A stretch of 64,000 nt of DNA, taken from contig NZ_QTSU01000001.1 of the NCBI RefSeq assembly GCF_003382365.1, positions 248,001-312,000 on the forward strand, in the 5' to 3' direction. The stretch comes from Lysobacter silvisoli (GTDB taxonomy: Bacteria; Pseudomonadota; Gammaproteobacteria; Xanthomonadales; Xanthomonadaceae). Position 1 is the first letter of the stretch. Every line of letters starts with the position of its first letter. Below, one piece after another: positions 1 through 64,000 of the stretch. A model generated the notes under the pieces. The model was given only the letters and a program-made list of their open reading frames with translations. It was not told the origin of the DNA and did no database searches. The position numbers were made by a program, and so were the translations under genes.

Positions 1-995
1 AGCGCCGAGGACAACAGCACCCCGGCCTGCGGCGTGCCGTGCGCGTCCACGCGCGCGAACAGCGCGGGGAACAGGCCGTCGCGGGCCGCCGCCAGCGGCA
101 GCTGCGCCGACAGCAGCACCCAGCCGTTGAGCGCGCCGAAGCAGGACACCGCCGCGGTCAGCGCCAGCAGCGTACCGGCGGTGGGGCCCCAAAGCGCACG
201 CGCGGCGTCGGCCATGGGCGCGGAGGAATTCTGCAGCGTCGATGCCGGCACCGCGTCCAGCACGGCGGTGCAGGCCAGCACCGTGGCGACGCCGGCGACC
301 AGGGTGCCGAGCAGGGTCGCGCGCGGCACCGTGCGCGGCGCATCGCGAACCGCGCCGGCCGGCACCGTCGCCGCTTCCAGGCCCAGCAGCGCCCACAGCG
401 CCAGCGCCGCGGTGGCGTGGGCGACCTGCGGCAGCGGCAGGCCGCTGGGATTGAACGGCGCCTGCGGCCGCGCGTCGCCGGCGAACCACAGTGCGGCCGC
501 GGCGAACAGCAGCAGCGGCAGCAGCTTCAGTGCGGTGGTCAGCAACTGCACCCGGCCGGCTTCGCGCAGTCCGGCCAGATTGATCGCGCTGCAGGCCCAC
601 AGCGCCGCCAGCGCGCAGCCGGCCGCGCGCGCGGGGCTGGCGATGGCGGCGGGAAACAGCGCGCCCAGGCTGCCGGCGAAAGCGATCGCGATGGCCGCGT
701 TCGCGCACCAGATCGAAATCCAATAGCTCCAGGCCACCACGAAGCCGGCGCTGTCGCCGAAGGCCGCGCGCGCGTACACATAAGGCCCGCCGCTGTGCGG
801 CCAGCGCGCCGACAGGCGGGCGAAGGTCGCCGCCAGCAGCAGCGCGCCGCACAGGGTCAGCGCCCAGCCGATCAGGCTGGCGCGTCCATAAGGCGCGAGC
901 GAAGACGGCAGCAGGAAAGCGCCGCTGCCGATCATGCTGCCGGCGACCAGGGCTGCGGCCGACCAGAACCCCAGGGGCCGGCCGGCTTCGCTCAT
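1..995 (-). CDS. APC-family amino-acid permease (3' end outside window)
   Basis: Inner-membrane transporter of the amino acid-polyamine-organocation superfamily. The frame is open from the ATG at 995 to the window edge, giving about 331 residues. The N-terminus holds the family signature GSMIGSGAFLLPSSLAPYG (about residues 18-36) on the first broken helix, and about ten hydrophobic segments follow. A later conserved stretch, GLEAATVPAGAVRDAPRTVP, is typical of the loop after TM6. The layout recalls the AdiC/PotE branch (antiporters of arginine, agmatine or putrescine), but the substrate cannot be read from the sequence. The start overlaps the stop of the upstream Rieske oxygenase as ATGA, so the two are probably co-translated and the permease may import the oxygenase substrate. 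The missing C-terminus lies to the left of the window. Confidence 0.85.
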   Translation of the reverse strand, partial: MSEAGRPLGFWSAAALVAGSMIGSGAFLLPSSLAPYGRASLIGWALTLCGALLLAATFARLSARWPHSGGPYVYARAAFGDSAGFVVAWSYWISIWCANAAIAIAFAGSLGALFPAAIASPARAAGCALAALWACSAINLAGLREAGRVQLLTTALKLLPLLLFAAAALWFAGDARPQAPFNPSGLPLPQVAHATAALALWALLGLEAATVPAGAVRDAPRTVPRATLLGTLVAGVATVLACTAVLDAVPASTLQNSSAPMADAARALWGPTAGTLLALTAAVSCFGALNGWVLLSAQLPLAAARDGLFPALFARVDAHGTPQAGVLLSSA

Positions 996-2089
996 GCGCC
1001 GCGCGCGGCGGCGTCGCGGTAGGTCGCGCGCAGCAGTTCGTGGAAGTGGTGGACCGCGTTCTCGCGCAGCGGGTTGAGCCGCCCGGCGACGTAGGAACCC
1101 GAGGCCAGGCCGCGCTGCACGTCCTCGCAGATGGTCAGGTCTTCCACCTGCACTTCGTCGCTGAAACGCAGGTCGGCTTCGCGCCGCGCCTGCGCCTGCT
1201 CCGAGTCGTCGCGGCGGTAGTAGAAGTCGAACACCACCCGGCAGCGGTCCACGCCCAGCGGCACCACCCGGTTGGTCTGCAGCCGGCCGGGCAGGATGTT
1301 GAGCATGGTGTTGGGCCACAGCCAGTAGTACAGCGCGTCGCCGTCGCCGTAGAGGCCGTCGCCGCTTTCCAGCGGGCTCCACTGGTAGGAGTACCAGCGC
1401 GCGGTTTCGGTCACGTAGCTGCGGTAATCGAGCAGGCGGTTGAGGCCGGGATGGATGTGCGGGACGTGATAGCCCTCCAGGTAGTTGTCGACGTAGACCT
1501 TCCAGTTGCAGGCCACGTCGTAGCTTTCCCGGTGGTGATGGCCGTAATCGGCCAGGCCGCGTTCGGCGCCGATGCGCGCATCGATGCCGGCGACGAGTTC
1601 GTCGAAGTCCATCGCCGGCACATCGACGCTGGCGAACACCAGGCCCTGCCACACGCGCACGCGCAGCTGCGGCAGGCGCACGTCCTCGGGCGCGAAGTCC
1701 GGCGCCTGGCCCATTTCCGGCGCCGAGCGCAGCACGCCGTCCAGGCCGTAGGTCCAGCCGTGGTAGCGGCAGCGCAGCGAGCGCGCGGCCAGGCCGTCGC
1801 AGCTGGCGATGGGGCCGGCGCGGTGGCGGCAGACGTTGTGGAACACGCGGATCTCGCCGTCGCCGCCGCGCACCGCGATCACCGGCAGGCCGGCGAAGTC
1901 GCCGATCACGTGGTCGCCGGCCTCCTGCAGCTGGCAGACGTGGGCGAGCAGCTGCCAGCCGGGGTCGAACACCGCGCGCCGGTCCAGCGCGGCCATGCCG
2001 GCCTGCGCGTAGTAGCGCGCCGGCAGGGCGATGGCGTGGGTCAGCGGCTGCGCGGCCAGTTCGTCGGTCGGGGCGGGGGGCGGCGTCAT
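992..2089 (-). CDS. Rieske [2Fe-2S] aromatic-ring-hydroxylating-type oxygenase, alpha subunit
   Basis: A 365-residue oxygenase alpha subunit. The N-terminal Rieske domain shows C87-x-H89 and C107-x2-H110 (NVCRHRAG and LRCRYHGWTYG), the ligands of the [2Fe-2S] cluster. The C-terminal catalytic domain shows the mononuclear iron site around DNYLEGYHVPHIHPG, with H208 and H213 as the HxxxxH pair, and a later acidic ligand candidate in CEDVQRG. This pattern resembles the choline/glycine-betaine/carnitine monooxygenase branch more than classical arene dioxygenases; that is family reasoning, not proof. No reductase or ferredoxin gene is next to it, so electrons would come from elsewhere. It overlaps the permease start by four bases, which suggests an uptake-and-oxidation operon for a small nitrogen compound. 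Confidence 0.85.
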   Translation of the reverse strand: MTPPPAPTDELAAQPLTHAIALPARYYAQAGMAALDRRAVFDPGWQLLAHVCQLQEAGDHVIGDFAGLPVIAVRGGDGEIRVFHNVCRHRAGPIASCDGLAARSLRCRYHGWTYGLDGVLRSAPEMGQAPDFAPEDVRLPQLRVRVWQGLVFASVDVPAMDFDELVAGIDARIGAERGLADYGHHHRESYDVACNWKVYVDNYLEGYHVPHIHPGLNRLLDYRSYVTETARWYSYQWSPLESGDGLYGDGDALYYWLWPNTMLNILPGRLQTNRVVPLGVDRCRVVFDFYYRRDDSEQAQARREADLRFSDEVQVEDLTICEDVQRGLASGSYVAGRLNPLRENAVHHFHELLRATYRDAAARGA

Positions 2090-2201
2090 CGCCGCAGTAT
2101 CGCGCCAGCGCGGCGGCGGGCGCCAGAAGGGCGCTGAGCGGTGGAAGAACGCGCGGCCGGCGTAAGGGGGACGCCGGCCGCGCGCGGTATCGCCTGCGGG
2201 A

Positions 2202-2426
2202 TCAGCCGCAGCAATAGCACTGCAGCGGCTGGCCCGGGCCGCCGGGGCCGAGGTCGCCGCCGAAGCCCTGGCATTCCTGCCGGCAGGCCCAGGCGCTGCA
2301 GGCTTCGCTGTCGGCCTGCACGCCGACGCCGTCGCCGGCGACGACCTGGAAGGCGCCGAAGCTCATCGCGGTGGAAAACAGCAAGGCAGCCAGAGCGATG
2401 CGCACACTGCGTGTCCGATGCTTCAT
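2202..2426 (-). CDS. Small secreted six-cysteine protein (unknown function)
   Basis: A 74-residue product with a basic N-terminus and a hydrophobic stretch to about residue 30, consistent with Sec export. The mature part is short, rich in Gly and Pro, and contains six cysteines at 43, 48, 52, 70, 72 and 73 (C-x4-C-x3-C-x17-C-x-C-C). The start lies one base after the stop of the membrane thioredoxin gene and has a strong ribosome site (AAGGAGAG). The gene is therefore translated with a thiol-disulfide protein, which may form or reduce its disulfides. I do not recognise a family. The CxxxC plus CxC spacing is reminiscent of cysteine-stabilised alpha-beta peptides, but this is only a resemblance. 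Confidence 0.7.
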   Translation of the reverse strand: MKHRTRSVRIALAALLFSTAMSFGAFQVVAGDGVGVQADSEACSAWACRQECQGFGGDLGPGGPGQPLQCYCCG

Positions 2427-2427
2427 T

Positions 2428-3057
2428 TCAACTCTCCTTGGTGGTGGGACCCGCCGCCGACGCCTCCGTGCGCCGCACCGCGGTCAGTACGCCATTGACG
2501 CCGTCCTTGGTATTGATCGCGCCCACGCGCGCATAGCGCACGCGGCCGTCGCGTCCGACCACCAGCAGCAGCGGCACGCTGCGCGCGCGGAACAGCATGG
2601 CGCTGCGCCGGTCCTGGGTGGCGACGATGGGGAATGCGAAGCCGTGCTCGCGCGCGTAGGCGCCGGCCGCATCGGCCGGATCCAGGGCCACGCCGATGAG
2701 TTCGGCGCGGCCGCCGGAGGCGCTGTCGAGCTGGCCGGCGATGGATTTCACCAGCGGCGCGGACGCGCGGCAGTAGGGACAGCCGGTGGTGAAGAAGTAC
2801 AGCACCTGGTAGTCGGCCGCGGGCTGGCCCAGGGTTCGCGCGGCGCCGTCGAGGGTGGTGGCGGCGATGCGCGGCACGTACATGCCGATGTAGGGCTGGG
2901 TAGCGCGCTTGGCCAGCCAGCGCTGGTTCTCGCGCGCGTTGTGCAATTGCCAGCCCAGCGTCACCACCAGGGCGGTGGCCAGCGCGAGGGCGATCAGCAA
3001 TATCGCCACGGTGCTGCGCGAGGCGGCCCGGCTGTCCTTAGGTGGGGGCGTCGACAT
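2428..3057 (-). CDS. Membrane-anchored TlpA/ResA-like thioredoxin (redoxin)
   Basis: A 209-residue protein with one N-terminal membrane segment (about residues 17-37), followed by a thioredoxin-fold domain facing the periplasm. The active site is C93-P-Y-C96 within FFTTGCPYCRASAP. The cis-proline region is SVPLLLVVGRDG. An alkyl-hydroperoxide-reductase/TlpA-like insertion (about residues 108-150) separates the two. It is expected to act as a disulfide reductase or isomerase in the cell envelope. The gene ends one base before the small six-cysteine secreted protein, making that protein the obvious candidate partner. MauD, ResA or CcmG-like roles are possible alternatives, but no cytochrome c or methylamine dehydrogenase genes are nearby. 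Confidence 0.85.
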   Translation of the reverse strand: MSTPPPKDSRAASRSTVAILLIALALATALVVTLGWQLHNARENQRWLAKRATQPYIGMYVPRIAATTLDGAARTLGQPAADYQVLYFFTTGCPYCRASAPLVKSIAGQLDSASGGRAELIGVALDPADAAGAYAREHGFAFPIVATQDRRSAMLFRARSVPLLLVVGRDGRVRYARVGAINTKDGVNGVLTAVRRTEASAAGPTTKES

Positions 3058-3218
3058 GGAGGCGACCGTAGCAGCGCGCGCCGATGCATAACTTGACGAG
3101 GCTCACATCGAGGCGATGCGAGCGGTGGCGATGGCGAGCGCTTGCTCGCGCGGCAACGAAGTTTTCGACAGTTTCAAAGTCGGGAAATCGTCGCCGACAG
3201 CGACGCCTGCTTTTGGGG

Positions 3219-3779
3219 TAGGAGCGGCGTAAGCCGCGACCGCGAATCCTCACCTGCGACGAGAGCCACGCGCGCCCCGTGTAGGAGCTGCGCAAGCTGC
3301 GACCGCGAATCCGCACCTACGTCGTAACCCTCGTTCCCTCTGCTTCCGCCTTTGCCTGTCTTCCCCCTTTGGAAAAGGGGGATTGAGGGGGATTTGCTTT
3401 GGCTGTTGCTCTTGCTTAGGAGCAACAGCAACAGCTTCCGTCCGCAAGCGGCCGGGTCACTTTCTTTTGATAAGCGTCAAAAGAAAGTAACCAAAGAAAA
3501 GCGCTTCCCCAGAGCTCCCGTGCGAGAGCGGAGTGGGCGCGGGGATTTTTCGATGGCACATCCTGTGCCAGCGAAAAACGGCGCACATCCTGTGCGCCGC
3601 CCTTCGGGTCTTCTATTGGCGCTGCGAGTTCGGTGTCCGAGCGAGGGTCAAGAGCATTCGCGCTTTGCGCTCACCCCCTCACCCTAGCCCTCTCCCGCTA
3701 GCGGGAGAGGGGATACATCAGATTCCGCTTGCTGCTTTTAGCCCCTCTCCCGCTTGCGGGAGAGGGGTTGGGGTGAGGG
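3219..3779 (-). repeat. Composite hairpin repeat cassette, copy A
   Basis: One of six copies of an ordered set of non-coding modules; in this copy the order reads on the minus strand. From 3779 downward it holds: two CCCTCTCCCGC hairpins forming a larger inverted repeat (3674-3779), a conserved GAATGCTCTTGA-type block, a GGCGCAC hairpin (3580-3598), a TGGCACA hairpin (3554-3570), a very AT-rich 38-base palindrome (3455-3492), an AACAGCAACAGCTTCCG block, a CCCCTTTTCC/AAAGGGGG hairpin near 3365-3385, and two GTAG-headed REP sequences (3219-3246 and 3281-3309). The short open frames inside, which encode phrases such as FDKRQKKVTKEKR, recur because the repeat recurs and are not credible genes. 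The bases 3058-3218 between the redoxin gene and the cassette show no other feature. Confidence 0.9.
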
Positions 3780-3856
3780 CAGCGCGATACGGGAAGCAAA
3801 ACGAACAAGGCCGGCTTGCGCCGGCCTTGCTCCAACCGCATGCGGCTGCGCGGAAC

Positions 3857-5842
3857 TCAGCCCTTGCCGGCCGCCGGCTTGGCCGCGACGGCGACCTTTC
3901 CATCGGCTTGCCAGCCGCAGGTCTTGCCTTCGTTCTGCTGCTTCAGCCAGGTCTGCAGCGGCGCGAAGTATTCCAGCACCGCCGAGGCGTCCATCTTCTC
4001 GCCGCCGGTCAGCTCCTTCAGCGTCTGCTGCCAGGGCTGGCTCTGGCCCTTGCTCAGCATGGCCTGGAAGCGCTTGCCGGCTTCCTTGTTGCCGTAGAAG
4101 CTGCACTCGTACAGCGGGCTCTTGTAGCCGGCCGCGTCGCACAGCGACTTGTAGAACTGGAACTGCAGCACGTGCGAGAGGAAGTAGCGGGTGTACGGGG
4201 TGTTGCCCGGCACGTGGTACTTCGCGCCCGGGTCGAAGAATTCCTCGCCGCGCGCGCTGGCCGGAGCAACGCCCTGGTACTTGGCCTTGAGCTGCCACCA
4301 GGCCTTGTTGTAGTCGGCCGGCTTGATCGAGCCGTCGAACACGCCCCAGCGCCAGCGGTCGATCATCAGGCCGAACGGCAGGAACGAAACCTTGGCCAGG
4401 GCCATGCGCATCTGCGCGTTGATCAGCGCTTCCTGGCTCTGCTGCTGGTCGCCGACCAGGCCGATCGACTGCAGGTATTTGGGCGTCATCGCCAGCACGA
4501 TGGTGTCGCCGATGGCCTCGTGGAAGCCGTCGTGCGCGCCGCCCTGGAACAGCGGCGGCTGCTGGTTGTAGGCCATGTAGTAATAGACATGGCCCAGCTC
4601 GTGGTAGATGGTGGTGAAGTCTTCCTCGTTGGGCTTGATGCACATCTTGGTGCGCACGTCGCCGGCCATGTTCATGTCCCAGGCGCTGGCGTGGCAGACC
4701 ACGTCGCGGTCGCGCGGCTTCACGAACTGGGTCTTGCTCCAGTAGCTCTCCGGCAGCTTGGGCATGCCCAGCGAGACGTAGAAGTCCTGCGCGCGCTCGG
4801 TCATCAGCTTGGCCGTGGCGGTGGCCGCGTCGACTTCCAGCTGGGCCTGCTGCTGCGGCTCCTGCGAATCCGGGTTCTTGGCCATCTGCGCGTCCAGCTG
4901 CTGCTGGTACTGCGCGGCCAGGGCGCTGGTGATGTCCAGGCTGCCGGCGTCCTTGTACGGCTGCAGGATGTCCCAGAGGTTGCCCCAATCCTGCTGCCAC
5001 ATGTTGCCCATCAGGTGCGCGGGCAGCATGTTGCCGGCGACGTGGCCCTTGTCGGTGCCGTACTTGGCGTCGAGCTGGGTGCGCGCATAGCAGTGGAGCT
5101 GTTCGTACAGCGGCTTGACCTGGCCCCACAGGCGGTCGGTCTCGGCGGCGATCTCGGCCGGGCTCATGTCGTAGCCCGAGCGCCACATCTCGCCGGTGTC
5201 GGCGTAGCCCATGTCGCGGGCGCCTTCGTTGACCAGTTCGACGAAACGCACGTAGTCCTTGCGCATCGGCTGGGCGATGCTGTGCCAGCCCTGCCAGGCG
5301 TCGAGCTGGGCGTCGTAGTCGCGGCTGTTGCGCAGCACTTCTTCCAGGTCGCCGAGCTGGCGGCAGTTCTGCTCGCCTTCGCCCTTGCAGTAGCGGCCGG
5401 CGCCGTACATGCCGTCCATCTTGACCGCGATCTTGGTCAGCTCGGCCAGCTTGGCCGGGTCCTTGGGCGCGGGCATCGCGGTCATCAGCTTCAGCAGCTG
5501 GATCGAACGCGCGGTTTGCGGCGACATCTGCTGGCCTTCGAAGCGCTTGGACTGCTCGATCCAGCTGTTGAGCTGCTGCAGCCAGCGCTCGTTGTTCTTG
5601 GCCGCGATCAGCGCGCTGTCGTCGTTGATGTAGGTCGCCGACAGCCACTGCGCCGAGCTCATCTCGGGGTACAGGGCCTTGTATTCGGCGTTGACGCGGG
5701 CGATGAACTCGTCGGCGGTCTCGCCCTTGGGCGCGGTGGTCGCTACCGGGCCGGTGACGGGGGTCGGTTCTTTCTTGCAACCGGCCACGCCGATGACGGC
5801 GGCGGCGATGCTGAGCGCGAGCAGGGCGCGTAAGGGCTTCAT
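3857..5842 (-). CDS. Peptidase M2 family (angiotensin-converting-enzyme-like) dipeptidyl carboxypeptidase lipoprotein
   Basis: A 661-residue zinc metallopeptidase that removes C-terminal dipeptides from peptides, expected to be anchored in the cell envelope. The start at 5842 (MKPLRALLALSIA) gives a lipoprotein signal with lipobox VAGC ending at Cys22. A longer in-frame start at 6007 would bury this signal and is rejected. The zinc site is H414-E-L-G-H418, with Glu442 in GFHEAIGD as the third ligand, exactly as in the M2 family. Length and domain extent match single-domain bacterial ACE homologues known from Xanthomonas. A ribosome site (GGAGAG) lies about ten bases upstream. The gene stands alone, with repeat cassette A downstream and a long gene-poor region upstream. 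Confidence 0.93.
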   Translation of the reverse strand: MKPLRALLALSIAAAVIGVAGCKKEPTPVTGPVATTAPKGETADEFIARVNAEYKALYPEMSSAQWLSATYINDDSALIAAKNNERWLQQLNSWIEQSKRFEGQQMSPQTARSIQLLKLMTAMPAPKDPAKLAELTKIAVKMDGMYGAGRYCKGEGEQNCRQLGDLEEVLRNSRDYDAQLDAWQGWHSIAQPMRKDYVRFVELVNEGARDMGYADTGEMWRSGYDMSPAEIAAETDRLWGQVKPLYEQLHCYARTQLDAKYGTDKGHVAGNMLPAHLMGNMWQQDWGNLWDILQPYKDAGSLDITSALAAQYQQQLDAQMAKNPDSQEPQQQAQLEVDAATATAKLMTERAQDFYVSLGMPKLPESYWSKTQFVKPRDRDVVCHASAWDMNMAGDVRTKMCIKPNEEDFTTIYHELGHVYYYMAYNQQPPLFQGGAHDGFHEAIGDTIVLAMTPKYLQSIGLVGDQQQSQEALINAQMRMALAKVSFLPFGLMIDRWRWGVFDGSIKPADYNKAWWQLKAKYQGVAPASARGEEFFDPGAKYHVPGNTPYTRYFLSHVLQFQFYKSLCDAAGYKSPLYECSFYGNKEAGKRFQAMLSKGQSQPWQQTLKELTGGEKMDASAVLEYFAPLQTWLKQQNEGKTCGWQADGKVAVAAKPAAGKG

Positions 5843-6931
5843 GAGGCGGTTCTCTCCAGGACGAATGCACCGCGCCGGGGCGCGGGGTGCACCGAGGCTA
5901 GAGGCCGATCCGGCGGGGCGCAAGGCCGCAAAGTCGCGGGTGGGGCAGGCTTGGCCGGGTCTGGCGGCAGGCGTTGCGGGTCGGGTCGTGGCGCGGTTTT
6001 CGCGCAATGGGCGCGGGCGAGTGGGGCCGCATAACGCAAAGGGTGACGTAGGGCGGCAACGAGCATGCCAATGATATTTATCTATCGTTCATGTTTGGGT
6101 GAATTATGGGTGAGGCCTATGCCGGCATCGCCGCGATTCATGCGATCTAATGCCGCTAAGTGACGATAAATTCGGATAAAACTCGCTTAGTTCTCCAAAT
6201 GCGCAGACCCCTTGCCGCGGCTGAACGCATCCATTACAACCGGACTCAGTCATAAAAGAATCATTTGATTTGTGACCCAAAAGCGGGAAAGGTGACGCTC
6301 CGGGACAGGTTCGCGGTGGTCGCCCGGTACGCCACGGAAGGTCTGATTCCGCGCAGGCGCACAGCGCCACGCAGGTCGGGCGGTCCGGCGCCGGGGAGGG
6401 CGCCAGGACACGCGGCTACGGTCACCGTGCAAGGGGTTTAGGGAGTGGTGTGAATGCTCGTCGGCGTGCGCCTGGACGGCCGCGTCGAGCCATGGATGCT
6501 CGTCCGCGGTCACGGCCGCCGGGCGCGAGGTAGGAGCTGGACCGGTCGCCGGCGGCCAGGGAGGCCGACGGGACGTCAGCGGCGGTGGTGATGGGGGTTG
6601 GAGTTATCGGACTCGGCGGCTACGTCTGGACGACGGCAGCCGCAGCGACGGATCGCACGCCGGGGCACGGGCCGCAAGGCCGGGTGCCGGGCGCGGGAAC
6701 CCATCGGATCGACGTGCCAGGGACGGTATCGAATTCGGGGCTGTAGCGAGCCCCAATGCGCGCGTCCAGCGGACGGGCGTGGCGGCCGCGGGGCCGCCGG
6801 GCGGAGGCGCTTGCGGGCGCACCGCGCGGCGGCGTCGCGAACGCCGAACTTTATTCTGTGCTTATGGGTGCAGGCCGGCCGGGTCCGTCTGCCCAGCGTG
6901 GGCTGCGCCGCGAGTTCGCGGCTTGGGTCTG
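5843..6931. other. Gene-poor region with an AT-rich island
   Basis: I see no convincing gene here. Open frames of 60-260 codons exist, but their composition is Arg/Pro/Ala-rich noise typical of GC-rich DNA. The interval 6062-6260 is clearly richer in A and T than the surroundings, with a run such as CAATGATATTTATCTATCG near 6068. It could contain the promoter of the ACE-like gene or the remnant of an acquired segment. The part from about 6260 to 6931 is GC-rich and holds no recognisable RNA or protein feature. Confidence 0.5.
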
Positions 6932-7680
6932 CCCTCACCCCAACCCCTCTCCCGCAAGCGGGAGAGGGGCTAAAGCAGCAAGCGGCGTCGGATGCATCCC
7001 CTCTCCCGCTTGCGGGAGAGGGTTGGGGTGAGGGGATGAGCGCAGCGAATGCTCTTGATCTTTGCCCGGCCCCCGAACTCGCAGCACCAATAGAAGACCC
7101 AAAGGGCGGCGCACAGGACGTGCGCCGTTTTCCGCTCGGGCAGGAGGCCCGATCGGAAAATCCCCGCGCCAACTCCGATCTCGCAAGGGAGCTCTGGGGC
7201 AGCGTTTTTCTTTGGTTACTTTCTTTTGACGCTTATCAAAAGAAAGTTACCCGGCCGCTTGCGGACGGAAGCTGTTGCTGTTGCTCCTCAAGCAAGAGCC
7301 AAAGCAAATCCCCCTCAATCCCCCTTTTCCAAAGGGGGAAGACAAGCAGGGCGGAAGCAGGGGAAACGAAGGTTGCGGCGTAGGTGTGGATTCGCGGTCG
7401 CAGCTTGCGCAGCTCCTACGGGGGCGATCGCGGCGTTCGTCATAGTGGTGGATTTGTGGTCGCGGCTCACGCCGCTCCTACCCCAAGGCGCTAGGGCAGG
7501 TCCCACGTCGTCGTTGCGGGTTCGCGGTCGCAGCTTGCGCAGCTCCTACAGGGGTGGGCGCGGCGTTCGTCGTAGCTGTGGGACGCGGTCGCGGCTTACG
7601 CCGCTCCTACCCCAAGGCGCTAGAGCAGGTCCCACGTCGTAGTTGCGGGGTCGCGGTCGCACATGGCGCCGTTCCTACGG
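6932..7680 (+). repeat. Composite hairpin repeat cassette, copy B (longest)
   Basis: This copy reads on the plus strand, opposite to copy A. It starts with the double CCCTCTCCCGC hairpin inverted repeat (6932-7035). It continues with the GGCGCAC hairpin (7108-7126), a CGGGC/GCCCG hairpin (7137-7151) in the place where copies A, C and F have a TGGCACA hairpin, the AT-rich palindrome (7214-7251), the CTGTTGCTGTTGC block, and the CCCTTTTCC/AAAGGG hairpin (near 7321-7340). It ends with at least five REP units of the GTAG type, alternating between the GCGGCGTGAGCCGC and GCTGCGCAAGCTGC forms (about 7392-7680). The extra REP units make it the longest of the six copies. Confidence 0.9.
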
Positions 7681-7697
7681 GGGGCGGCGCAGGTCGG

Positions 7698-8174
7698 TTA
7701 GGGCAGGCGCAGGCTGCGCGCGGCGGCGTCGGCCAGGCCGCGGTCGTGCAGCCATTGCCAGGCGCTGTCGGCGTCGGATTCGACGTAGGCGCGGGCCGAG
7801 CCCAGGCGGAAGGTGTAGCCCCAGGCGTCCATGTCCGCGTACACGCGTTCGCGGCCCACGCCGGGCAGGGCATCGCCGAGCAGGCATTGCAGCACGCACA
7901 CCGCGTCCTCTTCCTCGACCGAATCGGTGGCGTCGGTGTGCACCGCCGCGCGGCGCTCGTCGGGCAATACGATCAGGTGCGCGGCCTCGTGCAGCAGCGA
8001 ATGCAGCGGCGTGTCGCCGCGCGCATACACCGTGCTGCCGATCAGTCCGGCCTCGCTGTCGCCCCAGTAACTGCCGGGAATCGGCTCGCCGTCGGCCACG
8101 CGCGCCAGCGCCAGCCCGTAGCGGGCGAGCAGCGCCGCGACCGCGGCATGATCGATGTCGGCCAGGGTGAGCAT
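7698..8174 (-). CDS. HEAAH-motif protein, putative zinc metallopeptidase-like (unknown function)
   Basis: A 158-residue protein without signal peptide or membrane segment. It contains H62-E63-A-A-H66 in a helix (LLHEAAHLIVLP), the HExxH signature of zinc-dependent proteases, and an acidic run EEEDAVCV at about 87-94 that could supply a third ligand. The C-terminal part is rich in Trp and Tyr. The family looks like a conserved hypothetical of this bacterial group, and I cannot name a substrate. The leader upstream of the ATG is pyrimidine-rich on the coding strand and closely resembles the leader of rlmJ at 55.7 kb. Catalysis is not proven by the motif alone. Confidence 0.7.
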   Translation of the reverse strand: MLTLADIDHAAVAALLARYGLALARVADGEPIPGSYWGDSEAGLIGSTVYARGDTPLHSLLHEAAHLIVLPDERRAAVHTDATDSVEEEDAVCVLQCLLGDALPGVGRERVYADMDAWGYTFRLGSARAYVESDADSAWQWLHDRGLADAAARSLRLP

Positions 8175-8187
8175 GGGAGGAGCTGGA

Positions 8188-8262
8188 GATGGAAGATAGG
8201 AAATAGGAGTTAGCGAGAGCGGCTTTCGCTAGCTCCTAACTCCTGACCGCTAACTCCTGAGC
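8188..8262. repeat. Short AGGAGTTAG-type inverted and direct repeats
   Basis: Between the HEAAH gene and minE lies a run of related octamers (ATAGGAAATAGGAGTTAG, then GCTAGCTCCTAACTCCTG and CTAACTCCTGA). The first unit pairs with the later ones in inverted orientation around GCGAGAGCGGCTTTCGC, so it can form a hairpin of more than fifteen base pairs. Related words (TAGGAGCTAGGAAATAGGAG) occur at 55.7 kb. Confidence 0.6.
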
Positions 8263-8270
8263 CCCACGCC

Positions 8271-8531
8271 TCAAGCCGGACTGGGGCGGTCCGGCAGGGC
8301 CACGGAAATATCGAGCACGTCGTGCTCGCCTTCCTTGACCACGTCCACCTTGACCGCTTCCACGTCGACGTTGACGTACTTGCGGATCACCTCGAGCAGC
8401 TCGCGCTGCAGCATCGGCAGGTACTCCGGGCCGCCGCGGCCGGCGCGCTCGTGGGCGACGATGATGCGCAGACGGTCCTTGGCCACCGCCGCGGTCTGCT
8501 TCTTGGCCAGCAGGAAGTCGAACAGTCCCAT
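8271..8531 (-). CDS. minE: Cell division topological specificity factor MinE
   Basis: An 86-residue protein that stimulates the MinD ATPase and restricts MinCD to the cell poles, so that the FtsZ ring forms at midcell. The N-terminal amphipathic segment is [11 protein letters not shown], followed by the MinD-contact region with [13 protein letters not shown]-like sequence (here [14 protein letters not shown], residues 16-29). The C-terminal dimerisation domain ends in [10 protein letters not shown]. Length is normal for the family. The ATG follows the minD stop after two bases, as expected for the last gene of minCDE. Confidence 0.97.
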
Positions 8532-8533
8532 GC

Positions 8534-9343
8534 TCAGCCTCCGAAGATCTTGCTGAAGAAGCCCTTCTTTTCCACCTGCGTGAAGCGCATCGGGCGGGTG
8601 TCGCCGAGCAGCCGCGCGACCGCGTCGTCGTAGGCCTGGGCGGCGTCGGACTCGGTTTCCAGGATCACCGGCTCGCCCTTGTTGGAGGCGTTGAGCACAT
8701 CGCTGGATTCGGGGATCACGCCCACGGTCTTCAGGCCCAGGATTTCCTCGACGTCGCCGATGCTGAGCATCTCGCCGGTTTCCACGCGCTTGGGGCTGTA
8801 GCGGGTCAGCAGCAGATGTTCCTTGACGCGCTCGCCGTTCTCGGCGCGGCGGGTCTTGGACGCCAGCAGGCCCAGGATGCGGTCGGAGTCGCGCACCGAG
8901 GACACTTCCGGGTTCACCACCACGATCGCCTGGTCGGCGAAGTACATGGCCAGGAACGCGCCCTTCTCGATGCCGGCCGGGGAATCGCACACGATGTAGT
9001 CGAAGCCGTCGGCGGCCAGGTCTTCGAGCACCTTCTGCACGCCTTCCTTGGTCAGCGCGTCCTTGTCGCGGGTCTGCGAGGCAGCCAGCACGTACAGGTT
9101 TTCGAAGCGCTTGTCCTTGATCAGCGACTGCTTGAGCGTGGCTTCGCCGTTGACGACGTTGACGAAGTCGTACACCACACGGCGTTCGCAACCCATGATC
9201 AGGTCCAGGTTGCGCAAGCCGACGTCGAAGTCGATGACGGCGACCTTGTGGCCGCGGCGTGCGAGCCCGCAGGCGACGCTGGCGCTGGTGGTGGTCTTGC
9301 CGACGCCGCCCTTGCCCGAGGTGACTACGATGATTTCGGCCAA
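8534..9343 (-). CDS. minD: Septum site-determining ATPase MinD
   Basis: A 269-residue membrane-associated ATPase that recruits MinC and oscillates with MinE. The deviant Walker A motif is [11 protein letters not shown] (residues 10-20), the switch region contains [11 protein letters not shown], and the C-terminus ends with the amphipathic membrane helix [11 protein letters not shown]. The start is a TTG codon at 9343. It is supported by a strong AGGAGG about eight bases upstream and by the normal N-terminus [14 protein letters not shown]. Twenty-six bases separate it from minC. Confidence 0.97.
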
Positions 9344-9369
9344 GTTGTGTTCCTCCTAAAGAGCGGCCC

Positions 9370-10128
9370 TCACTCCAGGGCCGCGATCATGATCTGTTCG
9401 TCTTCGAGCCAGACCTGCACGGCCTTGCCGCGCAGGGTCTTGGGGATGTCTTCCAGCACTTTGTAGTGGCCGGCGATGGCCACGAGTTCGGCATGGAACT
9501 CGCGGCAGAAAATGCGCGCCTGGGCATTGCCCTGGGCACCGGCCAGCGCGCGTCCGCGCAGCGGGCCGTAGATGTGCACCGAGCCGTCGGCGATCACCTC
9601 GGCGCCGGCGCCGACCGCGGTCAGCACGGTCAGGTCGCGGTTGTCGGCGTAGATCTGCTGGCCCGAGCGCACCGGCGCGGACTGGATCAGGCCGGGCGAG
9701 GCGGTTTTGGCGGGCGCGGCGGCCGCGGCCGGTGCGGGCGCTTCCCGGCGCGGCGCGGCGGCGGGCGCCGGCGGCGCTTCGTCGTCGCGTTCGTACTGGG
9801 CGCGGAACTTGGCCAGCAGGGGCAGGCCCAGGGCCTCGGCCAGGCGTTCGGTCTCGCTGCTGCCGTAGGCCAGCGCCACCGGCAGCACGCCGGCTTCGCG
9901 CAGGCCGTCGATCAGGGCCTGGGCGACGTTGGCGTCGGGCGTGCGGCTGAGGCCGCCGAAGTCGATGACCACCGCGGCGCGCGCGAACAGCTTGGGCGCG
10001 CGCTGCACGCGGCCGCGCATTTCCTCGACCAGACGCGGCACGTCCAGGCTGCGCACGCGCAGGTTGGCGATGCCGACCTGGCCGATCTTGAGTTCGCCCG
10101 CCTGTTCGTAATCCACCGCCACGCTCAC
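9370..10128 (-). CDS. minC: Septum site-determining protein MinC
   Basis: A 252-residue FtsZ-assembly inhibitor. The N-terminal domain (about 1-105) is followed by an Ala/Pro-rich linker (about 120-155). The C-terminal beta-helix domain contains [17 protein letters not shown] and [16 protein letters not shown], the surfaces for dimerisation and MinD contact. I chose the GTG at 10128 because it overlaps the stop of the upstream acetyltransferase as GTGA and gives the expected N-terminus ([16 protein letters not shown]). The longer frame upstream would only read through the acetyltransferase in another frame. It is translationally coupled to the acetyltransferase. Confidence 0.93.
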
Positions 10129-10739
10129 GGGCAGGTACCCGTCGGGCGCGGCGCCAGCGTGCCGTGCGCGGGCGTGGCCACGCGCGGACGCGCGAGCCAG
10201 GGCTCGTCGGGCAGGCGCTCGCCGTAGGTGTCGCGCACCCAGGGGTAGCTGCACAGCGGTTTCATCAGCATGGCCGCGCGCACGTCGGCCTCGGCCATCA
10301 CGTGCTGGCCCACTTCGCGGAAGCCGAAGCTGCCGTGGAACAGCAGCGCCGGATCGTTGCCGCCTTCCAGGAACACCTCGCAGGCCAGCTGCGGATAGCG
10401 CAGCTCGGCATAGCTCTGGGCGTCGGCATAGAACGCGCGGCCCACGCCGCCGCCGCGGCGGCGGCTGGCGACCACGATGCGGTCGATATAGAAGAAGTCG
10501 GGATAGCGCTCGCGGAACCAGCGGAAATTGCTGCTGTCGTGCTCGCAATGGCTGCCCAGGCCGATCAGGAAACCGGCCATGGTGCCGTCGCGCTCGGCGA
10601 CGCGGAAATATTCGGCGCTGTCGTAGAAGTGGCGCAGTCGCGCCGCATCCAACGGCAGGATCGCAGGGCCCGCGGCGTTGTTCAGTGCAAGGACGGAATC
10701 CAGCTCGTGCTCGCGCACGTCGCGGACGACGATCGACAT
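10125..10739 (-). CDS. GNAT-family N-acetyltransferase heading the min operon
   Basis: A 204-residue GNAT protein. The acetyl-CoA loop corresponds to the RRRGGGVGRAFY segment (about residues 93-104), preceded by FFYIDRIVV. A GFREVGQHVM segment fits beta 6-7 of the fold. I chose ATG 10739 (MSIVVRDVREHELDS) because GGAG lies eight bases upstream; an in-frame ATG at 10787 has no such support. The product ends in an Arg/Pro-rich tail. The stop overlaps the minC GTG. The substrate is unknown; the coupling with minC may be only transcriptional convenience. Confidence 0.8.
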   Translation of the reverse strand: MSIVVRDVREHELDSVLALNNAAGPAILPLDAARLRHFYDSAEYFRVAERDGTMAGFLIGLGSHCEHDSSNFRWFRERYPDFFYIDRIVVASRRRGGGVGRAFYADAQSYAELRYPQLACEVFLEGGNDPALLFHGSFGFREVGQHVMAEADVRAAMLMKPLCSYPWVRDTYGERLPDEPWLARPRVATPAHGTLAPRPTGTCP

Positions 10740-11002
10740 TCCGGGCTCCAATATTCGCAAACCGGCCACGAAATCGGTGGCCGGCATCGCCGATTATCGC
10801 ATGGACGCCCCCGCCGGGCGACCGGCCAAAAACCGCCGCGCTGGACCGCTCGGGGGCGCAGGCCGCGGCGTTGCGCCGGGTCCGCCGGTGCGGGGATCGG
10901 GCAAGACCAGGACGGATTTGTCCAGGTTCGGCAAAGCGCCCGGCCAGGGGCCATGACTTTCGGACGGCTCCGGTGGCCCGGTGCAGCCGTTAGCATGCGT
11001 TC

Positions 11003-12208
11003 ATGCTGGCGCGCCTCACCCATACCCGACTGCTGCGTTACGCGGGCCTGTTCACCTGGGCGCTGCTGGGCTGCTGGCTGCTGTCGATCTGGCTGGATCC
11101 GAGCTATTTCCAGCTCGAGCCCGGCCAGTCGCCGATGCCGGTCTACCTGCAGGTGCTGCGCTGGGTCGCGGTCTACCTGACCTTCGGCGTGGTCTATTGG
11201 TGGATCACCCGCTCGCTGGGCGAGCGCCAGACCGGCGCCTTCGACCATCTGCTGCTGCTGGTGCTGACCGGCTGCGCGATCGGCGTCAGCTACTACTCCA
11301 ACACCGGCCTGGGCAGCGTGCTGTTCATGGTCATCGCCGGCCTGCTGCCGTGGATGCTGCCGCTGCGGGTGGGCATCGTCTGGCTGCTGGTGGGCAACCT
11401 GGCGATCACCCCGGTGTTCGTGCAGGCGCTGGACATACCGCCGCTGGTGGCGGTGCTGCAGTCGCTGCTGTACATGGGCTTTTCCAGCTTCGTGTTCGTG
11501 ACCGCGCTGGTGGCGCTGCAGCAGACCCAGGCGCGCGAGGAGCAGCGCCGGCTCAACGCCGAACTGCGCGCCACCCGCGCGCTGCTGGCCGAGAGCGCGC
11601 GCATCAACGAGCGCACCCGCATCTCGCGCGAGCTGCACGACCTGCTCGGCCATCACCTGACCGCGCTGAGCCTGAACCTGGAGGTGGCCGGCCACCTCTC
11701 CGACGGCCGCGCCAAGGAGCACGTGCAGCAGGCCCACACCCTGGCCCGGCTGCTGCTGACCGACGTGCGCGAGGCGGTGAGCCAGCTGCGCGAGAACGGC
11801 GCCATCGACCTGGGCGTGGCCCTGCGCCCGCTGGCCGAGAACGTGCCGGCGCTGGACATCCGCATGGACATCGAGTCGCCGCTGACCCTGGACGACCCCG
11901 AGCGCGCCCACGTGCTGATGCGCTGCACCCAGGAAATCATCACCAACGCCGTGCGCCACGCCGGCGCGCGCCATCTCGAGATCCAGATCCGGCGCGACCG
12001 CGACTGCATCGTGATGGACGCGCGCGACGACGGCCGCGGCGCCGACAATCCCGTCTCCGGCAATGGACTGCGCGGCATGCGCGAGCGTCTGGTCCAGCAC
12101 GGCGGCGATCTTCGTATCGAAACCCGGCCGGACGCGGGCTTTTGCCTGCACCTCACCCTGCCGGCCTCGGCGGCCGCGGCCGCCGCTTGTGAAGGAGTCA
12201 CCGCATGA
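11003..12208 (+). CDS. NarL/DesK-type sensor histidine kinase
   Basis: A 401-residue membrane kinase. About six hydrophobic segments (residues 10-175) form the sensor part without a large periplasmic loop, as in DesK-like thermosensors or envelope sensors. A short coiled-coil (about 176-205) leads into the HisKA_3 dimerisation domain with H212 in SRELHDLLGHHLTALS. The ATPase domain has the N-box near QEIITNAVRHA and a glycine box DARDDGRGADN (about 337-347). The stop overlaps the response regulator ATG as ATGA, so the two form one unit. Xanthomonad relatives often sit next to ABC exporters; none is adjacent here, so the target is unknown. Confidence 0.9.
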   Translation: MLARLTHTRLLRYAGLFTWALLGCWLLSIWLDPSYFQLEPGQSPMPVYLQVLRWVAVYLTFGVVYWWITRSLGERQTGAFDHLLLLVLTGCAIGVSYYSNTGLGSVLFMVIAGLLPWMLPLRVGIVWLLVGNLAITPVFVQALDIPPLVAVLQSLLYMGFSSFVFVTALVALQQTQAREEQRRLNAELRATRALLAESARINERTRISRELHDLLGHHLTALSLNLEVAGHLSDGRAKEHVQQAHTLARLLLTDVREAVSQLRENGAIDLGVALRPLAENVPALDIRMDIESPLTLDDPERAHVLMRCTQEIITNAVRHAGARHLEIQIRRDRDCIVMDARDDGRGADNPVSGNGLRGMRERLVQHGGDLRIETRPDAGFCLHLTLPASAAAAAACEGVTA

Positions 12209-12882
12209 CCCCCAGCTCCGACAATTCCCCGCCCGGCAAGGCGATCCGCGTGTTGCTGGTCGACGACCAGACCCTGGTGCGCCAGGGCGTGCGCTCGCTG
12301 CTGGCCCTGGCCGAAGGCATCGAAGTGGTGGCCGAGGCCGGCGACGGCCGCCAGGCCGTAGAAATCGTGCCGCAGGTGCGCCCGGACGTGGTGCTGATGG
12401 ACATGCGCATGCCGGTGATGTCCGGCCTGGAAGCGCTGCAGGCGCTGGCCCGCGCCGGCAACCTGCCGCCGACCATCATCCTGACCACCTTCGACGACGA
12501 TCAGCTGGTGCTGGCCGGGCTCAAGGCCGGCGCCAAGGGCTATCTGCTCAAGGACGTGTCGCTGGAGCAACTGGTGGGCGCGATCCAGACCGTGGCCGAC
12601 GGCGGCTCGCTGGTGCAGCCGGCGGTGACCCAGCGGCTGCTGTCGGGCCTGGAGCACATGCGCAACGATTTCGTCAGCCTGGACCGCCCGGACCCGCTGA
12701 CCGAGCGCGAGACCGAGATCCTGCGGCTCATGGCCGGCGGCTTCTCCAACAAGGAGATCGCCAATTCGCTGGGCGTGGCCGAGGGCACGATCAAGAACCA
12801 CGTGTCCAACATCCTGTCCAAGCTCGGCGTGCGCGACCGCACCCGCGCGGTGCTCAAGGCTTTCGAGCTGCAGCTGGTCTGA
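12205..12882 (+). CDS. LuxR/NarL-type response regulator
   Basis: A 225-residue partner of the preceding kinase. The receiver domain has the acidic pair D20-D21 and the phospho-acceptor D66 in VVLMDMRMPVMSG, with K in YLLKDVS as the switch lysine. The C-terminal HTH (about 163-217) reads LTERETEILRLMAGGFSNKE and TIKNHVSNILSKLGVRDRT, the classic NarL form. It starts inside the last codons of the kinase gene (ATGA). Confidence 0.95.
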   Translation: MTPSSDNSPPGKAIRVLLVDDQTLVRQGVRSLLALAEGIEVVAEAGDGRQAVEIVPQVRPDVVLMDMRMPVMSGLEALQALARAGNLPPTIILTTFDDDQLVLAGLKAGAKGYLLKDVSLEQLVGAIQTVADGGSLVQPAVTQRLLSGLEHMRNDFVSLDRPDPLTERETEILRLMAGGFSNKEIANSLGVAEGTIKNHVSNILSKLGVRDRTRAVLKAFELQLV

Positions 12883-13264
12883 GCCTGGCCGGCCTGGCGC
12901 CGCGCGCCGGGCCGCGACCTGCTCGCGGCAGGGGGGCGATTGGCGCGCGGCGCAGGTCCGTGTGCCGGTCCTTGTGCTCGTCATTCCCGCGTTCGCGGGA
13001 ACGACGGTTTGGACTTTCGCGGGGCAGGGCTGCGCCATGGGCCCGAATTGCGATTTTCCCCGCGCTGCCGCCCATGCCCGGTCCTCCGAACCGGCCCGTA
13101 TGTGCCGCAAAGCCTTATGCGGCGGGCGTCTGCGCCCCTCCGAGCCCCGGCGCTTGCCACGATAAGTCGGTTGCGCGGGATGACTGCCCGGACCGCGGCT
13201 TCCTTGATACGATTGTGGGTCTGCGCCCCGGCCCGACCCGGGTCCCGGCCCTGGAGAAACCTGA
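12883..13264. other. Intergenic region with one extragenic palindrome
   Basis: No gene is seen. Positions 12979-13006 form a palindrome (CGTCATTCCCGCG, then CGCGGGAACGACG) related to the CGTCATTCCGGC-type elements at 35.2 and 58.0 kb. The remainder presumably carries the promoter of the SRPBCC gene at 13265, but I cannot define it by eye. Confidence 0.55.
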
Positions 13265-14341
13265 ATGACCCGTCTTATCGAGTTTTTGATTTCCTTGGCG
13301 ATCGTCGCCGTGCTGTTCCTGATCGTCGGCGTGGTCCTGCCGTCGAGCCGCCACCTGTCGCACTCGGTGGAGACCAACCGCAAGATGACGATCGTGTTCG
13401 ACACCTTGAACAGCCTGCAGCGGTTCAAGGATTGGAATCCGCTGGTCATGAAGGACCCCAACATGCAGCTCAAGCTCGTCGGCCCGACCTCGGGCGTCGG
13501 CGCGCGTCTTGAGTACTCGTCCAAGGAAAAGAGCCTGGGCGACGGCAGCTGGGAGATCACCGCGTCCGAGCCGGGCAAGCGCGTGGCCTACAAGATCGAC
13601 GACGTGATGCGCGGCAGCAACAAGCGCACCGAGTTCACCCTGCGTCCGACCGGCCGCAACAACCGCAACGTCCAGGTCACCCAGACCTACGACGTCGAAT
13701 ACGGCTGGAACATGCTGGGCCGCTACTCCGGCCTGTACGTGAGCAGCAGCGTGGGCGAGGACATCAAGCTCGGCCTGGCGCGCCTGTCGACCATGCTGGC
13801 TTCGGTGCCGAACTACGACTACGCCGAGCTGAGCAAGGACAACCCGGCCAACGCGCCGAAGTTCGTCCAGCGCGACGCCGAGAACCTGCTGATCGTCACC
13901 GCCGCCGTGGACCGCGACAACGCCAAGGTCCAGGGCCAGATGAACAGCAACATGGAGTGGATCAAGAAGGTGATGGCCGCCAACGGCCTGGAAGCCGCCG
14001 GTCCGATGCGCATCATCACCAACGAGTTCGGCGCCGAGACCTATTCGTTCGACGTCGCCCAGCCGGTGCGCAAGATCGGCGCGACCGGTCCGGCCACCGA
14101 ACTGCAGGTCAAGCTCGAGGGCCCGGTCAAGGCCGTGTTCCTGGGCCCGGCCAAGGTCGCCACGGTGCCGTTCAAGGGCCACATGGCCAACCTGCCGAAG
14201 GTCCGCGACGCGCTGCGCGCCTGGTCGATGACCCAGGGCACCGAGACCATCGACCGCCCGTACGAAACCTGGAAGGCCGGCGTCGAGAAGGGCTTCACGG
14301 AAGAGGGCGACTACGACGTGTACTGGACCATCAAGCAGTAA
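13265..14341 (+). CDS. SRPBCC-domain membrane-anchored protein with C-terminal GyrI-like domain
   Basis: A 358-residue protein starting with one membrane segment (about residues 4-26, FLISLAIVAVLFLIVGVVLP). Residues about 35-180 look like a START/polyketide-cyclase (SRPBCC) hydrophobic-ligand fold (FDTLNSLQRFKDWNPL, then YDVEYGWNMLGRY). Residues about 200-358 resemble a GyrI-like effector-binding domain. The combination is common in Xanthomonadaceae, but the ligand is unknown. A strong intrinsic terminator follows directly, so it is probably monocistronic. Confidence 0.78.
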   Translation: MTRLIEFLISLAIVAVLFLIVGVVLPSSRHLSHSVETNRKMTIVFDTLNSLQRFKDWNPLVMKDPNMQLKLVGPTSGVGARLEYSSKEKSLGDGSWEITASEPGKRVAYKIDDVMRGSNKRTEFTLRPTGRNNRNVQVTQTYDVEYGWNMLGRYSGLYVSSSVGEDIKLGLARLSTMLASVPNYDYAELSKDNPANAPKFVQRDAENLLIVTAAVDRDNAKVQGQMNSNMEWIKKVMAANGLEAAGPMRIITNEFGAETYSFDVAQPVRKIGATGPATELQVKLEGPVKAVFLGPAKVATVPFKGHMANLPKVRDALRAWSMTQGTETIDRPYETWKAGVEKGFTEEGDYDVYWTIKQ

Positions 14342-14367
14342 GCCGTCCAGACAGGATCGTTACGAAA

Positions 14368-14399
14368 CGCGCCGCGGATTCCGCGGCGCGTTTTTTTTT
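14368..14399 (+). terminator. Intrinsic terminator after the SRPBCC gene
   Basis: A perfect stem CGCGCCGCGG / CCGCGGCGCG with a three-base loop, followed by nine T residues. Confidence 0.93.
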
Positions 14400-14422
14400 G
14401 CGCATCGCAAGAAGGCCGAGGC

Positions 14423-14493
14423 AATCGCGGCTCACGCCGCTCCCACAGCGGCCGACCGGCAAGACCGGTGTGGGAGCGGCGTGAGCCGCGATT
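14423..14493. repeat. Inverted pair of REP sequences
   Basis: Two REP units face each other: AATCGCGGCTCACGCCGCTC (left) and its reverse complement ending in GCCGCGATT (right), with about 20 bases between. The arrangement resembles the paired REPs (BIME-like) known in enterobacteria and Stenotrophomonas. These units carry GTGGGAGCGGC rather than the GTAGGAGCGGC head seen in the cassettes. Confidence 0.88.
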
Positions 14494-14577
14494 CGAGCGC
14501 CGGCGAAATCCCGCGACCGGCGCTTGCGGCGCGCGGCGCGCCTGTTATCGTGCGGCCACGCACGATCGGACCCGACC

Positions 14578-14946
14578 ATGACGCCGCTTTCCCCGAATCC
14601 TCCCGCCGCGCGCGCATTGGCCGTCGCCGGCGCGATCCTGGCCGCCGCCGCGGTGGCGCTGTCGGCGTACGCCGCGCACGTGGCCGACGCGCTCGCGCAG
14701 TCGCGCCTGCAGACCGCCGCGGTGTTCGCCTTCGGCCACGGCGTGGCCCTGGCCGCGCTGGCGCCGCAGGCCGCGCGGCGGTTGGCGCGCGTCGCCCTGA
14801 TCGGCCTGCTGCTGGGCGTGCTGCTGTTCTCCGGCGGATTGGCTTCGGCCCATTTCTTCGCCACCTCCACCCGCCTGCTGCCTTACGGCGGCAGCCTGAT
14901 GATCCTGTCGTGGCTGCTGTACGCGGCCGCCGCGGCGAGGCGCTGA
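14578..14946 (+). CDS. DUF423-family small membrane protein
   Basis: A 122-residue protein with four predicted membrane segments. Family traits are an N-terminal helix with AVALSAYAAHV, a FAFGHGVALAALA segment, and the ending FATSTRLLPYGGSLMILSW (LxPxGGxxxIxxW). Function is not established for the family. The ATG at 14578 follows a REP pair. The next gene starts two bases after its stop, so they are likely co-transcribed. Confidence 0.85.
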   Translation: MTPLSPNPPAARALAVAGAILAAAAVALSAYAAHVADALAQSRLQTAAVFAFGHGVALAALAPQAARRLARVALIGLLLGVLLFSGGLASAHFFATSTRLLPYGGSLMILSWLLYAAAAARR

Positions 14947-14948
14947 GC

Positions 14949-15623
14949 ATGCCGCGCCACGCCCGCGGCTTCGACACCCAGGCCGCCTACGTGCACCTGA
15001 GCCAGCGCGACCGCAAGCTGGGCGCATGGATGAAGAAGATCGGCCGGATCGCGCCCGATCCGCGCTGGCGCAAGTCCTTCGACCCGGTGGACGCGCTGGC
15101 GCGCGCGATCCTGTACCAGCAGCTCAGCGGCAAGGCCGCGGCCACCATCGTCGGCCGGGTCGAGACCGCCATCGCCAGCGACCGTTTCCACTGCGACACC
15201 CTGGCGCGCTGCGACGACGCCACGATCCGCGCCTGCGGCGTGTCCGGCAACAAGCTGCTGGCGCTGCGCGACCTGGCCGCGCGCGAGTCGCGCGGCGAGA
15301 TCCCCGACCTGCGCCGCATGAGCACGATGGACAACGACGCGATCATCGCCGCGCTGGTGCCGGTGCGCGGCATCGGCCGCTGGACCGTGGAGATGATGCT
15401 GATGTTCCGCCTGGGCCGCGCCGATGTGCTGCCGGTGGACGACCTGGGCATCCGCAAGGGCGCGCAGGCGGTGGACCGGCTGGAGGAAATGCCCGCACCC
15501 AAAGTGTTGGCCGAAACCGGCGAGCGCTGGGGGCCGTACCGCACCTACGCGAGCCTGTACCTGTGGAAGATCGCGGATTGGGCGGGCGCGGCGAAGAGCG
15601 AGACCAAGCGTTCGCAGGATTGA
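14949..15623 (+). CDS. DNA-3-methyladenine glycosylase II (AlkA-like, HhH-GPD)
   Basis: A 224-residue base-excision repair enzyme that removes alkylated purines. The helix-hairpin-helix is LVPVRGIGRWTVEMML (about residues 135-150), followed by the catalytic aspartate region VLPVDDLGIRKG. A YQQLSGKAAATIVGR segment matches the conserved helix of bacterial AlkA/MAG proteins. There is no iron-sulfur cysteine cluster, which separates it from endonuclease III. It sits directly behind the DUF423 gene. An AlkA of this short length lacks the N-terminal Ada-type domain. Confidence 0.9.
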   Translation: MPRHARGFDTQAAYVHLSQRDRKLGAWMKKIGRIAPDPRWRKSFDPVDALARAILYQQLSGKAAATIVGRVETAIASDRFHCDTLARCDDATIRACGVSGNKLLALRDLAARESRGEIPDLRRMSTMDNDAIIAALVPVRGIGRWTVEMMLMFRLGRADVLPVDDLGIRKGAQAVDRLEEMPAPKVLAETGERWGPYRTYASLYLWKIADWAGAAKSETKRSQD

Positions 15624-15686
15624 GCGACTGCGGTTAGCCCTACGTTCGGCGCAGGCATCGAGATCAACGACAGCGTCGTTCCCGTC

Positions 15687-16775
15687 TCATGACGTTTGCG
15701 CCGCCGGCAGCGGCTCCGGTGCGGTCGGTGCGTGCGGATCGGTGCGCGCGCCGAAGCGCGGCTTCAGGCGCAGCGCCGGGCGTTCGACCAGGTACCACGA
15801 CAGCGCCGCCAGCGCGCCGGCCAGCGCGGTGGCCCAGGCTACGTTCGCCAGCGGGCCGGTGCCGGGCGCGAGGTATTGCACCAGTTGCTGCGCCGGCCAG
15901 CCGTAGAGGTACAGACCGTACGACAGGTCGGTGTGGCGGATCTGCGGCAGCTTGGGCACGAAGGCCAGGAACAAGGTGGTGTAGCTGAGCGCGGCGAAGT
16001 AGGCCAGGAAGTAGTAGGGCCGGTCGCGCATCAGCGCCGCCACCGCCAGCAACAGGCCCAGCAGCCACCAGCGCAGCGGCACGCGCTGGCGGTTGTGCCA
16101 GGCCAGGCTGCCGACCAGGAAGTAAGCGGTGCAGTAGAGGAAGTTCGACTTCTCCGGGGTGAGTTCCTTGCCGCCGTAGGACACCACGCCGGCGATCAGC
16201 AGGATCACGCACACCAGGTTGAAGCGCAGCGGGGTGAACAGCCGCAGCAGCGCGAACAGGGCCAGCCACAGGTACAGCCGCACTTCGATCGGCAGCGACC
16301 ACAGCGAGCCGTTGATCGCCTGGCTGGGCTGGCCTTCGAACATGCCCGGCAGGAAGTACTGGGTGTTGCGGCTGAGCAGGGCGTTGGCCTTGAGGTATTT
16401 CCAGGTCTGCGGCGAGTTCCAGTAGTCGGCGGCGGTGGTCAGCAGCGGTCCGAGCACGAACACCGACAGCAGCACGCACACCAGCAGGGCAGGGAAGATG
16501 CGCAGCGCGCGCGCGGCCAGGTAGGCGGGCAGGCGGTTGCGCTCCAGGCTGGCGGCGATCAGGAAGCCGCTGATGACGAAGAACATGTCCACGGCGATGC
16601 CGCCGGCGAACTTGATGTGCACCAGCTGCAGCAACAGGTCCTGTTCGCCGCTGCCGGTGATGGGGTAGGCATGGCCGTAGATCACCAGCCAGGCGGCGAT
16701 CAGGCGGATCAGGTTGAAGTTGTTGCGGCTTTGGGCGTGGCCGTTGGCGAGGGTACGCGGGGTCATGGCGGGCAT
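15687..16775 (-). CDS. Acyltransferase 3 family membrane protein
   Basis: A 362-residue polytopic protein with about ten membrane segments. The family signatures are NFNLIRLIAAWLVIYGHAYP (catalytic His), VDMFFVISGFLIAAS, and SYGLYLYGWPAQQ near the C-terminus. Such enzymes acylate sugars of O-antigen, exopolysaccharide or glycans at the inner membrane; the substrate here is unknown. Two starts are close: ATG 16775 (MPAMTPR) and ATG 16766 (MTPR). I used the longer, with neither supported by a clear ribosome site. Longer upstream reading runs into repeat cassette C and is rejected. Confidence 0.88.
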   Translation of the reverse strand: MPAMTPRTLANGHAQSRNNFNLIRLIAAWLVIYGHAYPITGSGEQDLLLQLVHIKFAGGIAVDMFFVISGFLIAASLERNRLPAYLAARALRIFPALLVCVLLSVFVLGPLLTTAADYWNSPQTWKYLKANALLSRNTQYFLPGMFEGQPSQAINGSLWSLPIEVRLYLWLALFALLRLFTPLRFNLVCVILLIAGVVSYGGKELTPEKSNFLYCTAYFLVGSLAWHNRQRVPLRWWLLGLLLAVAALMRDRPYYFLAYFAALSYTTLFLAFVPKLPQIRHTDLSYGLYLYGWPAQQLVQYLAPGTGPLANVAWATALAGALAALSWYLVERPALRLKPRFGARTDPHAPTAPEPLPAAQTS

Positions 16776-16819
16776 TGTGCCCGTTTCCCGCGCAGTTGCC
16801 CCAAGCGCCCGCCTTGGGC

Positions 16820-17375
16820 TAGGAGCGGCGTCGGCCGCGACCGCGATCTTCATCCACCACGAAAGCCACGCCCACCCCTGTAGGAGCTGCGCAAGCTGCG
16901 ACCGCGAACCCGCAACTACGACGAATGCTGCGGTCTGTGTGGGATGCGCTTTCTGTAGGAGCGGCGTGAGACGCGATCCGCTCCGAACTCGCGAAGGTGT
17001 TTGGGTGTGTTGGTCGAAGCAACAGCAACAGCTTCCGTCCGCAAGCGGCCGGGTCACTTTCTTTTGATAAGCGTCAAAAGAAAGTAACCAAAGAAAAACG
17101 CTTCCCCAGAGCTTCCCTGCGAGATCGGAGCGTGCGCCGGGATTTTTCGATGGCACATCCCTGTGCCAGCGGAAAACGGCGCACCTCCTGTGCGCCGCCC
17201 TACGGGTCTACGATTCGGACTGCGAGTTCGATGCCCGAGCGAGGATCAAGAGCATTCGCGCGCTGCGCTCATCCCCTCACCCTAGCCCTCTCCCGCAGGC
17301 GGGAGAGGGAACACATCCGACGCCGCCGCTCGTGCTTTTAGCCCCTCTCCCGCTTGCGGGAGAGGGGTTGGGGTG
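16820..17375 (-). repeat. Composite hairpin repeat cassette, copy C
   Basis: Same module order as copy A, read on the minus strand. Present are the double CCCTCTCCCGC hairpin inverted repeat (about 17275-17375), the GGCGCAC hairpin (17178-17196), the TGGCACA hairpin (17151-17168), the AT-rich palindrome (17052-17089), the AACAGCAACAGCTTCCG block, and three REP units (about 16820-16847, 16880-16907, 16956-16980). The CCCTTTTCC/AAAGGG hairpin module is missing and is replaced by a short CACACCCAAACAC-type segment, also found in copy F. Confidence 0.9.
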
Positions 17376-17423
17376 GCGCGCGGGGCCGCAAGTCGCGGCG
17401 CGCGTGCGCAGCGATGGCGCGCA

Positions 17424-18641
17424 TCAACCCCCGCCCAAGTCCACCCACACCAAATGATGGTCGCTGCCATCGGCGATCGCCGCGTCGGCGCTCTCGCGCG
17501 CCGGCCAGAACACTCCGGAGTCGCGCAAGCGCAGGTTGCGCGAGGGCAGCACGTAGTCCAGGCGCAGGGTGCCGGCCTTGGGGCCGAAGTCGCCGGTGTG
17601 GGTGGCGGTGTCGCCGCGGCGGGGCAGGCCGTAGTCGGCCGCGCGCTGCGGCGCGCCGGCGCTGCGCGGGGCCGGCGCGTCGTTCACGCGCGGGTGCTGC
17701 AGCAGTTGCGCGATCGCGCCTGGCGCGCCGTCGCCGTCGACCGGATCGGCGTTCATGTCGCCCAGGATCACGAAGGCGGCGTCGGCGGCCAGGCCGCCGC
17801 AGCGGCCGGCGTCGTCGCACAGCCAGGGGCGTTCGCCGGCCGAGAGATACTCGGCCCACAGGCGGATCTCGTCGTGGTTGCGCGCGCCGTTGCGGTCTTC
17901 GGGGCCGTCGAACACCGGCGGCGTGGGATGCGAGACCAGCATGTGGACCACGCCCAGCGGCGTGCGCACCGGCACGTCCCAATGCGACTTGGACGACAGC
18001 CGCAGCTGCGACCACACCGCCGGCGGATACCAGGCCGCGCCGCTGGCCGGGTCTTGCTTGCTAGGAGCGCGCGGTACGCGCGCGCCGGGCAGGGCGCTCC
18101 ATTTGAACTGCTGGAAGCTGCGCACCTGCGCCGCGTCGATGGGGTAGCGCGACAGCAGCAACATGCCGTACTGGCCCGGGTGCAGGCCGTACCCCCAGGC
18201 GTCGTTGCCGCGCGCGCGGCCTTCGCCGCCGACGCGTCCGTCGCGGTCCAGGTCCAGGCCGCTGGGCACGCCGGTGTTGACCGGGGCGTAGTAGCGATAC
18301 GCGTAACGCAGCGGTTCGCCGCCGTGCTGCGGCACGTCCAGATAGCGGCGTTGGAACAGTTCGGCGGCGCGGCCGTCGGCGTCGTAATCGAATTCGTTGA
18401 GCAGCACCACGTCCGGGCGCACGCGCTGCAGCACCGCGGCGATCTTGCGCGCGCCGTCGTCCCCGGCTTCCAGGCGCCGGATCAGGCCCTGGTCGGCGTC
18501 GTCGTACAGCGAAGTGTTGTAGGTGGCGATGCGCACGGGAGTATCGGCGGCGAGCGCGGCCGGATCGCCGTGCACCTGCACGCGCACGCAGGCGGTGAGG
18601 GCGAGCAGCGCGGTGGCCAGCAAGGTCAGGGAGGTTCGCAT
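17424..18641 (-). CDS. Endonuclease/exonuclease/phosphatase (EEP) family lipoprotein
   Basis: A 405-residue protein with a lipoprotein signal (lipobox LTAC, Cys at about 18). The EEP fold is visible in RIATYNTSLYDD (first strand), VVLLNEFDYDADG (catalytic Glu), FVILGDMNADPVDG (Asp-x-Asn), and DGSDHHLVWVDL at the end (Asp-His). These are the metal and catalytic residues of phosphoesterases of the DNase I/sphingomyelinase superfamily. The insertion GLDLDRDGRVGGEG looks like a calcium loop. An extracytoplasmic phosphodiesterase, on nucleic acid or lipid, is likely; the substrate is not clear. Confidence 0.88.
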   Translation of the reverse strand: MRTSLTLLATALLALTACVRVQVHGDPAALAADTPVRIATYNTSLYDDADQGLIRRLEAGDDGARKIAAVLQRVRPDVVLLNEFDYDADGRAAELFQRRYLDVPQHGGEPLRYAYRYYAPVNTGVPSGLDLDRDGRVGGEGRARGNDAWGYGLHPGQYGMLLLSRYPIDAAQVRSFQQFKWSALPGARVPRAPSKQDPASGAAWYPPAVWSQLRLSSKSHWDVPVRTPLGVVHMLVSHPTPPVFDGPEDRNGARNHDEIRLWAEYLSAGERPWLCDDAGRCGGLAADAAFVILGDMNADPVDGDGAPGAIAQLLQHPRVNDAPAPRSAGAPQRAADYGLPRRGDTATHTGDFGPKAGTLRLDYVLPSRNLRLRDSGVFWPARESADAAIADGSDHHLVWVDLGGG

Positions 18642-18677
18642 CGCGCGATGATCGCATGCGCGAGTGACAGGCCGCGC

Positions 18678-18706
18678 AAACGAAAACGCCCCGGCGGACC
18701 GGGGCG
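18678..18706 (-). terminator. Intrinsic terminator after the four-cysteine lipoprotein gene
   Basis: Read on the minus strand, CGCCCCGGTCCGCCGGGGCG is followed by TTTTCGTTT. It lies about 20 bases downstream of the stop at 18729. Confidence 0.85.
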
Positions 18707-18728
18707 TCGGGGCTCGCGGCGGAGGCGC

Positions 18729-19169
18729 TTAGAACGCGCAGCCGAACGAGGTGTACTGGGCCTTGGCCTGTTCCATCGTGGTCTTGCAGGCCTGGGCCAG
18801 GCTGGCCTTGCTGGCCGGGTTGGCGGCCGCCTGCTTCCACATGGCGCGGCTGCTGTCCAAGCCGCTCTGGAACATGGCGCGCTGGTCGGCCGGGACCTTG
18901 TCGTTGAGGCAGGCGGAGACCTTGTTCAGATAGTCGTCGCACTCGGGGATGCCGACGCTGTCGGCGGCGGCCACGGGAGCGGCGGCCGGATCGGTGGCGG
19001 CCGGCGCGGCGGCGGCCGGATCGGTAGCGGCGGGTGCGTCGGTGGTGGCGGCAGGCGCATCGGTCGTGGCGGCCGGAGCGGCGCCGTCGGCCGGCTTGTC
19101 CGCAGGCTTGGTGCAGGCGGCCAGGGCCAGGGTCGCGGCGGCGGCCAGGATCAGAGCGGTGTGCTTCAT
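18729..19169 (-). CDS. Four-cysteine lipoprotein, paralogue 1 (unknown function)
   Basis: A 146-residue predicted lipoprotein (lipobox LAAC). After the signal there is a low-complexity Ala/Pro/Thr linker with several copies of DAPAATT (about residues 28-68). The folded C-terminal part (about 72-146) contains PECDDYLNKVSACLNDKVP and two more cysteines (QAC and GCAF), likely two disulfides. It is a clear paralogue of the next gene (19376-19705), which shares this four-cysteine domain but lacks the linker. The linker would let the domain stand off the outer membrane. No known domain is recognised. Confidence 0.82.
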   Translation of the reverse strand: MKHTALILAAAATLALAACTKPADKPADGAAPAATTDAPAATTDAPAATDPAAAAPAATDPAAAPVAAADSVGIPECDDYLNKVSACLNDKVPADQRAMFQSGLDSSRAMWKQAAANPASKASLAQACKTTMEQAKAQYTSFGCAF

Positions 19170-19375
19170 CGGTATTCCCCGTTGAGATGAGTGGTAGGCG
19201 GCGGCTCCATGCCGAACACAGTGCCGACTCCGTCGCGTCAGTGGAACGCGACGGGCACTAGGTACACGAGTCCGGCGCGGATCGTGTTAGCACCTCGTAA
19301 AGCCCGGCCTCCTAAGGCACCCGTTGCCGACCGATCGCGGCCAGCATGCTGCGCTGCGGTGCGGTCTTGCGCGAG

Positions 19376-19705
19376 CTACATCGCGCAGCCGAAACCCGCG
19401 TATTCCTCGCGCGCCTGTTCCTGGGCGATGGCGCAGGCCTGCGGCAGCGCGGCGCGGTGGGTGGGGTTGGCGGTGGCTTCCTTCCAGCTGTCGTACTGCT
19501 GCGAAATGTTCGCGCGCAGCGCCGCGCGCTGCGCTTCGGGCACCTTGTCGTTGAGGCAGGCGGCGACTTTGCTCAGGTAGTCGTCGCACTGCACGATGCC
19601 GATGGCGTCGTCGACTTTGCCGCCGCTGCCGCTGGCGGAAGAGCAGGCGGTCAGGGTCAGGCAGGCGGCCGCGAGCGCGGCCAGGGTCCAGGCGTGGGAG
19701 GTCAT
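19376..19705 (-). CDS. Four-cysteine lipoprotein, paralogue 2 (unknown function)
   Basis: A 109-residue predicted lipoprotein; the start at 19705 places the lipobox LTAC correctly, whereas an ATG further upstream at 19759 does not. The mature domain shows VQCDDYLSKVAACLNDKVP, then QAC and GCAM, the same cysteine frame and much the same sequence as its neighbour at 18729-19169. The linker is short here. The pair probably arose by tandem duplication. About 200 bases separate the two genes, so each may have its own promoter. Confidence 0.8.
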   Translation of the reverse strand: MTSHAWTLAALAAACLTLTACSSASGSGGKVDDAIGIVQCDDYLSKVAACLNDKVPEAQRAALRANISQQYDSWKEATANPTHRAALPQACAIAQEQAREEYAGFGCAM

Positions 19706-19822
19706 GGCGTCGGTTCGGAGGGAGTCGAGGGGCGCGGGGTCCGTCGCCGCGTCGTGCATCCGGCCCGGCCATCGCTGCGCGCGCGTCGGTTCCGAAATCG
19801 CCGTCTTTGTATGCGACGCCGG

Positions 19823-20563
19823 TTACAGATTGATGAAGTCGTCGTCCATGTCGCGCCAGTGGTGGCCATCGAAGGCTTCCAGCGGACGGTAGCGGCGCTT
19901 GTAGTCCATCTTCGGATGGCCGGCGATCCAGTAACCCAGGTACAGATGCTCGCGCCGTTCGCGCCGTGCCCATTCGATCTGACGCAGGATGCCCAGCGTG
20001 CCCAGGCCGCGATCGGCCAGTTCGGGTTCGTAGAAGGTGTACACCGCCGACAACGCGGTCTCGACCACGTCGGTCACCGCCACCGCGAGCAGGCGCTTGT
20101 CTTCGCGCAATTCCAGGAAACGGCCTTCGCTCCAGCTGCCGATCAGGAACTGGTCGAACTCGGCCGCGCCGTGTCCGTCCATGCCGCCGCCAGCGTGGCG
20201 CGAGGCCAGGTAGCGGCGGTACAGGGCCAGGTGTTCCTCGCTGCGTTCGGCCGGACGCACGCGCATCTCCACGCGTGCGTTGCGCGCCATGCAGCGGCGC
20301 TGGCTGCGGTCGGGGCGGAAGCGGTCCACCGGTATGCGCACCGCGACACAGGCGCGGCAGGCGCCGCAGTGCGGGCGGTAGACGATGTCCCCGGAGCGGC
20401 GGAAACCCCAGCCCAGGGCGTGCGGGTACCAGGCGCGCAGGCGCGGATCGCGCGGGTCCAGCACCAGGTCGCGGGCCACGCGCTCCGGCCAGTAGCCGCA
20501 GGCGTGCTCGCCGGTGTGGAACAGGCGCAGGTCCTCGCTGTCCGGCTGCGGTTGGGTGCCCAT
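19823..20563 (-). CDS. bpt: Aspartate/glutamate leucyltransferase (Bpt)
   Basis: A 246-residue aminoacyl-tRNA-protein transferase of the bacterial Bpt (Ate1-like) family. It adds Leu to proteins with N-terminal Asp or Glu, marking them for ClpS/ClpAP degradation. Diagnostic features are the N-terminal cysteine region ([11 protein letters not shown]), [18 protein letters not shown], and the C-terminal GNAT-like part with [20 protein letters not shown]. Length and order are normal. It is divergent from the EF-hand gene, with about 140 bases between. Confidence 0.95.
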
Positions 20564-20703
20564 GGGGGCAGCATAGCGCCGTCTCCGCGCGGCGGTGCTG
20601 GCGCGGCGTTCACGTTTCCGTCCACGGGCGTGTCAACCGCCGCCCGCCCCGGGCGTTGATTCCTGCATCGGCGCCGCCCCGGCGCCCCCGCAGGAGTCAA
20701 CGC

Positions 20704-21342
20704 ATGAAACGTTCCACCTTGCTCGTGGCCGCGCTGGCGGCCGCCGTTGCCGGCGCCGCCCTGGCCGCCCCGCAGGGCGAAGGCCGCGAAGGCCGTGGCG
20801 GACGCCCGTCGCTGGACAGCAACCAGGACGGCGCCATCGACCGCAACGAAGCCGCGGCCTCGCCGCGCCTGGCCCAGGCCTTCGACCGCCTGGACAAGAA
20901 CGGCGACGGCCGGATCAGCGCCGATGAGCGCCCCGCGCGCGGCGGCCATGGCAAGCGCGGCGGCCACGGCGGCCGCCACGGTGGCATGGGCGGCGTGATC
21001 GGCGCCGATGCCGACGGCGATGGCCGCCTGAGCATGGCCGAGGCGGCCAAGCTGCCCAAGCTGGGCGACCAGTTCGCCGCCATCGACCGCAACCGCGACG
21101 GCTACCTGGTGCGCAGCGAACTGCGCGCCTATCACGACAGTCAGCGCCCGCAGCGCGAGGCCGAGCGCGCCAAGCGTTTCGACCAGCGCTTTGCCGAGGC
21201 CGACGCCAACCGCGACGGCAAGCTCAGCAAGGCCGAAGTGGGCGAAAAGATGCCGCATCTGGCCAAGGCCTTCGCCTTCATGGACGAGGACCGCGACGGC
21301 TATCTGACCCGCGACGATCTGCGTCAGCCGTCGCGCCGCTGA
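20704..21342 (+). CDS. Secreted protein with six EF-hand loops and a His/Gly-rich linker
   Basis: A 212-residue exported protein (signal cleaved near ALAAP, residue 22). Six 12-residue calcium loops are visible at about 38-49 (DSNQDGAIDRNE), 64-75 (DKNGDGRISADE), 102-113, 128-139, 167-178 and 194-205. Between loops two and three lies a Gly/His/Arg-rich segment (79-98) that might bind metal or polyanions. The start at 20704 has AGGAG about eight bases upstream. It is probably a periplasmic calcium buffer or sensor; no enzymatic domain is present. A terminator follows. Confidence 0.9.
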   Translation: MKRSTLLVAALAAAVAGAALAAPQGEGREGRGGRPSLDSNQDGAIDRNEAAASPRLAQAFDRLDKNGDGRISADERPARGGHGKRGGHGGRHGGMGGVIGADADGDGRLSMAEAAKLPKLGDQFAAIDRNRDGYLVRSELRAYHDSQRPQREAERAKRFDQRFAEADANRDGKLSKAEVGEKMPHLAKAFAFMDEDRDGYLTRDDLRQPSRR

Positions 21343-21418
21343 ATCTCTGGCCGGTCGCCAGGCCGGCGGGCGTTGCACCCAGTTGTAAGCAGGTAGGGAA
21401 AGTTTGCCCCTCCAGATT

Positions 21419-21450
21419 CCCGTGCCGTCCCGCGGCACGGGTCTTTTTTT
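21419..21450 (+). terminator. Intrinsic terminator after the EF-hand gene
   Basis: CCCGTGCC and GGCACGGG pair around a short GC-rich loop and are followed by TCTTTTTTT. Confidence 0.93.
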
Positions 21451-21499
21451 GCGCGAAGGATTTGTGCGCCGATCGCGCCGCAACTTGTTGTATCGCGTG

Positions 21500-21913
21500 C
21501 CCTCACCCCAACCCCTCTCCCGTAAACGGGAGAGGGGCTAAAGCAGCAAGCGGTGTCGGATGTATCCCCTCTCCCGCTTGCGGGAGAGGGCTAGGGTGAG
21601 GGGATGAGCGCAGCGAATGCTCTTGATCCCCGCTCGGGTACCGAACTAGCCACGCACATAGAAGACCCAGAGGGCGGCGCACAGGACGTGCACCGTTTTC
21701 CGCTCGGGCAGGAGGCCCGATCGGAAAATCCCCGCGCACGCAACGCTCTCGCACGGGAGCTCTGGGGAAGCGTTTTTCTTTGGTAACTTTCTTTTGACGC
21801 TTATCAAAAGAAAGTTACCCGGCCGCTTGCGGACGGAAGCTGTTGCTGTTGCTTGAAGCTAAGAGCAAATCCCCCTCAATCCCCCCATTTTTTTTAAAGG
21901 GGGAAGACCAGCA
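21500..21913 (+). repeat. Composite hairpin repeat cassette, copy D (shortest)
   Basis: Plus-strand copy. The first hairpin stem reads CCCGT-AA-ACGGG instead of CCCGC-AA-GCGGG, a paired change. Then come the GGCGCAC hairpin (about 21676-21694, one mismatch), the CGGGC/GCCCG hairpin (21705-21719), the AT-rich palindrome (21782-21819, here with a perfect GGTAAC/GTTACC base) and a T-rich version of the CCCTTTTCC/AAAGGG hairpin. REP units are absent; a half-element GGGTTCCGGCTTTCG of another repeat family follows at about 21921-21950. Confidence 0.9.
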
Positions 21914-21977
21914 GGAACGAAATGGGTTCCGGCTTTCGTCGGAATGACGGAACCAGGATTCGGATCGGGGAGGGAAC

Positions 21978-23123
21978 CTACAAGCGCCCGGATTCGATCA
22001 GGCCCAGCACCAGACCGCCCAGGCCGCAGCCCACGCCGACCACCAATCCCAACCAGCTCTGCACGCGCTCGCGCCGCCGCTGCCGTGCCGCCGCCAGCGG
22101 ATCGCGCGCGGCTTCCAACGCATGCCGCCGGCGCAGCGCGCGCGGCTGGGTGACTTGGGTCTGCCACATCACCACGCCGATGAAGGCCAGCGTGGCCGCG
22201 GTGGGCAGCCACCAGCCGCCGCGGCCGCTGTGCGCGATCAGCATCAGCGCGGCGACGAAGGCGATGGACACCAGCGCGCAGATCACCGCGCTGCGGATCA
22301 GCGCGTAGCGCTCGGCGGCGTCGATCGCGCCCTTGAGCTGCTTGCGCAAACCCAGGTAGATGCCGGCGAACGCCGCGACCAGGGCGAAGGCGATGCTGCC
22401 GGCCGCGCCCAGCAGCACCTGCGCCAGGGTCTTGCCGCCGGCCGCGGCGCCGGCGCCGAGCAGACCCGCCGCCGCGGCCGGCGGGCTGGCCACGGTCAGC
22501 GCGGTGGCGACCAGACTGGTGAAGGCCAGCGAGGGCGCGCTGTCCAGGGCGAAACGGCCGAAGCGCGCGAGCATTTCCTCGCGCACCGCGGCGCGCGCGC
22601 GCGACAGGCGCTTGCGCACCGCCGCGTCGCTCAGGCCCAGCAGCGCGGCGACCTGTTGCGAACTCTGGCCCTCGCGGTAATACAGCAGCAGCACCTCGCG
22701 GCTGTCGTCGGGCAGGGCCGAGATCAACTCGGCCGCGGCGCGTTGGCGCTCGTCGTCGAGCAGGCGCTCGCAGGGCGTGGGCTGCGGATCGGCCGCGGCT
22801 TCGATCGCCGCGTCCACGTCGTCCACGCCGCGCGGCGCGCGCTTGCGCGCACGCAGGTGGTCGCGGGCCAGGTTGCGGGTGATCTGGCGCAGCCACGGCA
22901 GGAAGCTGGCCGGGCTCTGCAGCCGGCGCAGGTTCTGCCAGGCGCTGAGGAAGGCTTCCTGGGCGATGTCCTCGCTGGCCGGCACGTCGCGCACGATCGC
23001 CAGGGCGATGGCGGTGACCGAGTTCTGGCACAGGGCGACGATGCGCGAGTAGGCGGCGCGGTCGCCGGCCGCGGCGGCGGGCAGTTCGGCGTGGATGGCG
23101 GCGGTGAGGGCGTCGGCGGTCAT
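21978..23123 (-). CDS. ECF-type sigma factor with C-terminal multi-spanning membrane extension
   Basis: A 381-residue protein. Residues about 20-95 form sigma region 2 (SEDIAQEAFLSAWQNLRRL), and about 135-190 form region 4 (LPDDSREVLLLYYREGQSSQ with an AAVRKRLSRARAAVREEM helix). The remaining 190 residues are unlike a plain ECF factor: hydrophobic segments at about 232-254, 271-292, 300-320 and 355-378 suggest a membrane-bound tail. This could hold the sigma factor at the membrane, acting in cis like an anti-sigma. No separate anti-sigma gene is adjacent. The next gene upstream is the DUF2007 protein, about 70 bases away. Confidence 0.85.
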   Translation of the reverse strand: MTADALTAAIHAELPAAAAGDRAAYSRIVALCQNSVTAIALAIVRDVPASEDIAQEAFLSAWQNLRRLQSPASFLPWLRQITRNLARDHLRARKRAPRGVDDVDAAIEAAADPQPTPCERLLDDERQRAAAELISALPDDSREVLLLYYREGQSSQQVAALLGLSDAAVRKRLSRARAAVREEMLARFGRFALDSAPSLAFTSLVATALTVASPPAAAAGLLGAGAAAGGKTLAQVLLGAAGSIAFALVAAFAGIYLGLRKQLKGAIDAAERYALIRSAVICALVSIAFVAALMLIAHSGRGGWWLPTAATLAFIGVVMWQTQVTQPRALRRRHALEAARDPLAAARQRRRERVQSWLGLVVGVGCGLGGLVLGLIESGRL

Positions 23124-23192
23124 GGCGATGGCGGCGATGGGGTCTTGCTCCCAGACGCGCGGGCGTGCCCGATGTGACCGACCGCCGCCGGC

Positions 23193-24029
23193 CTACATCG
23201 CCACGTGGCGCACGGTGCGCACCACCTGCCAGTCGCCGTCCACCGACTTCACTTCCAGGGTCTTGTAGGACGCCGACATGCGGTGGTGGTAGCCCTCGTA
23301 CTGGATGGTCCCGGCGTCGCGGGCGCTGGGCTTGAACGCGCGTACGTCGGCCAGCAGAGCGGGGTGGCCGGAGGCGCGATGCACGCTGCCGGTTTCCTCG
23401 TCGGGGTTGCGCACGCACTCGGAGGCCGGCGCCAGGCGACGGCCGCGCAGCTGCGCCTGCAGCCCGTCGAGCAACGCCTTGGACGGATCCTTGCCGTCGA
23501 TGGACAGGCACACCGTGTCGATCGGCGCGGCCTTGGCCAGTTCGTGCAGGAACACGGTCGCGGCCAGCGGTTGCGGGATCGGCGCGGTGCTGCCGTCCAG
23601 CGGATGCTTGGCCAGCGCGGCGCTGGCCGGGTCCTGGCTGAGCGAGCGCACGATGGCCAGCGCCAGCACCACGGCGATGCCGCCGATCAGCGCCAGCTTG
23701 ATCCGGAACGCGCGCTTCTGCGCCGGCGTGCGCGCGGGCGCGAGTTGTTCGGCCGGGCGGAAGCTCATCGCGGCGAAGCCTTCGCCGCCGCGTGTGGAAT
23801 CGATCAGGCCGGCCTCGCGCAGGATTTCGCGCGCGCGCACCTGGTCGTCGGACTTCACCACCCACACCGCGGGCTTGGCCGATTCCTGGTCGCTGTAGCT
23901 GAAGCCGCTGCGGCGCTTGCCCTTGTAGGAGCGGTCGTTGCTGATGCGCACTTCGATCTGCGCCTCGCGCAGCATCTTGGCCACGGCTTCGACGTTCTCA
24001 AGGCGCGCGCTGGAAAATACCTGTCTCAT
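23193..24029 (-). CDS. DUF2007-domain single-pass membrane protein (pathogenicity-like)
   Basis: A 278-residue protein. The N-terminal 75 residues match the DUF2007/signal-transducing (GlnB-like) form: MRQVFSSARLENVEAVAKML, then VWVVKSDDQVRAREILREAG. One membrane segment follows at about residues 112-132. The C-terminal part lies outside, contains a Cys pair (about 173 and 203), and has no recognised fold. Similar proteins are often labelled pathogenicity-like in Xanthomonas, without proven function. It starts one base after the tesB stop, so the two genes form an operon. Confidence 0.75.
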   Translation of the reverse strand: MRQVFSSARLENVEAVAKMLREAQIEVRISNDRSYKGKRRSGFSYSDQESAKPAVWVVKSDDQVRAREILREAGLIDSTRGGEGFAAMSFRPAEQLAPARTPAQKRAFRIKLALIGGIAVVLALAIVRSLSQDPASAALAKHPLDGSTAPIPQPLAATVFLHELAKAAPIDTVCLSIDGKDPSKALLDGLQAQLRGRRLAPASECVRNPDEETGSVHRASGHPALLADVRAFKPSARDAGTIQYEGYHHRMSASYKTLEVKSVDGDWQVVRTVRHVAM

Positions 24030-24030
24030 C

Positions 24031-24930
24031 TCAGTCCTTGGACGGCACGTGCTTGGCGGCGGCAGCGTCCTTGACTACACGGATCAGGCCTTCCTGGGCG
24101 GTGCTGGCCACCAGGTGGCCGTGGCGGTCGTAGATCTGCCCGCGCGCCAGGCCGCGCCCGCCCTGGGCGCTGGGGCTGTCGATGGAATACAGCAGCCAGT
24201 CGTCGGCGCGGAACGGGCGGTGGAACCACAGCGCGTGGTCCAGCGAGGCCATCTGCACGTTGGGCTGGTAGTAGCTGATGCCGTGCGGGAAGGTCGCCGT
24301 GCCCAGCAGGTGGAAGTCCGAGGCGTAGGCCAGCAGCGCGCGGTGCAGCTCGGGCGCGTCGCCCACGGTTTCGCTCAGCCGGAACCAGACCTGCTGATAG
24401 GGCGGGCGCTTGGGCGGGTTGAGCTCGTCGCGCGGGTAGACGTGGCGGAACTCGAACGGGCCCTGCCGCGTCAGCCAGCGCTGGATCTTGGTCGGCAGCG
24501 TGGCCATCACTTCCGGCGGCACCGCGGGCGCGGCGTCCAGGTCCTCGGGCTTGGGCACTTCCGGCATCGACAGCTGGTGCTCGCCGCCTTCTTCCTCCTT
24601 CTGGAACGAGGCGGCCAGGAAGAAGATCGGCTGGCCGTGCTGGATCGCGGTGACCCGGCGCACCGAGAAACTGCCGCCGTCGCGGGTGCGGTCGGCCTGG
24701 TAGACGATGGGCGCTTCGATGTCGCCGGCCTTGAGGAAGTAGGCGTGCAGCGAATGCGCGGTGCGCGGCGCTTCCAGGGTGGCCTGCGCGGCCGACAGCG
24801 CCTGCCCCAGCACCTGGCCGCCGAACACGTACTTGGTGCCGATGTCGCGGCTCTGGCCGCGGAACAGGTTGTCCTCCAGCCGCTCCAGCGACAGCAGTTC
24901 GATCAGTTCGGAGACGGGGGAGGAAGGCAT
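24031..24930 (-). CDS. tesB: Acyl-CoA thioesterase II (TesB)
   Basis: A 299-residue double hot-dog thioesterase that hydrolyses medium- and long-chain acyl-CoA to free fatty acid and CoA. Recognisable parts are the N-terminal SELIELLSLERLEDNLFRG, GGQVLGQALSAAQ, the phrase VHSLHAYFLKAGD-like (here AHSLHAYFLKAGD), and the second domain with SLDHALWFHRPFRADDWLLY and the GRGLARGQIYDRHGHLVAS segment carrying the catalytic Gln region. Length is typical. It is the first gene of a pair with the DUF2007 protein. Confidence 0.95.
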   Translation of the reverse strand: MPSSPVSELIELLSLERLEDNLFRGQSRDIGTKYVFGGQVLGQALSAAQATLEAPRTAHSLHAYFLKAGDIEAPIVYQADRTRDGGSFSVRRVTAIQHGQPIFFLAASFQKEEEGGEHQLSMPEVPKPEDLDAAPAVPPEVMATLPTKIQRWLTRQGPFEFRHVYPRDELNPPKRPPYQQVWFRLSETVGDAPELHRALLAYASDFHLLGTATFPHGISYYQPNVQMASLDHALWFHRPFRADDWLLYSIDSPSAQGGRGLARGQIYDRHGHLVASTAQEGLIRVVKDAAAAKHVPSKD

Positions 24931-25264
24931 CGAGGCATTCGAAGCGTGACTGAGCCGTCAGTATAGCGAAGGGCAGATCGCGGCCGATGCCGCAGCTCCG
25001 CGGACCGGTGCCGCGGGTTCGGGCGGGCGAGGGGCGCGCTCGAAGGCCGCTGAGGCGGCCCGTCGCGCGCTTATCGCGCGCGCAGGGAGCGATGGGCAGG
25101 TAGGGAGCCCGATGCGGCAGGGATCCGAATCGATCGGGTAGACCTTGTTGGCGGCAACGCCGGAGTCTGCGATCAGACTGCCGGCGTTGGACGCGCACAC
25201 CATCCCATGCTTCAGGCATCGAGTACTGGCCGCCGGAGGCTCTCCGACAGCCTCAGCACAGTGC
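24931..25264. other. Intergenic region with a long hairpin
   Basis: No convincing gene; frames here are antisense or composition artefacts. At 25155-25189 a hairpin CAACGCCGGAGTCT / AGACTGCCGGCGTTG forms a stem of about 14 pairs around GCGATC. It lies downstream of the beta-propeller gene and could act as a 3' stabiliser or factor-dependent terminator, since no T run follows. The left part presumably contains the tesB promoter. Confidence 0.55.
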
Positions 25265-26698
25265 TTAGTCCGGCTGTACCACGCTGGAATCGGACAAGTA
25301 CACCATGGTTGCGTTGACCGGCACGGTATTGGCGACCAGGTCGCCGTAGGCGCTATGGAACACCACTCGCTGTCCATCGCCGCTGATCGAGGGGCGGCCG
25401 CTGTCGTCGGCATTGATGGAGCGCGGGACCAGGGGCTGATTCAACCATTCATCGGCGCCGGTCGACAGATTTCGACGGTAGACACCGACGGGCGGATCGG
25501 AGGGCTGCAAAGGCAACGGCCATTGATGGGCGACAAAGGCCAGCCAGCCGTCATTTTGACTCAATGCCGGATAGTGCGTGGCGACCCGGCCGGTTTGCCC
25601 GTTCGGATACAGACTGACGATGCTGATCCTCTTGGAGTGCAAGTCATGGAGGAAGAGATGCCTGCGGCGTTCCACTTGGGGAGATTCTTCGGAGGGCGTC
25701 GACACGGCAGGTTCCATGTTCGGCCAGATGTTCTTGGCCTCGGTGGAGAACGCGCTGAAGCGGCCGCTGCCGCTGATCGAAGTGATGTAGTTCGCGCTGG
25801 AGACGGCGACGTCGCCGCTGACGTTATCGCGGTCGAGCAAGAGGTTGGCGGCTTGAACGGGGGTTGTCGTCCCCAAGTCGCGCGAGTAGGCATGGGCGGC
25901 CGACCACAACGTCGGTGGATCGATCATCCTGGTAGACCCTGCGTGGAACACGATTCGACTGCCATCGGCGTTCAGCTCCGGGAAACTGCCGCCGTCGCCT
26001 AGCGGGGGATTGCCCTGAAAGTCGCGACTGGCCAAGCTGATCCCATTGCCCTTTTGGCCGCCGATCTCGCCGACGACTCTGTAGCGGAACACGTTCTGGA
26101 TCCCCAGATTGGGGTCGGTCACCAAGTTCCTGGCGGTGGAGTCGAAGCTCAGCCAACGCCCGTCGGCGCTGAACGTCGGGTTCGAACTGGTGCCGTCGCC
26201 GGCTTGGGTGCGGTTGGGCGTGCGGGTGATCAGGGTGACGCTGTTGGTCAAGCGGTCGACCATCACGATCTGGTTGTGGTTGGCCGGCGCCGGGGAGCTG
26301 AGCCCCGTATTCACCAGGTTGGGCGCCCGGGTAGCGAACGCCACATAGCGACCATCGCCGCTGATGGCCGGGCGCCCTTCGATGATGCCGTTGGCCTCAG
26401 CGCCGCTGCTGGTCAAGCTGACGCGTGCGGCGGTGCCTTCCACAAGGTCGTAGACGAAAACATCGGGAAGGTTATTGGTGTCGGGTTCGAGGGCGCCGTC
26501 GTGGCCGACCAGATTGGTTGCGGTGGAGCGGAACGCGACGAAGCGGCCGTTTGCGCTGATGACCGGATCTGCGCCGTGAGCGGCGAGCTGATTGTTGTTG
26601 TAGGCGTGGCTGACCAAGCGCAGCGTGCCGGTTTGGGCCAGGGCCAGCGACGGCAAAGCGATCGCCACCGCGGCGGCGAGCAGGGTTTTGAGCGACAT
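25265..26698 (-). CDS. Secreted TolB/WD40-like beta-propeller repeat protein
   Basis: A 477-residue exported protein (signal with ALAQ cleavage near residue 22). It contains repeated blades of the TolB/PD40 type: DPVISANGRFVAFRSTATNL, RPAISGDGRYVAFATRAPNL, NPTFSADGRWLSFDSTARNL, FPELNADGSRIVFHAGS, and SISGSGRFSAFSTEAKN. This gives about seven blades, hence one complete propeller. No enzyme domain is fused, so a binding or scaffolding role in the periplasm or outside is likely. Base composition is visibly less GC-rich than in neighbouring genes, which hints at acquisition by transfer. The promoter region carries repeats of a CTGTACTAG motif, also seen before the GntR gene at the right edge of the window. 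Confidence 0.82.
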   Translation of the reverse strand: MSLKTLLAAAVAIALPSLALAQTGTLRLVSHAYNNNQLAAHGADPVISANGRFVAFRSTATNLVGHDGALEPDTNNLPDVFVYDLVEGTAARVSLTSSGAEANGIIEGRPAISGDGRYVAFATRAPNLVNTGLSSPAPANHNQIVMVDRLTNSVTLITRTPNRTQAGDGTSSNPTFSADGRWLSFDSTARNLVTDPNLGIQNVFRYRVVGEIGGQKGNGISLASRDFQGNPPLGDGGSFPELNADGSRIVFHAGSTRMIDPPTLWSAAHAYSRDLGTTTPVQAANLLLDRDNVSGDVAVSSANYITSISGSGRFSAFSTEAKNIWPNMEPAVSTPSEESPQVERRRHLFLHDLHSKRISIVSLYPNGQTGRVATHYPALSQNDGWLAFVAHQWPLPLQPSDPPVGVYRRNLSTGADEWLNQPLVPRSINADDSGRPSISGDGQRVVFHSAYGDLVANTVPVNATMVYLSDSSVVQPD

Positions 26699-26770
26699 AG
26701 AAGAGCGTCCGTGTTCTGTAGCGGGAAGGGGCGGCGCGCGGCGGCGGTCATGCGGCCGCGACGTTGCATA

Positions 26771-26797
26771 TGTACAGCTGTACTAGCTGTACTAGTT
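26771..26797. promoter_or_regulatory. Candidate GntR (YtrA-type) operator before the beta-propeller gene
   Basis: Contains TGTACAGCTGTACTAG followed by CTGTACTAGTT: two direct copies of CTGTACTAG (26778-26786 and 26787-26795) and one GTACAG in inverse orientation. The 11-mer CTGTACTAGTT is identical to 63780-63790, just upstream of the GntR gene. It lies about 75-100 bases upstream of the start at 26698. Confidence 0.6.
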
Positions 26798-26845
26798 CAG
26801 TCTAAATATGCGTCGCGGCGATGCGCAAGTCCGGCCGCGCTGGCC

Positions 26846-27406
26846 TCACAGGCGCTGCAGCCCGCACGCCGCCAGCACCTGCGCCCACGGGAAGCGCGGG
26901 CCCGGGTCGAGCTTGCGCTGCACCTGCACCCCGGGATCGTCGCTGGCCTCGACCCGGGTGGTGTCCAGGTCCTCGTGGCCGGCGATCCAGCGCAGCGCCG
27001 GCAATTCCTCCCGCAGACGCGCCAGCAGCGCGACCAGGGCCTGGATCTGCGCCGGCGTGTAGTCCTCGTCCATGGCCTGGTGGCGCGAGTCCAGCCAATG
27101 CGGGTAGCGGCCGGTGTTGACCAGTTCGATGCCGACCGAGCGCGGATTGTAGCCGCGGGTGTGGTGGGCCACGCGCAGCGGGTCCACGTAGCGGTGGGTG
27201 CCGCCGTCGCGGTCGATGTAGTAGTGGCCGCTGTTGCCGGTGCCTGAGCCCGGGTAGAGCACGCGCTCGCCGTACTCGCGCGCGGTCGCCAGGTCCGGCA
27301 GTTCGGTGCAATGCACCACCACCAGATCGACGTCTGCGGCCGCGCGCGGCTGCAGCAGGGCCTCGTAAGGCAAGGGGTCCAGGCGCAGGTCGGGCGGGGG
27401 CGGCAT
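26846..27406 (-). CDS. N-acetylmuramoyl-L-alanine amidase, AmpD/Amidase_2 type
   Basis: A protein of about 186 residues of the type-2 zinc amidase family that cuts the lactyl-peptide bond of muropeptides. Visible elements are LVVVHCTELPD (first zinc His), SGHYYIDRDGGTHRYVDP, AHHTRGYNPRSVGIELVNTG, and IAGHEDLDTTRVEASDDPGV, the latter with the second His and acidic ligand region. No signal peptide is visible, so recycling in the cytoplasm (AmpD-like) is plausible. The start is uncertain: ATG 27406 (used) or ATG 27424, both without a clear ribosome site. It is divergent from the MOSC gene. Confidence 0.88.
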   Translation of the reverse strand: MPPPPDLRLDPLPYEALLQPRAAADVDLVVVHCTELPDLATAREYGERVLYPGSGTGNSGHYYIDRDGGTHRYVDPLRVAHHTRGYNPRSVGIELVNTGRYPHWLDSRHQAMDEDYTPAQIQALVALLARLREELPALRWIAGHEDLDTTRVEASDDPGVQVQRKLDPGPRFPWAQVLAACGLQRL

Positions 27407-27447
27407 GGGGCCGGATGCTAACATTCGCCCCTGTACCGGAGCCCGTC

Positions 27448-27948
27448 ATGACCCTGCCCCCCGCCGACTCCGCGCTAGGCCGCCTGATGGCCACGCTGCC
27501 GCGCCCCGGGCGGGTGGAGTGGATCGGCCTGCGCCCCAAGCGCGATGTGCCGATGCAGGAAGTCGAGCACGTGCTGGCCCAGGCCGGGCTGGGGCTGGTC
27601 GGCGACCGCTACGCCGGCGGCAGCGGCAAGCGCGGGGTAACCCTGATCCAGGCCGAGCACCTGCCGGCGATCGCCGCCCTCAGCGGCCACGCCCAGGTCG
27701 CGCCGGCCACCCTGCGCCGCAACGTGGTGGTCTCCGGGCTGCCGCTGGTCGCGCTCAAGGGCCGCCGCTTCCGTTTGGGCGATGCGCTGCTGGAAGGCAC
27801 CGAGGAATGCGACCCCTGCTCGCGCATGGAAGACGCTCTCGGTCCCGGCGGTTACAACGCGATGCGCGGCCACGGCGGCCTGTGCGCACGCATTCTCGAA
27901 AGCGGCACGATCCGGCGCCTGGATGCGCTGGTGGTGCTGCCGGATTGA
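27448..27948 (+). CDS. MOSC-domain protein
   Basis: A 166-residue protein with the MOSC (molybdenum cofactor sulfurase C-terminal) fold. The family pattern is RVEWIGLRPKRDVPM, GLVGDRYAGGSGKRGVTLIQ, LRRNVVVSGLPL, GDALLEGTEECDPCSRMEDA and GHGGLCARILESGTI. The conserved cysteine in EECDPCSRM suits sulfur or molybdenum-cofactor handling. Similar small proteins (YiiM-like) confer 6-hydroxylaminopurine resistance. I chose ATG 27448 rather than an in-frame codon at 27415 because the fold starts after it. The alpha/beta hydrolase follows after about 50 bases. Confidence 0.88.
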   Translation: MTLPPADSALGRLMATLPRPGRVEWIGLRPKRDVPMQEVEHVLAQAGLGLVGDRYAGGSGKRGVTLIQAEHLPAIAALSGHAQVAPATLRRNVVVSGLPLVALKGRRFRLGDALLEGTEECDPCSRMEDALGPGGYNAMRGHGGLCARILESGTIRRLDALVVLPD

Positions 27949-27996
27949 ACGCGCGCGCCGCAGCGGCGCGCCTTCCTTCGCAATTACCGGACACGC

Positions 27997-28527
27997 ATGA
28001 GCACGCGCGGACACTGCATTCTTTCCCATGGCTTCGAAAGCGGCCCCGACGCGACCAAGGTCGCGGCGCTGGCGCAGGCCGCGCAGCGCCTGGGCTGGAG
28101 CCACGAGCGGCCGGATTACACCGACCTGGATGCGCGCCGCGAGGTCAGCGAACTGGGCGACGTGCCGCAGCGCATGCAGCGCCTGCTGGCGCTGGCCCAG
28201 GCCGCCGCGCAGCGCGGGCCGTTGGTGCTGGCCGGTTCCAGCCTGGGCGCCTATATCTCGGGCCTGGTCTCGTTGCAGGTGCCGGTGGCCGGTTTGTTCC
28301 TGATGGCGCCGCCGGTGCAGATGGGTCCTGCGCCGCGTTTGCAGGCGGCGCAGGTGCCCACCGCCATCGTCCACGGCTGGGACGACGAACTGATCCCGGC
28401 GCAGGACGTGGTCGGCTGGGCGCAGCCGCGCCGCGCGCGCCTGCTGATGGTCGACGACGGTCATCGCCTGTCCGCGCATGTCGAGGCCAGCGCCGAGGCC
28501 TTCGCCGAATTGCTGGTGCGCCTGTGA
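27997..28527 (+). CDS. Small alpha/beta hydrolase (YqiA/UPF0227-like)
   Basis: A 176-residue esterase-like protein with the nucleophile elbow GSSLGAY (Ser about 83), a following acidic residue in HGWDDELIP, and the catalytic His in DDGHRLSAH near the C-terminus. Such short hydrolases cleave esters with simple acyl groups. The start MSTRGHCILSHGFES contains the oxyanion strand directly. It is probably in one transcription unit with the MOSC gene upstream and rlmKL downstream (37 bases). The natural substrate is unknown. Confidence 0.85.
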   Translation: MSTRGHCILSHGFESGPDATKVAALAQAAQRLGWSHERPDYTDLDARREVSELGDVPQRMQRLLALAQAAAQRGPLVLAGSSLGAYISGLVSLQVPVAGLFLMAPPVQMGPAPRLQAAQVPTAIVHGWDDELIPAQDVVGWAQPRRARLLMVDDGHRLSAHVEASAEAFAELLVRL

Positions 28528-28564
28528 CGGCCGCCGTCCGTAACGCCTGCAACGGAGCGGCGCG

Positions 28565-30715
28565 ATGAAGTTCTACGTCAGCTGCGGCAAGGGCCTGGAA
28601 TACCTGCTCGCCGACGAGTTGGTCGCGCTGGGCTGCGCGCGCGCCACTGCGGCGCTGGCCGGCGCCAACGCCGAGGGCGAACTGATCGATGCGCAGCGCG
28701 CGGTGCTGTGGTCGCGCCTGGCCAGCCGTGTGCTGTGGCCGATCGCCGAATTCGACTGCCCCAACGAGAACGCGCTCTACGCCGGCGTGGCCGCGATCGA
28801 CTGGACCGAGCACCTCACCGCCAACGACACCATCGCCGTGGACGCGCACGTGTCCGGCACCGCGATCACCCACGCGCGCTACGCCGCGCAGCGGGTCAAG
28901 GATGCGGTGGTCGACACCCTGCGCGCGCGCACCGGCGCGCGCCCGGACGTGGACGTGGACGCGCCCGACGTGCGTTTGAACCTGGTGGTGCGCAAGAACC
29001 GCGCGATCGTTTCCATCGACCTGGGCGGCGGCTCGCTGCACCGGCGCGGCTGGCGGCAGAAGCAGGGCGAGGCGCCGCTGAAGGAGAACCTGGCCGCGGC
29101 GGTGCTGCTGCGCGGCGGCTGGCCCGCGGTCTACGCCGAGGGTGGCGCGTTGCTGGACCCGATGTGCGGCAGCGGCACCTTGCTGATCGAAGGCGCGCTG
29201 ATGGCCGCCGACGTCGCGCCCGGCCTGCTGCGCCACGAGGGCTTGCCGCCGACGCGCTGGCGCGGTTTCGACGCCGCGCTCTGGCGCACGCTGTGCGAGC
29301 AGGCGCGCGCGCGCGAAGACGCCGGCCGCGCCGCGCTGCGCCCGGTGTTCTACGGCAGCGATCTGGACCCGCACGCTATCCGCGCGGCGCGCGACAACGA
29401 AGTCATGGCCGGCCTGGCCGGCGTGATCCAGTGGCAGGCCGCCGCGGTCGAACAACTGCAATGGCCCGCGGACGCGCTGCCCGCGAACGGCGTGGCGGTC
29501 TGCAATCCGCCTTACGACGCGCGCCTGGCCGCCGATCCGGCGCTGTACCGCGCGCTGGGCAACAGCCTCAAGCGCTTGGTGCCGCAGTGGCGCGCCAGCC
29601 TGCTCTGCGGCGACGCCGATCTGGCCCAGGCCACCGGCCTGCGCGCGCAGAAGAAATATCAGGTGTTCAACGGCGCCATCGAGTGCAGCCTGATCGTCTG
29701 CGATCCGGTCGCGCCGCCGACGCGCGCGCAGACCGAGGCTGAGCCGGTCGCGCTGTCCGAGGGCGCGCAGATGGTGGCCAACCGCCTGCGCAAGAACCTG
29801 CACAAGCTCAAGCGCTGGCGCCAGCGCGAAGGCGTCAGCTGCTACCGCGCCTACGACGCCGACCTGCCCGAATACGCGGCTGCCATCGACGTGTACGAAA
29901 CCGCGAGCGAGCCTGCGGAACTCTGGCTGCATGTGCAGGAATACGCGGCGCCGGCATCGATCCCCGAAGCCGACCAGCGCCGGCGTTTGAACGAACTGCT
30001 GGCGGCCGCGCGCGAGGCCTTCGCGGTGCCGCGCGAGCGCATCGCCCTGAAGACCCGCGCGCGCGGCAAGGGCGGCAGCAAGTACGGCCGCTTCGACCGT
30101 CGCGGCGAAGTCCTGGTGGTGCGCGAAGGCGCCGCGCGCCTGCGCGTGAACCTGCACGACTACCTCGACACCGGCCTGTTCCTGGACCACCGTCCGCTGC
30201 GCCTGCGCATCGCCGAAGAGGCGCGCGGCCGCCGCTTCCTCAACCTGTTCGCCTACACCGGCGCGGCCACCGTGCACGCGGCGGTGGGCGGCGCGGCGCA
30301 GACCACCACGGTGGACCTGTCGGCGACCTACCTGCAGTGGTGTTCGGACAACCTGCGCGAGAACGGCATCGGCGGCGCCGAGCACCGCCTGGTCCAGGCC
30401 GATGCGGTGGCCTGGCTGGAAGCCGACCGCGGCCGCTACGACCTGATCTTCTGCGACCCGCCCACGTTCTCCAACTCGGCGCGCGCCGACGACTTCGACA
30501 TCCAGCGCGAGCACGTGCGCCTGCTGCGCGCGGCGGTGGCGCGGCTGGCCGACAACGGCGTGCTGTATTTCTCCAACAATTTCCGCCGTTTCCGCCTGGA
30601 CGACGAAGCCGTGGCCGCGTTCGCCGACTGCCAGGAGATCAGCGCCGAGACCATTCCGCCCGATTTCGCCCGCGATGCGCGCATCCATCGCTGCTGGCGG
30701 CTGCAGCCCCGGTGA
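28565..30715 (+). CDS. rlmKL: Bifunctional 23S rRNA guanine methyltransferase RlmKL
   Basis: A 716-residue fusion enzyme. The N-terminal half (THUMP about 45-155, then UPF0020 methyltransferase with [17 protein letters not shown] and [13 protein letters not shown]) makes m2G2445. The C-terminal half (about 450-716, with [16 protein letters not shown] and [19 protein letters not shown]) makes m7G2069 of 23S rRNA. Both SAM-binding and NPPY/DPP motifs are intact. Start [20 protein letters not shown] is standard. Its stop overlaps the GTG of the next methyltransferase gene. Confidence 0.96.
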
Positions 30716-31317
30716 GCGACGCCATGCAGCCCCGCAAGCCCGGCGCCTGGACCTTCTTCCGCCAATGGCTGAAGAACCCGCTGCGCACCGCGGCGGTGGC
30801 GCCTTCCGGCCCGGAGCTGGCGGCGGCGATGATCGCCGAGTTGCCCGACGACGCGCGCCGGATCATCGAACTGGGCGGCGGCACCGGCGCGATCACCCGC
30901 GCCCTGCTAGACGCCGGCATCGCCGACCGCGACCTGCTGGTGCTGGAGCTCAACGAGGAACTGCACGCCCACCTGCACCGGCGCTTTCCGCAGGCGCAGG
31001 TGTTGCTGGGCGATGCGCGCTCGCTGCCGGCGCTGGCGCGCGCCAACGGCTATCTGGACGCGGGCCCGGCCGATGCGGTGGTCTCGGGCCTGGGCCTGCT
31101 GACCATGCCGCCGCCGCTGCAGCGCAGCCTGCTGGCGGCCGCGTTCGAATGCCTGCGCCCGGGCGGGTCCTTCGTGCAGTTCACCTACGGCCCGGCCGCG
31201 CCGGTGGCCGACACGGTCATGCGCGAACTGCGCCTGCACGTGCGCCGCGGCGAATTCGTGCTGCGCAACGTGCCGCCGGCGACGGTGTACGTGTACACGC
31301 GCGAAGCCGCGGCGTAG
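30712..31317 (+). CDS. Class I SAM-dependent methyltransferase, phospholipid N-methyltransferase-like
   Basis: A protein of about 201 residues. The SAM-binding motif is [16 protein letters not shown], followed by [12 protein letters not shown] (acidic ligand), LLGDARSL, and [20 protein letters not shown]. The latter is typical of PmtA-like enzymes and their relatives. The N-terminal [19 protein letters not shown] is characteristic of this group. I placed the start at GTG 30712, which overlaps the rlmKL stop as GTGA; ATG 30724 is a nearby alternative. Phosphatidylethanolamine methylation is a family-based guess; the true acceptor may differ. Confidence 0.8.
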
Positions 31318-31365
31318 CCGACGCAGCATCGAAGAGACGCGCGCTGCGGCCTTTCGGGGTTCGCT

Positions 31366-32196
31366 TCAGGCCAGACCCTGCTTCCACTCCCGCGGCGACA
31401 CCCCCAACTGCGCCTTGAACGCGCGCGACAGCGTCGACTCGCTGCCGTAGCCCACATCCTCGGCCACGCGCTTGAGCGGCCGCCCCTGGCGCAGCGCGCG
31501 CTGCGCCAACGCCACGCGCCACTGCTGCAGGTAGGCGCCGGGCGTGCTGCCCACCGCCTCGCGGAAGCTGTTGGCGAACACGCTGCGCGACATGCCGGCG
31601 GTGGCCGCCAGCGCGTCCAGCGTCCACTCGCGCGCCGGCGCTTCGTGCATGGCCACCAGGGCCAGGCGCAGGCGCGGATGGCCCAGGCCGGCGAGCATGC
31701 CGGCCTGGGTCTGGCCATGGTCCATCAGGTGCCGCAGCACCTGGATCAGCACCACTTCGAACAAGCGGTCGAGCAGGGCGCGGCGCCCGCAGCGCTGGTC
31801 GAAGGCTTCCTCGAACAGCAGCGCGAGCGTGCCCTGCAGCGCCGGCACCTGCTCCAGCGGCAGGCAGGCGTAGTCGGGCAGGGCGGCGGCGATGGGGTGC
31901 GCGCTGCCGCCGTCGAAGCGCAGGTGCGCGCAGGTCAGCTGCGCGCCGGTGTGGGGGTCGCTGACGAAGCGGTGCGGCAGCGGCCGCGGGTACAGCAGCA
32001 GGCTGGGCTGTTCGACCTGCAGCGCCGGGGTCGCGCCGTCGCCGTGGTACACGGCCACCGGGCCGCGTTGGATCAGATGCAGCTGGCCGCTGTCGCCGTC
32101 CGGTGCCAGGTCGTTGATGCCGCACAGCACGCCGGCCTGAAATACCTGGGCACGGACCGAAAAGCGTTCGAACAGGGCCTCGAGGCGGTCGGCCAT
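31366..32196 (-). CDS. AraC-family transcriptional regulator
   Basis: A 276-residue regulator with an N-terminal cupin-like sensor domain (cupin_6 type, about 1-165) and a C-terminal pair of HTH motifs: [20 protein letters not shown] and [20 protein letters not shown]. Start 32196 is chosen because AGGAG lies eight bases upstream ([12 protein letters not shown]); an ATG at 32292 has no such site and would reach into the divergent promoter. It faces the haloperoxidase-like gene with 125 bases between, and is therefore its probable regulator. Confidence 0.92.
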
Positions 32197-32321
32197 TTCG
32201 ATACTCCTGGCAATGTTTTCAGGACTGTACGCATCCAATGGTATCAGTCGGGCGCGCAAAGTACGTCCTGCCGACAGGCAACGCGACATCACCGCCTCTC
32301 ACCCCGAACAGGAGTCCCGCC

Positions 32322-33275
32322 ATGAACGCTCTGCACCGCACCTCCCTCGCCCTGGCCCTGCTGGCCGCCTCCGCCGCCCCGCAGGCCCTGGCTGCGCCCG
32401 CCACCGCCGCCGCCCCGTCCGCCGCCAGCGCCATCGAAACCAGCGCCGGCTACGTCACCACCCGCGATGGCGTGCGCCTGTATTACAAGGACTGGGGCCC
32501 GAAGAACGGCCCGGTCGTCACCTTCAGCCACGGCTGGCCGCTGAGCTCGGACAGCTGGGAGTCGCAGATGCTGTTCCTGGCCGAGCAGGGCTACCGCGTG
32601 GTCGCCCACGACCGCCGCGGCCACGGCCGCTCCAGCCAGCCCTGGGACGGCAACGACATGGACCACTACGCCGACGACCTGGCCGCGGTGATCGAAGCGC
32701 TGGATCTGAAGGACGTGACCCTGGTCGGCTTCTCCACCGGCGGCGGCGAAGTGGCGCGCTACATCGGCCGCCACGGCACCTCGCGGGTGAAGAAGGCGGT
32801 GCTGGTCAGCGCGGTGCCGCCGTTGATGCTCAAGACCGCCGACAACCCCGGCGGCCTGCCGATCGAGGTGTTCGACGGCCTGCGCAAGGCCTCGCTGGAG
32901 AACCGCTCGCAGTTGTATCTGGACATCGCCTCGGGCCCGTTCTACGGCTACAACCGCGCCGGCGCCAAGCCTTCGCAGGGCCTGATCCAGTCGTTCTGGG
33001 TGCAGGGCATGCAGGCCGGGCACAAGAACACCTACGACTCCATCGCCGCGTTCTCGGCCACCGATTTCCGCGAGGACCTCAAGCGCATCGACGTGCCGGT
33101 GCTGGTGATCCACGGCGACGACGACCAGATCGTGCCGATCGACGCATCGGGCAAGGCTTCGGCCGCACTGATCAAGAACGCGCAGCTGATCGTGTATCCG
33201 GGCGCGCCGCATGGCCTGACCGACACGCACAAGGACCGCGTCAACCGCGACCTGCTGGCGTTCCTGCGCAAGTAA
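32322..33275 (+). CDS. Exported alpha/beta hydrolase, non-haem haloperoxidase/perhydrolase type
   Basis: A 317-residue protein with a signal peptide (cleavage near ALA-AP, residue 24). The catalytic core matches cofactor-free chloroperoxidases: [33 protein letters not shown], nucleophile [13 protein letters not shown], acid residue in [10 protein letters not shown], and His in [10 protein letters not shown]. These enzymes hydrolyse esters and make peracids with H2O2. The signal peptide is a less common trait. The gene is controlled most likely by the divergent AraC-type regulator. A ribosome site (AGGAG) lies upstream, and a terminator follows at 33300. Confidence 0.9.
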
Positions 33276-33299
33276 GCGAGAGTACTGGCGATACCAAGG

Positions 33300-33327
33300 C
33301 CGGCGCCCACGGGCGCCGGTTTTTTTT
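33300..33327 (+). terminator. Intrinsic terminator after the hydrolase gene
   Basis: CCGGCGCCC / GGGCGCCGG with a two-base loop and eight T residues, between two convergent genes. Confidence 0.94.
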
Positions 33328-33340
33328 GCGCGCCGTTCGC

Positions 33341-33952
33341 TCAACTCGCCGCCAGCGTGCCTGCGGCCATGGCCACCAGTCCGCCGGACACGCCTTCGAC
33401 GCAGCGCCGTCGGCGGTCGCTGTAGGCACGGCCGCGTCCGCCCCAGGCCAGCACCAGACTCAACACCGTGTACACCAACGCGCACAGGGCGATGAACACC
33501 GCCGACAACAACAGTGCCTGCATCGCCGCTGTGTCGTGGCCGTGCATGAACTGCGGCAGGATCGCGAAGTAGACGGTCATGCCCTTGGGATTGAGCGCGG
33601 CGGTGAGGAAGCCGCGGCGGAACGGTGCCGGGCTTGCTTGCTGCGTCGGATTGGCGGCGCCCGGTCGCAAGGCCGAGCGGATCAGACGCAGCGCCAGCCA
33701 GGCCAGGTAGAGCACGCCAGCCCAGCGCAGCGCGGCGAACAGCAGCGGCGAGGCGGCCAGCAGCGCGGCCAGGCCCAGCGTCACCAGCAGCGAGTGCAAG
33801 ACGTAGCCGGCGCAGACGCCCGCGGTCGCACGCAGGCCGGCGCCGGCGCGGCCGCCCAGCGCCTGCGAGGCGATGAACAGCATGTCCGGACCGGGGGTGC
33901 AGATCAGCGGCAGTACGGTGGCGGCGAACAGCAGCAGGCGAGGGGTGTCCAT
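33341..33952 (-). CDS. LysE/RhtB-family amino-acid exporter
   Basis: A 203-residue inner-membrane protein with about six membrane segments. The N-terminus has LPLICTPGPDMLFIASQALG, the family signature (PGPD), and GFLTAALNPKGMTVYFAILP in the middle, the second hallmark. Members export homoserine, threonine, lysine or other small amines. The cargo is not visible from the sequence. It is divergent from the first pirin gene with about 255 bases between, an interval that is clearly AT-rich and holds both promoters. Confidence 0.93.
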   Translation of the reverse strand: MDTPRLLLFAATVLPLICTPGPDMLFIASQALGGRAGAGLRATAGVCAGYVLHSLLVTLGLAALLAASPLLFAALRWAGVLYLAWLALRLIRSALRPGAANPTQQASPAPFRRGFLTAALNPKGMTVYFAILPQFMHGHDTAAMQALLLSAVFIALCALVYTVLSLVLAWGGRGRAYSDRRRRCVEGVSGGLVAMAAGTLAAS

Positions 33953-34208
33953 GCCGGCATGCTAGGGCGGATCGCGCGCAATCGGCTTGCGAATGTTTCC
34001 TGATCTATCCGTTTATTGGAATTTAATGCCAACGATCGAAGCCGATTTGACGGCCCATGCCCGACTAAGACCCTTGGAACGATAGGGTTGGTATCGGTTC
34101 TATTGTTCTATATTTGTAAATGATGTTCCCGCGCATGGTGGTTTCGTTCTGCCCATGCGGTGTCATTCTGTGCCCAACGCCGCAGGGCGAACCACACAGG
34201 AGAGAGCC

Positions 34209-35075
34209 ATGGCCACCGCCACCCTAGACACCACCCGCTACGCCCGCGTCGGCCGCAAGCTGCAGGGCCAGGCCACTTCGGACGGCGCCGGCGTGCGTCT
34301 GACCCGGGTGATCGGCGGCCAGCAGCTGCCCGATCTGGATCCGTTCCTGCTGCTGGACGAATTCGGCACCGACCGCGCCGAGGACTACATCGCCGGCTTC
34401 CCCGAGCATCCGCACCGCGGCTTCGAGACGGTGACCTACATGCTCGACGGCCGCATGCGCCACAAGGACAACCACGGCAACGAAGGCGTGCTGGTGCCCG
34501 GCAGCGTGCAATGGATGACCGCCGGCCGCGGCCTGGTGCATTCGGAAATGCCCGAGCAGCAGGAGGGCCGCATGCGCGGCTTCCAGTTGTGGGTGAACCT
34601 GCCGGCGCGCGAGAAGATGACCGATCCGCGTTACCAGGAGTTCGCGCCCGAGCGCATTCCGCAGCTGCAGCCAGCCGCGGGTGTGACGGTGAAGCTGATC
34701 GCCGGCCGCGTCGGCGACACCGTGGGCCCGATCGTGCAGCCGGCGACGCAGCCGGTGTACCTGGACATCGGCCTGGATGCCGGCGCCGCTTGGGAATACG
34801 AATTGCCCGAAGGCCATAGCGCGTTCGTCTATGTGTTCGAGGGCGCGGCCAGCATCGGCCAGGGCGAGGACGCCCGCGCGGTGAATGCGCAGGAACTGGC
34901 GGTGCTGACCACGGGCAACGTGGTCAAGCTCGCCGCCGGCGCGCAGGGCGCGCGCGCCATCCTGGTCGCCGGCCAGCCGCTGCGCGAGCCGGTGGCGCGT
35001 TACGGCCCGTTCGTGATGAACACCAAGCAGGAAGTGATGCAGGCCTTCGTCGATTTCCAGGAAGGCAAGTTCTGA
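34209..35075 (+). CDS. Pirin-family protein (quercetinase-like), copy 1
   Basis: A 288-residue bicupin protein. The N-terminal cupin has HPHRGFETVTYMLDG and GSVQWMTAGRGLVHSEMPEQ with the metal-binding His pair and Glu/His of pirins (YhhW-like). The C-terminal cupin has AFVYVFEGAASI. Such proteins bind Fe and some have quercetin 2,3-dioxygenase activity; others respond to redox stress. Start 34209 follows AGGAGAGAG at good distance. It is monocistronic here. A second pirin gene stands at 38419, about 3.3 kb away. Confidence 0.9.
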   Translation: MATATLDTTRYARVGRKLQGQATSDGAGVRLTRVIGGQQLPDLDPFLLLDEFGTDRAEDYIAGFPEHPHRGFETVTYMLDGRMRHKDNHGNEGVLVPGSVQWMTAGRGLVHSEMPEQQEGRMRGFQLWVNLPAREKMTDPRYQEFAPERIPQLQPAAGVTVKLIAGRVGDTVGPIVQPATQPVYLDIGLDAGAAWEYELPEGHSAFVYVFEGAASIGQGEDARAVNAQELAVLTTGNVVKLAAGAQGARAILVAGQPLREPVARYGPFVMNTKQEVMQAFVDFQEGKF

Positions 35076-35227
35076 GGGCTGCATCGTAACGACCGCCGTG
35101 GGCTGCGACAGTCGCAGCTCACGGCGTTGCGGTTCGGAGGATGGCAGCACCAGGATTCATCGTCGCTGCGGCGCAAATCGCAACGCCCGATCTCGTCCTT
35201 ACGGCGTGCGCGGCATCCTCCGTTCAC

Positions 35228-35317
35228 CGTCATTCCGGCGTAAGCCGGAACCCATTTTGATCTTGCTTGTCGTAAGTACGGAAAGCCAAATGGGTTCCGG
35301 CTTACGCCGGAATGACG
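35228..35317. repeat. Inverted pair of CGTCATTCCGGC-type repeats
   Basis: Two palindromic units face each other: CGTCATTCCGGCGTAAGCCG followed by GAACCCATTTT, then AAATGGGTTCCGG and CTTACGCCGGAATGACG. The internal hairpins and the outer inverted pair can form alternative folds. The same family is at 58006-58112, with half copies at about 21921-21950 and a variant at 12979. Confidence 0.9.
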
Positions 35318-35362
35318 GGCTGGGGCTGGGGCTGGGGAGGTCGAGCCTTGCGATCGCGCGGC

Positions 35363-36259
35363 TCAATCCATGAACAAGGAACGATGCGCGGAGACGCCCG
35401 CCAGCATGCCCGCCGCCACCGCCGTCGCCACGCTGGCCATCGCCATGCTCGCGTCGCCCGCCGCGAACACGCCAGGGACGCTGCTGCGCTTGGTGTCGTC
35501 CACGCGCAGCAGGGGCCCCCAGGGGCCGTCGTCGTACTCGCAGCCCAGCTGCTCGGCCAGGGCACTGCTGGGATGGATCGTCGGCGCCACGAACAGGCCG
35601 GCCAATTCCACTTCGCGCCCGTCTTGCAGGCGCACCGCCGACAGCGCATCGCCTTCGCCCAACACCTCCACCACGGGGCTGGGTTCGATACGCACGCCGC
35701 GCGCGGCCAGTTGCGCAGCTTCTTCCGCAGTGGGTTCGAATTGCCCCTGGGTGAAGTAGGTGGTCGGCCCCCAATCGGGGACGAGCAAGGCCTGATGCAT
35801 CGACGTGGCCTTCACGGCTAGCACGCCCAGCGGCCGCTGTTCGAATTCGTAGCCATGGCAATAGGGGCAATGCACCACGCTGCGGCCCCAGCGTTCGCGC
35901 AGGCCGGGAATCGGCGGCAGTTCGTCGCGCACGCCGGTGGCCAGCACCAGCCGCTGCGCGCTCAGGCGGCGGCCGTCGGACAGGGTTAGCGCGAAGCCGT
36001 TGCCGTCGCGCTGCGCCTGCACCGCTTCGGCGGCGATGAAGTCGACGGTGGGGTAGGCCGACAGCTGCAGCACCGCCTGGTCCAGCATGTCCTGCGGCGC
36101 CCAGCCGTCCATGCCGAAGAAGCCGTGCGAATGGCCGGCGTAGCGGTTGCGCGGGCGGCCCGCGTCGATCACGGCCACGCGCCGGCGCGCGCGCGCCAGC
36201 GGCATGGCCGCGGCCAGGCCGGCGTAGCTGCCACCGACCACGATGACTTGGTAGTCCAT
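35363..36259 (-). CDS. Thioredoxin-reductase-like FAD/NAD(P) disulfide oxidoreductase
   Basis: A 298-residue low-molecular-weight flavoprotein. FAD binding is at VIVVGGSYAGLAAAM (about 6-20), the second GxGxxG-like region lies near residues 140-160 (LGVLAVKATSM, degenerate), and GVFAAGDASMAMAS binds the FAD ribityl region at the C-terminus. The redox site is C131-P-Y-C134 (VVHCPYCHGYEF), where TrxB has CATC. Relatives include gliotoxin/holomycin-type dithiol oxidases and ferredoxin-like TrxR homologues, so thiol chemistry on a small molecule is possible. Start 36259 has GGAG upstream. It is divergent from an Rrf2 regulator. Confidence 0.85.
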   Translation of the reverse strand: MDYQVIVVGGSYAGLAAAMPLARARRRVAVIDAGRPRNRYAGHSHGFFGMDGWAPQDMLDQAVLQLSAYPTVDFIAAEAVQAQRDGNGFALTLSDGRRLSAQRLVLATGVRDELPPIPGLRERWGRSVVHCPYCHGYEFEQRPLGVLAVKATSMHQALLVPDWGPTTYFTQGQFEPTAEEAAQLAARGVRIEPSPVVEVLGEGDALSAVRLQDGREVELAGLFVAPTIHPSSALAEQLGCEYDDGPWGPLLRVDDTKRSSVPGVFAAGDASMAMASVATAVAAGMLAGVSAHRSLFMD

Positions 36260-36315
36260 AAACGCTCCTGGGTGAGGGCTGCGGCGCGGCTGCGCCGCTT
36301 CACGTATCAACTGAA

Positions 36316-36367
36316 GTTACGTTTTAGCACCGCCCGGCGCGTTCATGCAACTATATTTGTTACGTAA
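36316..36367. promoter_or_regulatory. Candidate Rrf2 operator between the divergent TrxB-like and rrf2 genes
   Basis: The word GTTACGT occurs twice in the same direction (36316-36322 and 36359-36365), the second inside the palindrome TTACGTAA (36360-36367). Both lie in an AT-richer segment between the two starts at 36259 and 36416. Confidence 0.5.
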
Positions 36368-36415
36368 TACGGCCGCGCTGTTAAGATCGCCCCGAACCCC
36401 GAGCAGGACCGCGCG

Positions 36416-36871
36416 ATGCGCAACGACAACCGGCTTTCGCGCATGCTGCATGTGCTGATCCACATGGCCCAGCATCCCGAGCCGGTGACCTCCGAATTCA
36501 TCGCCGGCATCCTCAGCACCAACGCGGTGGTGGTGCGGCGGACCATGGCCGGATTGCGCGAGCAGGGCTATGTGCGCTCGGTGAGGGGGCACGGCGGCGG
36601 TTGGACCCTGGCCCAGCCGCTGGACGGCATCAGCCTGCTCGACGTGTACCGTGCCATCGGCGAGCCGCCGGTGTTCGCGCTGGGCCTGTCCGACGACCAC
36701 GCGCGCTGCCTGGTCGAGCAGGGCGTCAATGCCGCGCTGCGCGGCGCGCTGGACGAGGCGCGCGAGCGTTTGCTGGCGCGTTTCGCCGCGACCAAGCTGG
36801 ACGGCATCGCCCGCGATTACGAAGCGCGCATGGCCCAGCACCCTGGCTTCAAGCCACGCTGGGAGCGCTGA
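36416..36871 (+). CDS. Rrf2-family transcriptional regulator
   Basis: A 151-residue repressor-type protein with the N-terminal winged helix MLHVLIHMAQHPEPVTSEFI and AVVVRRTMAGLREQGYVRS, then the wing GHGGGWTLAQPLDGISLLDVYRAI (cited here as two parts, residues 58-81). Only one cysteine (C98) is present, so the three-cysteine [Fe-S] site of IscR/NsrR is absent. A thiol-based or ligand-based sensor is more likely. It faces the TrxB-like flavoprotein gene and is the obvious regulator of it and of itself. Confidence 0.92.
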   Translation: MRNDNRLSRMLHVLIHMAQHPEPVTSEFIAGILSTNAVVVRRTMAGLREQGYVRSVRGHGGGWTLAQPLDGISLLDVYRAIGEPPVFALGLSDDHARCLVEQGVNAALRGALDEARERLLARFAATKLDGIARDYEARMAQHPGFKPRWER

Positions 36872-36928
36872 AGCGCAACGGGCCGCGCCCTCGCGGACGC
36901 GGCCCGTGGTGAACGACTGGCGTCGCGC

Positions 36929-37639
36929 TCAGTCCTTGCCGAACCAGCGGTAGATCACGCCGCCGAGCAGCCCGCCCAGGATCGGCGCCAGCCAGAACAG
37001 CCACAGCTGCGAGATCGCCTGCGAACCGGCGAACAGGCCCACGCCGGTGGAGCGCGCCGGGTTCACCGAGGTGTTGGTGACCGGGATGCTGATCAGGTGG
37101 ATCAGGGTCAGGCCCAGGCCGATGGCGATGGGCGCGAAGCCGGCCGGCGCGCGCGGGTGGGTGGCGCCCAGGATGATGACCAGGAACATCGCCGTCATCA
37201 CCACTTCGCACAGGAACGCCGCGGCCACCGAGTAACCGCCGGGCGAATGCGCGCCGTAACCGTTGCTGGCGAAGGCGCCGGCGGCGTTGGGGTCGACCGA
37301 GAATTCCGGATTGCCCGAGGCGATCTGCCACAGCACGAAGCCGGCGAAGATCGCGCCCAGCACCTGGGCCACGATGTAGGGCAGCAGGTCCTTGCCGGCG
37401 AAGCGCCCGCCGGCCCACAGGCCGAAGCTCACCGCCGGATTGAAGTGGCCGCCGGAGATATGGCCCAGCGCGTAGGCGCCGGTCAGCACGGTCAGGCCGA
37501 AGGCCAGCGACACGCCGAGCAGGCCGATGCCCAGCGGATTGCCCACGCCGCCGAAATTGGCCGCCAATACCGCGCTGCCGCAACCGCCGAGTACCAGCCA
37601 GAACGTGCCGATGAATTCGGCGCCGAGTCGCTTGATCAT
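36929..37639 (-). CDS. aqpZ: Aquaporin Z
   Basis: A 236-residue inner-membrane water channel with six membrane segments and two NPA half-helices: [17 protein letters not shown] and [14 protein letters not shown]. The aromatic/arginine filter residue is the Arg in NPARS. Length and N-terminus ([20 protein letters not shown]) match AqpZ closely. The start at 37639 is set by AGGAGG seven bases upstream; upstream in-frame ATG codons have no support. It is convergent with the rrf2 gene. Confidence 0.96.
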
Positions 37640-37809
37640 GATCTTCCTCCTGGATGACGGATCGAACTTCGGGGATGTGGCGCGGGCCGCGCGCGCAGGC
37701 GCCTCCGCGCCCACGCACAAAGTACGCCGGTCGCGCGAGCGCGCCTAGCCTGGGTGGGGAGGGACATAAGCTGCGGCGGCCGGTTCGCGGCCGCCGCAGC
37801 GTCATCGGA

Positions 37810-38268
37810 TCACTTGCTGCTCAGTCGCGCGGACGGAAACCGCAAGCCCTGGGTGAGGTTTTGGATCTCGCCCAGCTGGGCCGGGTTGGCGGCCTGCAGC
37901 CAGATGTGGGCGACGCGGCCGTCGCCGAGTTCCAGCAGGGTTTCGCGCACCTGTACATCGGGTTTGCCCGCCAGTTCGCCGCGGTACCAGTACATCGGTT
38001 TGCCGTCGATGGTGCCGGCCTCGGCGCGGTCGCCGCGCTTGGGCACGAACGGCGACTTGGCCGCGATGTACATACCGAAGGCTTCGCTGCCGTCCTCGCG
38101 CAGGGCGCGGCAGAAATCGGAACCGGCGTTGGCCTTGTGGTCCCAGGCCAGTTGCGACGAAGGCGGCAATTGCGGGCAGCCGTCCTGGCTTTGTGCCTGC
38201 ACGCTTCCGGCGTACAGGAGCCCGACGAGCACGGGCAGGATCGACATGCGGCATGCCGGCACTTTCAT
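37810..38268 (-). CDS. Secreted hypothetical protein with two cysteines
   Basis: A 152-residue protein with a signal peptide (cleavage near VQAQS, residue 24). The mature part contains two cysteines (about 31 and 53), likely a disulfide, and alternates short hydrophobic strands with charged turns, ending in GEIQNLTQGLRFPSARLSSK. I do not recognise a family. It is followed after about 170 bases by aqpZ in the same direction, but its own promoter region upstream (38269-38418) suggests independent expression. Confidence 0.7.
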   Translation of the reverse strand: MKVPACRMSILPVLVGLLYAGSVQAQSQDGCPQLPPSSQLAWDHKANAGSDFCRALREDGSEAFGMYIAAKSPFVPKRGDRAEAGTIDGKPMYWYRGELAGKPDVQVRETLLELGDGRVAHIWLQAANPAQLGEIQNLTQGLRFPSARLSSK

Positions 38269-38418
38269 GACTGTTCCCCCTAGTGGCCACGCGACGAGAA
38301 TCGTGACCTGCGTCAGAACATAAGGCAGTTCCGGGGGATTGACAAATCCTGTGGTTTCGGATGCAACTGAATGGGCGCCTGGCGGTCCCGACCCCCTCGC
38401 AGGCGGGGTCGGCGGGGC

Positions 38419-39279
38419 TCAGCGCTCCGGCAGGGGGATGAACTCGTGCTCGCCCGGGACCTGGCCGAAGCGGCCCTGCTGCCAGTCCTCCTTGGCCTGC
38501 TCGATGCGCTCGCGCGAGCTGGACACGAAGTTCCACCACAGGTGGCGCGGGCCGTCCAACGGCTCGCCGCCCAGCAGCATGGCCTTGAGCGGGCTGCGTG
38601 CGCGCAGCACCGGGCGGGTGCCCGGGTCCAGCACCACCAGGTGCTTCTCCGGCAGGTCGGCGCCGTCGAGCTGGGCCGCGCCTTCCAGAATATAAAGCGC
38701 GCGCTCGGCGTGGCTGTCCTCGATCGCCAGTTCGGCGTCCGGGTCCAGGTCGATGGCCACGTACAGGGTGTCGCTGAACACCTTCACCGGCGCTTCCTCG
38801 CCGAAGCCGCGGCCGGCGACGATGCGCAGCCAGGCGCCGTCGCGGCGCTGCTGCGGCAGGCTTGCGGCGGGGTGGTGGTGGAAGGCCGGCGCGGTTTCCT
38901 CGAACGAGCGCGGCAGCGCCACCCAGGTCTGCATGCCGTGCAGCGGGTGCTCGCCCTCGCGCAACAGCTGCGGGGTGCGCTCGGAATGGGCGATGCCGCG
39001 GCCGGCGGTCATCCAGTTCACGTCGCCGGGGGCGATGTCCTGCGCGCTGCCCAGGGTGTCGCGGTGGTGGATGCGCCCCGACCACAGGAAGGTGACCGTG
39101 GCCAGGCCGATATGCGGGTGCGGGCGCACGTCGATGCCGTGGCCGGGTTCGAACACGGCCGGGCCCATGTGATCGACGAAGACGAAGGGCCCGACCGAAC
39201 GCGCCTGGATCGAGGGCACCGCGCGGCGCACCTGAAACCCGCCCAGGTCGTGGACGCGGGGGGCGATGATCGTGGTCAT
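38419..39279 (-). CDS. Pirin-family protein, copy 2
   Basis: A 286-residue bicupin protein of the pirin family. The N-terminal cupin contains HPHIGLATVTFLWSGRI and GDVNWMTAGRGIAHSERTP. The C-terminal pirin_C domain has a RALYILEGAAQL strand and ends with SRERIEQAKEDWQQGRFG, the usual terminal helix. This ending is the fuller type found in human pirin-like bacterial proteins. Copy 1 at 34209 shares the first cupin but is more diverged in the second. A metal (Fe) binding function and a flavonoid dioxygenase or redox role are the family options. Confidence 0.92.
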   Translation of the reverse strand: MTTIIAPRVHDLGGFQVRRAVPSIQARSVGPFVFVDHMGPAVFEPGHGIDVRPHPHIGLATVTFLWSGRIHHRDTLGSAQDIAPGDVNWMTAGRGIAHSERTPQLLREGEHPLHGMQTWVALPRSFEETAPAFHHHPAASLPQQRRDGAWLRIVAGRGFGEEAPVKVFSDTLYVAIDLDPDAELAIEDSHAERALYILEGAAQLDGADLPEKHLVVLDPGTRPVLRARSPLKAMLLGGEPLDGPRHLWWNFVSSSRERIEQAKEDWQQGRFGQVPGEHEFIPLPER

Positions 39280-39457
39280 GGGACGGCTCCGGTGGACTGT
39301 GCAGGCGCCATCGTGTCACGGCCGCGGCGACGGCGGCGGCCGCGGCGCGCAACGGGCTGTTGCGGCGGCGGGCATGGTGGCCGCCGCGGGCGTCCGCACT
39401 GGCCGGCGCCGGCGCGCGCCGACTAAGCTGCGGCTTCCGTCCGCGTGGGGAACCTGC

Positions 39458-40801
<1,344 letters not shown>

Positions 40802-40818
40802 GCCGGCGCGCGCCTGGC

Positions 40819-41193
40819 TCAGGGCGCGGCGGCGATGCGCAGCGTCGCCGCCGGCGCCTCGCCCGGCGCCAGCTGCTGCAGTTCGAAATCCCAGCCGCCG
40901 GCGCTGAGCCGGGTCGTGCGCTCGGTGTTGAACGCCAGCGGCAAGGCTTCGCCCTGCGCGGGCTTGAGTTCGAAGTTGACGTCGGCGTCGCCGGCGCGGA
41001 TGCACTGCACGTTGGGCGGGCAGCGCGAGTCGTTGCTCACGCCCAGGTAATGCAGTTGCGAGCGGTCGGACAGGGCGATGCTCTCGCCGGGCTTCAGGAT
41101 CGCGGTGCGCTCGCCCGCGGGGCCGGTGCCGCCGCCGGCGGCGCAGGCGGACAGGGCGGCGAGCGAGAACAGGGCGGCGAACAGTCGGGTCAT
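40819..41193 (-). CDS. Small lipoprotein (unknown function)
   Basis: A 124-residue predicted lipoprotein (lipobox LSAC, Cys about 18). The mature part is beta-rich (SIALSDRSQLHYLGVSNDSR) with two further cysteines in RCPPNVQCIRAGD, a short loop that probably forms a disulfide. The motif CPxxVQCIRAG is seen in small Xanthomonadaceae proteins of unknown role. Start at 41193 is chosen for the signal; the upstream extension lacks one. Confidence 0.72.
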   Translation of the reverse strand: MTRLFAALFSLAALSACAAGGGTGPAGERTAILKPGESIALSDRSQLHYLGVSNDSRCPPNVQCIRAGDADVNFELKPAQGEALPLAFNTERTTRLSAGGWDFELQQLAPGEAPAATLRIAAAP

Positions 41194-41251
41194 GGCGCGG
41201 GCGCTGCGTGGGGGTGGCCGGATCGTAACGCAAGCCACCGCAACACCGCCT

Positions 41252-41596
41252 TCACCGCGCGGCGGCCGCCGCGCGCCCGCGCCGGCGCGCCAGCCCGATG
41301 CCGGCGGCGATGGTCACGGCCGCCAGCACGGCCGGCGCCAGCACCATGCCCAATACGCGCTGACTGTGCTCGCGCAGCGCCACCGGATCGGGCCCGGCAT
41401 AGCGCATCGGATCGATGAAGGTGATCTGCGCCCAGTAGGCGAAGGCCGCGGCGGTGGCGGCGACCGCGAGCAGGGCGATCAGCCGCGGCGCGGCGGCGTA
41501 AGGGCCGGCGCCCAGAACGCGGTGGGCGGCGAAGCTGGCGACGTAGTAGACGCCGGCATAGGCCAGCAGCGCAGTGAGAAACAACACGCCGTGCAT
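41252..41596 (-). CDS. Small integral membrane protein (unknown function)
   Basis: A 114-residue protein with three hydrophobic segments (about 4-26, 37-58 and 83-104) and a basic C-terminal tail ([11 protein letters not shown]). Between TM2 and TM3 there is a short periplasmic or cytoplasmic loop with DPMRYAGPDPVALREHSQR. No family is recognised. It lies between the lipoprotein gene and nfi in the same direction, separated by about 60 and 130 bases. Confidence 0.65.
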   Translation of the reverse strand: MHGVLFLTALLAYAGVYYVASFAAHRVLGAGPYAAAPRLIALLAVAATAAAFAYWAQITFIDPMRYAGPDPVALREHSQRVLGMVLAPAVLAAVTIAAGIGLARRRGRAAAAAR

Positions 41597-41723
41597 GGTT
41601 CGTGTCCTTACGGGTTGCGTATCGCGGCGAGCTTAGCCGCACGTTCCCGCCGGCGATGGCGCTGGACATGCGCTAGCGCCAAGACGTGGCTGCGCCGCGC
41701 CGAAACGGTGCCGGTTGCGCGCC

Positions 41724-42398
41724 TTATTTCGTATCGCGGCGCGAGGCCAGGCGGTCGGCCAGGCGCGTGGGTTCGGGCAGGCGGTAGCCGCGCAGGCAAC
41801 GCAGCACCTGCGCCACGGCCGTCTCCATCGATACCTTGTGCCCGGGCGAGACGATCAGCGGCAGGCAGCGCGCCTTGCTGCGCAGCACGGTGCCGATGAC
41901 GCGGCCGCGGTAGCGCAGCGGCGAGCGGTCGCCGGGCGTCGGCCCCGGCGGTTCGTGCTGCCCGGCCAGCACCTTCTTGGCCACGCCGATGCTGGGCAGG
42001 CCGGTGGCCACGCCGAAATGCGCGGCGATGCCCAGGCCGCGCGGATGGGCGATGCCGTGGCCGTCGACGAAGACGAGGTCGGGCTGGCGTTCGAGCCGGT
42101 CCAGCGCCGCCAGCAAAGCGGGCAGTTCGCGGAAGCTCAGCAGGCCCGGGATGTAGGGCATGCGGGTGGGGATGCGCGCGACCTGCGACTCCAGCGGCTG
42201 CAGCGTGTCCGCGTCCAACACCACCGCGGCCGCGCGCGTGGTCGCGCCTTCGTCTTCGAAACCCACGTCGAAGCCGGCGAGATAGCGCAGCGGAGCGGGC
42301 AGCTCGTCCTGCAGCGACACCTGCTGCGCCAGCGTTACCTGCAAGGCGCGCGCGGCGGCGACGTCGCCATCCCACTCCGGCAGCGCCGGCACGGCCAT
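41724..42398 (-). CDS. nfi: Endonuclease V (deoxyinosine 3' endonuclease)
   Basis: A 224-residue DNA-repair nuclease that cuts one base 3' of deoxyinosine. The three acidic metal ligands are in [10 protein letters not shown] (Asp), [17 protein letters not shown] (Glu) and [16 protein letters not shown] (Asp). The conserved lysine-containing segment [11 protein letters not shown] follows. The start at 42398 shares one base with the histidine phosphatase stop (TGATG), indicating translational coupling. Length is normal. Confidence 0.95.
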
Positions 42399-42901
42399 CA
42401 GTAGCGCGTCTGGCTCAGGGTGGCGCGGCCCTGGGCGTCGAAGGAGATGCCGATGCGGCGGTCGAACTCGTCCTCGGCCATCGGCGCCACCTCGCAGCCG
42501 CACAGCGCGGCTGCCAGTTGCGGCACGGTGTTGCTGTGGCCCACCACCAGCACGCTGCCTTGCGGGTGGTCGCTGCGCAGGCGCGCGGCCAGTTCGGTGG
42601 GCGGGGACTGGGCGTTGTAGATCGTCAGCGCAAGACGATGGCCATCGGCGCTGGGCTGCGCGGTCTCGCGCGTGCGCCGGTAGTCGGTGCTGTAGACGGC
42701 GACGAGCTTGCCCTTGCCCAGGTCCGACGCCAGGCGTTGCGCACGGGCCTGGCCGGCGGCGCTCAGGTGCGGATCGCGCGGGTCGTCGCTGCCCTTTTCG
42801 GCGTGGCGCACCAGCACGAATTCGGACACGGGTGCGGTCGCGGTCGGCGCGCTGGCGCAGGCGGTCGACAGGCAGAGCAGGGCAGGCAGCAGGAATCGCA
42901 T
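42398..42901 (-). CDS. Histidine phosphatase (SixA/PGM-like) lipoprotein
   Basis: A 167-residue protein with a probable lipoprotein signal (LSTAC, Cys about 14). The phosphatase core contains [20 protein letters not shown] (phospho-accepting RHxE motif), [15 protein letters not shown], and [13 protein letters not shown] (second catalytic His). This is the short SixA-like type but located outside the cytoplasm, so SixA-type dephosphorylation of HPt proteins is unlikely. It is translationally coupled to nfi. Confidence 0.88.
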
Positions 42902-42914
42902 GGTGTCGGTTCTC

Positions 42915-43331
42915 TTATTCGTCCAGCAGCGCGGCGCCCGCGCGCGCGATTTCGCCGTCCTGTACCGCCGGCGCACCGGACACGCCGATCGCGCCGACGA
43001 GCTGGCCGCGGTGCAGCAGGCACACGCCCCCTTCCAGCGGCAGCGACCGCGGCAGGCCCAGCACCACGTGCTGCCCTTGCGCCAGCAACTGCTGGTGGAA
43101 GACCGTGTCGCGGCGGTAGTTGGCCGAATGCTCGGCCTTGCCGATGGCGACCGTCACGCTGGCATTGGGCGTGCCGTCCATGCGCCGGAACAGCAACAGC
43201 CGCCCGGCTTCGTCGACGATCGCTATGGCCACCGCATGCCCATCGTCGCGCGCCTTCGCTTCCGCGGCCTGCGCGATGCGCTCGGCGGCGGCCAGCGTGA
43301 GGACGGTGCGGGTGGAGAGCAAGTCGTGCAT
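42915..43331 (-). CDS. GlcG/HbpS-like (DUF336) protein
   Basis: A 138-residue protein of the GlcG/HbpS fold. Signature segments are GHAVAIAIVDEAGRLLLFRR, DGTPNASVTVAIGKAEHSA, and GAIGVSGAPAVQDGEIARAG at the end. Family members bind haem (HbpS) or have unknown roles near glycolate oxidase genes. The start at 43331 is the first ATG of the fold. It probably leads the unit with the phosphatase and nfi. Cassette E lies upstream. Confidence 0.88.
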   Translation of the reverse strand: MHDLLSTRTVLTLAAAERIAQAAEAKARDDGHAVAIAIVDEAGRLLLFRRMDGTPNASVTVAIGKAEHSANYRRDTVFHQQLLAQGQHVVLGLPRSLPLEGGVCLLHRGQLVGAIGVSGAPAVQDGEIARAGAALLDE

Positions 43332-43419
43332 GGGCGGTGATTGGGTGGGGATGTCGAATCGTACGCGCAATAGGGCTTGGCTGGAGTGGGCTTTGGGTGA
43401 CGACGATGGTGGTGGGCGG

Positions 43420-43912
43420 CCCTCACCCCAACCCCTCTCCCGTAAACGGGAGAGGGGCTAAAGCAAAGCGGCGTCGGATCTGTCCCCTCTCCCGCTTGCG
43501 GGAGAGGGTTAGGGTGAGGGGATGAGCGCAGCGAATGCTCTTGATCCTCGCTCGGGCACCGAACTCGCAGTGCCAATGGAAGACCCGTAGGGCGGCGCAC
43601 AGGACGTGCGCCGTTTTCCGCTCGGGCAGGAGGCCCGATCGGAAAATCCCCGCGCAAACTCCGATCTCGCACGGGAGCTCTGTCCAAGGACAGCGTTTTT
43701 CTTTGGTTACTTTCTTTTGACGCTTATCAAAAGAAAGTGACCCGGCCGCTTGCGGACGGAAGCTGTTGCTGTTGCTTGAAGGCAAGAGCAAATCCCCCTC
43801 AATCCCCCTTTTTCAAAGGGGGAAGACAGGCAAAGGGCGGAAGCAGGAGGAGCGAGGGGTTGCGACGTAGGTGCGGATTCGCGGTCGCAGCTTGCGCAGC
43901 TCCTACAGGGGG
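43420..43912 (+). repeat. Composite hairpin repeat cassette, copy E
   Basis: Plus-strand copy. The first hairpin has the CCCGT-AA-ACGGG version, as in copy D. Then follow the second hairpin, the GGCGCAC hairpin (43593-43611), the CGGGC/GCCCG hairpin (43623-43637), an extra small hairpin GTCCAAGGAC near 43682-43691, the AT-rich palindrome (43705-43742), the CTGTTGCTGTTGC block, the CCCTTTTTC/AAAGGG hairpin, and one REP unit at the right end (about 43874-43909). Confidence 0.9.
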
Positions 43913-43929
43913 CTGGCGGGGCTGTGTGG

Positions 43930-44838
43930 CTATGAGCGCAGCGCGTTGGGGATGTAGAGGCGCATCGACAGGTCTTCCAGCGGCGCATCGCCGCCCGGTA
44001 TCGCCGCCACCCACGCGCTCAGGCGCTGCCGGGTCACACGCTCGCCCTCGACCCACAGCGTGGGCCCGGCGAACGCCGAATCGCCGCCGGCCTTGGGCTG
44101 CAGATCGCGGCCCTGGACGACGATCCCGGCCAGGCCCCAGCGCTCGCCGTCGTGCCAGAACACCGGGCCGCCGCTCATGCCGCTGAGATTGTTCGCGTCC
44201 ACCGGCGCATCCAGCTCGTGGATCATGCGCAGATAACGGCCGTCTATCGTGGTCAGCGCGGCTACAGCCTCGACGAAGCGCACCACCAGCGTCGCGATCA
44301 ACTCGTTGCGCGGGCGCAGGCGGCGGCCGGCTTCGACGTAGCCGGCGGCGACCGCGGTCTGGCCGCGACGGTCCTCGTCGCCGTCCGCGTCCAGGCGCTC
44401 GAACGGAATGGCGCGCGCGCCGAAGCGAGCCGGCAGCCCGTCGGCCACCCGCGCGATCGCCGCGTCCGGCGCGGGCTCGCCCGCGTGGTCGGCGGGCACG
44501 GCGTAAAAACGGGCGTTGACGTGGATGTGGTCGTCGCCGTGCGGCACGAACAATTGCGGCCGTTGCCGTTCCGGGAAATCCACGCCGTGGCGCTGCAGGT
44601 TCGAAGCGCGTTCGCGCTCGCGCAGATCCTGCAGCGCCTGGATCACATGGCGGCAGGTCAGGGCGTACGTCGCTCCCTGATACGACACGAAGGTCAAAGT
44701 GCCGTTGCGCAGCAGCGCCTGCTCGCCGTCCTCGCTGCGCAGGGTCGGGTCTTGCAGCTGCAACTGCATGCGGTCGCCGATGAACACCGGCGCGCAATAG
44801 GCGCGCGTCTCGACCTCGTCCTGCGCCCCGTCCACCAC
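43930..44838 (-). CDS. Trypsin-fold serine protease-like protein encoded behind mfd
   Basis: A 302-residue protein without signal peptide or membrane segment. A chymotrypsin-type triad is visible: His64 in ALTCRHVIQAL, Asp125 in PAPDAAIAR, Ser222 in NLSGMSGGPVFW. The spacing and the GxSGGP motif match trypsin-like peptidases. The N-terminus reads like a cytoplasmic protein. It starts two bases after the mfd stop, so it should be co-expressed with the repair factor. The link may be incidental or may mark a stress-response protease. Proteins of this form are often labelled only as hypothetical or trypsin-like. Confidence 0.78.
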   Translation of the reverse strand: MVDGAQDEVETRAYCAPVFIGDRMQLQLQDPTLRSEDGEQALLRNGTLTFVSYQGATYALTCRHVIQALQDLRERERASNLQRHGVDFPERQRPQLFVPHGDDHIHVNARFYAVPADHAGEPAPDAAIARVADGLPARFGARAIPFERLDADGDEDRRGQTAVAAGYVEAGRRLRPRNELIATLVVRFVEAVAALTTIDGRYLRMIHELDAPVDANNLSGMSGGPVFWHDGERWGLAGIVVQGRDLQPKAGGDSAFAGPTLWVEGERVTRQRLSAWVAAIPGGDAPLEDLSMRLYIPNALRS

Positions 44839-44840
44839 GC

Positions 44841-47800
44841 TCAGGCCGCCTGCCGCAGCACGGTCAGCAGGCCCTTGGCCGCGGCCAGGCGCGACGGCGG
44901 ATCGGGCAGGTCCAGCTTGACCCGCAGCTTGTCGGCGCCGTCCATCTGGTAGAGCTTGGACTGGGTCTGGATCAGGCGGATCACCGCCATCGGGTCCACG
45001 TTCGGCTTCTCCACGAACTGCACCCGGCCGCCCTTGTCGCCCAGGTCCAGCTTGCGGATGCCCAACTCGGTCGCCGCCAGCTTGAGCTCGGCCACCGCGA
45101 ACAAATGCTTGGCCGGGTCGGGCAGCAGGCCGAAGCGGTCGATCATCTCCACCTGCAGCTCGCGCAGCTCTTCGACGTTGCGCGCGCCGCTGACGCGCTT
45201 GTACAGGGTCAGGCGGGTGTGCACGTCGGGCAGGTAGTCGTCGGGGATCAATGCCGGCAGGTGCAGTTCCACTTCGGCGCCGCGCGCCTCCACCGCGTCC
45301 ACGTCGGGCAGTTTGCCCTGGCGGATCGAGCGCACCGCGCGTTCCAGCAGTTCGGTGTACAGGCTGAAGCCGACCTCGGCCATCTGCCCGCTCTGGTCCT
45401 CGCCCAGCAGTTCGCCGGCGCCGCGGATTTCCAGGTCGTGGGTGGCCAGGGTGAAACCGGCGCCCAGCTCGTCCATGGCCGCGATCGCGTCCAGGCGCTT
45501 GCGCGCGTCGGCGGTAATCGCGCGCTGCTCGGGCACCACCAGGTAGGCATAGGCGCGGTGATGCGAGCGGCCGACGCGGCCGCGCAGCTGGTGCAGCTGG
45601 GCCAGGCCGAACTTGTCGGCCCGATTCATGATGATGGTGTTGGCGTTGGGAATGTCGATGCCCGATTCGATGATGGTGGTCGCCAGCAGCACGTTGTAGC
45701 GCTGCTTGTGGAAATCCAGCATCACCCGTTCCAGCTCGCGCTCGGCCATCTGGCCGTGGGCCACGCCGATGCGCGCCTCCGGCACCAGTTCCTGCAGCTG
45801 GCGCTGCATGCGGCCGATGCTTTCCACGTCGTTGTGCAGGAAGTAGACCTGGCCGCCGCGCGCCAGCTCGCGCTGGAAGGCCTCGCGCAGCTGGGCGTCG
45901 TCCCAGGGCACCACGAAGGTCTGCACGGCCAGGCGGTGCGCGGGCGGAGTGGCGATGATCGACAGATCGCGCAGGCCGGCCATGGCCATGTTGAGCGTGC
46001 GCGGAATCGGCGTGGCGGTCAGGGTCAGCAGGTGCACGTTGGCGCGCAGCGCCTTCAGCGCTTCCTTCTGGCGCACGCCGAAGCGCTGCTCCTCGTCCAC
46101 GATCACCAAACCCAGGTCGGCGAAACGTACGTCCGGCTGCAGCAGGCGGTGGGTGCCGACGATCACGTCGATCTTGCCCTCGGCCAGCTTGTCCAGTTCG
46201 GCCTTGATCTCCTTGGCGGTCTTGAAGCGCGACAGCACTTCGACCTTGAGCGGCCAGTCGGCGAAACGGTCGCGGAAATTGCGGTAGTGCTGCTCGGCCA
46301 GCAGGGTGGTGGGCACCAGCACCGCGACCTGCTTGCCGGCCGCGGCGGCGACGAAGGCGGCGCGCACCGCGACCTCGGTCTTGCCGAAGCCGACGTCGCC
46401 GCAGACCACGCGGTCCATGGGCTGGCTGCTGCCCAGGTCGCGGATCACCGCTTCGATCGCGGCGTGCTGGTCCGGGGTCTCCTCGAACGGGAACGCGGCG
46501 GCGAAGGGTTCGTACATGGCGCGGTCCACGTCCAGCGCCAGGCCGGCGCGGGCCTGGCGCTTGGCCTGGATCTCCAGCAGTTCGGCGGCCACGTCGCGGA
46601 CCTTTTCGGCGGCCTTCTTCTTAGCCTTGGTCCATTGCTCCCCGCCCAGCGAATGCAGCGGCGCGGTTTCCACCGAGGCGCCGGAGTAGCGGCTGATCAG
46701 ATGCAGCTGCGCCACCGGCACGTACAGGCGGTCGCCCTTGGCGTATTCGATTTCCAGGTATTCGCCGGGCAGGCCGCCGGCTTCCAGCACCACCAGGCCG
46801 CGGTAGCGGCCCACGCCGTGGTCCTCGTGCACGATCGGCGCGCCTTCGGACAACTCGCCCAGGTCGCGGATGATCGCTTCGGGTTCGCGCCCGGCGCGCT
46901 TGCGCCGGCGCGGCTGCGAGGCGCGCTCGGGGAACAGCTGGCGCTCGGTGAGCAGCGCGTAAGCCGGCTCGGTGAGCGCGAAGCCGTCGTCCAGCGGCGC
47001 CACCGCGATGGCGAAGCGCGCGTTGCCGGCGACGAAGGCGCGCCAGTCCGGCAGCACCTCGGGGCGCAACTCGGCCGCGTGCAGCAGTTCCAGCAAGGCT
47101 TCGCGGCGGCCGGCGCTGTCGGCGGCGATGAGCACGCGGCCCGGGTAGTGCTGCAGGAAGGATTTGAGCGCCTGCGCGGGCGCGGCGTCCTTGGCCGCCA
47201 CCGGCAGCGACGGCGCGGGCTGGTCGCCCAGCGCCTGCGCGCGTTCGCGCTGGGCATGGCCTTCGCCGCAGATTTCGATGCGCTCGCCGCGGTTGAGCCG
47301 TTCGCGCAGCGCGTCCGGCGGCAGGTACAGCGCGTCGGGCGGCAGCAGCGGGCGTTCCAGGTCGTGGCGGCGCTGTTCGTAGCGCTCGCCGGTGTGCGTC
47401 CAGAACTGTTCGGCCGCTTCCAGCGCGCCGTCGCCCAGCACCGGCAGCGCGCGTTCGTCCAGGTAGTCGAACAGGGTCGCGGTTTCGGCGAAAAACAGCG
47501 GCAGGTAGTACTCGATGCCGGCCGGCGCCAGGCCAGCTTTGAGGTCCTGATACAGGCCACTGCGGCGGGTGTCCAGGTCGAAGCGGTCGCGCAGCGCGTC
47601 CAGCGCGCGCTTGAGCGAAGCCTCGTCCAGCGGCACTTCGCGGCCGGGCAGCAGGCGCACCGCTTCGATCTTGTCCAGCGAGCGCTGCGATTCGGGATCG
47701 AAGGCGCGGATGGTGTCGATCTCGTCGTCCAGCAGCTCCACCCGGAACGGCGACGTGGCGCCCATCGGATAGACGTCGAGCAGGCCGCCGCGCACGGCGA

Positions 47801-48305
47801 AGTCGCCCGGGTCCAGCACCTGCGGCACGTGGCGGTAGCCGGCCGATTCCAGGCGCCGCTGTTCGGCGTCCAGGTTCAGGCGCTGGCCGACACGCACGTC
47901 GAAGCTGCCGCCGACCACGTGGCGCAGCGGCGCCAGCCGCTGCAGCAGGGTCTGCACCGGCACCACCACGATGCCGCGTTCCAGCGCGGGCAGGCGGTGC
48001 AGCGCGGCCAGGCGCTGGGAGACGATGTCCGGGTGCGGGCTGAACTGGTCGTAGGGCAGGGTTTCCCAGTCCGGGAACGGCAGCACCGGCAGCGCGGCGT
48101 CGTCGCCGATCAGGGTGCGCAGGTCGGCTTCCAACTGGTGCGCGCTGTGGTTGTCGCGGGTGATCGCCAGCAGCGGGCCGGTGTGGGCGGCCGCGGCGGC
48201 GGCCAGGTGCAGGGCCAGCGCGGACGGCGAGGCCGGGGCGCGCCACCAGGCGCGTTGCTGGCCGGCCTTGGGCAGCGGCGGGGTGGGGAGCTGGGTGCTG
48301 GGCAT
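44841..48305 (-). CDS. mfd: Transcription-repair coupling factor Mfd
   Basis: A 1154-residue ATPase that removes RNA polymerase stalled at DNA damage and recruits UvrA. Domain order is complete: UvrB-homology domains 1a/2/1b (about 1-340), the RNA-polymerase-interacting RID (HEDHGVGRYRGLVVLEAGG, about 490), the translocase with Walker A GDVGFGKTEVAVRAAF and DEEQRFGV, motif VI region HQLRGRVGRSHHRAYAY, and the C-terminal TRCF domain D7. I chose the ATG at 48305 because it gives normal length. Upstream reading enters the ohrR promoter. Confidence 0.97.
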   Translation of the reverse strand: MPSTQLPTPPLPKAGQQRAWWRAPASPSALALHLAAAAAAHTGPLLAITRDNHSAHQLEADLRTLIGDDAALPVLPFPDWETLPYDQFSPHPDIVSQRLAALHRLPALERGIVVVPVQTLLQRLAPLRHVVGGSFDVRVGQRLNLDAEQRRLESAGYRHVPQVLDPGDFAVRGGLLDVYPMGATSPFRVELLDDEIDTIRAFDPESQRSLDKIEAVRLLPGREVPLDEASLKRALDALRDRFDLDTRRSGLYQDLKAGLAPAGIEYYLPLFFAETATLFDYLDERALPVLGDGALEAAEQFWTHTGERYEQRRHDLERPLLPPDALYLPPDALRERLNRGERIEICGEGHAQRERAQALGDQPAPSLPVAAKDAAPAQALKSFLQHYPGRVLIAADSAGRREALLELLHAAELRPEVLPDWRAFVAGNARFAIAVAPLDDGFALTEPAYALLTERQLFPERASQPRRRKRAGREPEAIIRDLGELSEGAPIVHEDHGVGRYRGLVVLEAGGLPGEYLEIEYAKGDRLYVPVAQLHLISRYSGASVETAPLHSLGGEQWTKAKKKAAEKVRDVAAELLEIQAKRQARAGLALDVDRAMYEPFAAAFPFEETPDQHAAIEAVIRDLGSSQPMDRVVCGDVGFGKTEVAVRAAFVAAAAGKQVAVLVPTTLLAEQHYRNFRDRFADWPLKVEVLSRFKTAKEIKAELDKLAEGKIDVIVGTHRLLQPDVRFADLGLVIVDEEQRFGVRQKEALKALRANVHLLTLTATPIPRTLNMAMAGLRDLSIIATPPAHRLAVQTFVVPWDDAQLREAFQRELARGGQVYFLHNDVESIGRMQRQLQELVPEARIGVAHGQMAERELERVMLDFHKQRYNVLLATTIIESGIDIPNANTIIMNRADKFGLAQLHQLRGRVGRSHHRAYAYLVVPEQRAITADARKRLDAIAAMDELGAGFTLATHDLEIRGAGELLGEDQSGQMAEVGFSLYTELLERAVRSIRQGKLPDVDAVEARGAEVELHLPALIPDDYLPDVHTRLTLYKRVSGARNVEELRELQVEMIDRFGLLPDPAKHLFAVAELKLAATELGIRKLDLGDKGGRVQFVEKPNVDPMAVIRLIQTQSKLYQMDGADKLRVKLDLPDPPSRLAAAKGLLTVLRQAA

Positions 48306-48488
48306 CGTCCGGGGGCTGAAGAAAACGAGTGCAGCGCCGGCAGCCTTTCGCCGCCAGCGCAGAGGGCGCCGAGTGTACGCGAGGGCGCCGTGGCGGCCGC
48401 GTGCGTATCGGCCTGAGCCTTGTAGACAGGTGGCGTCGCAGCGGCTAAGACCTGGGCCGCGTTTGAGGAAGAATTTACCCGGCATTCA

Positions 48489-48518
48489 TTAAATAGCTTG
48501 CAATTAAATAGCGCGCTA
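48489..48518. promoter_or_regulatory. Candidate OhrR operator
   Basis: AT-rich segment between mfd and ohrR with a direct repeat TTAAATAGC (48489-48497 and 48504-48512) and a palindrome TAGCGCGCTA (48509-48518). OhrR of Xanthomonas is known to bind an AT-rich palindrome between these promoters and its own start. Confidence 0.5.
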
Positions 48519-48534
48519 TGTAAATTTCCGTCCC

Positions 48535-48999
<465 letters not shown>

Positions 49000-49070
49000 C
49001 CCCATTCGAACAACCCGGCGCCGGCGACGGCGCCGTCCTGCACGACCCACCCCACTAGCGGAGTTCTGCC

Positions 49071-49496
<426 letters not shown>

Positions 49497-49520
49497 TCGC
49501 GAGGGCCTGCAGCGTCCGAT

Positions 49521-49549
49521 CCCGGCGCGGCGACGCGCCGGGATTTTTG
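49521..49549 (+). terminator. Intrinsic terminator after ohr
   Basis: CCCGGCGCG / CGCGCCGGG with a four-base loop (GCGA), followed by ATTTTTG. Confidence 0.9.
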
Positions 49550-49556
49550 TCGTCCG

Positions 49557-50606
49557 TCAAGGCCGCGCCTCCAGCACCAGATTGAAGGGCGTTTGGGTGG
49601 CGCGCCGGAAGCGGCCGAAACCGCCTTCGCTCATCACCTGCTGCAGCCGCGCCTGCCCGGCCTGCGCGCCCAGCGCCGGGCCGTTGCGCGCCAGCGACAC
49701 CGGCACGCAGATCTGCGAGGACGCGCCGTAGTACACGCGCCCCACCGGATTGAGGTTGTCCTGCACGCTGTCGCCCGCGTAGGGCTCCACCAGCAGGCAG
49801 TGCCCGTCTTCCTTGAGTGCCTGACGCGCATGCCGCGCCGCGCCCACCGGATCGCCCATGTCGTGCAGGCAATCGAAGAACGCGATCAGGTCGAAGTCGC
49901 GCCCGCCGTAGCCGGTGGCGTCGGCGACCTCGAACTGTGCGTTGTCGATGCCGGCTTCCTGCGCGCGCTGGCGCGCGGTCTCGACCGAAGCCGCGTGGTA
50001 GTCGTAGCCGACGAAGCGGGAATTGGGATAAGCCTGGGCCATCAGCGTGGTGCTGGCGCCGTGGCCGCAGCCCACGTCGGCGACGTGGGCGCCCTGGCGC
50101 AGCTTGTCCACGGCGCCGTCCAGCGCCGGCAGCCATTCGCCCAGCAGGTGGGCGTTGTAGCCGGCACGGAAGAAGCGTTCGGTGCCGTGGAACAGGCAGG
50201 GGTGGTGCTCGCCCCATTCCATGCCGGCGCCGCTGCGGAAGTTGTCCTTGGTGCGCTCCAGGGCATGGAAGACGGCTTCGACCACGTAGTAGGCGCCGGG
50301 CAGGTCCACCGGGCCGCCCGGATCGGCCAGGCACAGCGCCTGTTCGGCGCTGAGCGAATAGCGGCCGTGCTCCGGGTCGTATTGCACGTAGCCGCCGGCG
50401 GCCTGGTTACCCAGCCATTCGCGCGCATAGCGCTCGTGGGTGCCGGTGCGCGCGGCCAGTTCGGCCGCGGTCAGCGGCTCGGCCGCCAGCGCGCGGTAGT
50501 AGCCCAGCGCGTCGCCGACCAGCATCAGGCTGGCGCTGATGGCCGCGCCCAGATCGCCGACCGCGCGGCCTAGAAATTCGTTCAGACGTGCTTCGTCGAT
50601 GCCCAT
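49557..50606 (-). CDS. SAM-dependent methyltransferase with N-terminal winged helix
   Basis: A 349-residue enzyme. Residues about 1-90 form a winged-helix dimerisation domain with [20 protein letters not shown], as in plant-type O-methyltransferases and antibiotic enzymes. The class I methyltransferase core has [20 protein letters not shown] (SAM site), [13 protein letters not shown], and [16 protein letters not shown] with a conserved His region. The start at 50606 is set by the fold. It is unrelated in function to ohr and is convergent to it. The substrate cannot be derived. Confidence 0.85.
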
Positions 50607-50735
50607 GCTCGCGCTCCGACCGGCCCGTCCCTGGGTGTGCGGCACGGCCTGCCGCTGGCCCCCGATGCATAGCCAGCCAACGCGGCGGCGCGGCGGCTCC
50701 GGCCAGCGGCCGCCGCCGTCGACGCTTATGAGCGA

Positions 50736-51293
50736 TCAGGGGGCGTCGGGGGTCTTGCGCAGGTCCAGCGAGACCCGGATCAGCCCCGGCGCGTCCTGCT
50801 GGAACTCGCGCTCGAAGCCCAGCGACTGCGCCAGCGCCAGCATCGCCAGGTTGTGCTCGAACACGTCGCCGTAGATGCGCTGCACCTTCTTGCCGCGCGC
50901 CCACTTCACCAACCGGGTCATCAGATAGCGGCCCAGGCCCATGTGGGCGATGTAGCGGCTGACCAGGATCGCGAACTCGGCGTCCAGGCCGTTGTCGTCG
51001 ATGGCGATGCGCGCCACCGCGCCCACCAGGGCCTCGCCCGGCGGCAGCGGCTCGGCCGCGACCAGAGCGAATTCGGTCTTGGGGTTGACCCGGGTGAAGC
51101 GCTCGGCCATCTCCGGGGTGAGTTCCTTGAGCGCGTAGAGGAAGCGCTGGCGGACCTCATCGGGTTGCAATAGCCCGAAGCCGGCGCGCAACGGTTCTGC
51201 GTCCTCCGGTCGGATCGGACGGATCAACACCTCGCGTCCGTTGGGGAGACGCTGGCGTTCGTGCCAGGGCGGGAGTCTTTCGCGCGCGGCCAT
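50736..51293 (-). CDS. GNAT-family acetyltransferase (Pat C-terminal-like)
   Basis: A 185-residue GNAT protein. Residues about 35-60 read IRPIRPEDAEPLRAGFGLLQ, and EVRQRFLYALKELTPEMAER follows. This is the form of the acetyltransferase domain fused to acyl-CoA synthetase domains in Pat/Acs-like protein acetylases, here standing alone. The acetyl-CoA loop is MGLGRYLMTRLVKWAR. Start 51293 (MAARERLPPWHER) is chosen over an upstream ATG at 51332. It is divergent from the YjbR gene, with only about 50 bases between. Confidence 0.85.
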   Translation of the reverse strand: MAARERLPPWHERQRLPNGREVLIRPIRPEDAEPLRAGFGLLQPDEVRQRFLYALKELTPEMAERFTRVNPKTEFALVAAEPLPPGEALVGAVARIAIDDNGLDAEFAILVSRYIAHMGLGRYLMTRLVKWARGKKVQRIYGDVFEHNLAMLALAQSLGFEREFQQDAPGLIRVSLDLRKTPDAP

Positions 51294-51344
51294 GACCCGA
51301 TATTGGCACACTGCAGGGTGAAAGCGTGTCATTCCGGGGGCCGT

Positions 51345-51695
51345 ATGAACGAAAAATCCTTACGCGCCTGCGTTTCGGCCTGGCCGGGGGTGGTCGAGGA
51401 CCTGAAATGGAAGGAAGTCACCGTGTTCTCGGTCGGCGGCCGCATGTTCTGCGCCTGGCGCCTGCAGGGGCCGGAACCGGGCGGGCTCAGCTTCCGGGTC
51501 GAGGACGAGCGCTTCCTGGAACTGACCGAACGGCCGGGCTTCCGCCCGGCGCCGTACCTGGCCCGTGCCCACTGGGTCAACGTGCCGCAGCCCGAACGGC
51601 TACCGGCGGCGGAACTGCGCGCCTTGTTGCGGCGCAGCTACGAGTTGATCCGCGCCCGCCTGAGCAAGAAGCTGCAGCGCGAACTGGCCGACTGA
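51345..51695 (+). CDS. MmcQ/YjbR-family protein
   Basis: A 116-residue protein of the YjbR double-wing DNA-binding-like fold. Motifs are CVSAWPGVVEDLKWKEVTVF, GGRMFCAWRL, LSFRVEDERFLELTERPGF, and APYLARAHWVNV. These are the family core, and the C-terminal helices follow. Function is not established in the family. The ATG at 51345 is supported by GGGGG eight bases upstream. The CDF transporter starts about 90 bases downstream. Confidence 0.88.
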   Translation: MNEKSLRACVSAWPGVVEDLKWKEVTVFSVGGRMFCAWRLQGPEPGGLSFRVEDERFLELTERPGFRPAPYLARAHWVNVPQPERLPAAELRALLRRSYELIRARLSKKLQRELAD

Positions 51696-51787
51696 GCGGC
51701 CCGCCGCGGGCCGCGCCGGCGCCCGCTGGGGCGTGCGCAGGCGGATGCTAGACTCCGCCGCTTCCGACCTCAGCAGCAGGACCGACC

Positions 51788-52699
51788 ATGGCAGGTGGTG
51801 GTGACTCGACCCGCGCGATCTTGTTCGCGCTGGGCGCCAATTTCGCGATCGCCGTGGCCAAAGGCGTGGCCGCGTTCTTCACCGGTTCCAGCGCCATGCT
51901 GGCCGAGACCGTGCACTCGCTGGCCGACTGCGGCAACCAGCTGCTGTTGTTGCTGGGCTTGCGCCAGGCCAAGCGCCCGCCGTCGCCGGACTATCCGCTG
52001 GGCTACGGCAAGGCGATCTATTTCTGGTCGTTCCTGGTCGCGGTGATGCTGTTCACCGTCGGCGGCATGTTCTCGCTGTACGAGGGCATTCATAAGCTGC
52101 AGCACCCCGAACCGCTGAAGCAGTGGTGGTGGGCGGCCGGCGTGCTGACCTTCGGCATCGCCGCCGAGGCGGTGTCGATGCGCGCCTGCCTGCAGGAAGT
52201 GAACAAGGCGCGCGGCCGCCGCAGCCTGTGGCAGTGGTTCCGCGAGAGCCGCCAGGCCGAACTGGTGGTGATCTTCGGCGAGGACCTGGCCGCGCTGCTG
52301 GGCCTGGTGTTCGCCCTGGCCGCGGTGCTGCTGGCGGTGTTCACCGGCAACCCGATGTGGGATGCCATCGGCACCATCGCCATCGGCGCGCTGCTGATCA
52401 TCGTGGCGGTGTTCGTGGCCATCGAGGTCAAGGCCATGCTGATCGGCCAGAGCGTGGACCCGGCGCGCCAGCAGCAGATCCGCGATTTCCTCGAGGCGCG
52501 TCCGGAGATCGGCAAGGTCATCAGCCTGATCACCTTGCAGCTGGGCAACGAGGTCATGGTCTCGGTGCAGGCGCGCATGCGCGAGGAGCAGAGCGTGAGC
52601 GCGTTGACCGAGCAGATCGACGCGGTCGAACGGGCGATGAAGCAGGCCTTCCCGGAAGTGCGCTGGAGCTTCTTCGAGCCGGACACCAAGACGCGCTGA
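51788..52699 (+). CDS. Cation diffusion facilitator (CDF) transporter
   Basis: A 303-residue inner-membrane divalent-cation exporter. Six membrane segments carry the metal site in TM2 (AETVHSLADCGNQLLLLLGL: His and Asp) and TM5 (GEDLAALLGLVFALA: Asp). The cytoplasmic C-terminal domain begins near LIGQSVDPARQQQIRDFLEA. TM2 has HSLAD, the form found in the SLC30A9-like branch rather than classical ZitB, so zinc is likely but not certain. Two consecutive hairpins follow the gene. Confidence 0.92.
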   Translation: MAGGGDSTRAILFALGANFAIAVAKGVAAFFTGSSAMLAETVHSLADCGNQLLLLLGLRQAKRPPSPDYPLGYGKAIYFWSFLVAVMLFTVGGMFSLYEGIHKLQHPEPLKQWWWAAGVLTFGIAAEAVSMRACLQEVNKARGRRSLWQWFRESRQAELVVIFGEDLAALLGLVFALAAVLLAVFTGNPMWDAIGTIAIGALLIIVAVFVAIEVKAMLIGQSVDPARQQQIRDFLEARPEIGKVISLITLQLGNEVMVSVQARMREEQSVSALTEQIDAVERAMKQAFPEVRWSFFEPDTKTR

Positions 52700-52707
52700 A
52701 CCAAGCT

Positions 52708-52776
52708 GCGCCGAACCCGGTTCGGCGCAAGACGTGCGCCAGAACGCCGCGGCCGGTCCGCGGCGTTCTTGGTTTT
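52708..52776 (+). terminator. Two tandem hairpins after the CDF gene, second is a terminator
   Basis: First hairpin GCGCCGAAC / GGTTCGGCGC (52708-52728). The second has a 12-base-pair perfect stem AGAACGCCGCGG / CCGCGGCGTTCT (52741-52769) and is followed by TGGTTTT. Confidence 0.8.
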
Positions 52777-52821
52777 GGGCTGCAGGCGCGATACTGGGCG
52801 CATGGGAATCGGGAGCTTGGC

Positions 52822-53784
52822 GTGAAGACTTACCAGGCGGTGTTGCTGTCGACGGGGCTGGTGCTGGCGATGGGCGGGGCGGCGGCGTACGGCGTGTACC
52901 GTTTGGCCGGGATGTCCAAAGGCGCGCACGAGCGCGAAGTCGAGTTCCTCGCGGCCGAACGCGAGCGCTCCGCGGGCGCGGTGGACGAGATCCTGGCGCC
53001 GGCTCGAGCGCGCCTGGCCGCGACCGAGCGCGATCTGCTGCGCATCGAACTGGCGCCGATGGCCACCGATGAGCTCAAGGCCAGCAAGCTCGGCGGCCGC
53101 GCCTACTGGGCGGCCGGGCGCGACTGGCCGCGCGACCCGGACGGCCATCCGTTGCAATTGCTGGCGCAGATCGACCTGGCCCAGGCGCGCCTGCCGGGCT
53201 ATCCGCAGCAGGGCCTGCTGCAGTTTTTCATCTCAGGTCGCGGCGATTATTACGGGGCCAACTTCGACGACCCGCAGCGCGACGGCATGAACGCGCTGGC
53301 GCAGCCGCGCAGCTTCCGTGTGGTGCATTGGCCGGACGCGAGCGCGCCGGCGGTGGCGCCGCCGGACGGCGCGAGCCAGGCGGGGCAGCTGCCGTTCGAA
53401 CCGGGGTCGCCGCGGCGCATGCGCTTCAGCGCCGCGCGCGAAAGCATCGGCGCCAACGACGCGCGCCTGCCGCAGGTGCTGGGCCGACCGCTGGACGAAC
53501 TGGCCGCGGCCTACGCCGCCCGCCATCCCGGGCAGCGGGCCGAGGCGCTGAGCGATGCGGCCTACGAGGCGCTGGCGCGCGGCGGCCACAAGCTCGGCGG
53601 CCATCCCGACTTCACCCAGAGCGATCCGCGCGAGGCCGAGGACCGCCACGTGCTGTTGCTGCAGCTGGACAGCGACGACACGCTGATGTGGGGCGATTCG
53701 GGCATCGCCAACTTCTTCATCGATCCCGACGACCTCGAACGCGGCGAGTTCGACCGCGTGGCCTATCACTGGGACTGCTATTGA
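52822..53784 (+). CDS. DUF1963 (YwqG-like) protein with N-terminal membrane anchor
   Basis: A 320-residue protein. The GTG start at 52822 has GGGAG at good distance and gives a membrane helix (about residues 6-28). A charged coiled-coil (about 32-70) follows. The C-terminal two thirds is the YwqG/DUF1963 domain: LLAQIDLAQARLPGYPQQG, LLQFFISGRGDYYGANFDDP, KLGGHPDFTQSDPREAEDRH, and WGDSGIANFFIDPDDLERGE. Function is unknown in the family. Its stop shares a base with the next GNAT start (TGATG), so the genes are coupled. Confidence 0.85.
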   Translation: MKTYQAVLLSTGLVLAMGGAAAYGVYRLAGMSKGAHEREVEFLAAERERSAGAVDEILAPARARLAATERDLLRIELAPMATDELKASKLGGRAYWAAGRDWPRDPDGHPLQLLAQIDLAQARLPGYPQQGLLQFFISGRGDYYGANFDDPQRDGMNALAQPRSFRVVHWPDASAPAVAPPDGASQAGQLPFEPGSPRRMRFSAARESIGANDARLPQVLGRPLDELAAAYAARHPGQRAEALSDAAYEALARGGHKLGGHPDFTQSDPREAEDRHVLLLQLDSDDTLMWGDSGIANFFIDPDDLERGEFDRVAYHWDCY

Positions 53785-54236
53785 TGACGCTGCGGCCGTA
53801 CACGCCTGCCGATCGCGACGCCTGTCTGGCCCTGTTCGCCAGCAACGTGCCGGACTACTTCGCCCAGATCGAGCTGGACGACTTCGTCGATACCCTGGAC
53901 CACAGCGAGCATTACTTCGTGATCGAACTCGAGGGCGAGGGCATCGTCGCCTGCGGCGGCTACGACGCGCTGGATCAGCCCGCCGGCGCGGCCGGACTGT
54001 GCTGGGGCATGGTCCGGCGCGACCTGCACGGGCGCGGCCTGGGCGAGCGCTTGCTGCGCGAACGCTTGCAGCGCATCGACGCAGACCCGGAGCTTGGGCC
54101 GGTGCTGATCGAGACCACCCAGCGCACCCAGGATTTCTTCGCCCGCCATGGCTTCCTGGTCACGCGCATCGTCGCCGACGGTTTTGCCGCGGGTTACGAC
54201 CTGGTGGAGATGGTGCGGCCCGCGCCCCAGCGTTGA
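53784..54236 (+). CDS. GNAT-family acetyltransferase
   Basis: A 150-residue acetyltransferase with the acetyl-CoA signature RRDLHGRGLGERLLRERLQR (about residues 78-97), VLIETTQRTQDFFARHGFLV as beta-strand 5 and helix, and GYDLVEMVR at the end. It is translationally coupled to the DUF1963 gene (TGATG). The acceptor is unknown. Confidence 0.87.
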   Translation: MTLRPYTPADRDACLALFASNVPDYFAQIELDDFVDTLDHSEHYFVIELEGEGIVACGGYDALDQPAGAAGLCWGMVRRDLHGRGLGERLLRERLQRIDADPELGPVLIETTQRTQDFFARHGFLVTRIVADGFAAGYDLVEMVRPAPQR

Positions 54237-54287
54237 GATTCGCCGCCGCTTCGGCCACCCTTGCCGGCACTCGAGGGGGAGAGCGGC

Positions 54288-54842
54288 ATGGCGGCAGCGG
54301 TGAGCGTGGCGTTGAACTGGACCTGCGTGGAGTGGCATCCGGAAGACACCTGGACGCGCGATCTGCTTCCGCGTCTGGTCGAGGCCGGCGCCTATGCGCC
54401 GTATCTGGCCCGCGCCGTGTACGTGATCCGTCTGGCCGGCAACTTCGCCATCAGCTATCCCAAGGGCGACACGCCCGCGGTCTACGTGGGCGAGGGCAGT
54501 TTCGGCAGCCGCATCCAGAGTCATAAGCGCTGGGCATCGCAATTGGAGGAACTGGTCGGCGAATTCCAGTTCGAGGTCTGCGTGGCCACGCCGCGCGTGC
54601 GCAACTGCCCGACGACCTACCTGGACTGCGAGGCGGTGGTGCTGCAGCGCTTCCGCGACCGTTTCGGCTCGGCGCCGCTATGGAACAAGCAGATCGAGCG
54701 CCGCCGCCATCCGCACCACGAGTACAGCCAGCGCAAGCTCGACTACGCGATCAGCAAGCGCAGCGGTGCGCGCTACCACTGGGCGCTGAAGCCGCTGCCG
54801 TCTTCGCCGTTCTACGCCAGCTACCAGCGCACCCACGTCTAG
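54288..54842 (+). CDS. GIY-YIG-like nuclease-fold protein
   Basis: A 184-residue protein. The central part resembles a GIY-YIG domain: Tyr45 in RAVYVIRLAG, Tyr66-Val-Gly in TPAVYVGEGSFGSRIQSHKR with Arg75 and His79, Glu115 in LDCEAVVLQRF, and the closing SAPLWNKQ with Asn133. These are the usual positions of the catalytic and metal residues in this fold, with a short insertion between the two tyrosine motifs. It has no additional DNA-binding domain that I can see. Start 54288 follows GGGGGAGA. Its end is seven bases from the convergent rlmJ end. Confidence 0.62.
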   Translation: MAAAVSVALNWTCVEWHPEDTWTRDLLPRLVEAGAYAPYLARAVYVIRLAGNFAISYPKGDTPAVYVGEGSFGSRIQSHKRWASQLEELVGEFQFEVCVATPRVRNCPTTYLDCEAVVLQRFRDRFGSAPLWNKQIERRRHPHHEYSQRKLDYAISKRSGARYHWALKPLPSSPFYASYQRTHV

Positions 54843-54849
54843 GCGCGGC

Positions 54850-55713
54850 TCAGGCCTCGGCCTGGGCCAGCCAGTTCACCGGCGCGGCCGCGTCCGCGGT
54901 TTCGCCCAGCGCGCGCGCCAGCAGCGGCAGCACCGCTTCCAGGGTGCGGTCTAGCTGCCAGGGCGGATTGAGCAACAGCAGGCCGCTGCCGTTCATGCGC
55001 AGCGGCGAATCGTCGGCGCGCACCAGCAGTTCGGCGGTCAGCACCGACTTGGCCGGCAGGGTGGCGGCGCGACGGTAGAAGGGCTGCAGCGCGCGGCGGC
55101 GCTTGATCGGGTACCACAGCGCGTAGCAGGCCTGCGGCCAGCGCGACAGCGCCTCGCGCAGCGCGCCCAAGGCGGTGTCGAATTCGTCGAGTTGGGCCTC
55201 GAACGGCGGGTCGATCAGGACCAGCCCGCGGTTGTAGCGCTGCGCGCCGATCTTGGGCGGCAGCAGCGCCTTCATCGCCGTGTAGCCGTCGCGCGCATGC
55301 ACGGCCACGCGCGCATCGCCGGCGAAGTTGTGCTTGAGCTGGGCGGCCTCTTCCGGCTGCAGTTCGCAGGCGGCGATGCGGTCGTCCTCGCGCAGGGCGT
55401 GGGCCAGCAGCCAGGGCGAGCCGGGGTAGGCGGCGGCGCCGTGGGCGACGCGGCAGGCGCGCACCGCGGCCAGATAGCGTGCCACCGCCGGGTGCTTGGG
55501 CGCCTCGGCGATGAGCCGGGCGATGCCGCCCTCGGCTTCGCCGGTGCGCAGGGCGGAGTTGCCGTCCAGCGCATACAGGCCGCGCCCGGCGTGGGTGTCC
55601 AGCGCGAACAGCGGTGCCGGCTTGACCGTGAGGGCGTCGCACAGCGCCAGCAGGGCGACGTGCTTGAGCACATCGGCGTGGTTGCCGGCGTGGAAGGCGT
55701 GGCGGTAATTCAT
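54850..55713 (-). CDS. rlmJ: 23S rRNA (adenine-2030-N6)-methyltransferase RlmJ
   Basis: A 287-residue methyltransferase that makes m6A2030 of 23S rRNA. Diagnostic are the N-terminus MNYRHAFHAGNHADVLKHVA, ALDTHAGRGLYAL, and the catalytic DPPFE motif in GLVLIDPPFEAQLDEF, followed by CYALWYPIKRRRALQPFYR. Length matches the family. The leader just upstream is pyrimidine-rich, similar to that of the HEAAH gene. Confidence 0.96.
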   Translation of the reverse strand: MNYRHAFHAGNHADVLKHVALLALCDALTVKPAPLFALDTHAGRGLYALDGNSALRTGEAEGGIARLIAEAPKHPAVARYLAAVRACRVAHGAAAYPGSPWLLAHALREDDRIAACELQPEEAAQLKHNFAGDARVAVHARDGYTAMKALLPPKIGAQRYNRGLVLIDPPFEAQLDEFDTALGALREALSRWPQACYALWYPIKRRRALQPFYRRAATLPAKSVLTAELLVRADDSPLRMNGSGLLLLNPPWQLDRTLEAVLPLLARALGETADAAAPVNWLAQAEA

Positions 55714-55765
55714 TGAGCAGGGAATAGAGGGTAGGAGCTAGGAAATAGGAGGTGGTGGCGGGGCG
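55714..55765. repeat. AATAGGAG-type short repeats upstream of rlmJ
   Basis: The words AATAGAGGGTAGGAG, CTAGGAAATAGGAG and GGTGG lie directly in front of the rlmJ start codon on the opposite strand. On the coding strand this gives a CTCCTATTTCCTAGCTCC leader. The same kind of leader precedes the HEAAH gene at 8175-8210. Confidence 0.55.
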
Positions 55766-55828
55766 CCATGGAGCCATTATGCTTGTCCGGCCGCCTTCCG
55801 ATTCCTCCTTGCCCACATTCCGGCCTTT

Positions 55829-56509
55829 ATGCCCCGCATCCTGCTGGTCGACGACGAGCCCGCGATCGCCGCCACCGTGCTCTACGCCCTGCGCGCCGAG
55901 GGCTTCGAAGCCGAGCACTGCCTGACCGGCGGCGAGGCCCTGCGCGAGGCCCGGCGCCAGCCCTACGATCTGGCGGTGCTGGACGTGGGCCTGCCTGACA
56001 TCGGCGGTTTCGCCCTGTGCCGCGAGCTGCGCCGCGAGCGCGACCTGCCGGTGATCTTCCTGACCGCGCACGACGCCGAGGCCGAGCGCATCCTGGGCCT
56101 GGAGATCGGCGCCGACGACTACGTGACCAAGCCGTTCTCGCCGCGCGAACTGGTCGCGCGCATACGCGTGGTGCTGCGCCGCGGCGCGCGCGCGCCGGAA
56201 TCGGCCGCCGCCGGCGCGGGCCCGGCCTTCGTCCACGACAGCGAAGGCAAGCGCATCCGCTACCGCGGCCAGGCGCTGGACCTGACCCGTTACGAATACG
56301 GCCTGCTGGCCGCGCTGCTGCAGCGCCCCGGCGCGGTGCTGTCGCGCGCGCAGCTCATGGACCGCGTCTGGGGCGACGCGCTGGACAGCGGCGACCGCAC
56401 CGTCGACACCCACATCAAGACCCTGCGCGCCAAGCTGCGCGAAGTCGACGGGCAGGCCGATCCGATCCGCACCCATCGCGGCCTGGGCTACTCGCTGGAC
56501 GCGGGCTGA
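55829..56509 (+). CDS. creB: Response regulator CreB (OmpR/PhoB type)
   Basis: A 226-residue regulator. The receiver has the acidic pair Asp8-Asp9 and phospho-acceptor Asp52 (YDLAVLDVGLPDIGGFALC), with the switch Thr and Lys in FLTAHD and YVTKPFSP. The C-terminal winged helix contains LTRYEYGLLAALLQRPGAVL and DRTVDTHIKTLRAKLRE. The gene is followed by creC after nine bases. CreB in related bacteria controls beta-lactamase genes and cell-envelope functions (BlrA in Aeromonas). Confidence 0.93.
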   Translation: MPRILLVDDEPAIAATVLYALRAEGFEAEHCLTGGEALREARRQPYDLAVLDVGLPDIGGFALCRELRRERDLPVIFLTAHDAEAERILGLEIGADDYVTKPFSPRELVARIRVVLRRGARAPESAAAGAGPAFVHDSEGKRIRYRGQALDLTRYEYGLLAALLQRPGAVLSRAQLMDRVWGDALDSGDRTVDTHIKTLRAKLREVDGQADPIRTHRGLGYSLDAG

Positions 56510-56518
56510 GCCGGCGGC

Positions 56519-57967
56519 ATGAAGATCGGGCTGCGCATCTTCCTGGGCTATTTCGTGATCGTGGCGCTGGCCGCGCTGCTGCTGACCCGGGTGTTCCTGG
56601 CCGAGGTCAAGCCGGGCGTGCGCCAGGCGATGGAAGACACCTTGGTGGATTCGGCCAACGTGCTGGCCGAGCTCGCCACCGACGATTTCCTGGCCGGGCG
56701 CATCAACGACGGCGCCTTCGCCCGCCGCGTGCGCGAACTGCGCGGGCGCGATTTCGGCGCCGAGATCTGGGGCTTCGGCAAGCGCGCGTCCAACTACCGG
56801 CTGTACATCACCGACGCGCGCGGCACCGTGGTGTTCGACAGCGACGGCAAGGATCTGGGCCGCGACTACTCGCGCTGGAACGACGTCTACCTGACCTTGC
56901 GCGGCCGCTACGGCGCGCGCTCGACGCTGGAAGACGCGAACGACCCCAGTTCCAGCGTGATGCACGTGGCCGCGCCGATCCGCGACGGCACGGGCCGCAT
57001 CGTCGGCTCGCTGACCGTGGCCAAGCCCAATCGCACCATCGCGCCCTTCATCGAGCGCAGCCAGCGCGTGGTGCTGCGTTGGGGCGGCGTGCTGATGGGC
57101 GCGGCGCTGCTGATCGGCCTGATCGCGGCCTGGTGGCTGTCGCGCCAGCTCGGCCGCCTGCGCCGCTACGCGCACGCCGTCACCGCCGGCCGCCGCGCCG
57201 AACTGCCCGAGGCCGCCGGCGAGTTCGGCGAACTCGGCCGCGCGCTGGAAACCATGCGCACGCGGCTGGAAGGCAAGCAGTACGTGGAGCACTACGTGCA
57301 CACCCTGACCCACGAGATGAAGAGCCCGCTGGCGGCGATCCGCGGCAGCGCCGAGCTGCTGGAAACCCGCCCCGGCGAAACGCCGATGGCCGAGGAGGAC
57401 CGCGCGCGCTTCGCCGCCAGCATCCGCCGCCAGAGCGAGCGCCTGGCGCAGATGATCGACAAGCTGCTGGCGCTGGCCGCGGTGGAGCATCGCCAGCGCC
57501 TGGACAAACCCGAGCGCGTGGATCTGGCCGAGCTCGCGCGCGAAGCCGCCGAGCAGTGCGCGCCGCGCCTGGCCCAGGGCGGACTGAGCCTGGACCTGGC
57601 GCTGGCCAGCGACCTGCCGACGCTGGACGGCGACCCCTTCCTGCTGCGCCAGGCGCTGGTCAACCTGATCGACAACGCCGCCGATTTCTCGCCCGCGCAC
57701 GGCCGCATCGAACTGCGCCTGTACCGCGACGGCGAAGCCCAGCGCGTGGACGTGTCCGACCGCGGCACCGGCGTGCCCGACTACGCGCTGCCGCGCGTGT
57801 TCGAGCGCTTCTATTCGCTGTCGCGCCCGGCCGGCGGCAGCCGCAGCAGCGGCCTGGGCCTGTGCTTCGTGGCGGAGGTCGCGGCCCTGCACGGCGGCCA
57901 TGCCGACCTGAGCAACCGCGAAGGCGGCGGCGCCGTCGCCAGCCTGATCCTGGCGCGCGGGTTCTGA
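56519..57967 (+). CDS. creC: Sensor histidine kinase CreC
   Basis: A 482-residue membrane kinase. Two membrane segments (about residues 7-27 and 185-205) flank a periplasmic sensor domain containing LYITDARGTVVFDSDGKDLG and RDYSRWNDVYLTLRG, the sequence typical of CreC. A HAMP region (206-250) precedes the HisKA domain with His265 in TLTHEMKSPLAAIRGSAELL. The catalytic ATPase domain shows LVNLIDNAADFSPAHG and SDRGTGVPDYALPRVFERF, with SSGLGLCFV. Partner of CreB directly upstream. Confidence 0.95.
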   Translation: MKIGLRIFLGYFVIVALAALLLTRVFLAEVKPGVRQAMEDTLVDSANVLAELATDDFLAGRINDGAFARRVRELRGRDFGAEIWGFGKRASNYRLYITDARGTVVFDSDGKDLGRDYSRWNDVYLTLRGRYGARSTLEDANDPSSSVMHVAAPIRDGTGRIVGSLTVAKPNRTIAPFIERSQRVVLRWGGVLMGAALLIGLIAAWWLSRQLGRLRRYAHAVTAGRRAELPEAAGEFGELGRALETMRTRLEGKQYVEHYVHTLTHEMKSPLAAIRGSAELLETRPGETPMAEEDRARFAASIRRQSERLAQMIDKLLALAAVEHRQRLDKPERVDLAELAREAAEQCAPRLAQGGLSLDLALASDLPTLDGDPFLLRQALVNLIDNAADFSPAHGRIELRLYRDGEAQRVDVSDRGTGVPDYALPRVFERFYSLSRPAGGSRSSGLGLCFVAEVAALHGGHADLSNREGGGAVASLILARGF

Positions 57968-58005
57968 CCGGCGGAGCTTTCGGCGCGATCAAATCGGTTC
58001 CTATC

Positions 58006-58112
58006 CGTCATTCCGGCGAAAGCCGGAACCCATTTTGCCGTTGCTTTGGACGCCGGTTCGTCGCAATCGCGGAGAGAAATCAAGATGGGTTCCGGCTTTC
58101 GCCGGAATGACG
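58006..58112. repeat. Inverted pair of CGTCATTCCGGC-type repeats between creC and creD
   Basis: CGTCATTCCGGCGAAAGCCG with GAACCCATTTTG and its inverse GGGTTCCGGCTTTCGCCG with GAATGACG. Arms are about 30 bases, separated by about 45. The element is the same family as at 35228-35317, and the loop bases GAAA/TTTC differ from GTAA/TTAC there. Confidence 0.9.
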
Positions 58113-58230
58113 GTGTAGAGAAGAGGTGCAAAGGGACATACCTTTCCACTTCACCGACGCTTCACCCTTCCTCCATCCTCCCCACGCAGCCTCCGCCCAA
58201 GCTTTCCCCAACTCACGACGGGAGAGCGAC

Positions 58231-59604
58231 ATGCGACTGTGGTTGAAAATCATCCTGGTGCTGGGCATGACCCTGGCCATCCTGGTGCCGCTGCTGATGA
58301 TCCGCGGCGTCATCGACGACCGCCAAGCCCACCGGCAGCAGGCGGTGGCGTCGATCGCGTCCAGCTATGCCGGCGCGCAGTCGTTCTCCGGCCCGGTGCT
58401 GGTGGTGCCCTATACCGACACCGTCACCACGCAGGAAAAGGACGCGCAGGGCCGCGTCGAGACCAAGATCAGCGAGGAGCCCGGCCAGTGGGTCTACTTC
58501 CCGCAGAGCCTGGACGTGCGCGGCCCGCTCAAGCCCAGCACGCGCCGCCTGGGCCTGCACGAAGTGCGGGTGTACGAATGGCAGGGCACGGCGCAGGCCG
58601 ATTTCCGCGTCGAGATCCCGAACGAAGCCCTGGCCGCGGGTCGTAGCCGCGCGATCGGTCAGCCCTGGCTGAGCTACGGCTTCGCCGACGTGCGCGGCCT
58701 GCTGTCCACGCCGACCCTGCGCATCGACGGCGCGGCGGTGGCGGTGGAGGAGGGCATGGGCAGCCGCAGCGGCGGCGGCGTGCATGCGCGGCTGGCCGCG
58801 CCCGTCGCCGGCCAGGCGTTGAGCCTGAAGACGCGCCTGGACTTCAGCTTGGGCGGCACCGAATCGCTGGCGCTGGTGCCGCTGGGCAAGAGTAACCGCT
58901 TCGCCCTGCAATCGAGCTGGCCGCACCCGCGCTTCGGCGGCAGCTTCCTGCCGCGCACCCGCGATATCGGCGCCCAGGGCTTCAACGCGCAGTGGGATGT
59001 GTCCTCGCTGGCGACCAGCGCGCAGCGTCAGTTCCGCGAAGGCAAGTCGGTGGTCGAGGCGCCCGAAGGCGCAGCCTTCATCGACGCCGCCGCGATGCCG
59101 GCCGCCGGCATCGACGCGGTCTCGGTGGCCCTGGTCGATCCGGTCAACGTCTACAGCCAGGCCGACCGCGCCAGCAAGTACGGCCTGCTGTTCGTGCTGC
59201 TGACCTTCGTCGGCTTCTTCATCTTCGAACTGATCAAGCAGCTGCCGATCCACCCGATCCAGTACGGCCTGGTCGGCCTGGCGCTGGCGATCTTCTTCCT
59301 GCTGCTGGTCAGCCTGAGCGAGCACATCGCTTTCGTCTGGGCCTACCTGATCGCCAGTCTGGCCTGCATCGGCCTGCTCGGCTTCTACCTCAGCGCGGTG
59401 TTGCGTAGCGTCGGCCGCGGCCTGGGCTTCGCCGCCATGCTCGCCACCCTGTACGCGGCGCTGTACGGGCTGCTGGTGTCGGAAGACAACGCCCTGGTGC
59501 TGGGCGCCGGCCTGCTGTTCCTGATCCTGGCGGCGGTGATGGTCATCACCCGCAAGGTCGACTGGTATCAACTGGCCAGTGCGCGTCCGCAAGCGCGCGC
59601 CTGA
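58231..59604 (+). CDS. creD: Inner membrane protein CreD
   Basis: A 457-residue protein with one N-terminal membrane segment, a large periplasmic domain (about 35-320), and five or six C-terminal membrane segments (ASKYGLLFVLLTFVGFFIFE and HPIQYGLVGLALAIFFLLLV). Conserved CreD phrases are SGPVLVVPYTD and RFGGSFLPRTRDI. It is the main target gene of CreBC and contributes to envelope integrity. The start at 58231 has GGGAGAG at good distance. A repeat element stands between creC and creD, so their co-transcription is uncertain. Confidence 0.95.
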   Translation: MRLWLKIILVLGMTLAILVPLLMIRGVIDDRQAHRQQAVASIASSYAGAQSFSGPVLVVPYTDTVTTQEKDAQGRVETKISEEPGQWVYFPQSLDVRGPLKPSTRRLGLHEVRVYEWQGTAQADFRVEIPNEALAAGRSRAIGQPWLSYGFADVRGLLSTPTLRIDGAAVAVEEGMGSRSGGGVHARLAAPVAGQALSLKTRLDFSLGGTESLALVPLGKSNRFALQSSWPHPRFGGSFLPRTRDIGAQGFNAQWDVSSLATSAQRQFREGKSVVEAPEGAAFIDAAAMPAAGIDAVSVALVDPVNVYSQADRASKYGLLFVLLTFVGFFIFELIKQLPIHPIQYGLVGLALAIFFLLLVSLSEHIAFVWAYLIASLACIGLLGFYLSAVLRSVGRGLGFAAMLATLYAALYGLLVSEDNALVLGAGLLFLILAAVMVITRKVDWYQLASARPQARA

Positions 59605-59615
59605 GCCTGCCCCAC

Positions 59616-59647
59616 GCCGCCGCGGTTGCGACCGCGGCGGTTTTTTT
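59616..59647 (+). terminator. Intrinsic terminator after creD
   Basis: GCCGCCGCGGT and ACCGCGGCGGT-type arms with a short loop, followed by seven T residues. Confidence 0.92.
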
Positions 59648-59717
59648 GTGCGCCGCCGATCGGCGCGGCGGCACGCTTCGTCCGAGCGCCGCACCTGCCG
59701 CGCCGGGCTGGCCTAAG

Positions 59718-60335
59718 ATGACGCTCATGAACGCCTCCGCGATCGAAGTCCGCTGCTACTCGGGCGCCGCCATCGCGCCCTACCTGGACGACCTGGCGCG
59801 CCTGCGCATCGAGGTCTTCCGCGACTGGCCCTATCTCTACGACGGCGACGCCGCGTACGAGGCGCAGTACCTGGCCACGTATCTGCGCTCCTGGCGCAGC
59901 GTGGCGGTGCTGGCCTTCGACGGCGCGCAGGTGGTCGGCGCCTCCACCGGGCTGCCGCTGGCCGACGAGTCCGATGCCTTTCTGGCGCCGTTCGCCGACA
60001 GCGGCCTGGATCCGGAGCGGGTGTTCTACTGCGGCGAGTCGGTGCTGCTGCCGGCCTACCGCGGCCGTGGCCTGGGCCACCGCTTCTTCGACGAACGCCA
60101 TGCGCATGCGCGCGCGCTGCAGGGCTATCACTGGACCGCGTTCTGTGCGGTCGAGCGGGACGCCAAGGATCCGCGGCGGCCGCCGTTCCAGCGTTCCAAC
60201 GAGGACTTCTGGCGCAAGCGCGGCTATCAGCCGCGGCCGGAGCTGCGCGCCAGCCTGCCCTGGCGCGAAGTCGGGCGCGGCGAGGCCGAACACACGCTGG
60301 GCTTCTGGCTGCGTCCGCTGGAGCGGCAGCGATGA
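59718..60335 (+). CDS. GNAT-family acetyltransferase coupled to a nitrilase-like gene
   Basis: A 205-residue acetyltransferase. Visible are RIEVFRDWPYLYDGDAAYEA in the N-terminal helix, the acetyl-CoA loop in LLPAYRGRGLGHRFFDERHA, and FQRSNEDFWRKRGYQPRPEL with the C-terminal strand. Related proteins occur fused to carbon-nitrogen hydrolases in other bacteria; here the two are separate but overlap by ATGA. The start may also be ATG 59727. This pairing suggests action on one substrate or pathway. Confidence 0.82.
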   Translation: MTLMNASAIEVRCYSGAAIAPYLDDLARLRIEVFRDWPYLYDGDAAYEAQYLATYLRSWRSVAVLAFDGAQVVGASTGLPLADESDAFLAPFADSGLDPERVFYCGESVLLPAYRGRGLGHRFFDERHAHARALQGYHWTAFCAVERDAKDPRRPPFQRSNEDFWRKRGYQPRPELRASLPWREVGRGEAEHTLGFWLRPLERQR

Positions 60336-61228
60336 AGGTGGCGGTGGCCAAATACACCATCGACGCGCCGCGCAGCTACGCCGAGTTCGCCGACAAGCAG
60401 GCGCGCTGGCTGGGCGAGGCGCGCGCCGCCGGCGCGGAGCTGGCGGTGCTGCCGGAGTACTTGGCGCTGGAGCTGGGCGCGACCTTCGGCGCGGCCACCC
60501 AGGGCGACCTGCACGCCTCGCTGATCGCGATCCAGCAGTACCATGGCGCCTGGCTGGAACTGTACGGCCTGCTCGCGCGCGAGCTGCGCATGCACGTGGT
60601 CGCCGGCAGTTTCCTGATCGCCGCCGGCAACGGCCGCTACCGCAACCGCAGCTATGCCTTCGCGCCCGACGGCGGGGTGCTGTGGCAGGACAAGCTGCAG
60701 CTGACCGGCTTCGAAAAGCGCGCCGCGGTGATCGAGCCCGGCGACGCGCTGCGGGTGTTCGCGTTGGGCGCGGTGCGCGCGGGCATCGCGATCTGTTACG
60801 ACCTAGAGTTTCCGCTGCCGGTGCGCGCGCAATGCGAGGCCGGCGCGCGCCTGCTGGTCGCCCCCAGCTGCACCGACACCGAAGCCGGCGCGACCCGCGT
60901 GCGCGTGGGCGGGCTGGCGCGCGCGTTGGAGAACCGCTGTTTCGTCGCCCAGGCCGTGACCGCCGGCGACGCGGCCTGGAGCCCGGCCTTGGACACCAAC
61001 ACCGGCGAAGCGGCGATCTACGCGCCCATGGACGTGGGCCTGCCCGCCGATGGCGTGCTGGCGCAGACGCGCGGCAGGCAGCGTTGGGCGGTGGCGGATC
61101 TGAACTTCGCCGCGTTGGACGCGAGTCGCGAACAGGCGCAGGTAGCTAACGACCGCGATTGGGCCGGGCAGGGGGCGCCTGCCATCCGGCGCGCTGCGTT
61201 GACGGAGTGGAGCGCGGATCTGCCGTGA
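60332..61228 (+). CDS. Carbon-nitrogen hydrolase (nitrilase superfamily)
   Basis: A 298-residue amidase of the nitrilase superfamily. The catalytic triad is Glu42 (LAVLPEYLALE), Lys121 (LWQDKLQLTGFEK), and Cys155 (GIAICYDLEFPLP). These positions and the length fit the group. The start ATG overlaps the stop of the preceding GNAT gene. Substrates in the family are amides, nitriles or carbamoyl compounds; the GNAT/CN-hydrolase set has no assigned reaction that I can state. Confidence 0.9.
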   Translation: MKVAVAKYTIDAPRSYAEFADKQARWLGEARAAGAELAVLPEYLALELGATFGAATQGDLHASLIAIQQYHGAWLELYGLLARELRMHVVAGSFLIAAGNGRYRNRSYAFAPDGGVLWQDKLQLTGFEKRAAVIEPGDALRVFALGAVRAGIAICYDLEFPLPVRAQCEAGARLLVAPSCTDTEAGATRVRVGGLARALENRCFVAQAVTAGDAAWSPALDTNTGEAAIYAPMDVGLPADGVLAQTRGRQRWAVADLNFAALDASREQAQVANDRDWAGQGAPAIRRAALTEWSADLP

Positions 61229-61257
61229 ATTGCAGCGCGAGCTCGTGGCTCTGCGTG

Positions 61258-61891
61258 CCCTCACCCCAACCCGCACCCCGGCCCGCCCGCATAGCGGTCG
61301 GGCGTTCAGTGCAGCGCGAGCCAATGGCTCGCAAGCGCTGCCCTTCACCCCGCAAGCGGGAGAGGGGCTAAAGCAGCAAGTAACATCGAATGCATCCCCT
61401 CTCCCGCTTGCGGGAGAGGGTTAGGGTGAGGGGGTGAGCGCAAAGCGCGAATGCTCTTGATCTTCGCTCGGGCACCGAACTCGCAGCCCCAACAGCAGAC
61501 CCGGAGGGCGGCGCACAGGAGGTGCGCCGTTTTTCGCTGGCACAGGGATGTGCCATCGAAAAATCCCCGCGCACGCTCCGCTCTCGCAGGGGAAGCTCTG
61601 GCGAAGCGCTTTTCTTTGGTCACTTTCTTTTGACGCTTATCAAAAGAAAGTGACCCGGCCGCTTGCGGACGGAAGCTGTTGCTGTTGCTTAAACCAGCAC
61701 ACCCAAACACCTGCGCGAGCTCGGAGCTGATCGCGGCTCACGCCGCTCCTACAGAAAGCAGATCACACGCGGACCGAGGCCCTCGCAGTAGTTGCGGATT
61801 CGCGGTCGCAGCTTGCGCAGCTCCTACAGAGGTGGGCGCGGCGTTCGTCGTAGTTGCGAGTTCGCGGTCGCGGCTCACGCCGCTCCTACCC
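61258..61891 (+). repeat. Composite hairpin repeat cassette, copy F
   Basis: Plus-strand copy. The first hairpin is disturbed by an insertion of about 80 bases, so only its right half (CCCGCAAGCGGGAG) remains near 61350. The second hairpin is intact. Then follow the GGCGCAC hairpin (61509-61528), the TGGCACA hairpin (61538-61555, as in A and C), the AT-rich palindrome with a perfect GGTCAC/GTGACC base (61618-61655), the CTGTTGCTGTTGC block, a CACCCAAACAC segment as in copy C, and three REP units (about 61733-61755, 61795-61830 and 61865-61891). Confidence 0.88.
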
Positions 61892-61912
61892 CAGAGCGTG
61901 GAGCTTGGAGCC

Positions 61913-62464
61913 TCAAGAGAACAGCGACACCCCAGGCACCAGCCACAACGACAGTCCCGCCAAGCCGCTGCCGATCGCCGTCGCCGCCAGCACGTCGCTG
62001 GGGTAGTGCAGGCCCAGCACCACGCGCGAAGCCGCCACGCTGGCGGTGAACGGCACCAGCAGCCAGGCCAGCGCCGGGTAGTGCGCCATCGCCACCAGAC
62101 TGAAAGCCACCGCATGCAGCGTGTGCCCCGAGGGAAAGCTGAACTCGTCCAGCGGCGCGACCCAGGCGTGGATGCGCGCGTCCGAGGCGAACGGCCGCGG
62201 GCGCCGGGTCCAGCGCTTGAGCAGCTTGTACAGCGTCAGCGCGATCACCCCGGTCGCGGCCAGATGCGCCGAGGCCATCAGCCCGTCGTAACCGTCGGCG
62301 ACGATCAGCGCGGCCATCAGCACATACCAGAACACCCCGTCGCCGAGGCGGCTGATCGCGGCGAAGTAGACGCGCGAGCCGCTGCGTTCGCAGACCCGGT
62401 TCGCGCGCAGGCACCAGCCCGAGTCGTTGGCGTTGAGGCGCTTGCGCAAAGTGGCGCGGTTCAT
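61913..62464 (-). CDS. PAP2-family membrane phosphatase
   Basis: A 183-residue membrane protein with about five membrane segments. The three phosphatase motifs are intact: KRWTRRPRPF (motif 1), SFPSGHTLHAV (motif 2), and SRVVLGLHYPSDVLA (motif 3). Such enzymes hydrolyse lipid phosphates such as undecaprenyl pyrophosphate or phosphatidic acid. The start overlaps the stop of the glycosyltransferase gene as ATGA, suggesting a lipid/glycan pathway. Confidence 0.93.
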   Translation of the reverse strand: MNRATLRKRLNANDSGWCLRANRVCERSGSRVYFAAISRLGDGVFWYVLMAALIVADGYDGLMASAHLAATGVIALTLYKLLKRWTRRPRPFASDARIHAWVAPLDEFSFPSGHTLHAVAFSLVAMAHYPALAWLLVPFTASVAASRVVLGLHYPSDVLAATAIGSGLAGLSLWLVPGVSLFS

Positions 62465-63633
62465 ACGACCTCCCGTTCGTCTTGCGGGGACACTGCCCGG
62501 CCCTGCCGGCGCGGCGCGGTTTCGGCCAGGCCGTGCAGCAGGGCATCGAAGTCGGCCGCGACCTGTTCGGGGCGCAGCCCGGCGACCGCGGTGCGGCCGG
62601 CCACCGACATGGCCGCGCGCAGCGCGTCGTCGCCGGCGATGCGTTGGGCTGCGGCCACGAAGGCCCGATCGTCGCCGTCGGCCACCGCCGCGCCGTGCAC
62701 GCCGTCGCGCAGATACTCGTGCGCGGCGCCGTAGTCGAAGGCCACCGTGGCCACGCCGCTGGCCATGGCTTCCAGGGTCACGTTGCCGAAGGTCTCGCTG
62801 CGGCTGGGGAACAGGAACAGGTCGCCGCTGGCGAAATGCGCGGCCAGCTCGGCACCGCGGCGCAGGCCGCAGAACACGAAGTCGGGGTGCTCGCGCTGCA
62901 GCTTCTCGCGCGCCGGACCGTCGCCGACCCAGACGAAGCGCGCCTGCGGGCGCTGCTGCTGCAAGGCGCGGAACGCGCGCACCGCCAGGTCCAGATTCTT
63001 TTCCGGCGCGATCCGGCCGACGTAGATCGCCGCCAGCTCATGCTCGCCCACGCTCCATTGCGCACGCAGCGCCTGGCTGCGGTGGCGGGGATCGAACAGC
63101 GCGGTGTCGACCGCGCGCGGCAATCGCACCACATCCTGGAAACCTTGCGCGCGCAGGAACTCGGCCAGCTCGCGCGTGGGCACCAGGGTGGCGTCGGCGC
63201 CGTTGTGGAAGCGGCGCATCCAGCGCAGCGCGGTGCCGACCAGGAACGGCGCGCCGTAGTCGCGCATGTATTCGTCGAAGCGGGTGTGGAAGCCGGTCGC
63301 GGCCGGTATGCCCAGCGCGCGCGCCGCGCGCAGCGCCGACCAGCCCAGCGGGCCTTCGGTGGCGACGTAGATCGCATCGGGCCGGCGCTGCGTCCAGGCC
63401 CGGCGCAGGCGGCCGGTCGCGGGCAGGCCCAGGCGCAGGCCGGGGTAGCGCGGCAGCGGCGCGCCGCGCACCAGCAATTCGTGCCCGGCGCTGTCGCGCT
63501 CGTGCGGCTGGCGCGGCCGCACCAGCGAGACCTCGTGTCCACGCGCGCGCAGACCCTGCTCCAGCCCCTGCACGGTCAGGGCCACGCCGTTGATTTCCGG
63601 CGGGTAGGTCTCGGTGACGATCGCGTAGCGCAT
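62461..63633 (-). CDS. GT4-family glycosyltransferase (glycosyl-lipid type)
   Basis: A 390-residue GT-B enzyme. The N-terminal domain starts with MRYAIVTETYPPEINGVALT, as in plant/bacterial sulfoquinovosyl- and mannosyl-type transferases (SqdX/MgtA). The C-terminal domain contains LAAIYVGRIAPEKNLDLAVR and LFLFPSRSETFGNVTLEAMA with the EX7E motif region. It probably transfers a hexose to a diacylglycerol or similar lipid. The PAP2 gene overlaps by four bases, which could make the diacylglycerol acceptor. The substrate is inferred only from this context. Confidence 0.9.
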   Translation of the reverse strand: MRYAIVTETYPPEINGVALTVQGLEQGLRARGHEVSLVRPRQPHERDSAGHELLVRGAPLPRYPGLRLGLPATGRLRRAWTQRRPDAIYVATEGPLGWSALRAARALGIPAATGFHTRFDEYMRDYGAPFLVGTALRWMRRFHNGADATLVPTRELAEFLRAQGFQDVVRLPRAVDTALFDPRHRSQALRAQWSVGEHELAAIYVGRIAPEKNLDLAVRAFRALQQQRPQARFVWVGDGPAREKLQREHPDFVFCGLRRGAELAAHFASGDLFLFPSRSETFGNVTLEAMASGVATVAFDYGAAHEYLRDGVHGAAVADGDDRAFVAAAQRIAGDDALRAAMSVAGRTAVAGLRPEQVAADFDALLHGLAETAPRRQGRAVSPQDEREVV

Positions 63634-63779
63634 GCGCGGCTCCGGGTTTGCGCAAGCCTGGGCGGCGGCGGTTAAGCGGCCATGTCACTGCCGTGACCGC
63701 GGCATGACGCACGATCGCCGGCTTGCGACGAAAGCCCGTATAGGCCGACGGACACGGTTGACGGTGCGGGCCGCCTTTG

Positions 63780-63812
63780 CTGTACTAGTTAAAACAGTAC
63801 AGTTGGTACAGC
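63780..63812. promoter_or_regulatory. Candidate operator upstream of the GntR gene
   Basis: CTGTACTAGTT is followed by ACAGTACAG and GGTACAGC: one CTGTAC and two GTACAG words within 33 bases. The first 11 bases are identical to 26787-26797. The segment ends 13 bases before the GntR start codon, fitting autoregulation. Confidence 0.65.
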
Positions 63813-63825
63813 CAGGAGCACGCCA

Positions 63826-64000
63826 ATGGCCCGAACCCAGGCCCTGATGATCCAGATCGCCACCGGCGACCCGCGACCGATCGGCAAACAGATCGTGGAC
63901 GCGGTGCGGATGAAGATCGCCACCGCCGAACTCGCGCCCGGCGACCAGCTGCCCAGCGTGCGCGGCCTGGCCCAGCAGCTGATGGTCAATCCCAACACCG
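63826..64000 (+). CDS. GntR-family transcriptional regulator, YtrA subfamily (3' end outside window)
   Basis: The first 58 residues of a regulator. The winged helix of the GntR type is visible: RPIGKQIVDAVRMKIATAEL, then APGDQLPSVRGLAQQLMVNP with the recognition helix beginning. YtrA-type regulators are short and sit in front of ABC-transporter operons. The start at 63826 follows AGGAG at good distance. The right edge cuts the gene. Confidence 0.88.
   Translation, partial: MARTQALMIQIATGDPRPIGKQIVDAVRMKIATAELAPGDQLPSVRGLAQQLMVNPNT

Follow-up and report, generated by a model that had tools for sequence, protein, structure and literature searches.

A dispersed repeat of Lysobacter silvisoli with paired GGA-loop hairpins and a predicted triple-helix pseudoknot

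Several described systems resemble, each in part, the element analyzed here. REP/RAYT systems comprise palindromes with a GTAG head and a RAYT gene flanked by such REPs. H-type pseudoknots with a major-groove U.A-U triplex are found in telomerase RNA, SAM-II and preQ1-II, and triple-helix RNA stability elements called ENE occur in plant and fungal transposable elements. TwoAYGGAY (Rfam RF01731, clan CL00106), an adjacent pair of hairpins with GGA in the terminal loops, has been rated as probably an RNA and probably not cis-regulatory (PMC2864571), and it has been matched to the CsrA motif and proposed as a CsrA binder (PMC4333381). GGA motifs in predicted hairpins are also described for small RNAs of the CsrB/RsmZ type and for RsmU of Xanthomonas in the RsmU paper, which states that no CsrB-type homologue is present in any sequenced Xanthomonas genome (PMC7694677).

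The window, a stretch of 64,000 nucleotides from the genome of Lysobacter silvisoli, contains six copies (A to F) of a composite element with modules in constant order, on the plus strand in four copies and on the minus strand in two (A and C). From left to right, the composite consists of a CCCTCTCCC hairpin pair, a core of ~190 nt and REPs:

3213..3780, minus strand: copy A, whole composite (left pair, core, CCCCCT module, two REPs)
6930..7690, plus strand: copy B, whole composite
16818..17376, minus strand: copy C, whole composite
21498..21912, plus strand: copy D, composite in which no REP was found
43418..43916, plus strand: copy E, whole composite
61256..61894, plus strand: copy F, whole composite, first module with an insertion
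6932..7034, no strand assigned: left pair of CCCTCTCCCGC hairpins of copy B
7306..7339, plus strand: AAATCCCCCTCAATCCCCC...GGGGGA module of copy B (such a module is present in A, B, D and E)
7393..7610, plus strand: array of four REPs of copy B, GTAGGAGC-type, as reverse complement

A cassette of fixed module order and both orientations had been predicted for six segments, and it is present in all of them; across the 4.5-Mb genome the AT palindrome of the core has 109 matches with up to three mismatches, against 0 for the reversed control pattern at the same limit. In a BLAST search with copy B, 22 of the 40 scored places (copy B included) cover 475 or more of its 501 bases, and a block of ~360 nt with a sharp left edge is common to 100 aligned copies. 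These near-full-length copies and the shared block rule out independent REP insertions as the source of the module order, as had been surmised, and by sequence comparison the composite has multiplied as one unit in this genome.

The reading that we favor, with a probability of roughly 0.55, is that the copies constitute a dispersed, unit-amplified RNA element that would, if transcribed, titrate CsrA/RsmA; part of this joint reading is that the core is probably a divergent relative of TwoAYGGAY, the RF01731 model of which ends before the 3′ domain. The core would encode a structured RNA with two GGA-loop hairpins resembling CsrA/RsmA sites, followed on the 3′ side by an H-type pseudoknot: the apical loop of a stem (S2) would pair with a strand upstream of that stem (X), and a pyrimidine tract would lie in the major groove of S2 as a parallel third strand. 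In L. silvisoli, the core would have been fused to the CCCTCTCCC hairpin pair and to RAYT-type REPs, and the fused composite would have multiplied as one unit, reaching about 100 intergenic copies. Binding and titration of CsrA/RsmA by transcripts of the GGA strand, where these are made, would be the most likely function, and the triplex knot may protect the RNA or its 3′ side. Among the titles and abstract beginnings of open-licence literature on Lysobacter REPs, Xanthomonas repeats, CsrA sponges and triplex pseudoknots, neither the element nor the predicted knot was found.

The 5′ part of the core contains two hairpins, HP3 and HP4, with GGA loops and variable stems, that is, paired loops of the kind found in TwoAYGGAY and in CsrA/RsmA-sequestering RNAs; 96 of 100 copies have GGA in each of the two loops:

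3580..3598, minus strand: copy A HP3, GGA-loop hairpin 1
3546..3578, minus strand: copy A HP4, GGA-loop hairpin 2
7108..7126, plus strand: copy B HP3
7128..7160, plus strand: copy B HP4
17178..17196, minus strand: copy C HP3
17143..17176, minus strand: copy C HP4
21676..21694, plus strand: copy D HP3, with one C-A mismatch
21696..21728, plus strand: copy D HP4
43594..43612, plus strand: copy E HP3
43614..43646, plus strand: copy E HP4
61510..61528, plus strand: copy F HP3
61530..61563, plus strand: copy F HP4

The RF01731 model gives no match in copy B even at E ≤ 10 and none at E ≤ 1 in the genome (G000) among 83 scored candidates, and the window copies, being below the cut-off of 43 bits, are not filed as TwoAYGGAY members. 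Across the genus it matches 12 of 20 genomes at E ≤ 1, above the cut-off in three, and across the class it has matches in 30 of 369 genomes. Homologous copies score 63.5 bits in Psychromonas and 42.9 bits in Luteimonas (cut-off 43), and at G016:C1:4557833-4558050 a BLAST match of copy B coincides with a sub-threshold RF01731 match of 35.1 bits. On these comparisons the GGA-hairpin part is related to TwoAYGGAY, already proposed to bind CsrA. An outer stem round both hairpins is clear in Methylobacter-type folds and not clear in copy B. The Lysobacter element differs from TwoAYGGAY in having a 3′ pseudoknot outside the model and in being a dispersed repeat of ~100 copies fused to other repeats. 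CsrB, RsmZ and RsmU are encoded by one or few expressed loci, whereas the Lysobacter copies are many and dispersed, each having two sites and lacking a known promoter; the likeness to RsmU is drawn from its published description (PMC7694677). The genome contains one csrA match (C1:1640279-1640434, 92 bits). The element suggests that dispersed repeats can carry numerous paired CsrA-type sites. This would bear on the control of CsrA/RsmA activity in Lysobacteraceae, given the reported lack of a CsrB-type homologue in all sequenced Xanthomonas genomes (PMC7694677). A wider and more tentative idea is that the element is what SINEs are elsewhere, here in a wide-ranging bacterial form: a small folded RNA, made of two CsrA-type GGA hairpins and a 3′ triple-helix pseudoknot, would multiply as a dispersed repeat, with its fold kept while its sequence is replaced in each species, would recruit neighboring repeats, as in the L. 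silvisoli genome, and would provide about 200 sites for genome-wide titration of CsrA; the catalogued TwoAYGGAY would then be only its 5′ half.

Three examples of compensatory stem change had been put forward in the original prediction, and two of them hold among the 100 of 103 extracted copies that were aligned (three at contig ends were left out). The first hairpin has the pair types CG 65, TA 30 and TG 2 (n = 99), with Watson-Crick pairs in 95 copies against 55 after permuting one side. The base of HP4, the flanks of the "third hairpin" of the prediction, has TA 61, CG 28, TG 5 and CA 3 (n = 98), with 89 Watson-Crick pairs against 54 after permutation; copy C, which has C-A there, had been omitted from the examples, as had copy B, which has T-T at the base of the AT palindrome. 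At that third position (TG 53, TA 21, TT 14, GG 6, CG 3, GT 1, AT 1, CT 1), covariation is weak at best: there are 25 Watson-Crick pairs compared with 21 after permutation, which gives p 0.03 if relatedness is ignored, and when G-T is included the numbers become 79 and 77 (p 0.22). The same base pairs in 45 of 47 cross-species elements, mainly as U-A and U-G. The inner pairs of HP4 change within the genome as two or three block alleles and hence represent few events. In the cross-species set (47 elements from Lysobacteraceae out of 66 assembled, 35 pairs), 95.6% of cells are paired, where shuffling gives 84.9% and sliding 39-54%, and both sides have changed at 18 of the 35 pairs (185 such cells against 49); further pair types show no excess (36 against 35.2 in shuffles). 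The variation thus supports the predicted selection on single-strand structure, strongly across species. On the GGA strand, G-U mismatches outnumber A-C mismatches across lineages (25 and 7; equal scoring, relatedness ignored), as for RNA; within the genome the two are about equal, so that copies there may decay neutrally.

The alternative that survives best, which we consider rather unlikely, is that the structure works as single-stranded DNA, its hairpins and its mirror-repeat tract, capable of forming H-DNA, being recognized by a Y1/RAYT-like transposase, so that the likeness to CsrA sites would be coincidental. It is favored by the REPs at the right end, which resemble the REPs on the flanks of the genome's single Y1_Tnp match; a GTAG head and a flanked RAYT gene are found for these REPs only, and the head is absent from the core in the aligned copies. 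Dispersed intergenic palindromes and the inverted pairs of elements seen in congeners and others resemble REP/RAYT systems and REPINs, but the core lacks the head and belongs to a multi-hairpin structure that reaches distant lineages. The missing G-U excess within the genome and the dispersal of copies with empty orthologous sites also fit single-stranded DNA, as does the preference of the GGA strand for the strand of negative GC skew, which replication-coupled insertion could yield (103 copies, p 0.0019; the 72 convergent sites described below, p 0.0002). Among the 16 matches listed for the related genome G015, orientation differs by half (11 minus and 1 plus; 4 plus and 0 minus; Fisher p 0.0027); among those listed for G005, it is about 3:1 plus in both halves, which argues against a simple orientation rule. 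Runs of orientation among the copies are not significant (p 0.08). Besides the headless core and the presence of the element in distant genomes, what speaks against this alternative is that loop letters are constant while stems vary, that G-U exceeds A-C across lineages, and that no target-site duplication was seen by eye at the orthologous sites inspected.

At orthologous sites in relatives the core is mostly absent, in agreement with the predicted non-autonomous element. The sites of copies B and D are empty in G011, G012 and G015, with gaps of 39-41 bp instead of 862 and of 2-67 bp instead of 501-529, respectively. Copy C marks the one site with an orthologous core in these three genomes, where its sequence is species-own, and an orthologous core of copy E was not found in the five relatives compared. 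The site of copy F has only left-pair-like hairpins in G011, G012 and G015, and only REPs in G009. Between convergent genes lie 72 of the 99 copies with both neighbors called, compared with 10 convergent pairs among the window's 64 gene pairs (pairs not weighted by spacer length); none of the 99 is in a divergent region and none of 103 is inside a called gene. Such placement would suit bidirectional terminators or 3′-end stabilizers that accumulate between convergent genes, an explanation we regard as improbable; the same placement is expected if any insertion avoids promoters, termination needs neither GGA loops nor a parallel third strand, and no T run follows S2 in the six window copies. 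In addition, separate hairpin-plus-T terminators lie, by eye, between the neighboring gene and copies A and D, so that read-through into these copies is not assured.

The titrating RNA that we favor would include the knot in its 3′ part, predicted in each window copy:

3455..3506, minus strand: copy A, predicted triplex pseudoknot (X AAGCG, third strand, S2, X′ CGCTT)
7200..7251, plus strand: copy B, predicted triplex pseudoknot
17052..17103, minus strand: copy C, predicted triplex pseudoknot
21768..21819, plus strand: copy D, predicted triplex pseudoknot
43691..43742, plus strand: copy E, predicted triplex pseudoknot
61604..61655, plus strand: copy F, predicted triplex pseudoknot

The apical loop of S2 (X′) is complementary to X, and the pyrimidine tract lies between X and S2, so that an H-type pseudoknot with a pyrimidine triple helix is predicted. 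The original prediction, partly right, had treated this region as a palindrome, missing the loop-upstream pairing and the parallel third strand as well as the GGA loops, the link to TwoAYGGAY and the differing histories of the modules. Among 126 distinct knot modules (40 from this genome, 57 from a second locus set and 29 others), the third strand in a fixed register matches the purine strand of S2 in parallel at all purine positions in 120, and a full antiparallel match occurs in none. Replacement of T-A by C-G has affected both sides together at position 3 (11 modules) and at position 4 (six modules), and neither position has a half-changed case. A C+.G-C triple requires protonation. A natural variant of the module reads TTCTCTTT / AAGAGAAA. 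The longest complementary run between X and X′ averages 4.65, compared with 3.22 when partners are swapped (maximum of 500 swaps, 3.49), and is three or fewer in 15 of 105 distinct X-loop pairs. The apical loop is 6 nt long in 80 of the 126 modules and 4 nt in 19; with a short loop, formation of X-X′ may require opening of apical S2 pairs, or may alternate with formation of S2. That X-X′ and S2 are alternative folds of a switch, and not a simultaneous pseudoknot, seems improbable to us: apical loops of 3-4 nt (21/126) leave no linker, and the minimum-energy fold of copy B, from a program that cannot form pseudoknots, gives X other partners, but only a formed S2 with the tract alongside accounts for the parallel covariation of the third strand.

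A strict scan of 30 loci known only from RF01731 matches found the knot downstream in 13, upstream in none and on the other strand in none, leaving 17 loci without it, and 150 approximate shuffles gave 0 positives. The antiparallel version of the scan was positive in 10 of the 30 loci, and once the register is left free, antiparallel and parallel tie in 13 of 20 stems, owing to the symmetry of tracts such as TTTCTTT. The knot is predicted in several, also distant, bacterial lineages, and an orphan Rfam family would gain a predicted triple-helix pseudoknot testable by probing. As in telomerase RNA, SAM-II and preQ1-II, loop 1 pyrimidines and the purine strand of stem 2 would run in parallel and stem 1 would be made by the apical loop; the Lysobacter knot, a predicted structure, differs in its long S2 with up to eight contiguous predicted triples and in its location in a dispersed bacterial repeat. 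It shares with ENE a (here predicted) triple helix within the RNA of a repeated element, and differs in fold, in kingdom and in the absence of poly(A) tail pairing. The predicted knot offers a reason for the strict conservation of the AT palindrome despite its species-specific loop.

The modules of the composite differ in history: the left pair and the REPs are also found without the core, and in congeners the left CCCTCTCCCGC pair occurs separately from it. These separate occurrences and the coreless site of copy F in relatives might suggest that unrelated REP-like repeats came together by chance in an ordinary mosaic. Such an origin is hardly credible and already disfavored by the copy B coverage with its order kept and by the block shared by 100 copies: the joined order is that of the unit amplified in this genome. 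The left pair also has hits to eukaryotic miRNA families in Rfam, always below the gathering score, which are attributed to chance. In copy F the first module is interrupted, by eye, by an insertion at about 61258-61345.

The cassette is larger than first described: it is a dispersed relative of TwoAYGGAY (Rfam RF01731), an RNA previously proposed to bind CsrA, carrying a predicted triple-helix pseudoknot and fused here with REP-type repeats. The original prediction that six segments share the same modules in the same order was borne out in all six (A and C on the minus strand; B, D, E and F on the plus strand).

Modules of the cassette, from left to right
Left pair (leftmost): two CCCTCTCCCGC hairpins within a longer inverted repeat
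HP3 (right of the left pair): GGCGCAC-AGGAN-GTGCGCC
HP4 (right of HP3): GGA loop inside TTTT(T/C)CG...CG(A/G)AAAA
AT palindrome: right of HP4
Module after the palindrome: AAATCCCCCTCAATCCCCC type in A, B, D and E; another tail in the remaining copies
Right end: GTAGGAGC-type REPs, except in D, where none was found

In the Lysobacter silvisoli genome (4.54 Mb, seven contigs), of which the window is G000:C1:248001-312000, 109 matches to the AT palindrome occur at up to three mismatches (67 forward, 42 reverse; none for a control pattern), and 90 of the 100 matches listed are without mismatch. From this genome 103 distinct copies were extracted, 90 with an identical 30-nt palindrome, and 100 were aligned, three at contig ends being dropped. 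A block of about 360 nt, sharply bounded on the left at CCCTCACCCC, is conserved across the aligned copies, which are 88% identical on average (1500 sampled pairs); by eye, the left pair is wholly or partly absent from at least three (L081, L087, L089) of the 12 rows of lowest occupancy. Copies lie about 520 bases or less from both ends of contig C1 and from an end of C4 and of C5 (L062:125, L085:1521, L118:125, L119:1458), so that the repeat breaks contigs and the real copy number may exceed the count.

Compensatory changes had been claimed for the first hairpin, the HP4 base and the palindrome base, and this structural reading was mostly right; the observation of the copies was right. In 100 copies two of the three covary: the first hairpin has CG in 65, TA in 30 and TG in 2 (Watson-Crick 95 versus 55 with one side permuted), and the HP4 base has TA in 61 and CG in 28 (89 versus 54). 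At the palindrome base, where TG (53), TA (21), TT (14), GG (6), CG (3) and three others occur, covariation is weak at best: 25 Watson-Crick versus 21 permuted (p 0.03), or 79 versus 77 with G-T included (p 0.22). The inner HP4 pairs of this genome change blockwise (GC 61, CG 32, AT 5 etc.), and their variants thus represent a few alleles only. The strong evidence for covariation is from other species. In 47 Lysobacteraceae elements out of 66 assembled, with most yr284 copies and some others left out, 95.6% of the cells of 35 stem pairs are paired, both sides have changed in 18 of the 35 pairs, and 185 cells have both sides changed versus 49 in shuffles; pairing drops sharply once the partner is slid, and the number of further pair types is not above that in shuffles.

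Both loops carry GGA in 96 of 100 L. silvisoli copies. A scan of a contig collection with GGATG, a gap of 54-84 and TTTGGTTACTTTCTTTTG found 97 stretches, where chance alone would give about 0.2 (our own arithmetic, equal base frequencies), and 24 of these loci were inspected as sequence. The matches come from Lysobacter, Luteimonas, Methylobacter, Methylomonas, Psychromonas, Selenomonadaceae and Vogesella and from MAGs labelled Spirochaetes, Bacteroidetes, Omnitrophota and Ignavibacteria, among others; all those outside Pseudomonadota are MAGs, the labels of which may be wrong. The scan imposes one GGATG and the 5′ arm of the palindrome, not the second GGA hairpin or stem complementarity. Hairpin stems are wholly different between lineages: a hairpin's own arms pair at 98%, and arms swapped across lineages at 52%. 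CA(N)GGA occurs in 75 and CA(N)GGATG in 69 of 82 distinct hairpins, in a table biased by 67 of its 77 elements coming from scan loci and by a detector that required a stem and loop GGA. The exact palindrome is present in 3 of 369 genomes of a class-wide sample, L. silvisoli among them, which indicates a patchy spread.

The AT palindrome is predicted to form an H-type pseudoknot with a parallel third strand. An upstream strand (X), just 5′ of a pyrimidine tract, complements the apical loop (X′) in most lineages.

X/X′ pairs by lineage
L. silvisoli: AAGCG/CGCTT
Methylobacter: TCGCC/GGCGA
Selenomonadales: GCAG/CTGC
Psychromonas: GTGCC/GGCAC
Luteimonas: GACCC/GGGTC
Bacteroidetes MAG: CTTGAT/ATCAAG

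The longest complementary run averages 4.65 versus 3.22 when swapped (maximum of 500 swaps, 3.49), and is three or shorter in 15 of 105 distinct X-loop pairs. With a finder that required a pyrimidine-rich tract and did not require a match to the palindrome stem (S2), the tract was found to match the S2 purine strand in parallel, at all purine positions and in a fixed register, in 120 of 126 distinct modules; a full antiparallel match in that register occurs in none of the 126. The two strands change in concert: TTTTCTTT goes with AAAAGAAA in 86 modules (the commonest type), TTCTCTTT with AAGAGAAA in 11 (G011, G012, G013, G015 and Luteimonas), TTTCTTTT with AAAGAAAA in six (Lysobacter sp. M2-1 and one Selenomonadales MAG) and CTTTCTTT with GAAAGAAA in one, and in 15 further modules C or T faces a C terminating the purine run. 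With only 12 types available, this level of match was reached by 16 of 5000 shuffles. Since 57 modules come from loci of the GGATG-TTTGGTTACTTTCTTTTG scan and 40 from L. silvisoli, the commonest type partly reflects construction or descent; the variants do not. A viral contig (L273:10252-10286) has a Methylobacter-type knot with no GGA-loop hairpins upstream.

An Rfam search of the window at the gathering cut-off found nothing, copy B at E ≤ 10 matched no RNA family of the TwoAYGGAY kind, and RF01731 at E ≤ 1 had no match in the L. silvisoli genome. Being below the RF01731 threshold, the window copies are not classed as members; they resemble that kind of RNA and are probably descended from it. 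RF01731 scores 63.5 and 59.0 bits on two Psychromonas copies and 42.9 bits on a Luteimonas copy (cut-off 43), and it matches at E ≤ 1 in 12 of 20 genomes of the genus (G001 has 48 such matches and G016 37, for example); in three genomes it scores above cut-off. At G016:C1:4557833-4558050, RF01731 (35.1 bits) and a BLAST search with copy B hit the same place. The class sample has RF01731 matches in 30 of 369 genomes, 15 above cut-off (controls, 0 of 14). In an independent test on loci chosen by RF01731 alone, the best match from each of these 30 genomes, a strict knot scan was positive downstream in 13, upstream in none and on the other strand in none, and in none of 150 approximate dinucleotide shuffles. 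Its antiparallel version was positive in 10 of the 30, a consequence of tracts like TTTCTTT, which are the same in either direction. When S2 was sought irrespective of the tract in 32 loci, namely these 30 plus the two Psychromonas copies, 20 had such a stem, at which parallel exceeds antiparallel in six, loses in one and ties in 13. By eye, several of the 17 strict-scan misses resemble degenerate knots (L324, L329, L334, L338); in L324 a tract G faces a T-A pair interrupting the purine strand, and G opposite T-A is a known means of bridging an interruption of this kind. In the second Psychromonas copy, in L169, CTCTCTTT faces TAGAGAAA.

On the GGA strand, G-U pairs exceed A-C mismatches across lineages (25 versus 7 in 93 distinct hairpins, relatedness ignored), which favours RNA; within L. 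silvisoli the two are about equal. Its genome has one csrA match. The best-supported, putative function of the element is CsrA titration; a literature search of open-licence papers found no published test of the proposed TwoAYGGAY-CsrA binding.

In congeners, the core (HP3, HP4 and the palindrome; query 142-356 or 142-412) is repeatedly matched with no left pair, which for its part is matched alone, e.g. in G007, G009 and G006; the composite was thus assembled from separate repeats. Of 40 places scored by BLAST in L. silvisoli, counting that of the query itself, 22 span at least 475 of 501 bases, indicating that the composite has multiplied in joined form. The sole Y1_Tnp (RAYT-type) match of this genome (L061:1501-1761, or G000:C5:81067-81327) has on both sides GTAGGAGCGGCG REP pairs, the same REPs that end the cassettes. 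Hexamer runs of variable number (GTTGCC, GTTGCT or GTTGCA) precede the core in G012, G013 and G015 (L140, L143, L144, L160), and inverted element pairs a few hundred bases apart, REPIN-like, are seen in L125, L126, L146 and L147 (G016, G001) and in L321, L322, L325, L343 and L345.

Per 80-kb orthologous stretch, cores number six in the window, three in G015, two each in G011 and G012, none in G008 and four in G009. Only site C is common to the window and G015, G011 and G012, its core being there of the relatives' own sequence type; between the matched flanks of this region, G009 too carries a core. In G015, G011 and G012, sites B and D are clearly unoccupied and site F has left-pair-like hairpins without the core; G009 has REPs alone at site F. 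No target-site duplication was seen at the compared orthologous sites. Directly after copy D (window 21905-21950) lies an apparent further dispersed repeat, which we take to be of the TTCCGGCTTTCGTCGGAATGACGG type, and intergenic sites may thus collect several repeat families. By our own codon-usage gene calls, in which four of the 103 copies have no called neighbour, 72 copies lie between convergent genes, none between divergent genes and none inside genes, and tandem pairs hold 18 with the GGA strand opposite and nine with it along; the 64 gene pairs of the window, not weighted by spacer length, are 10 convergent, 43 tandem and 11 divergent. Over the 103 copies, and also at convergent sites alone, the GGA strand favours the strand of negative local GC skew.
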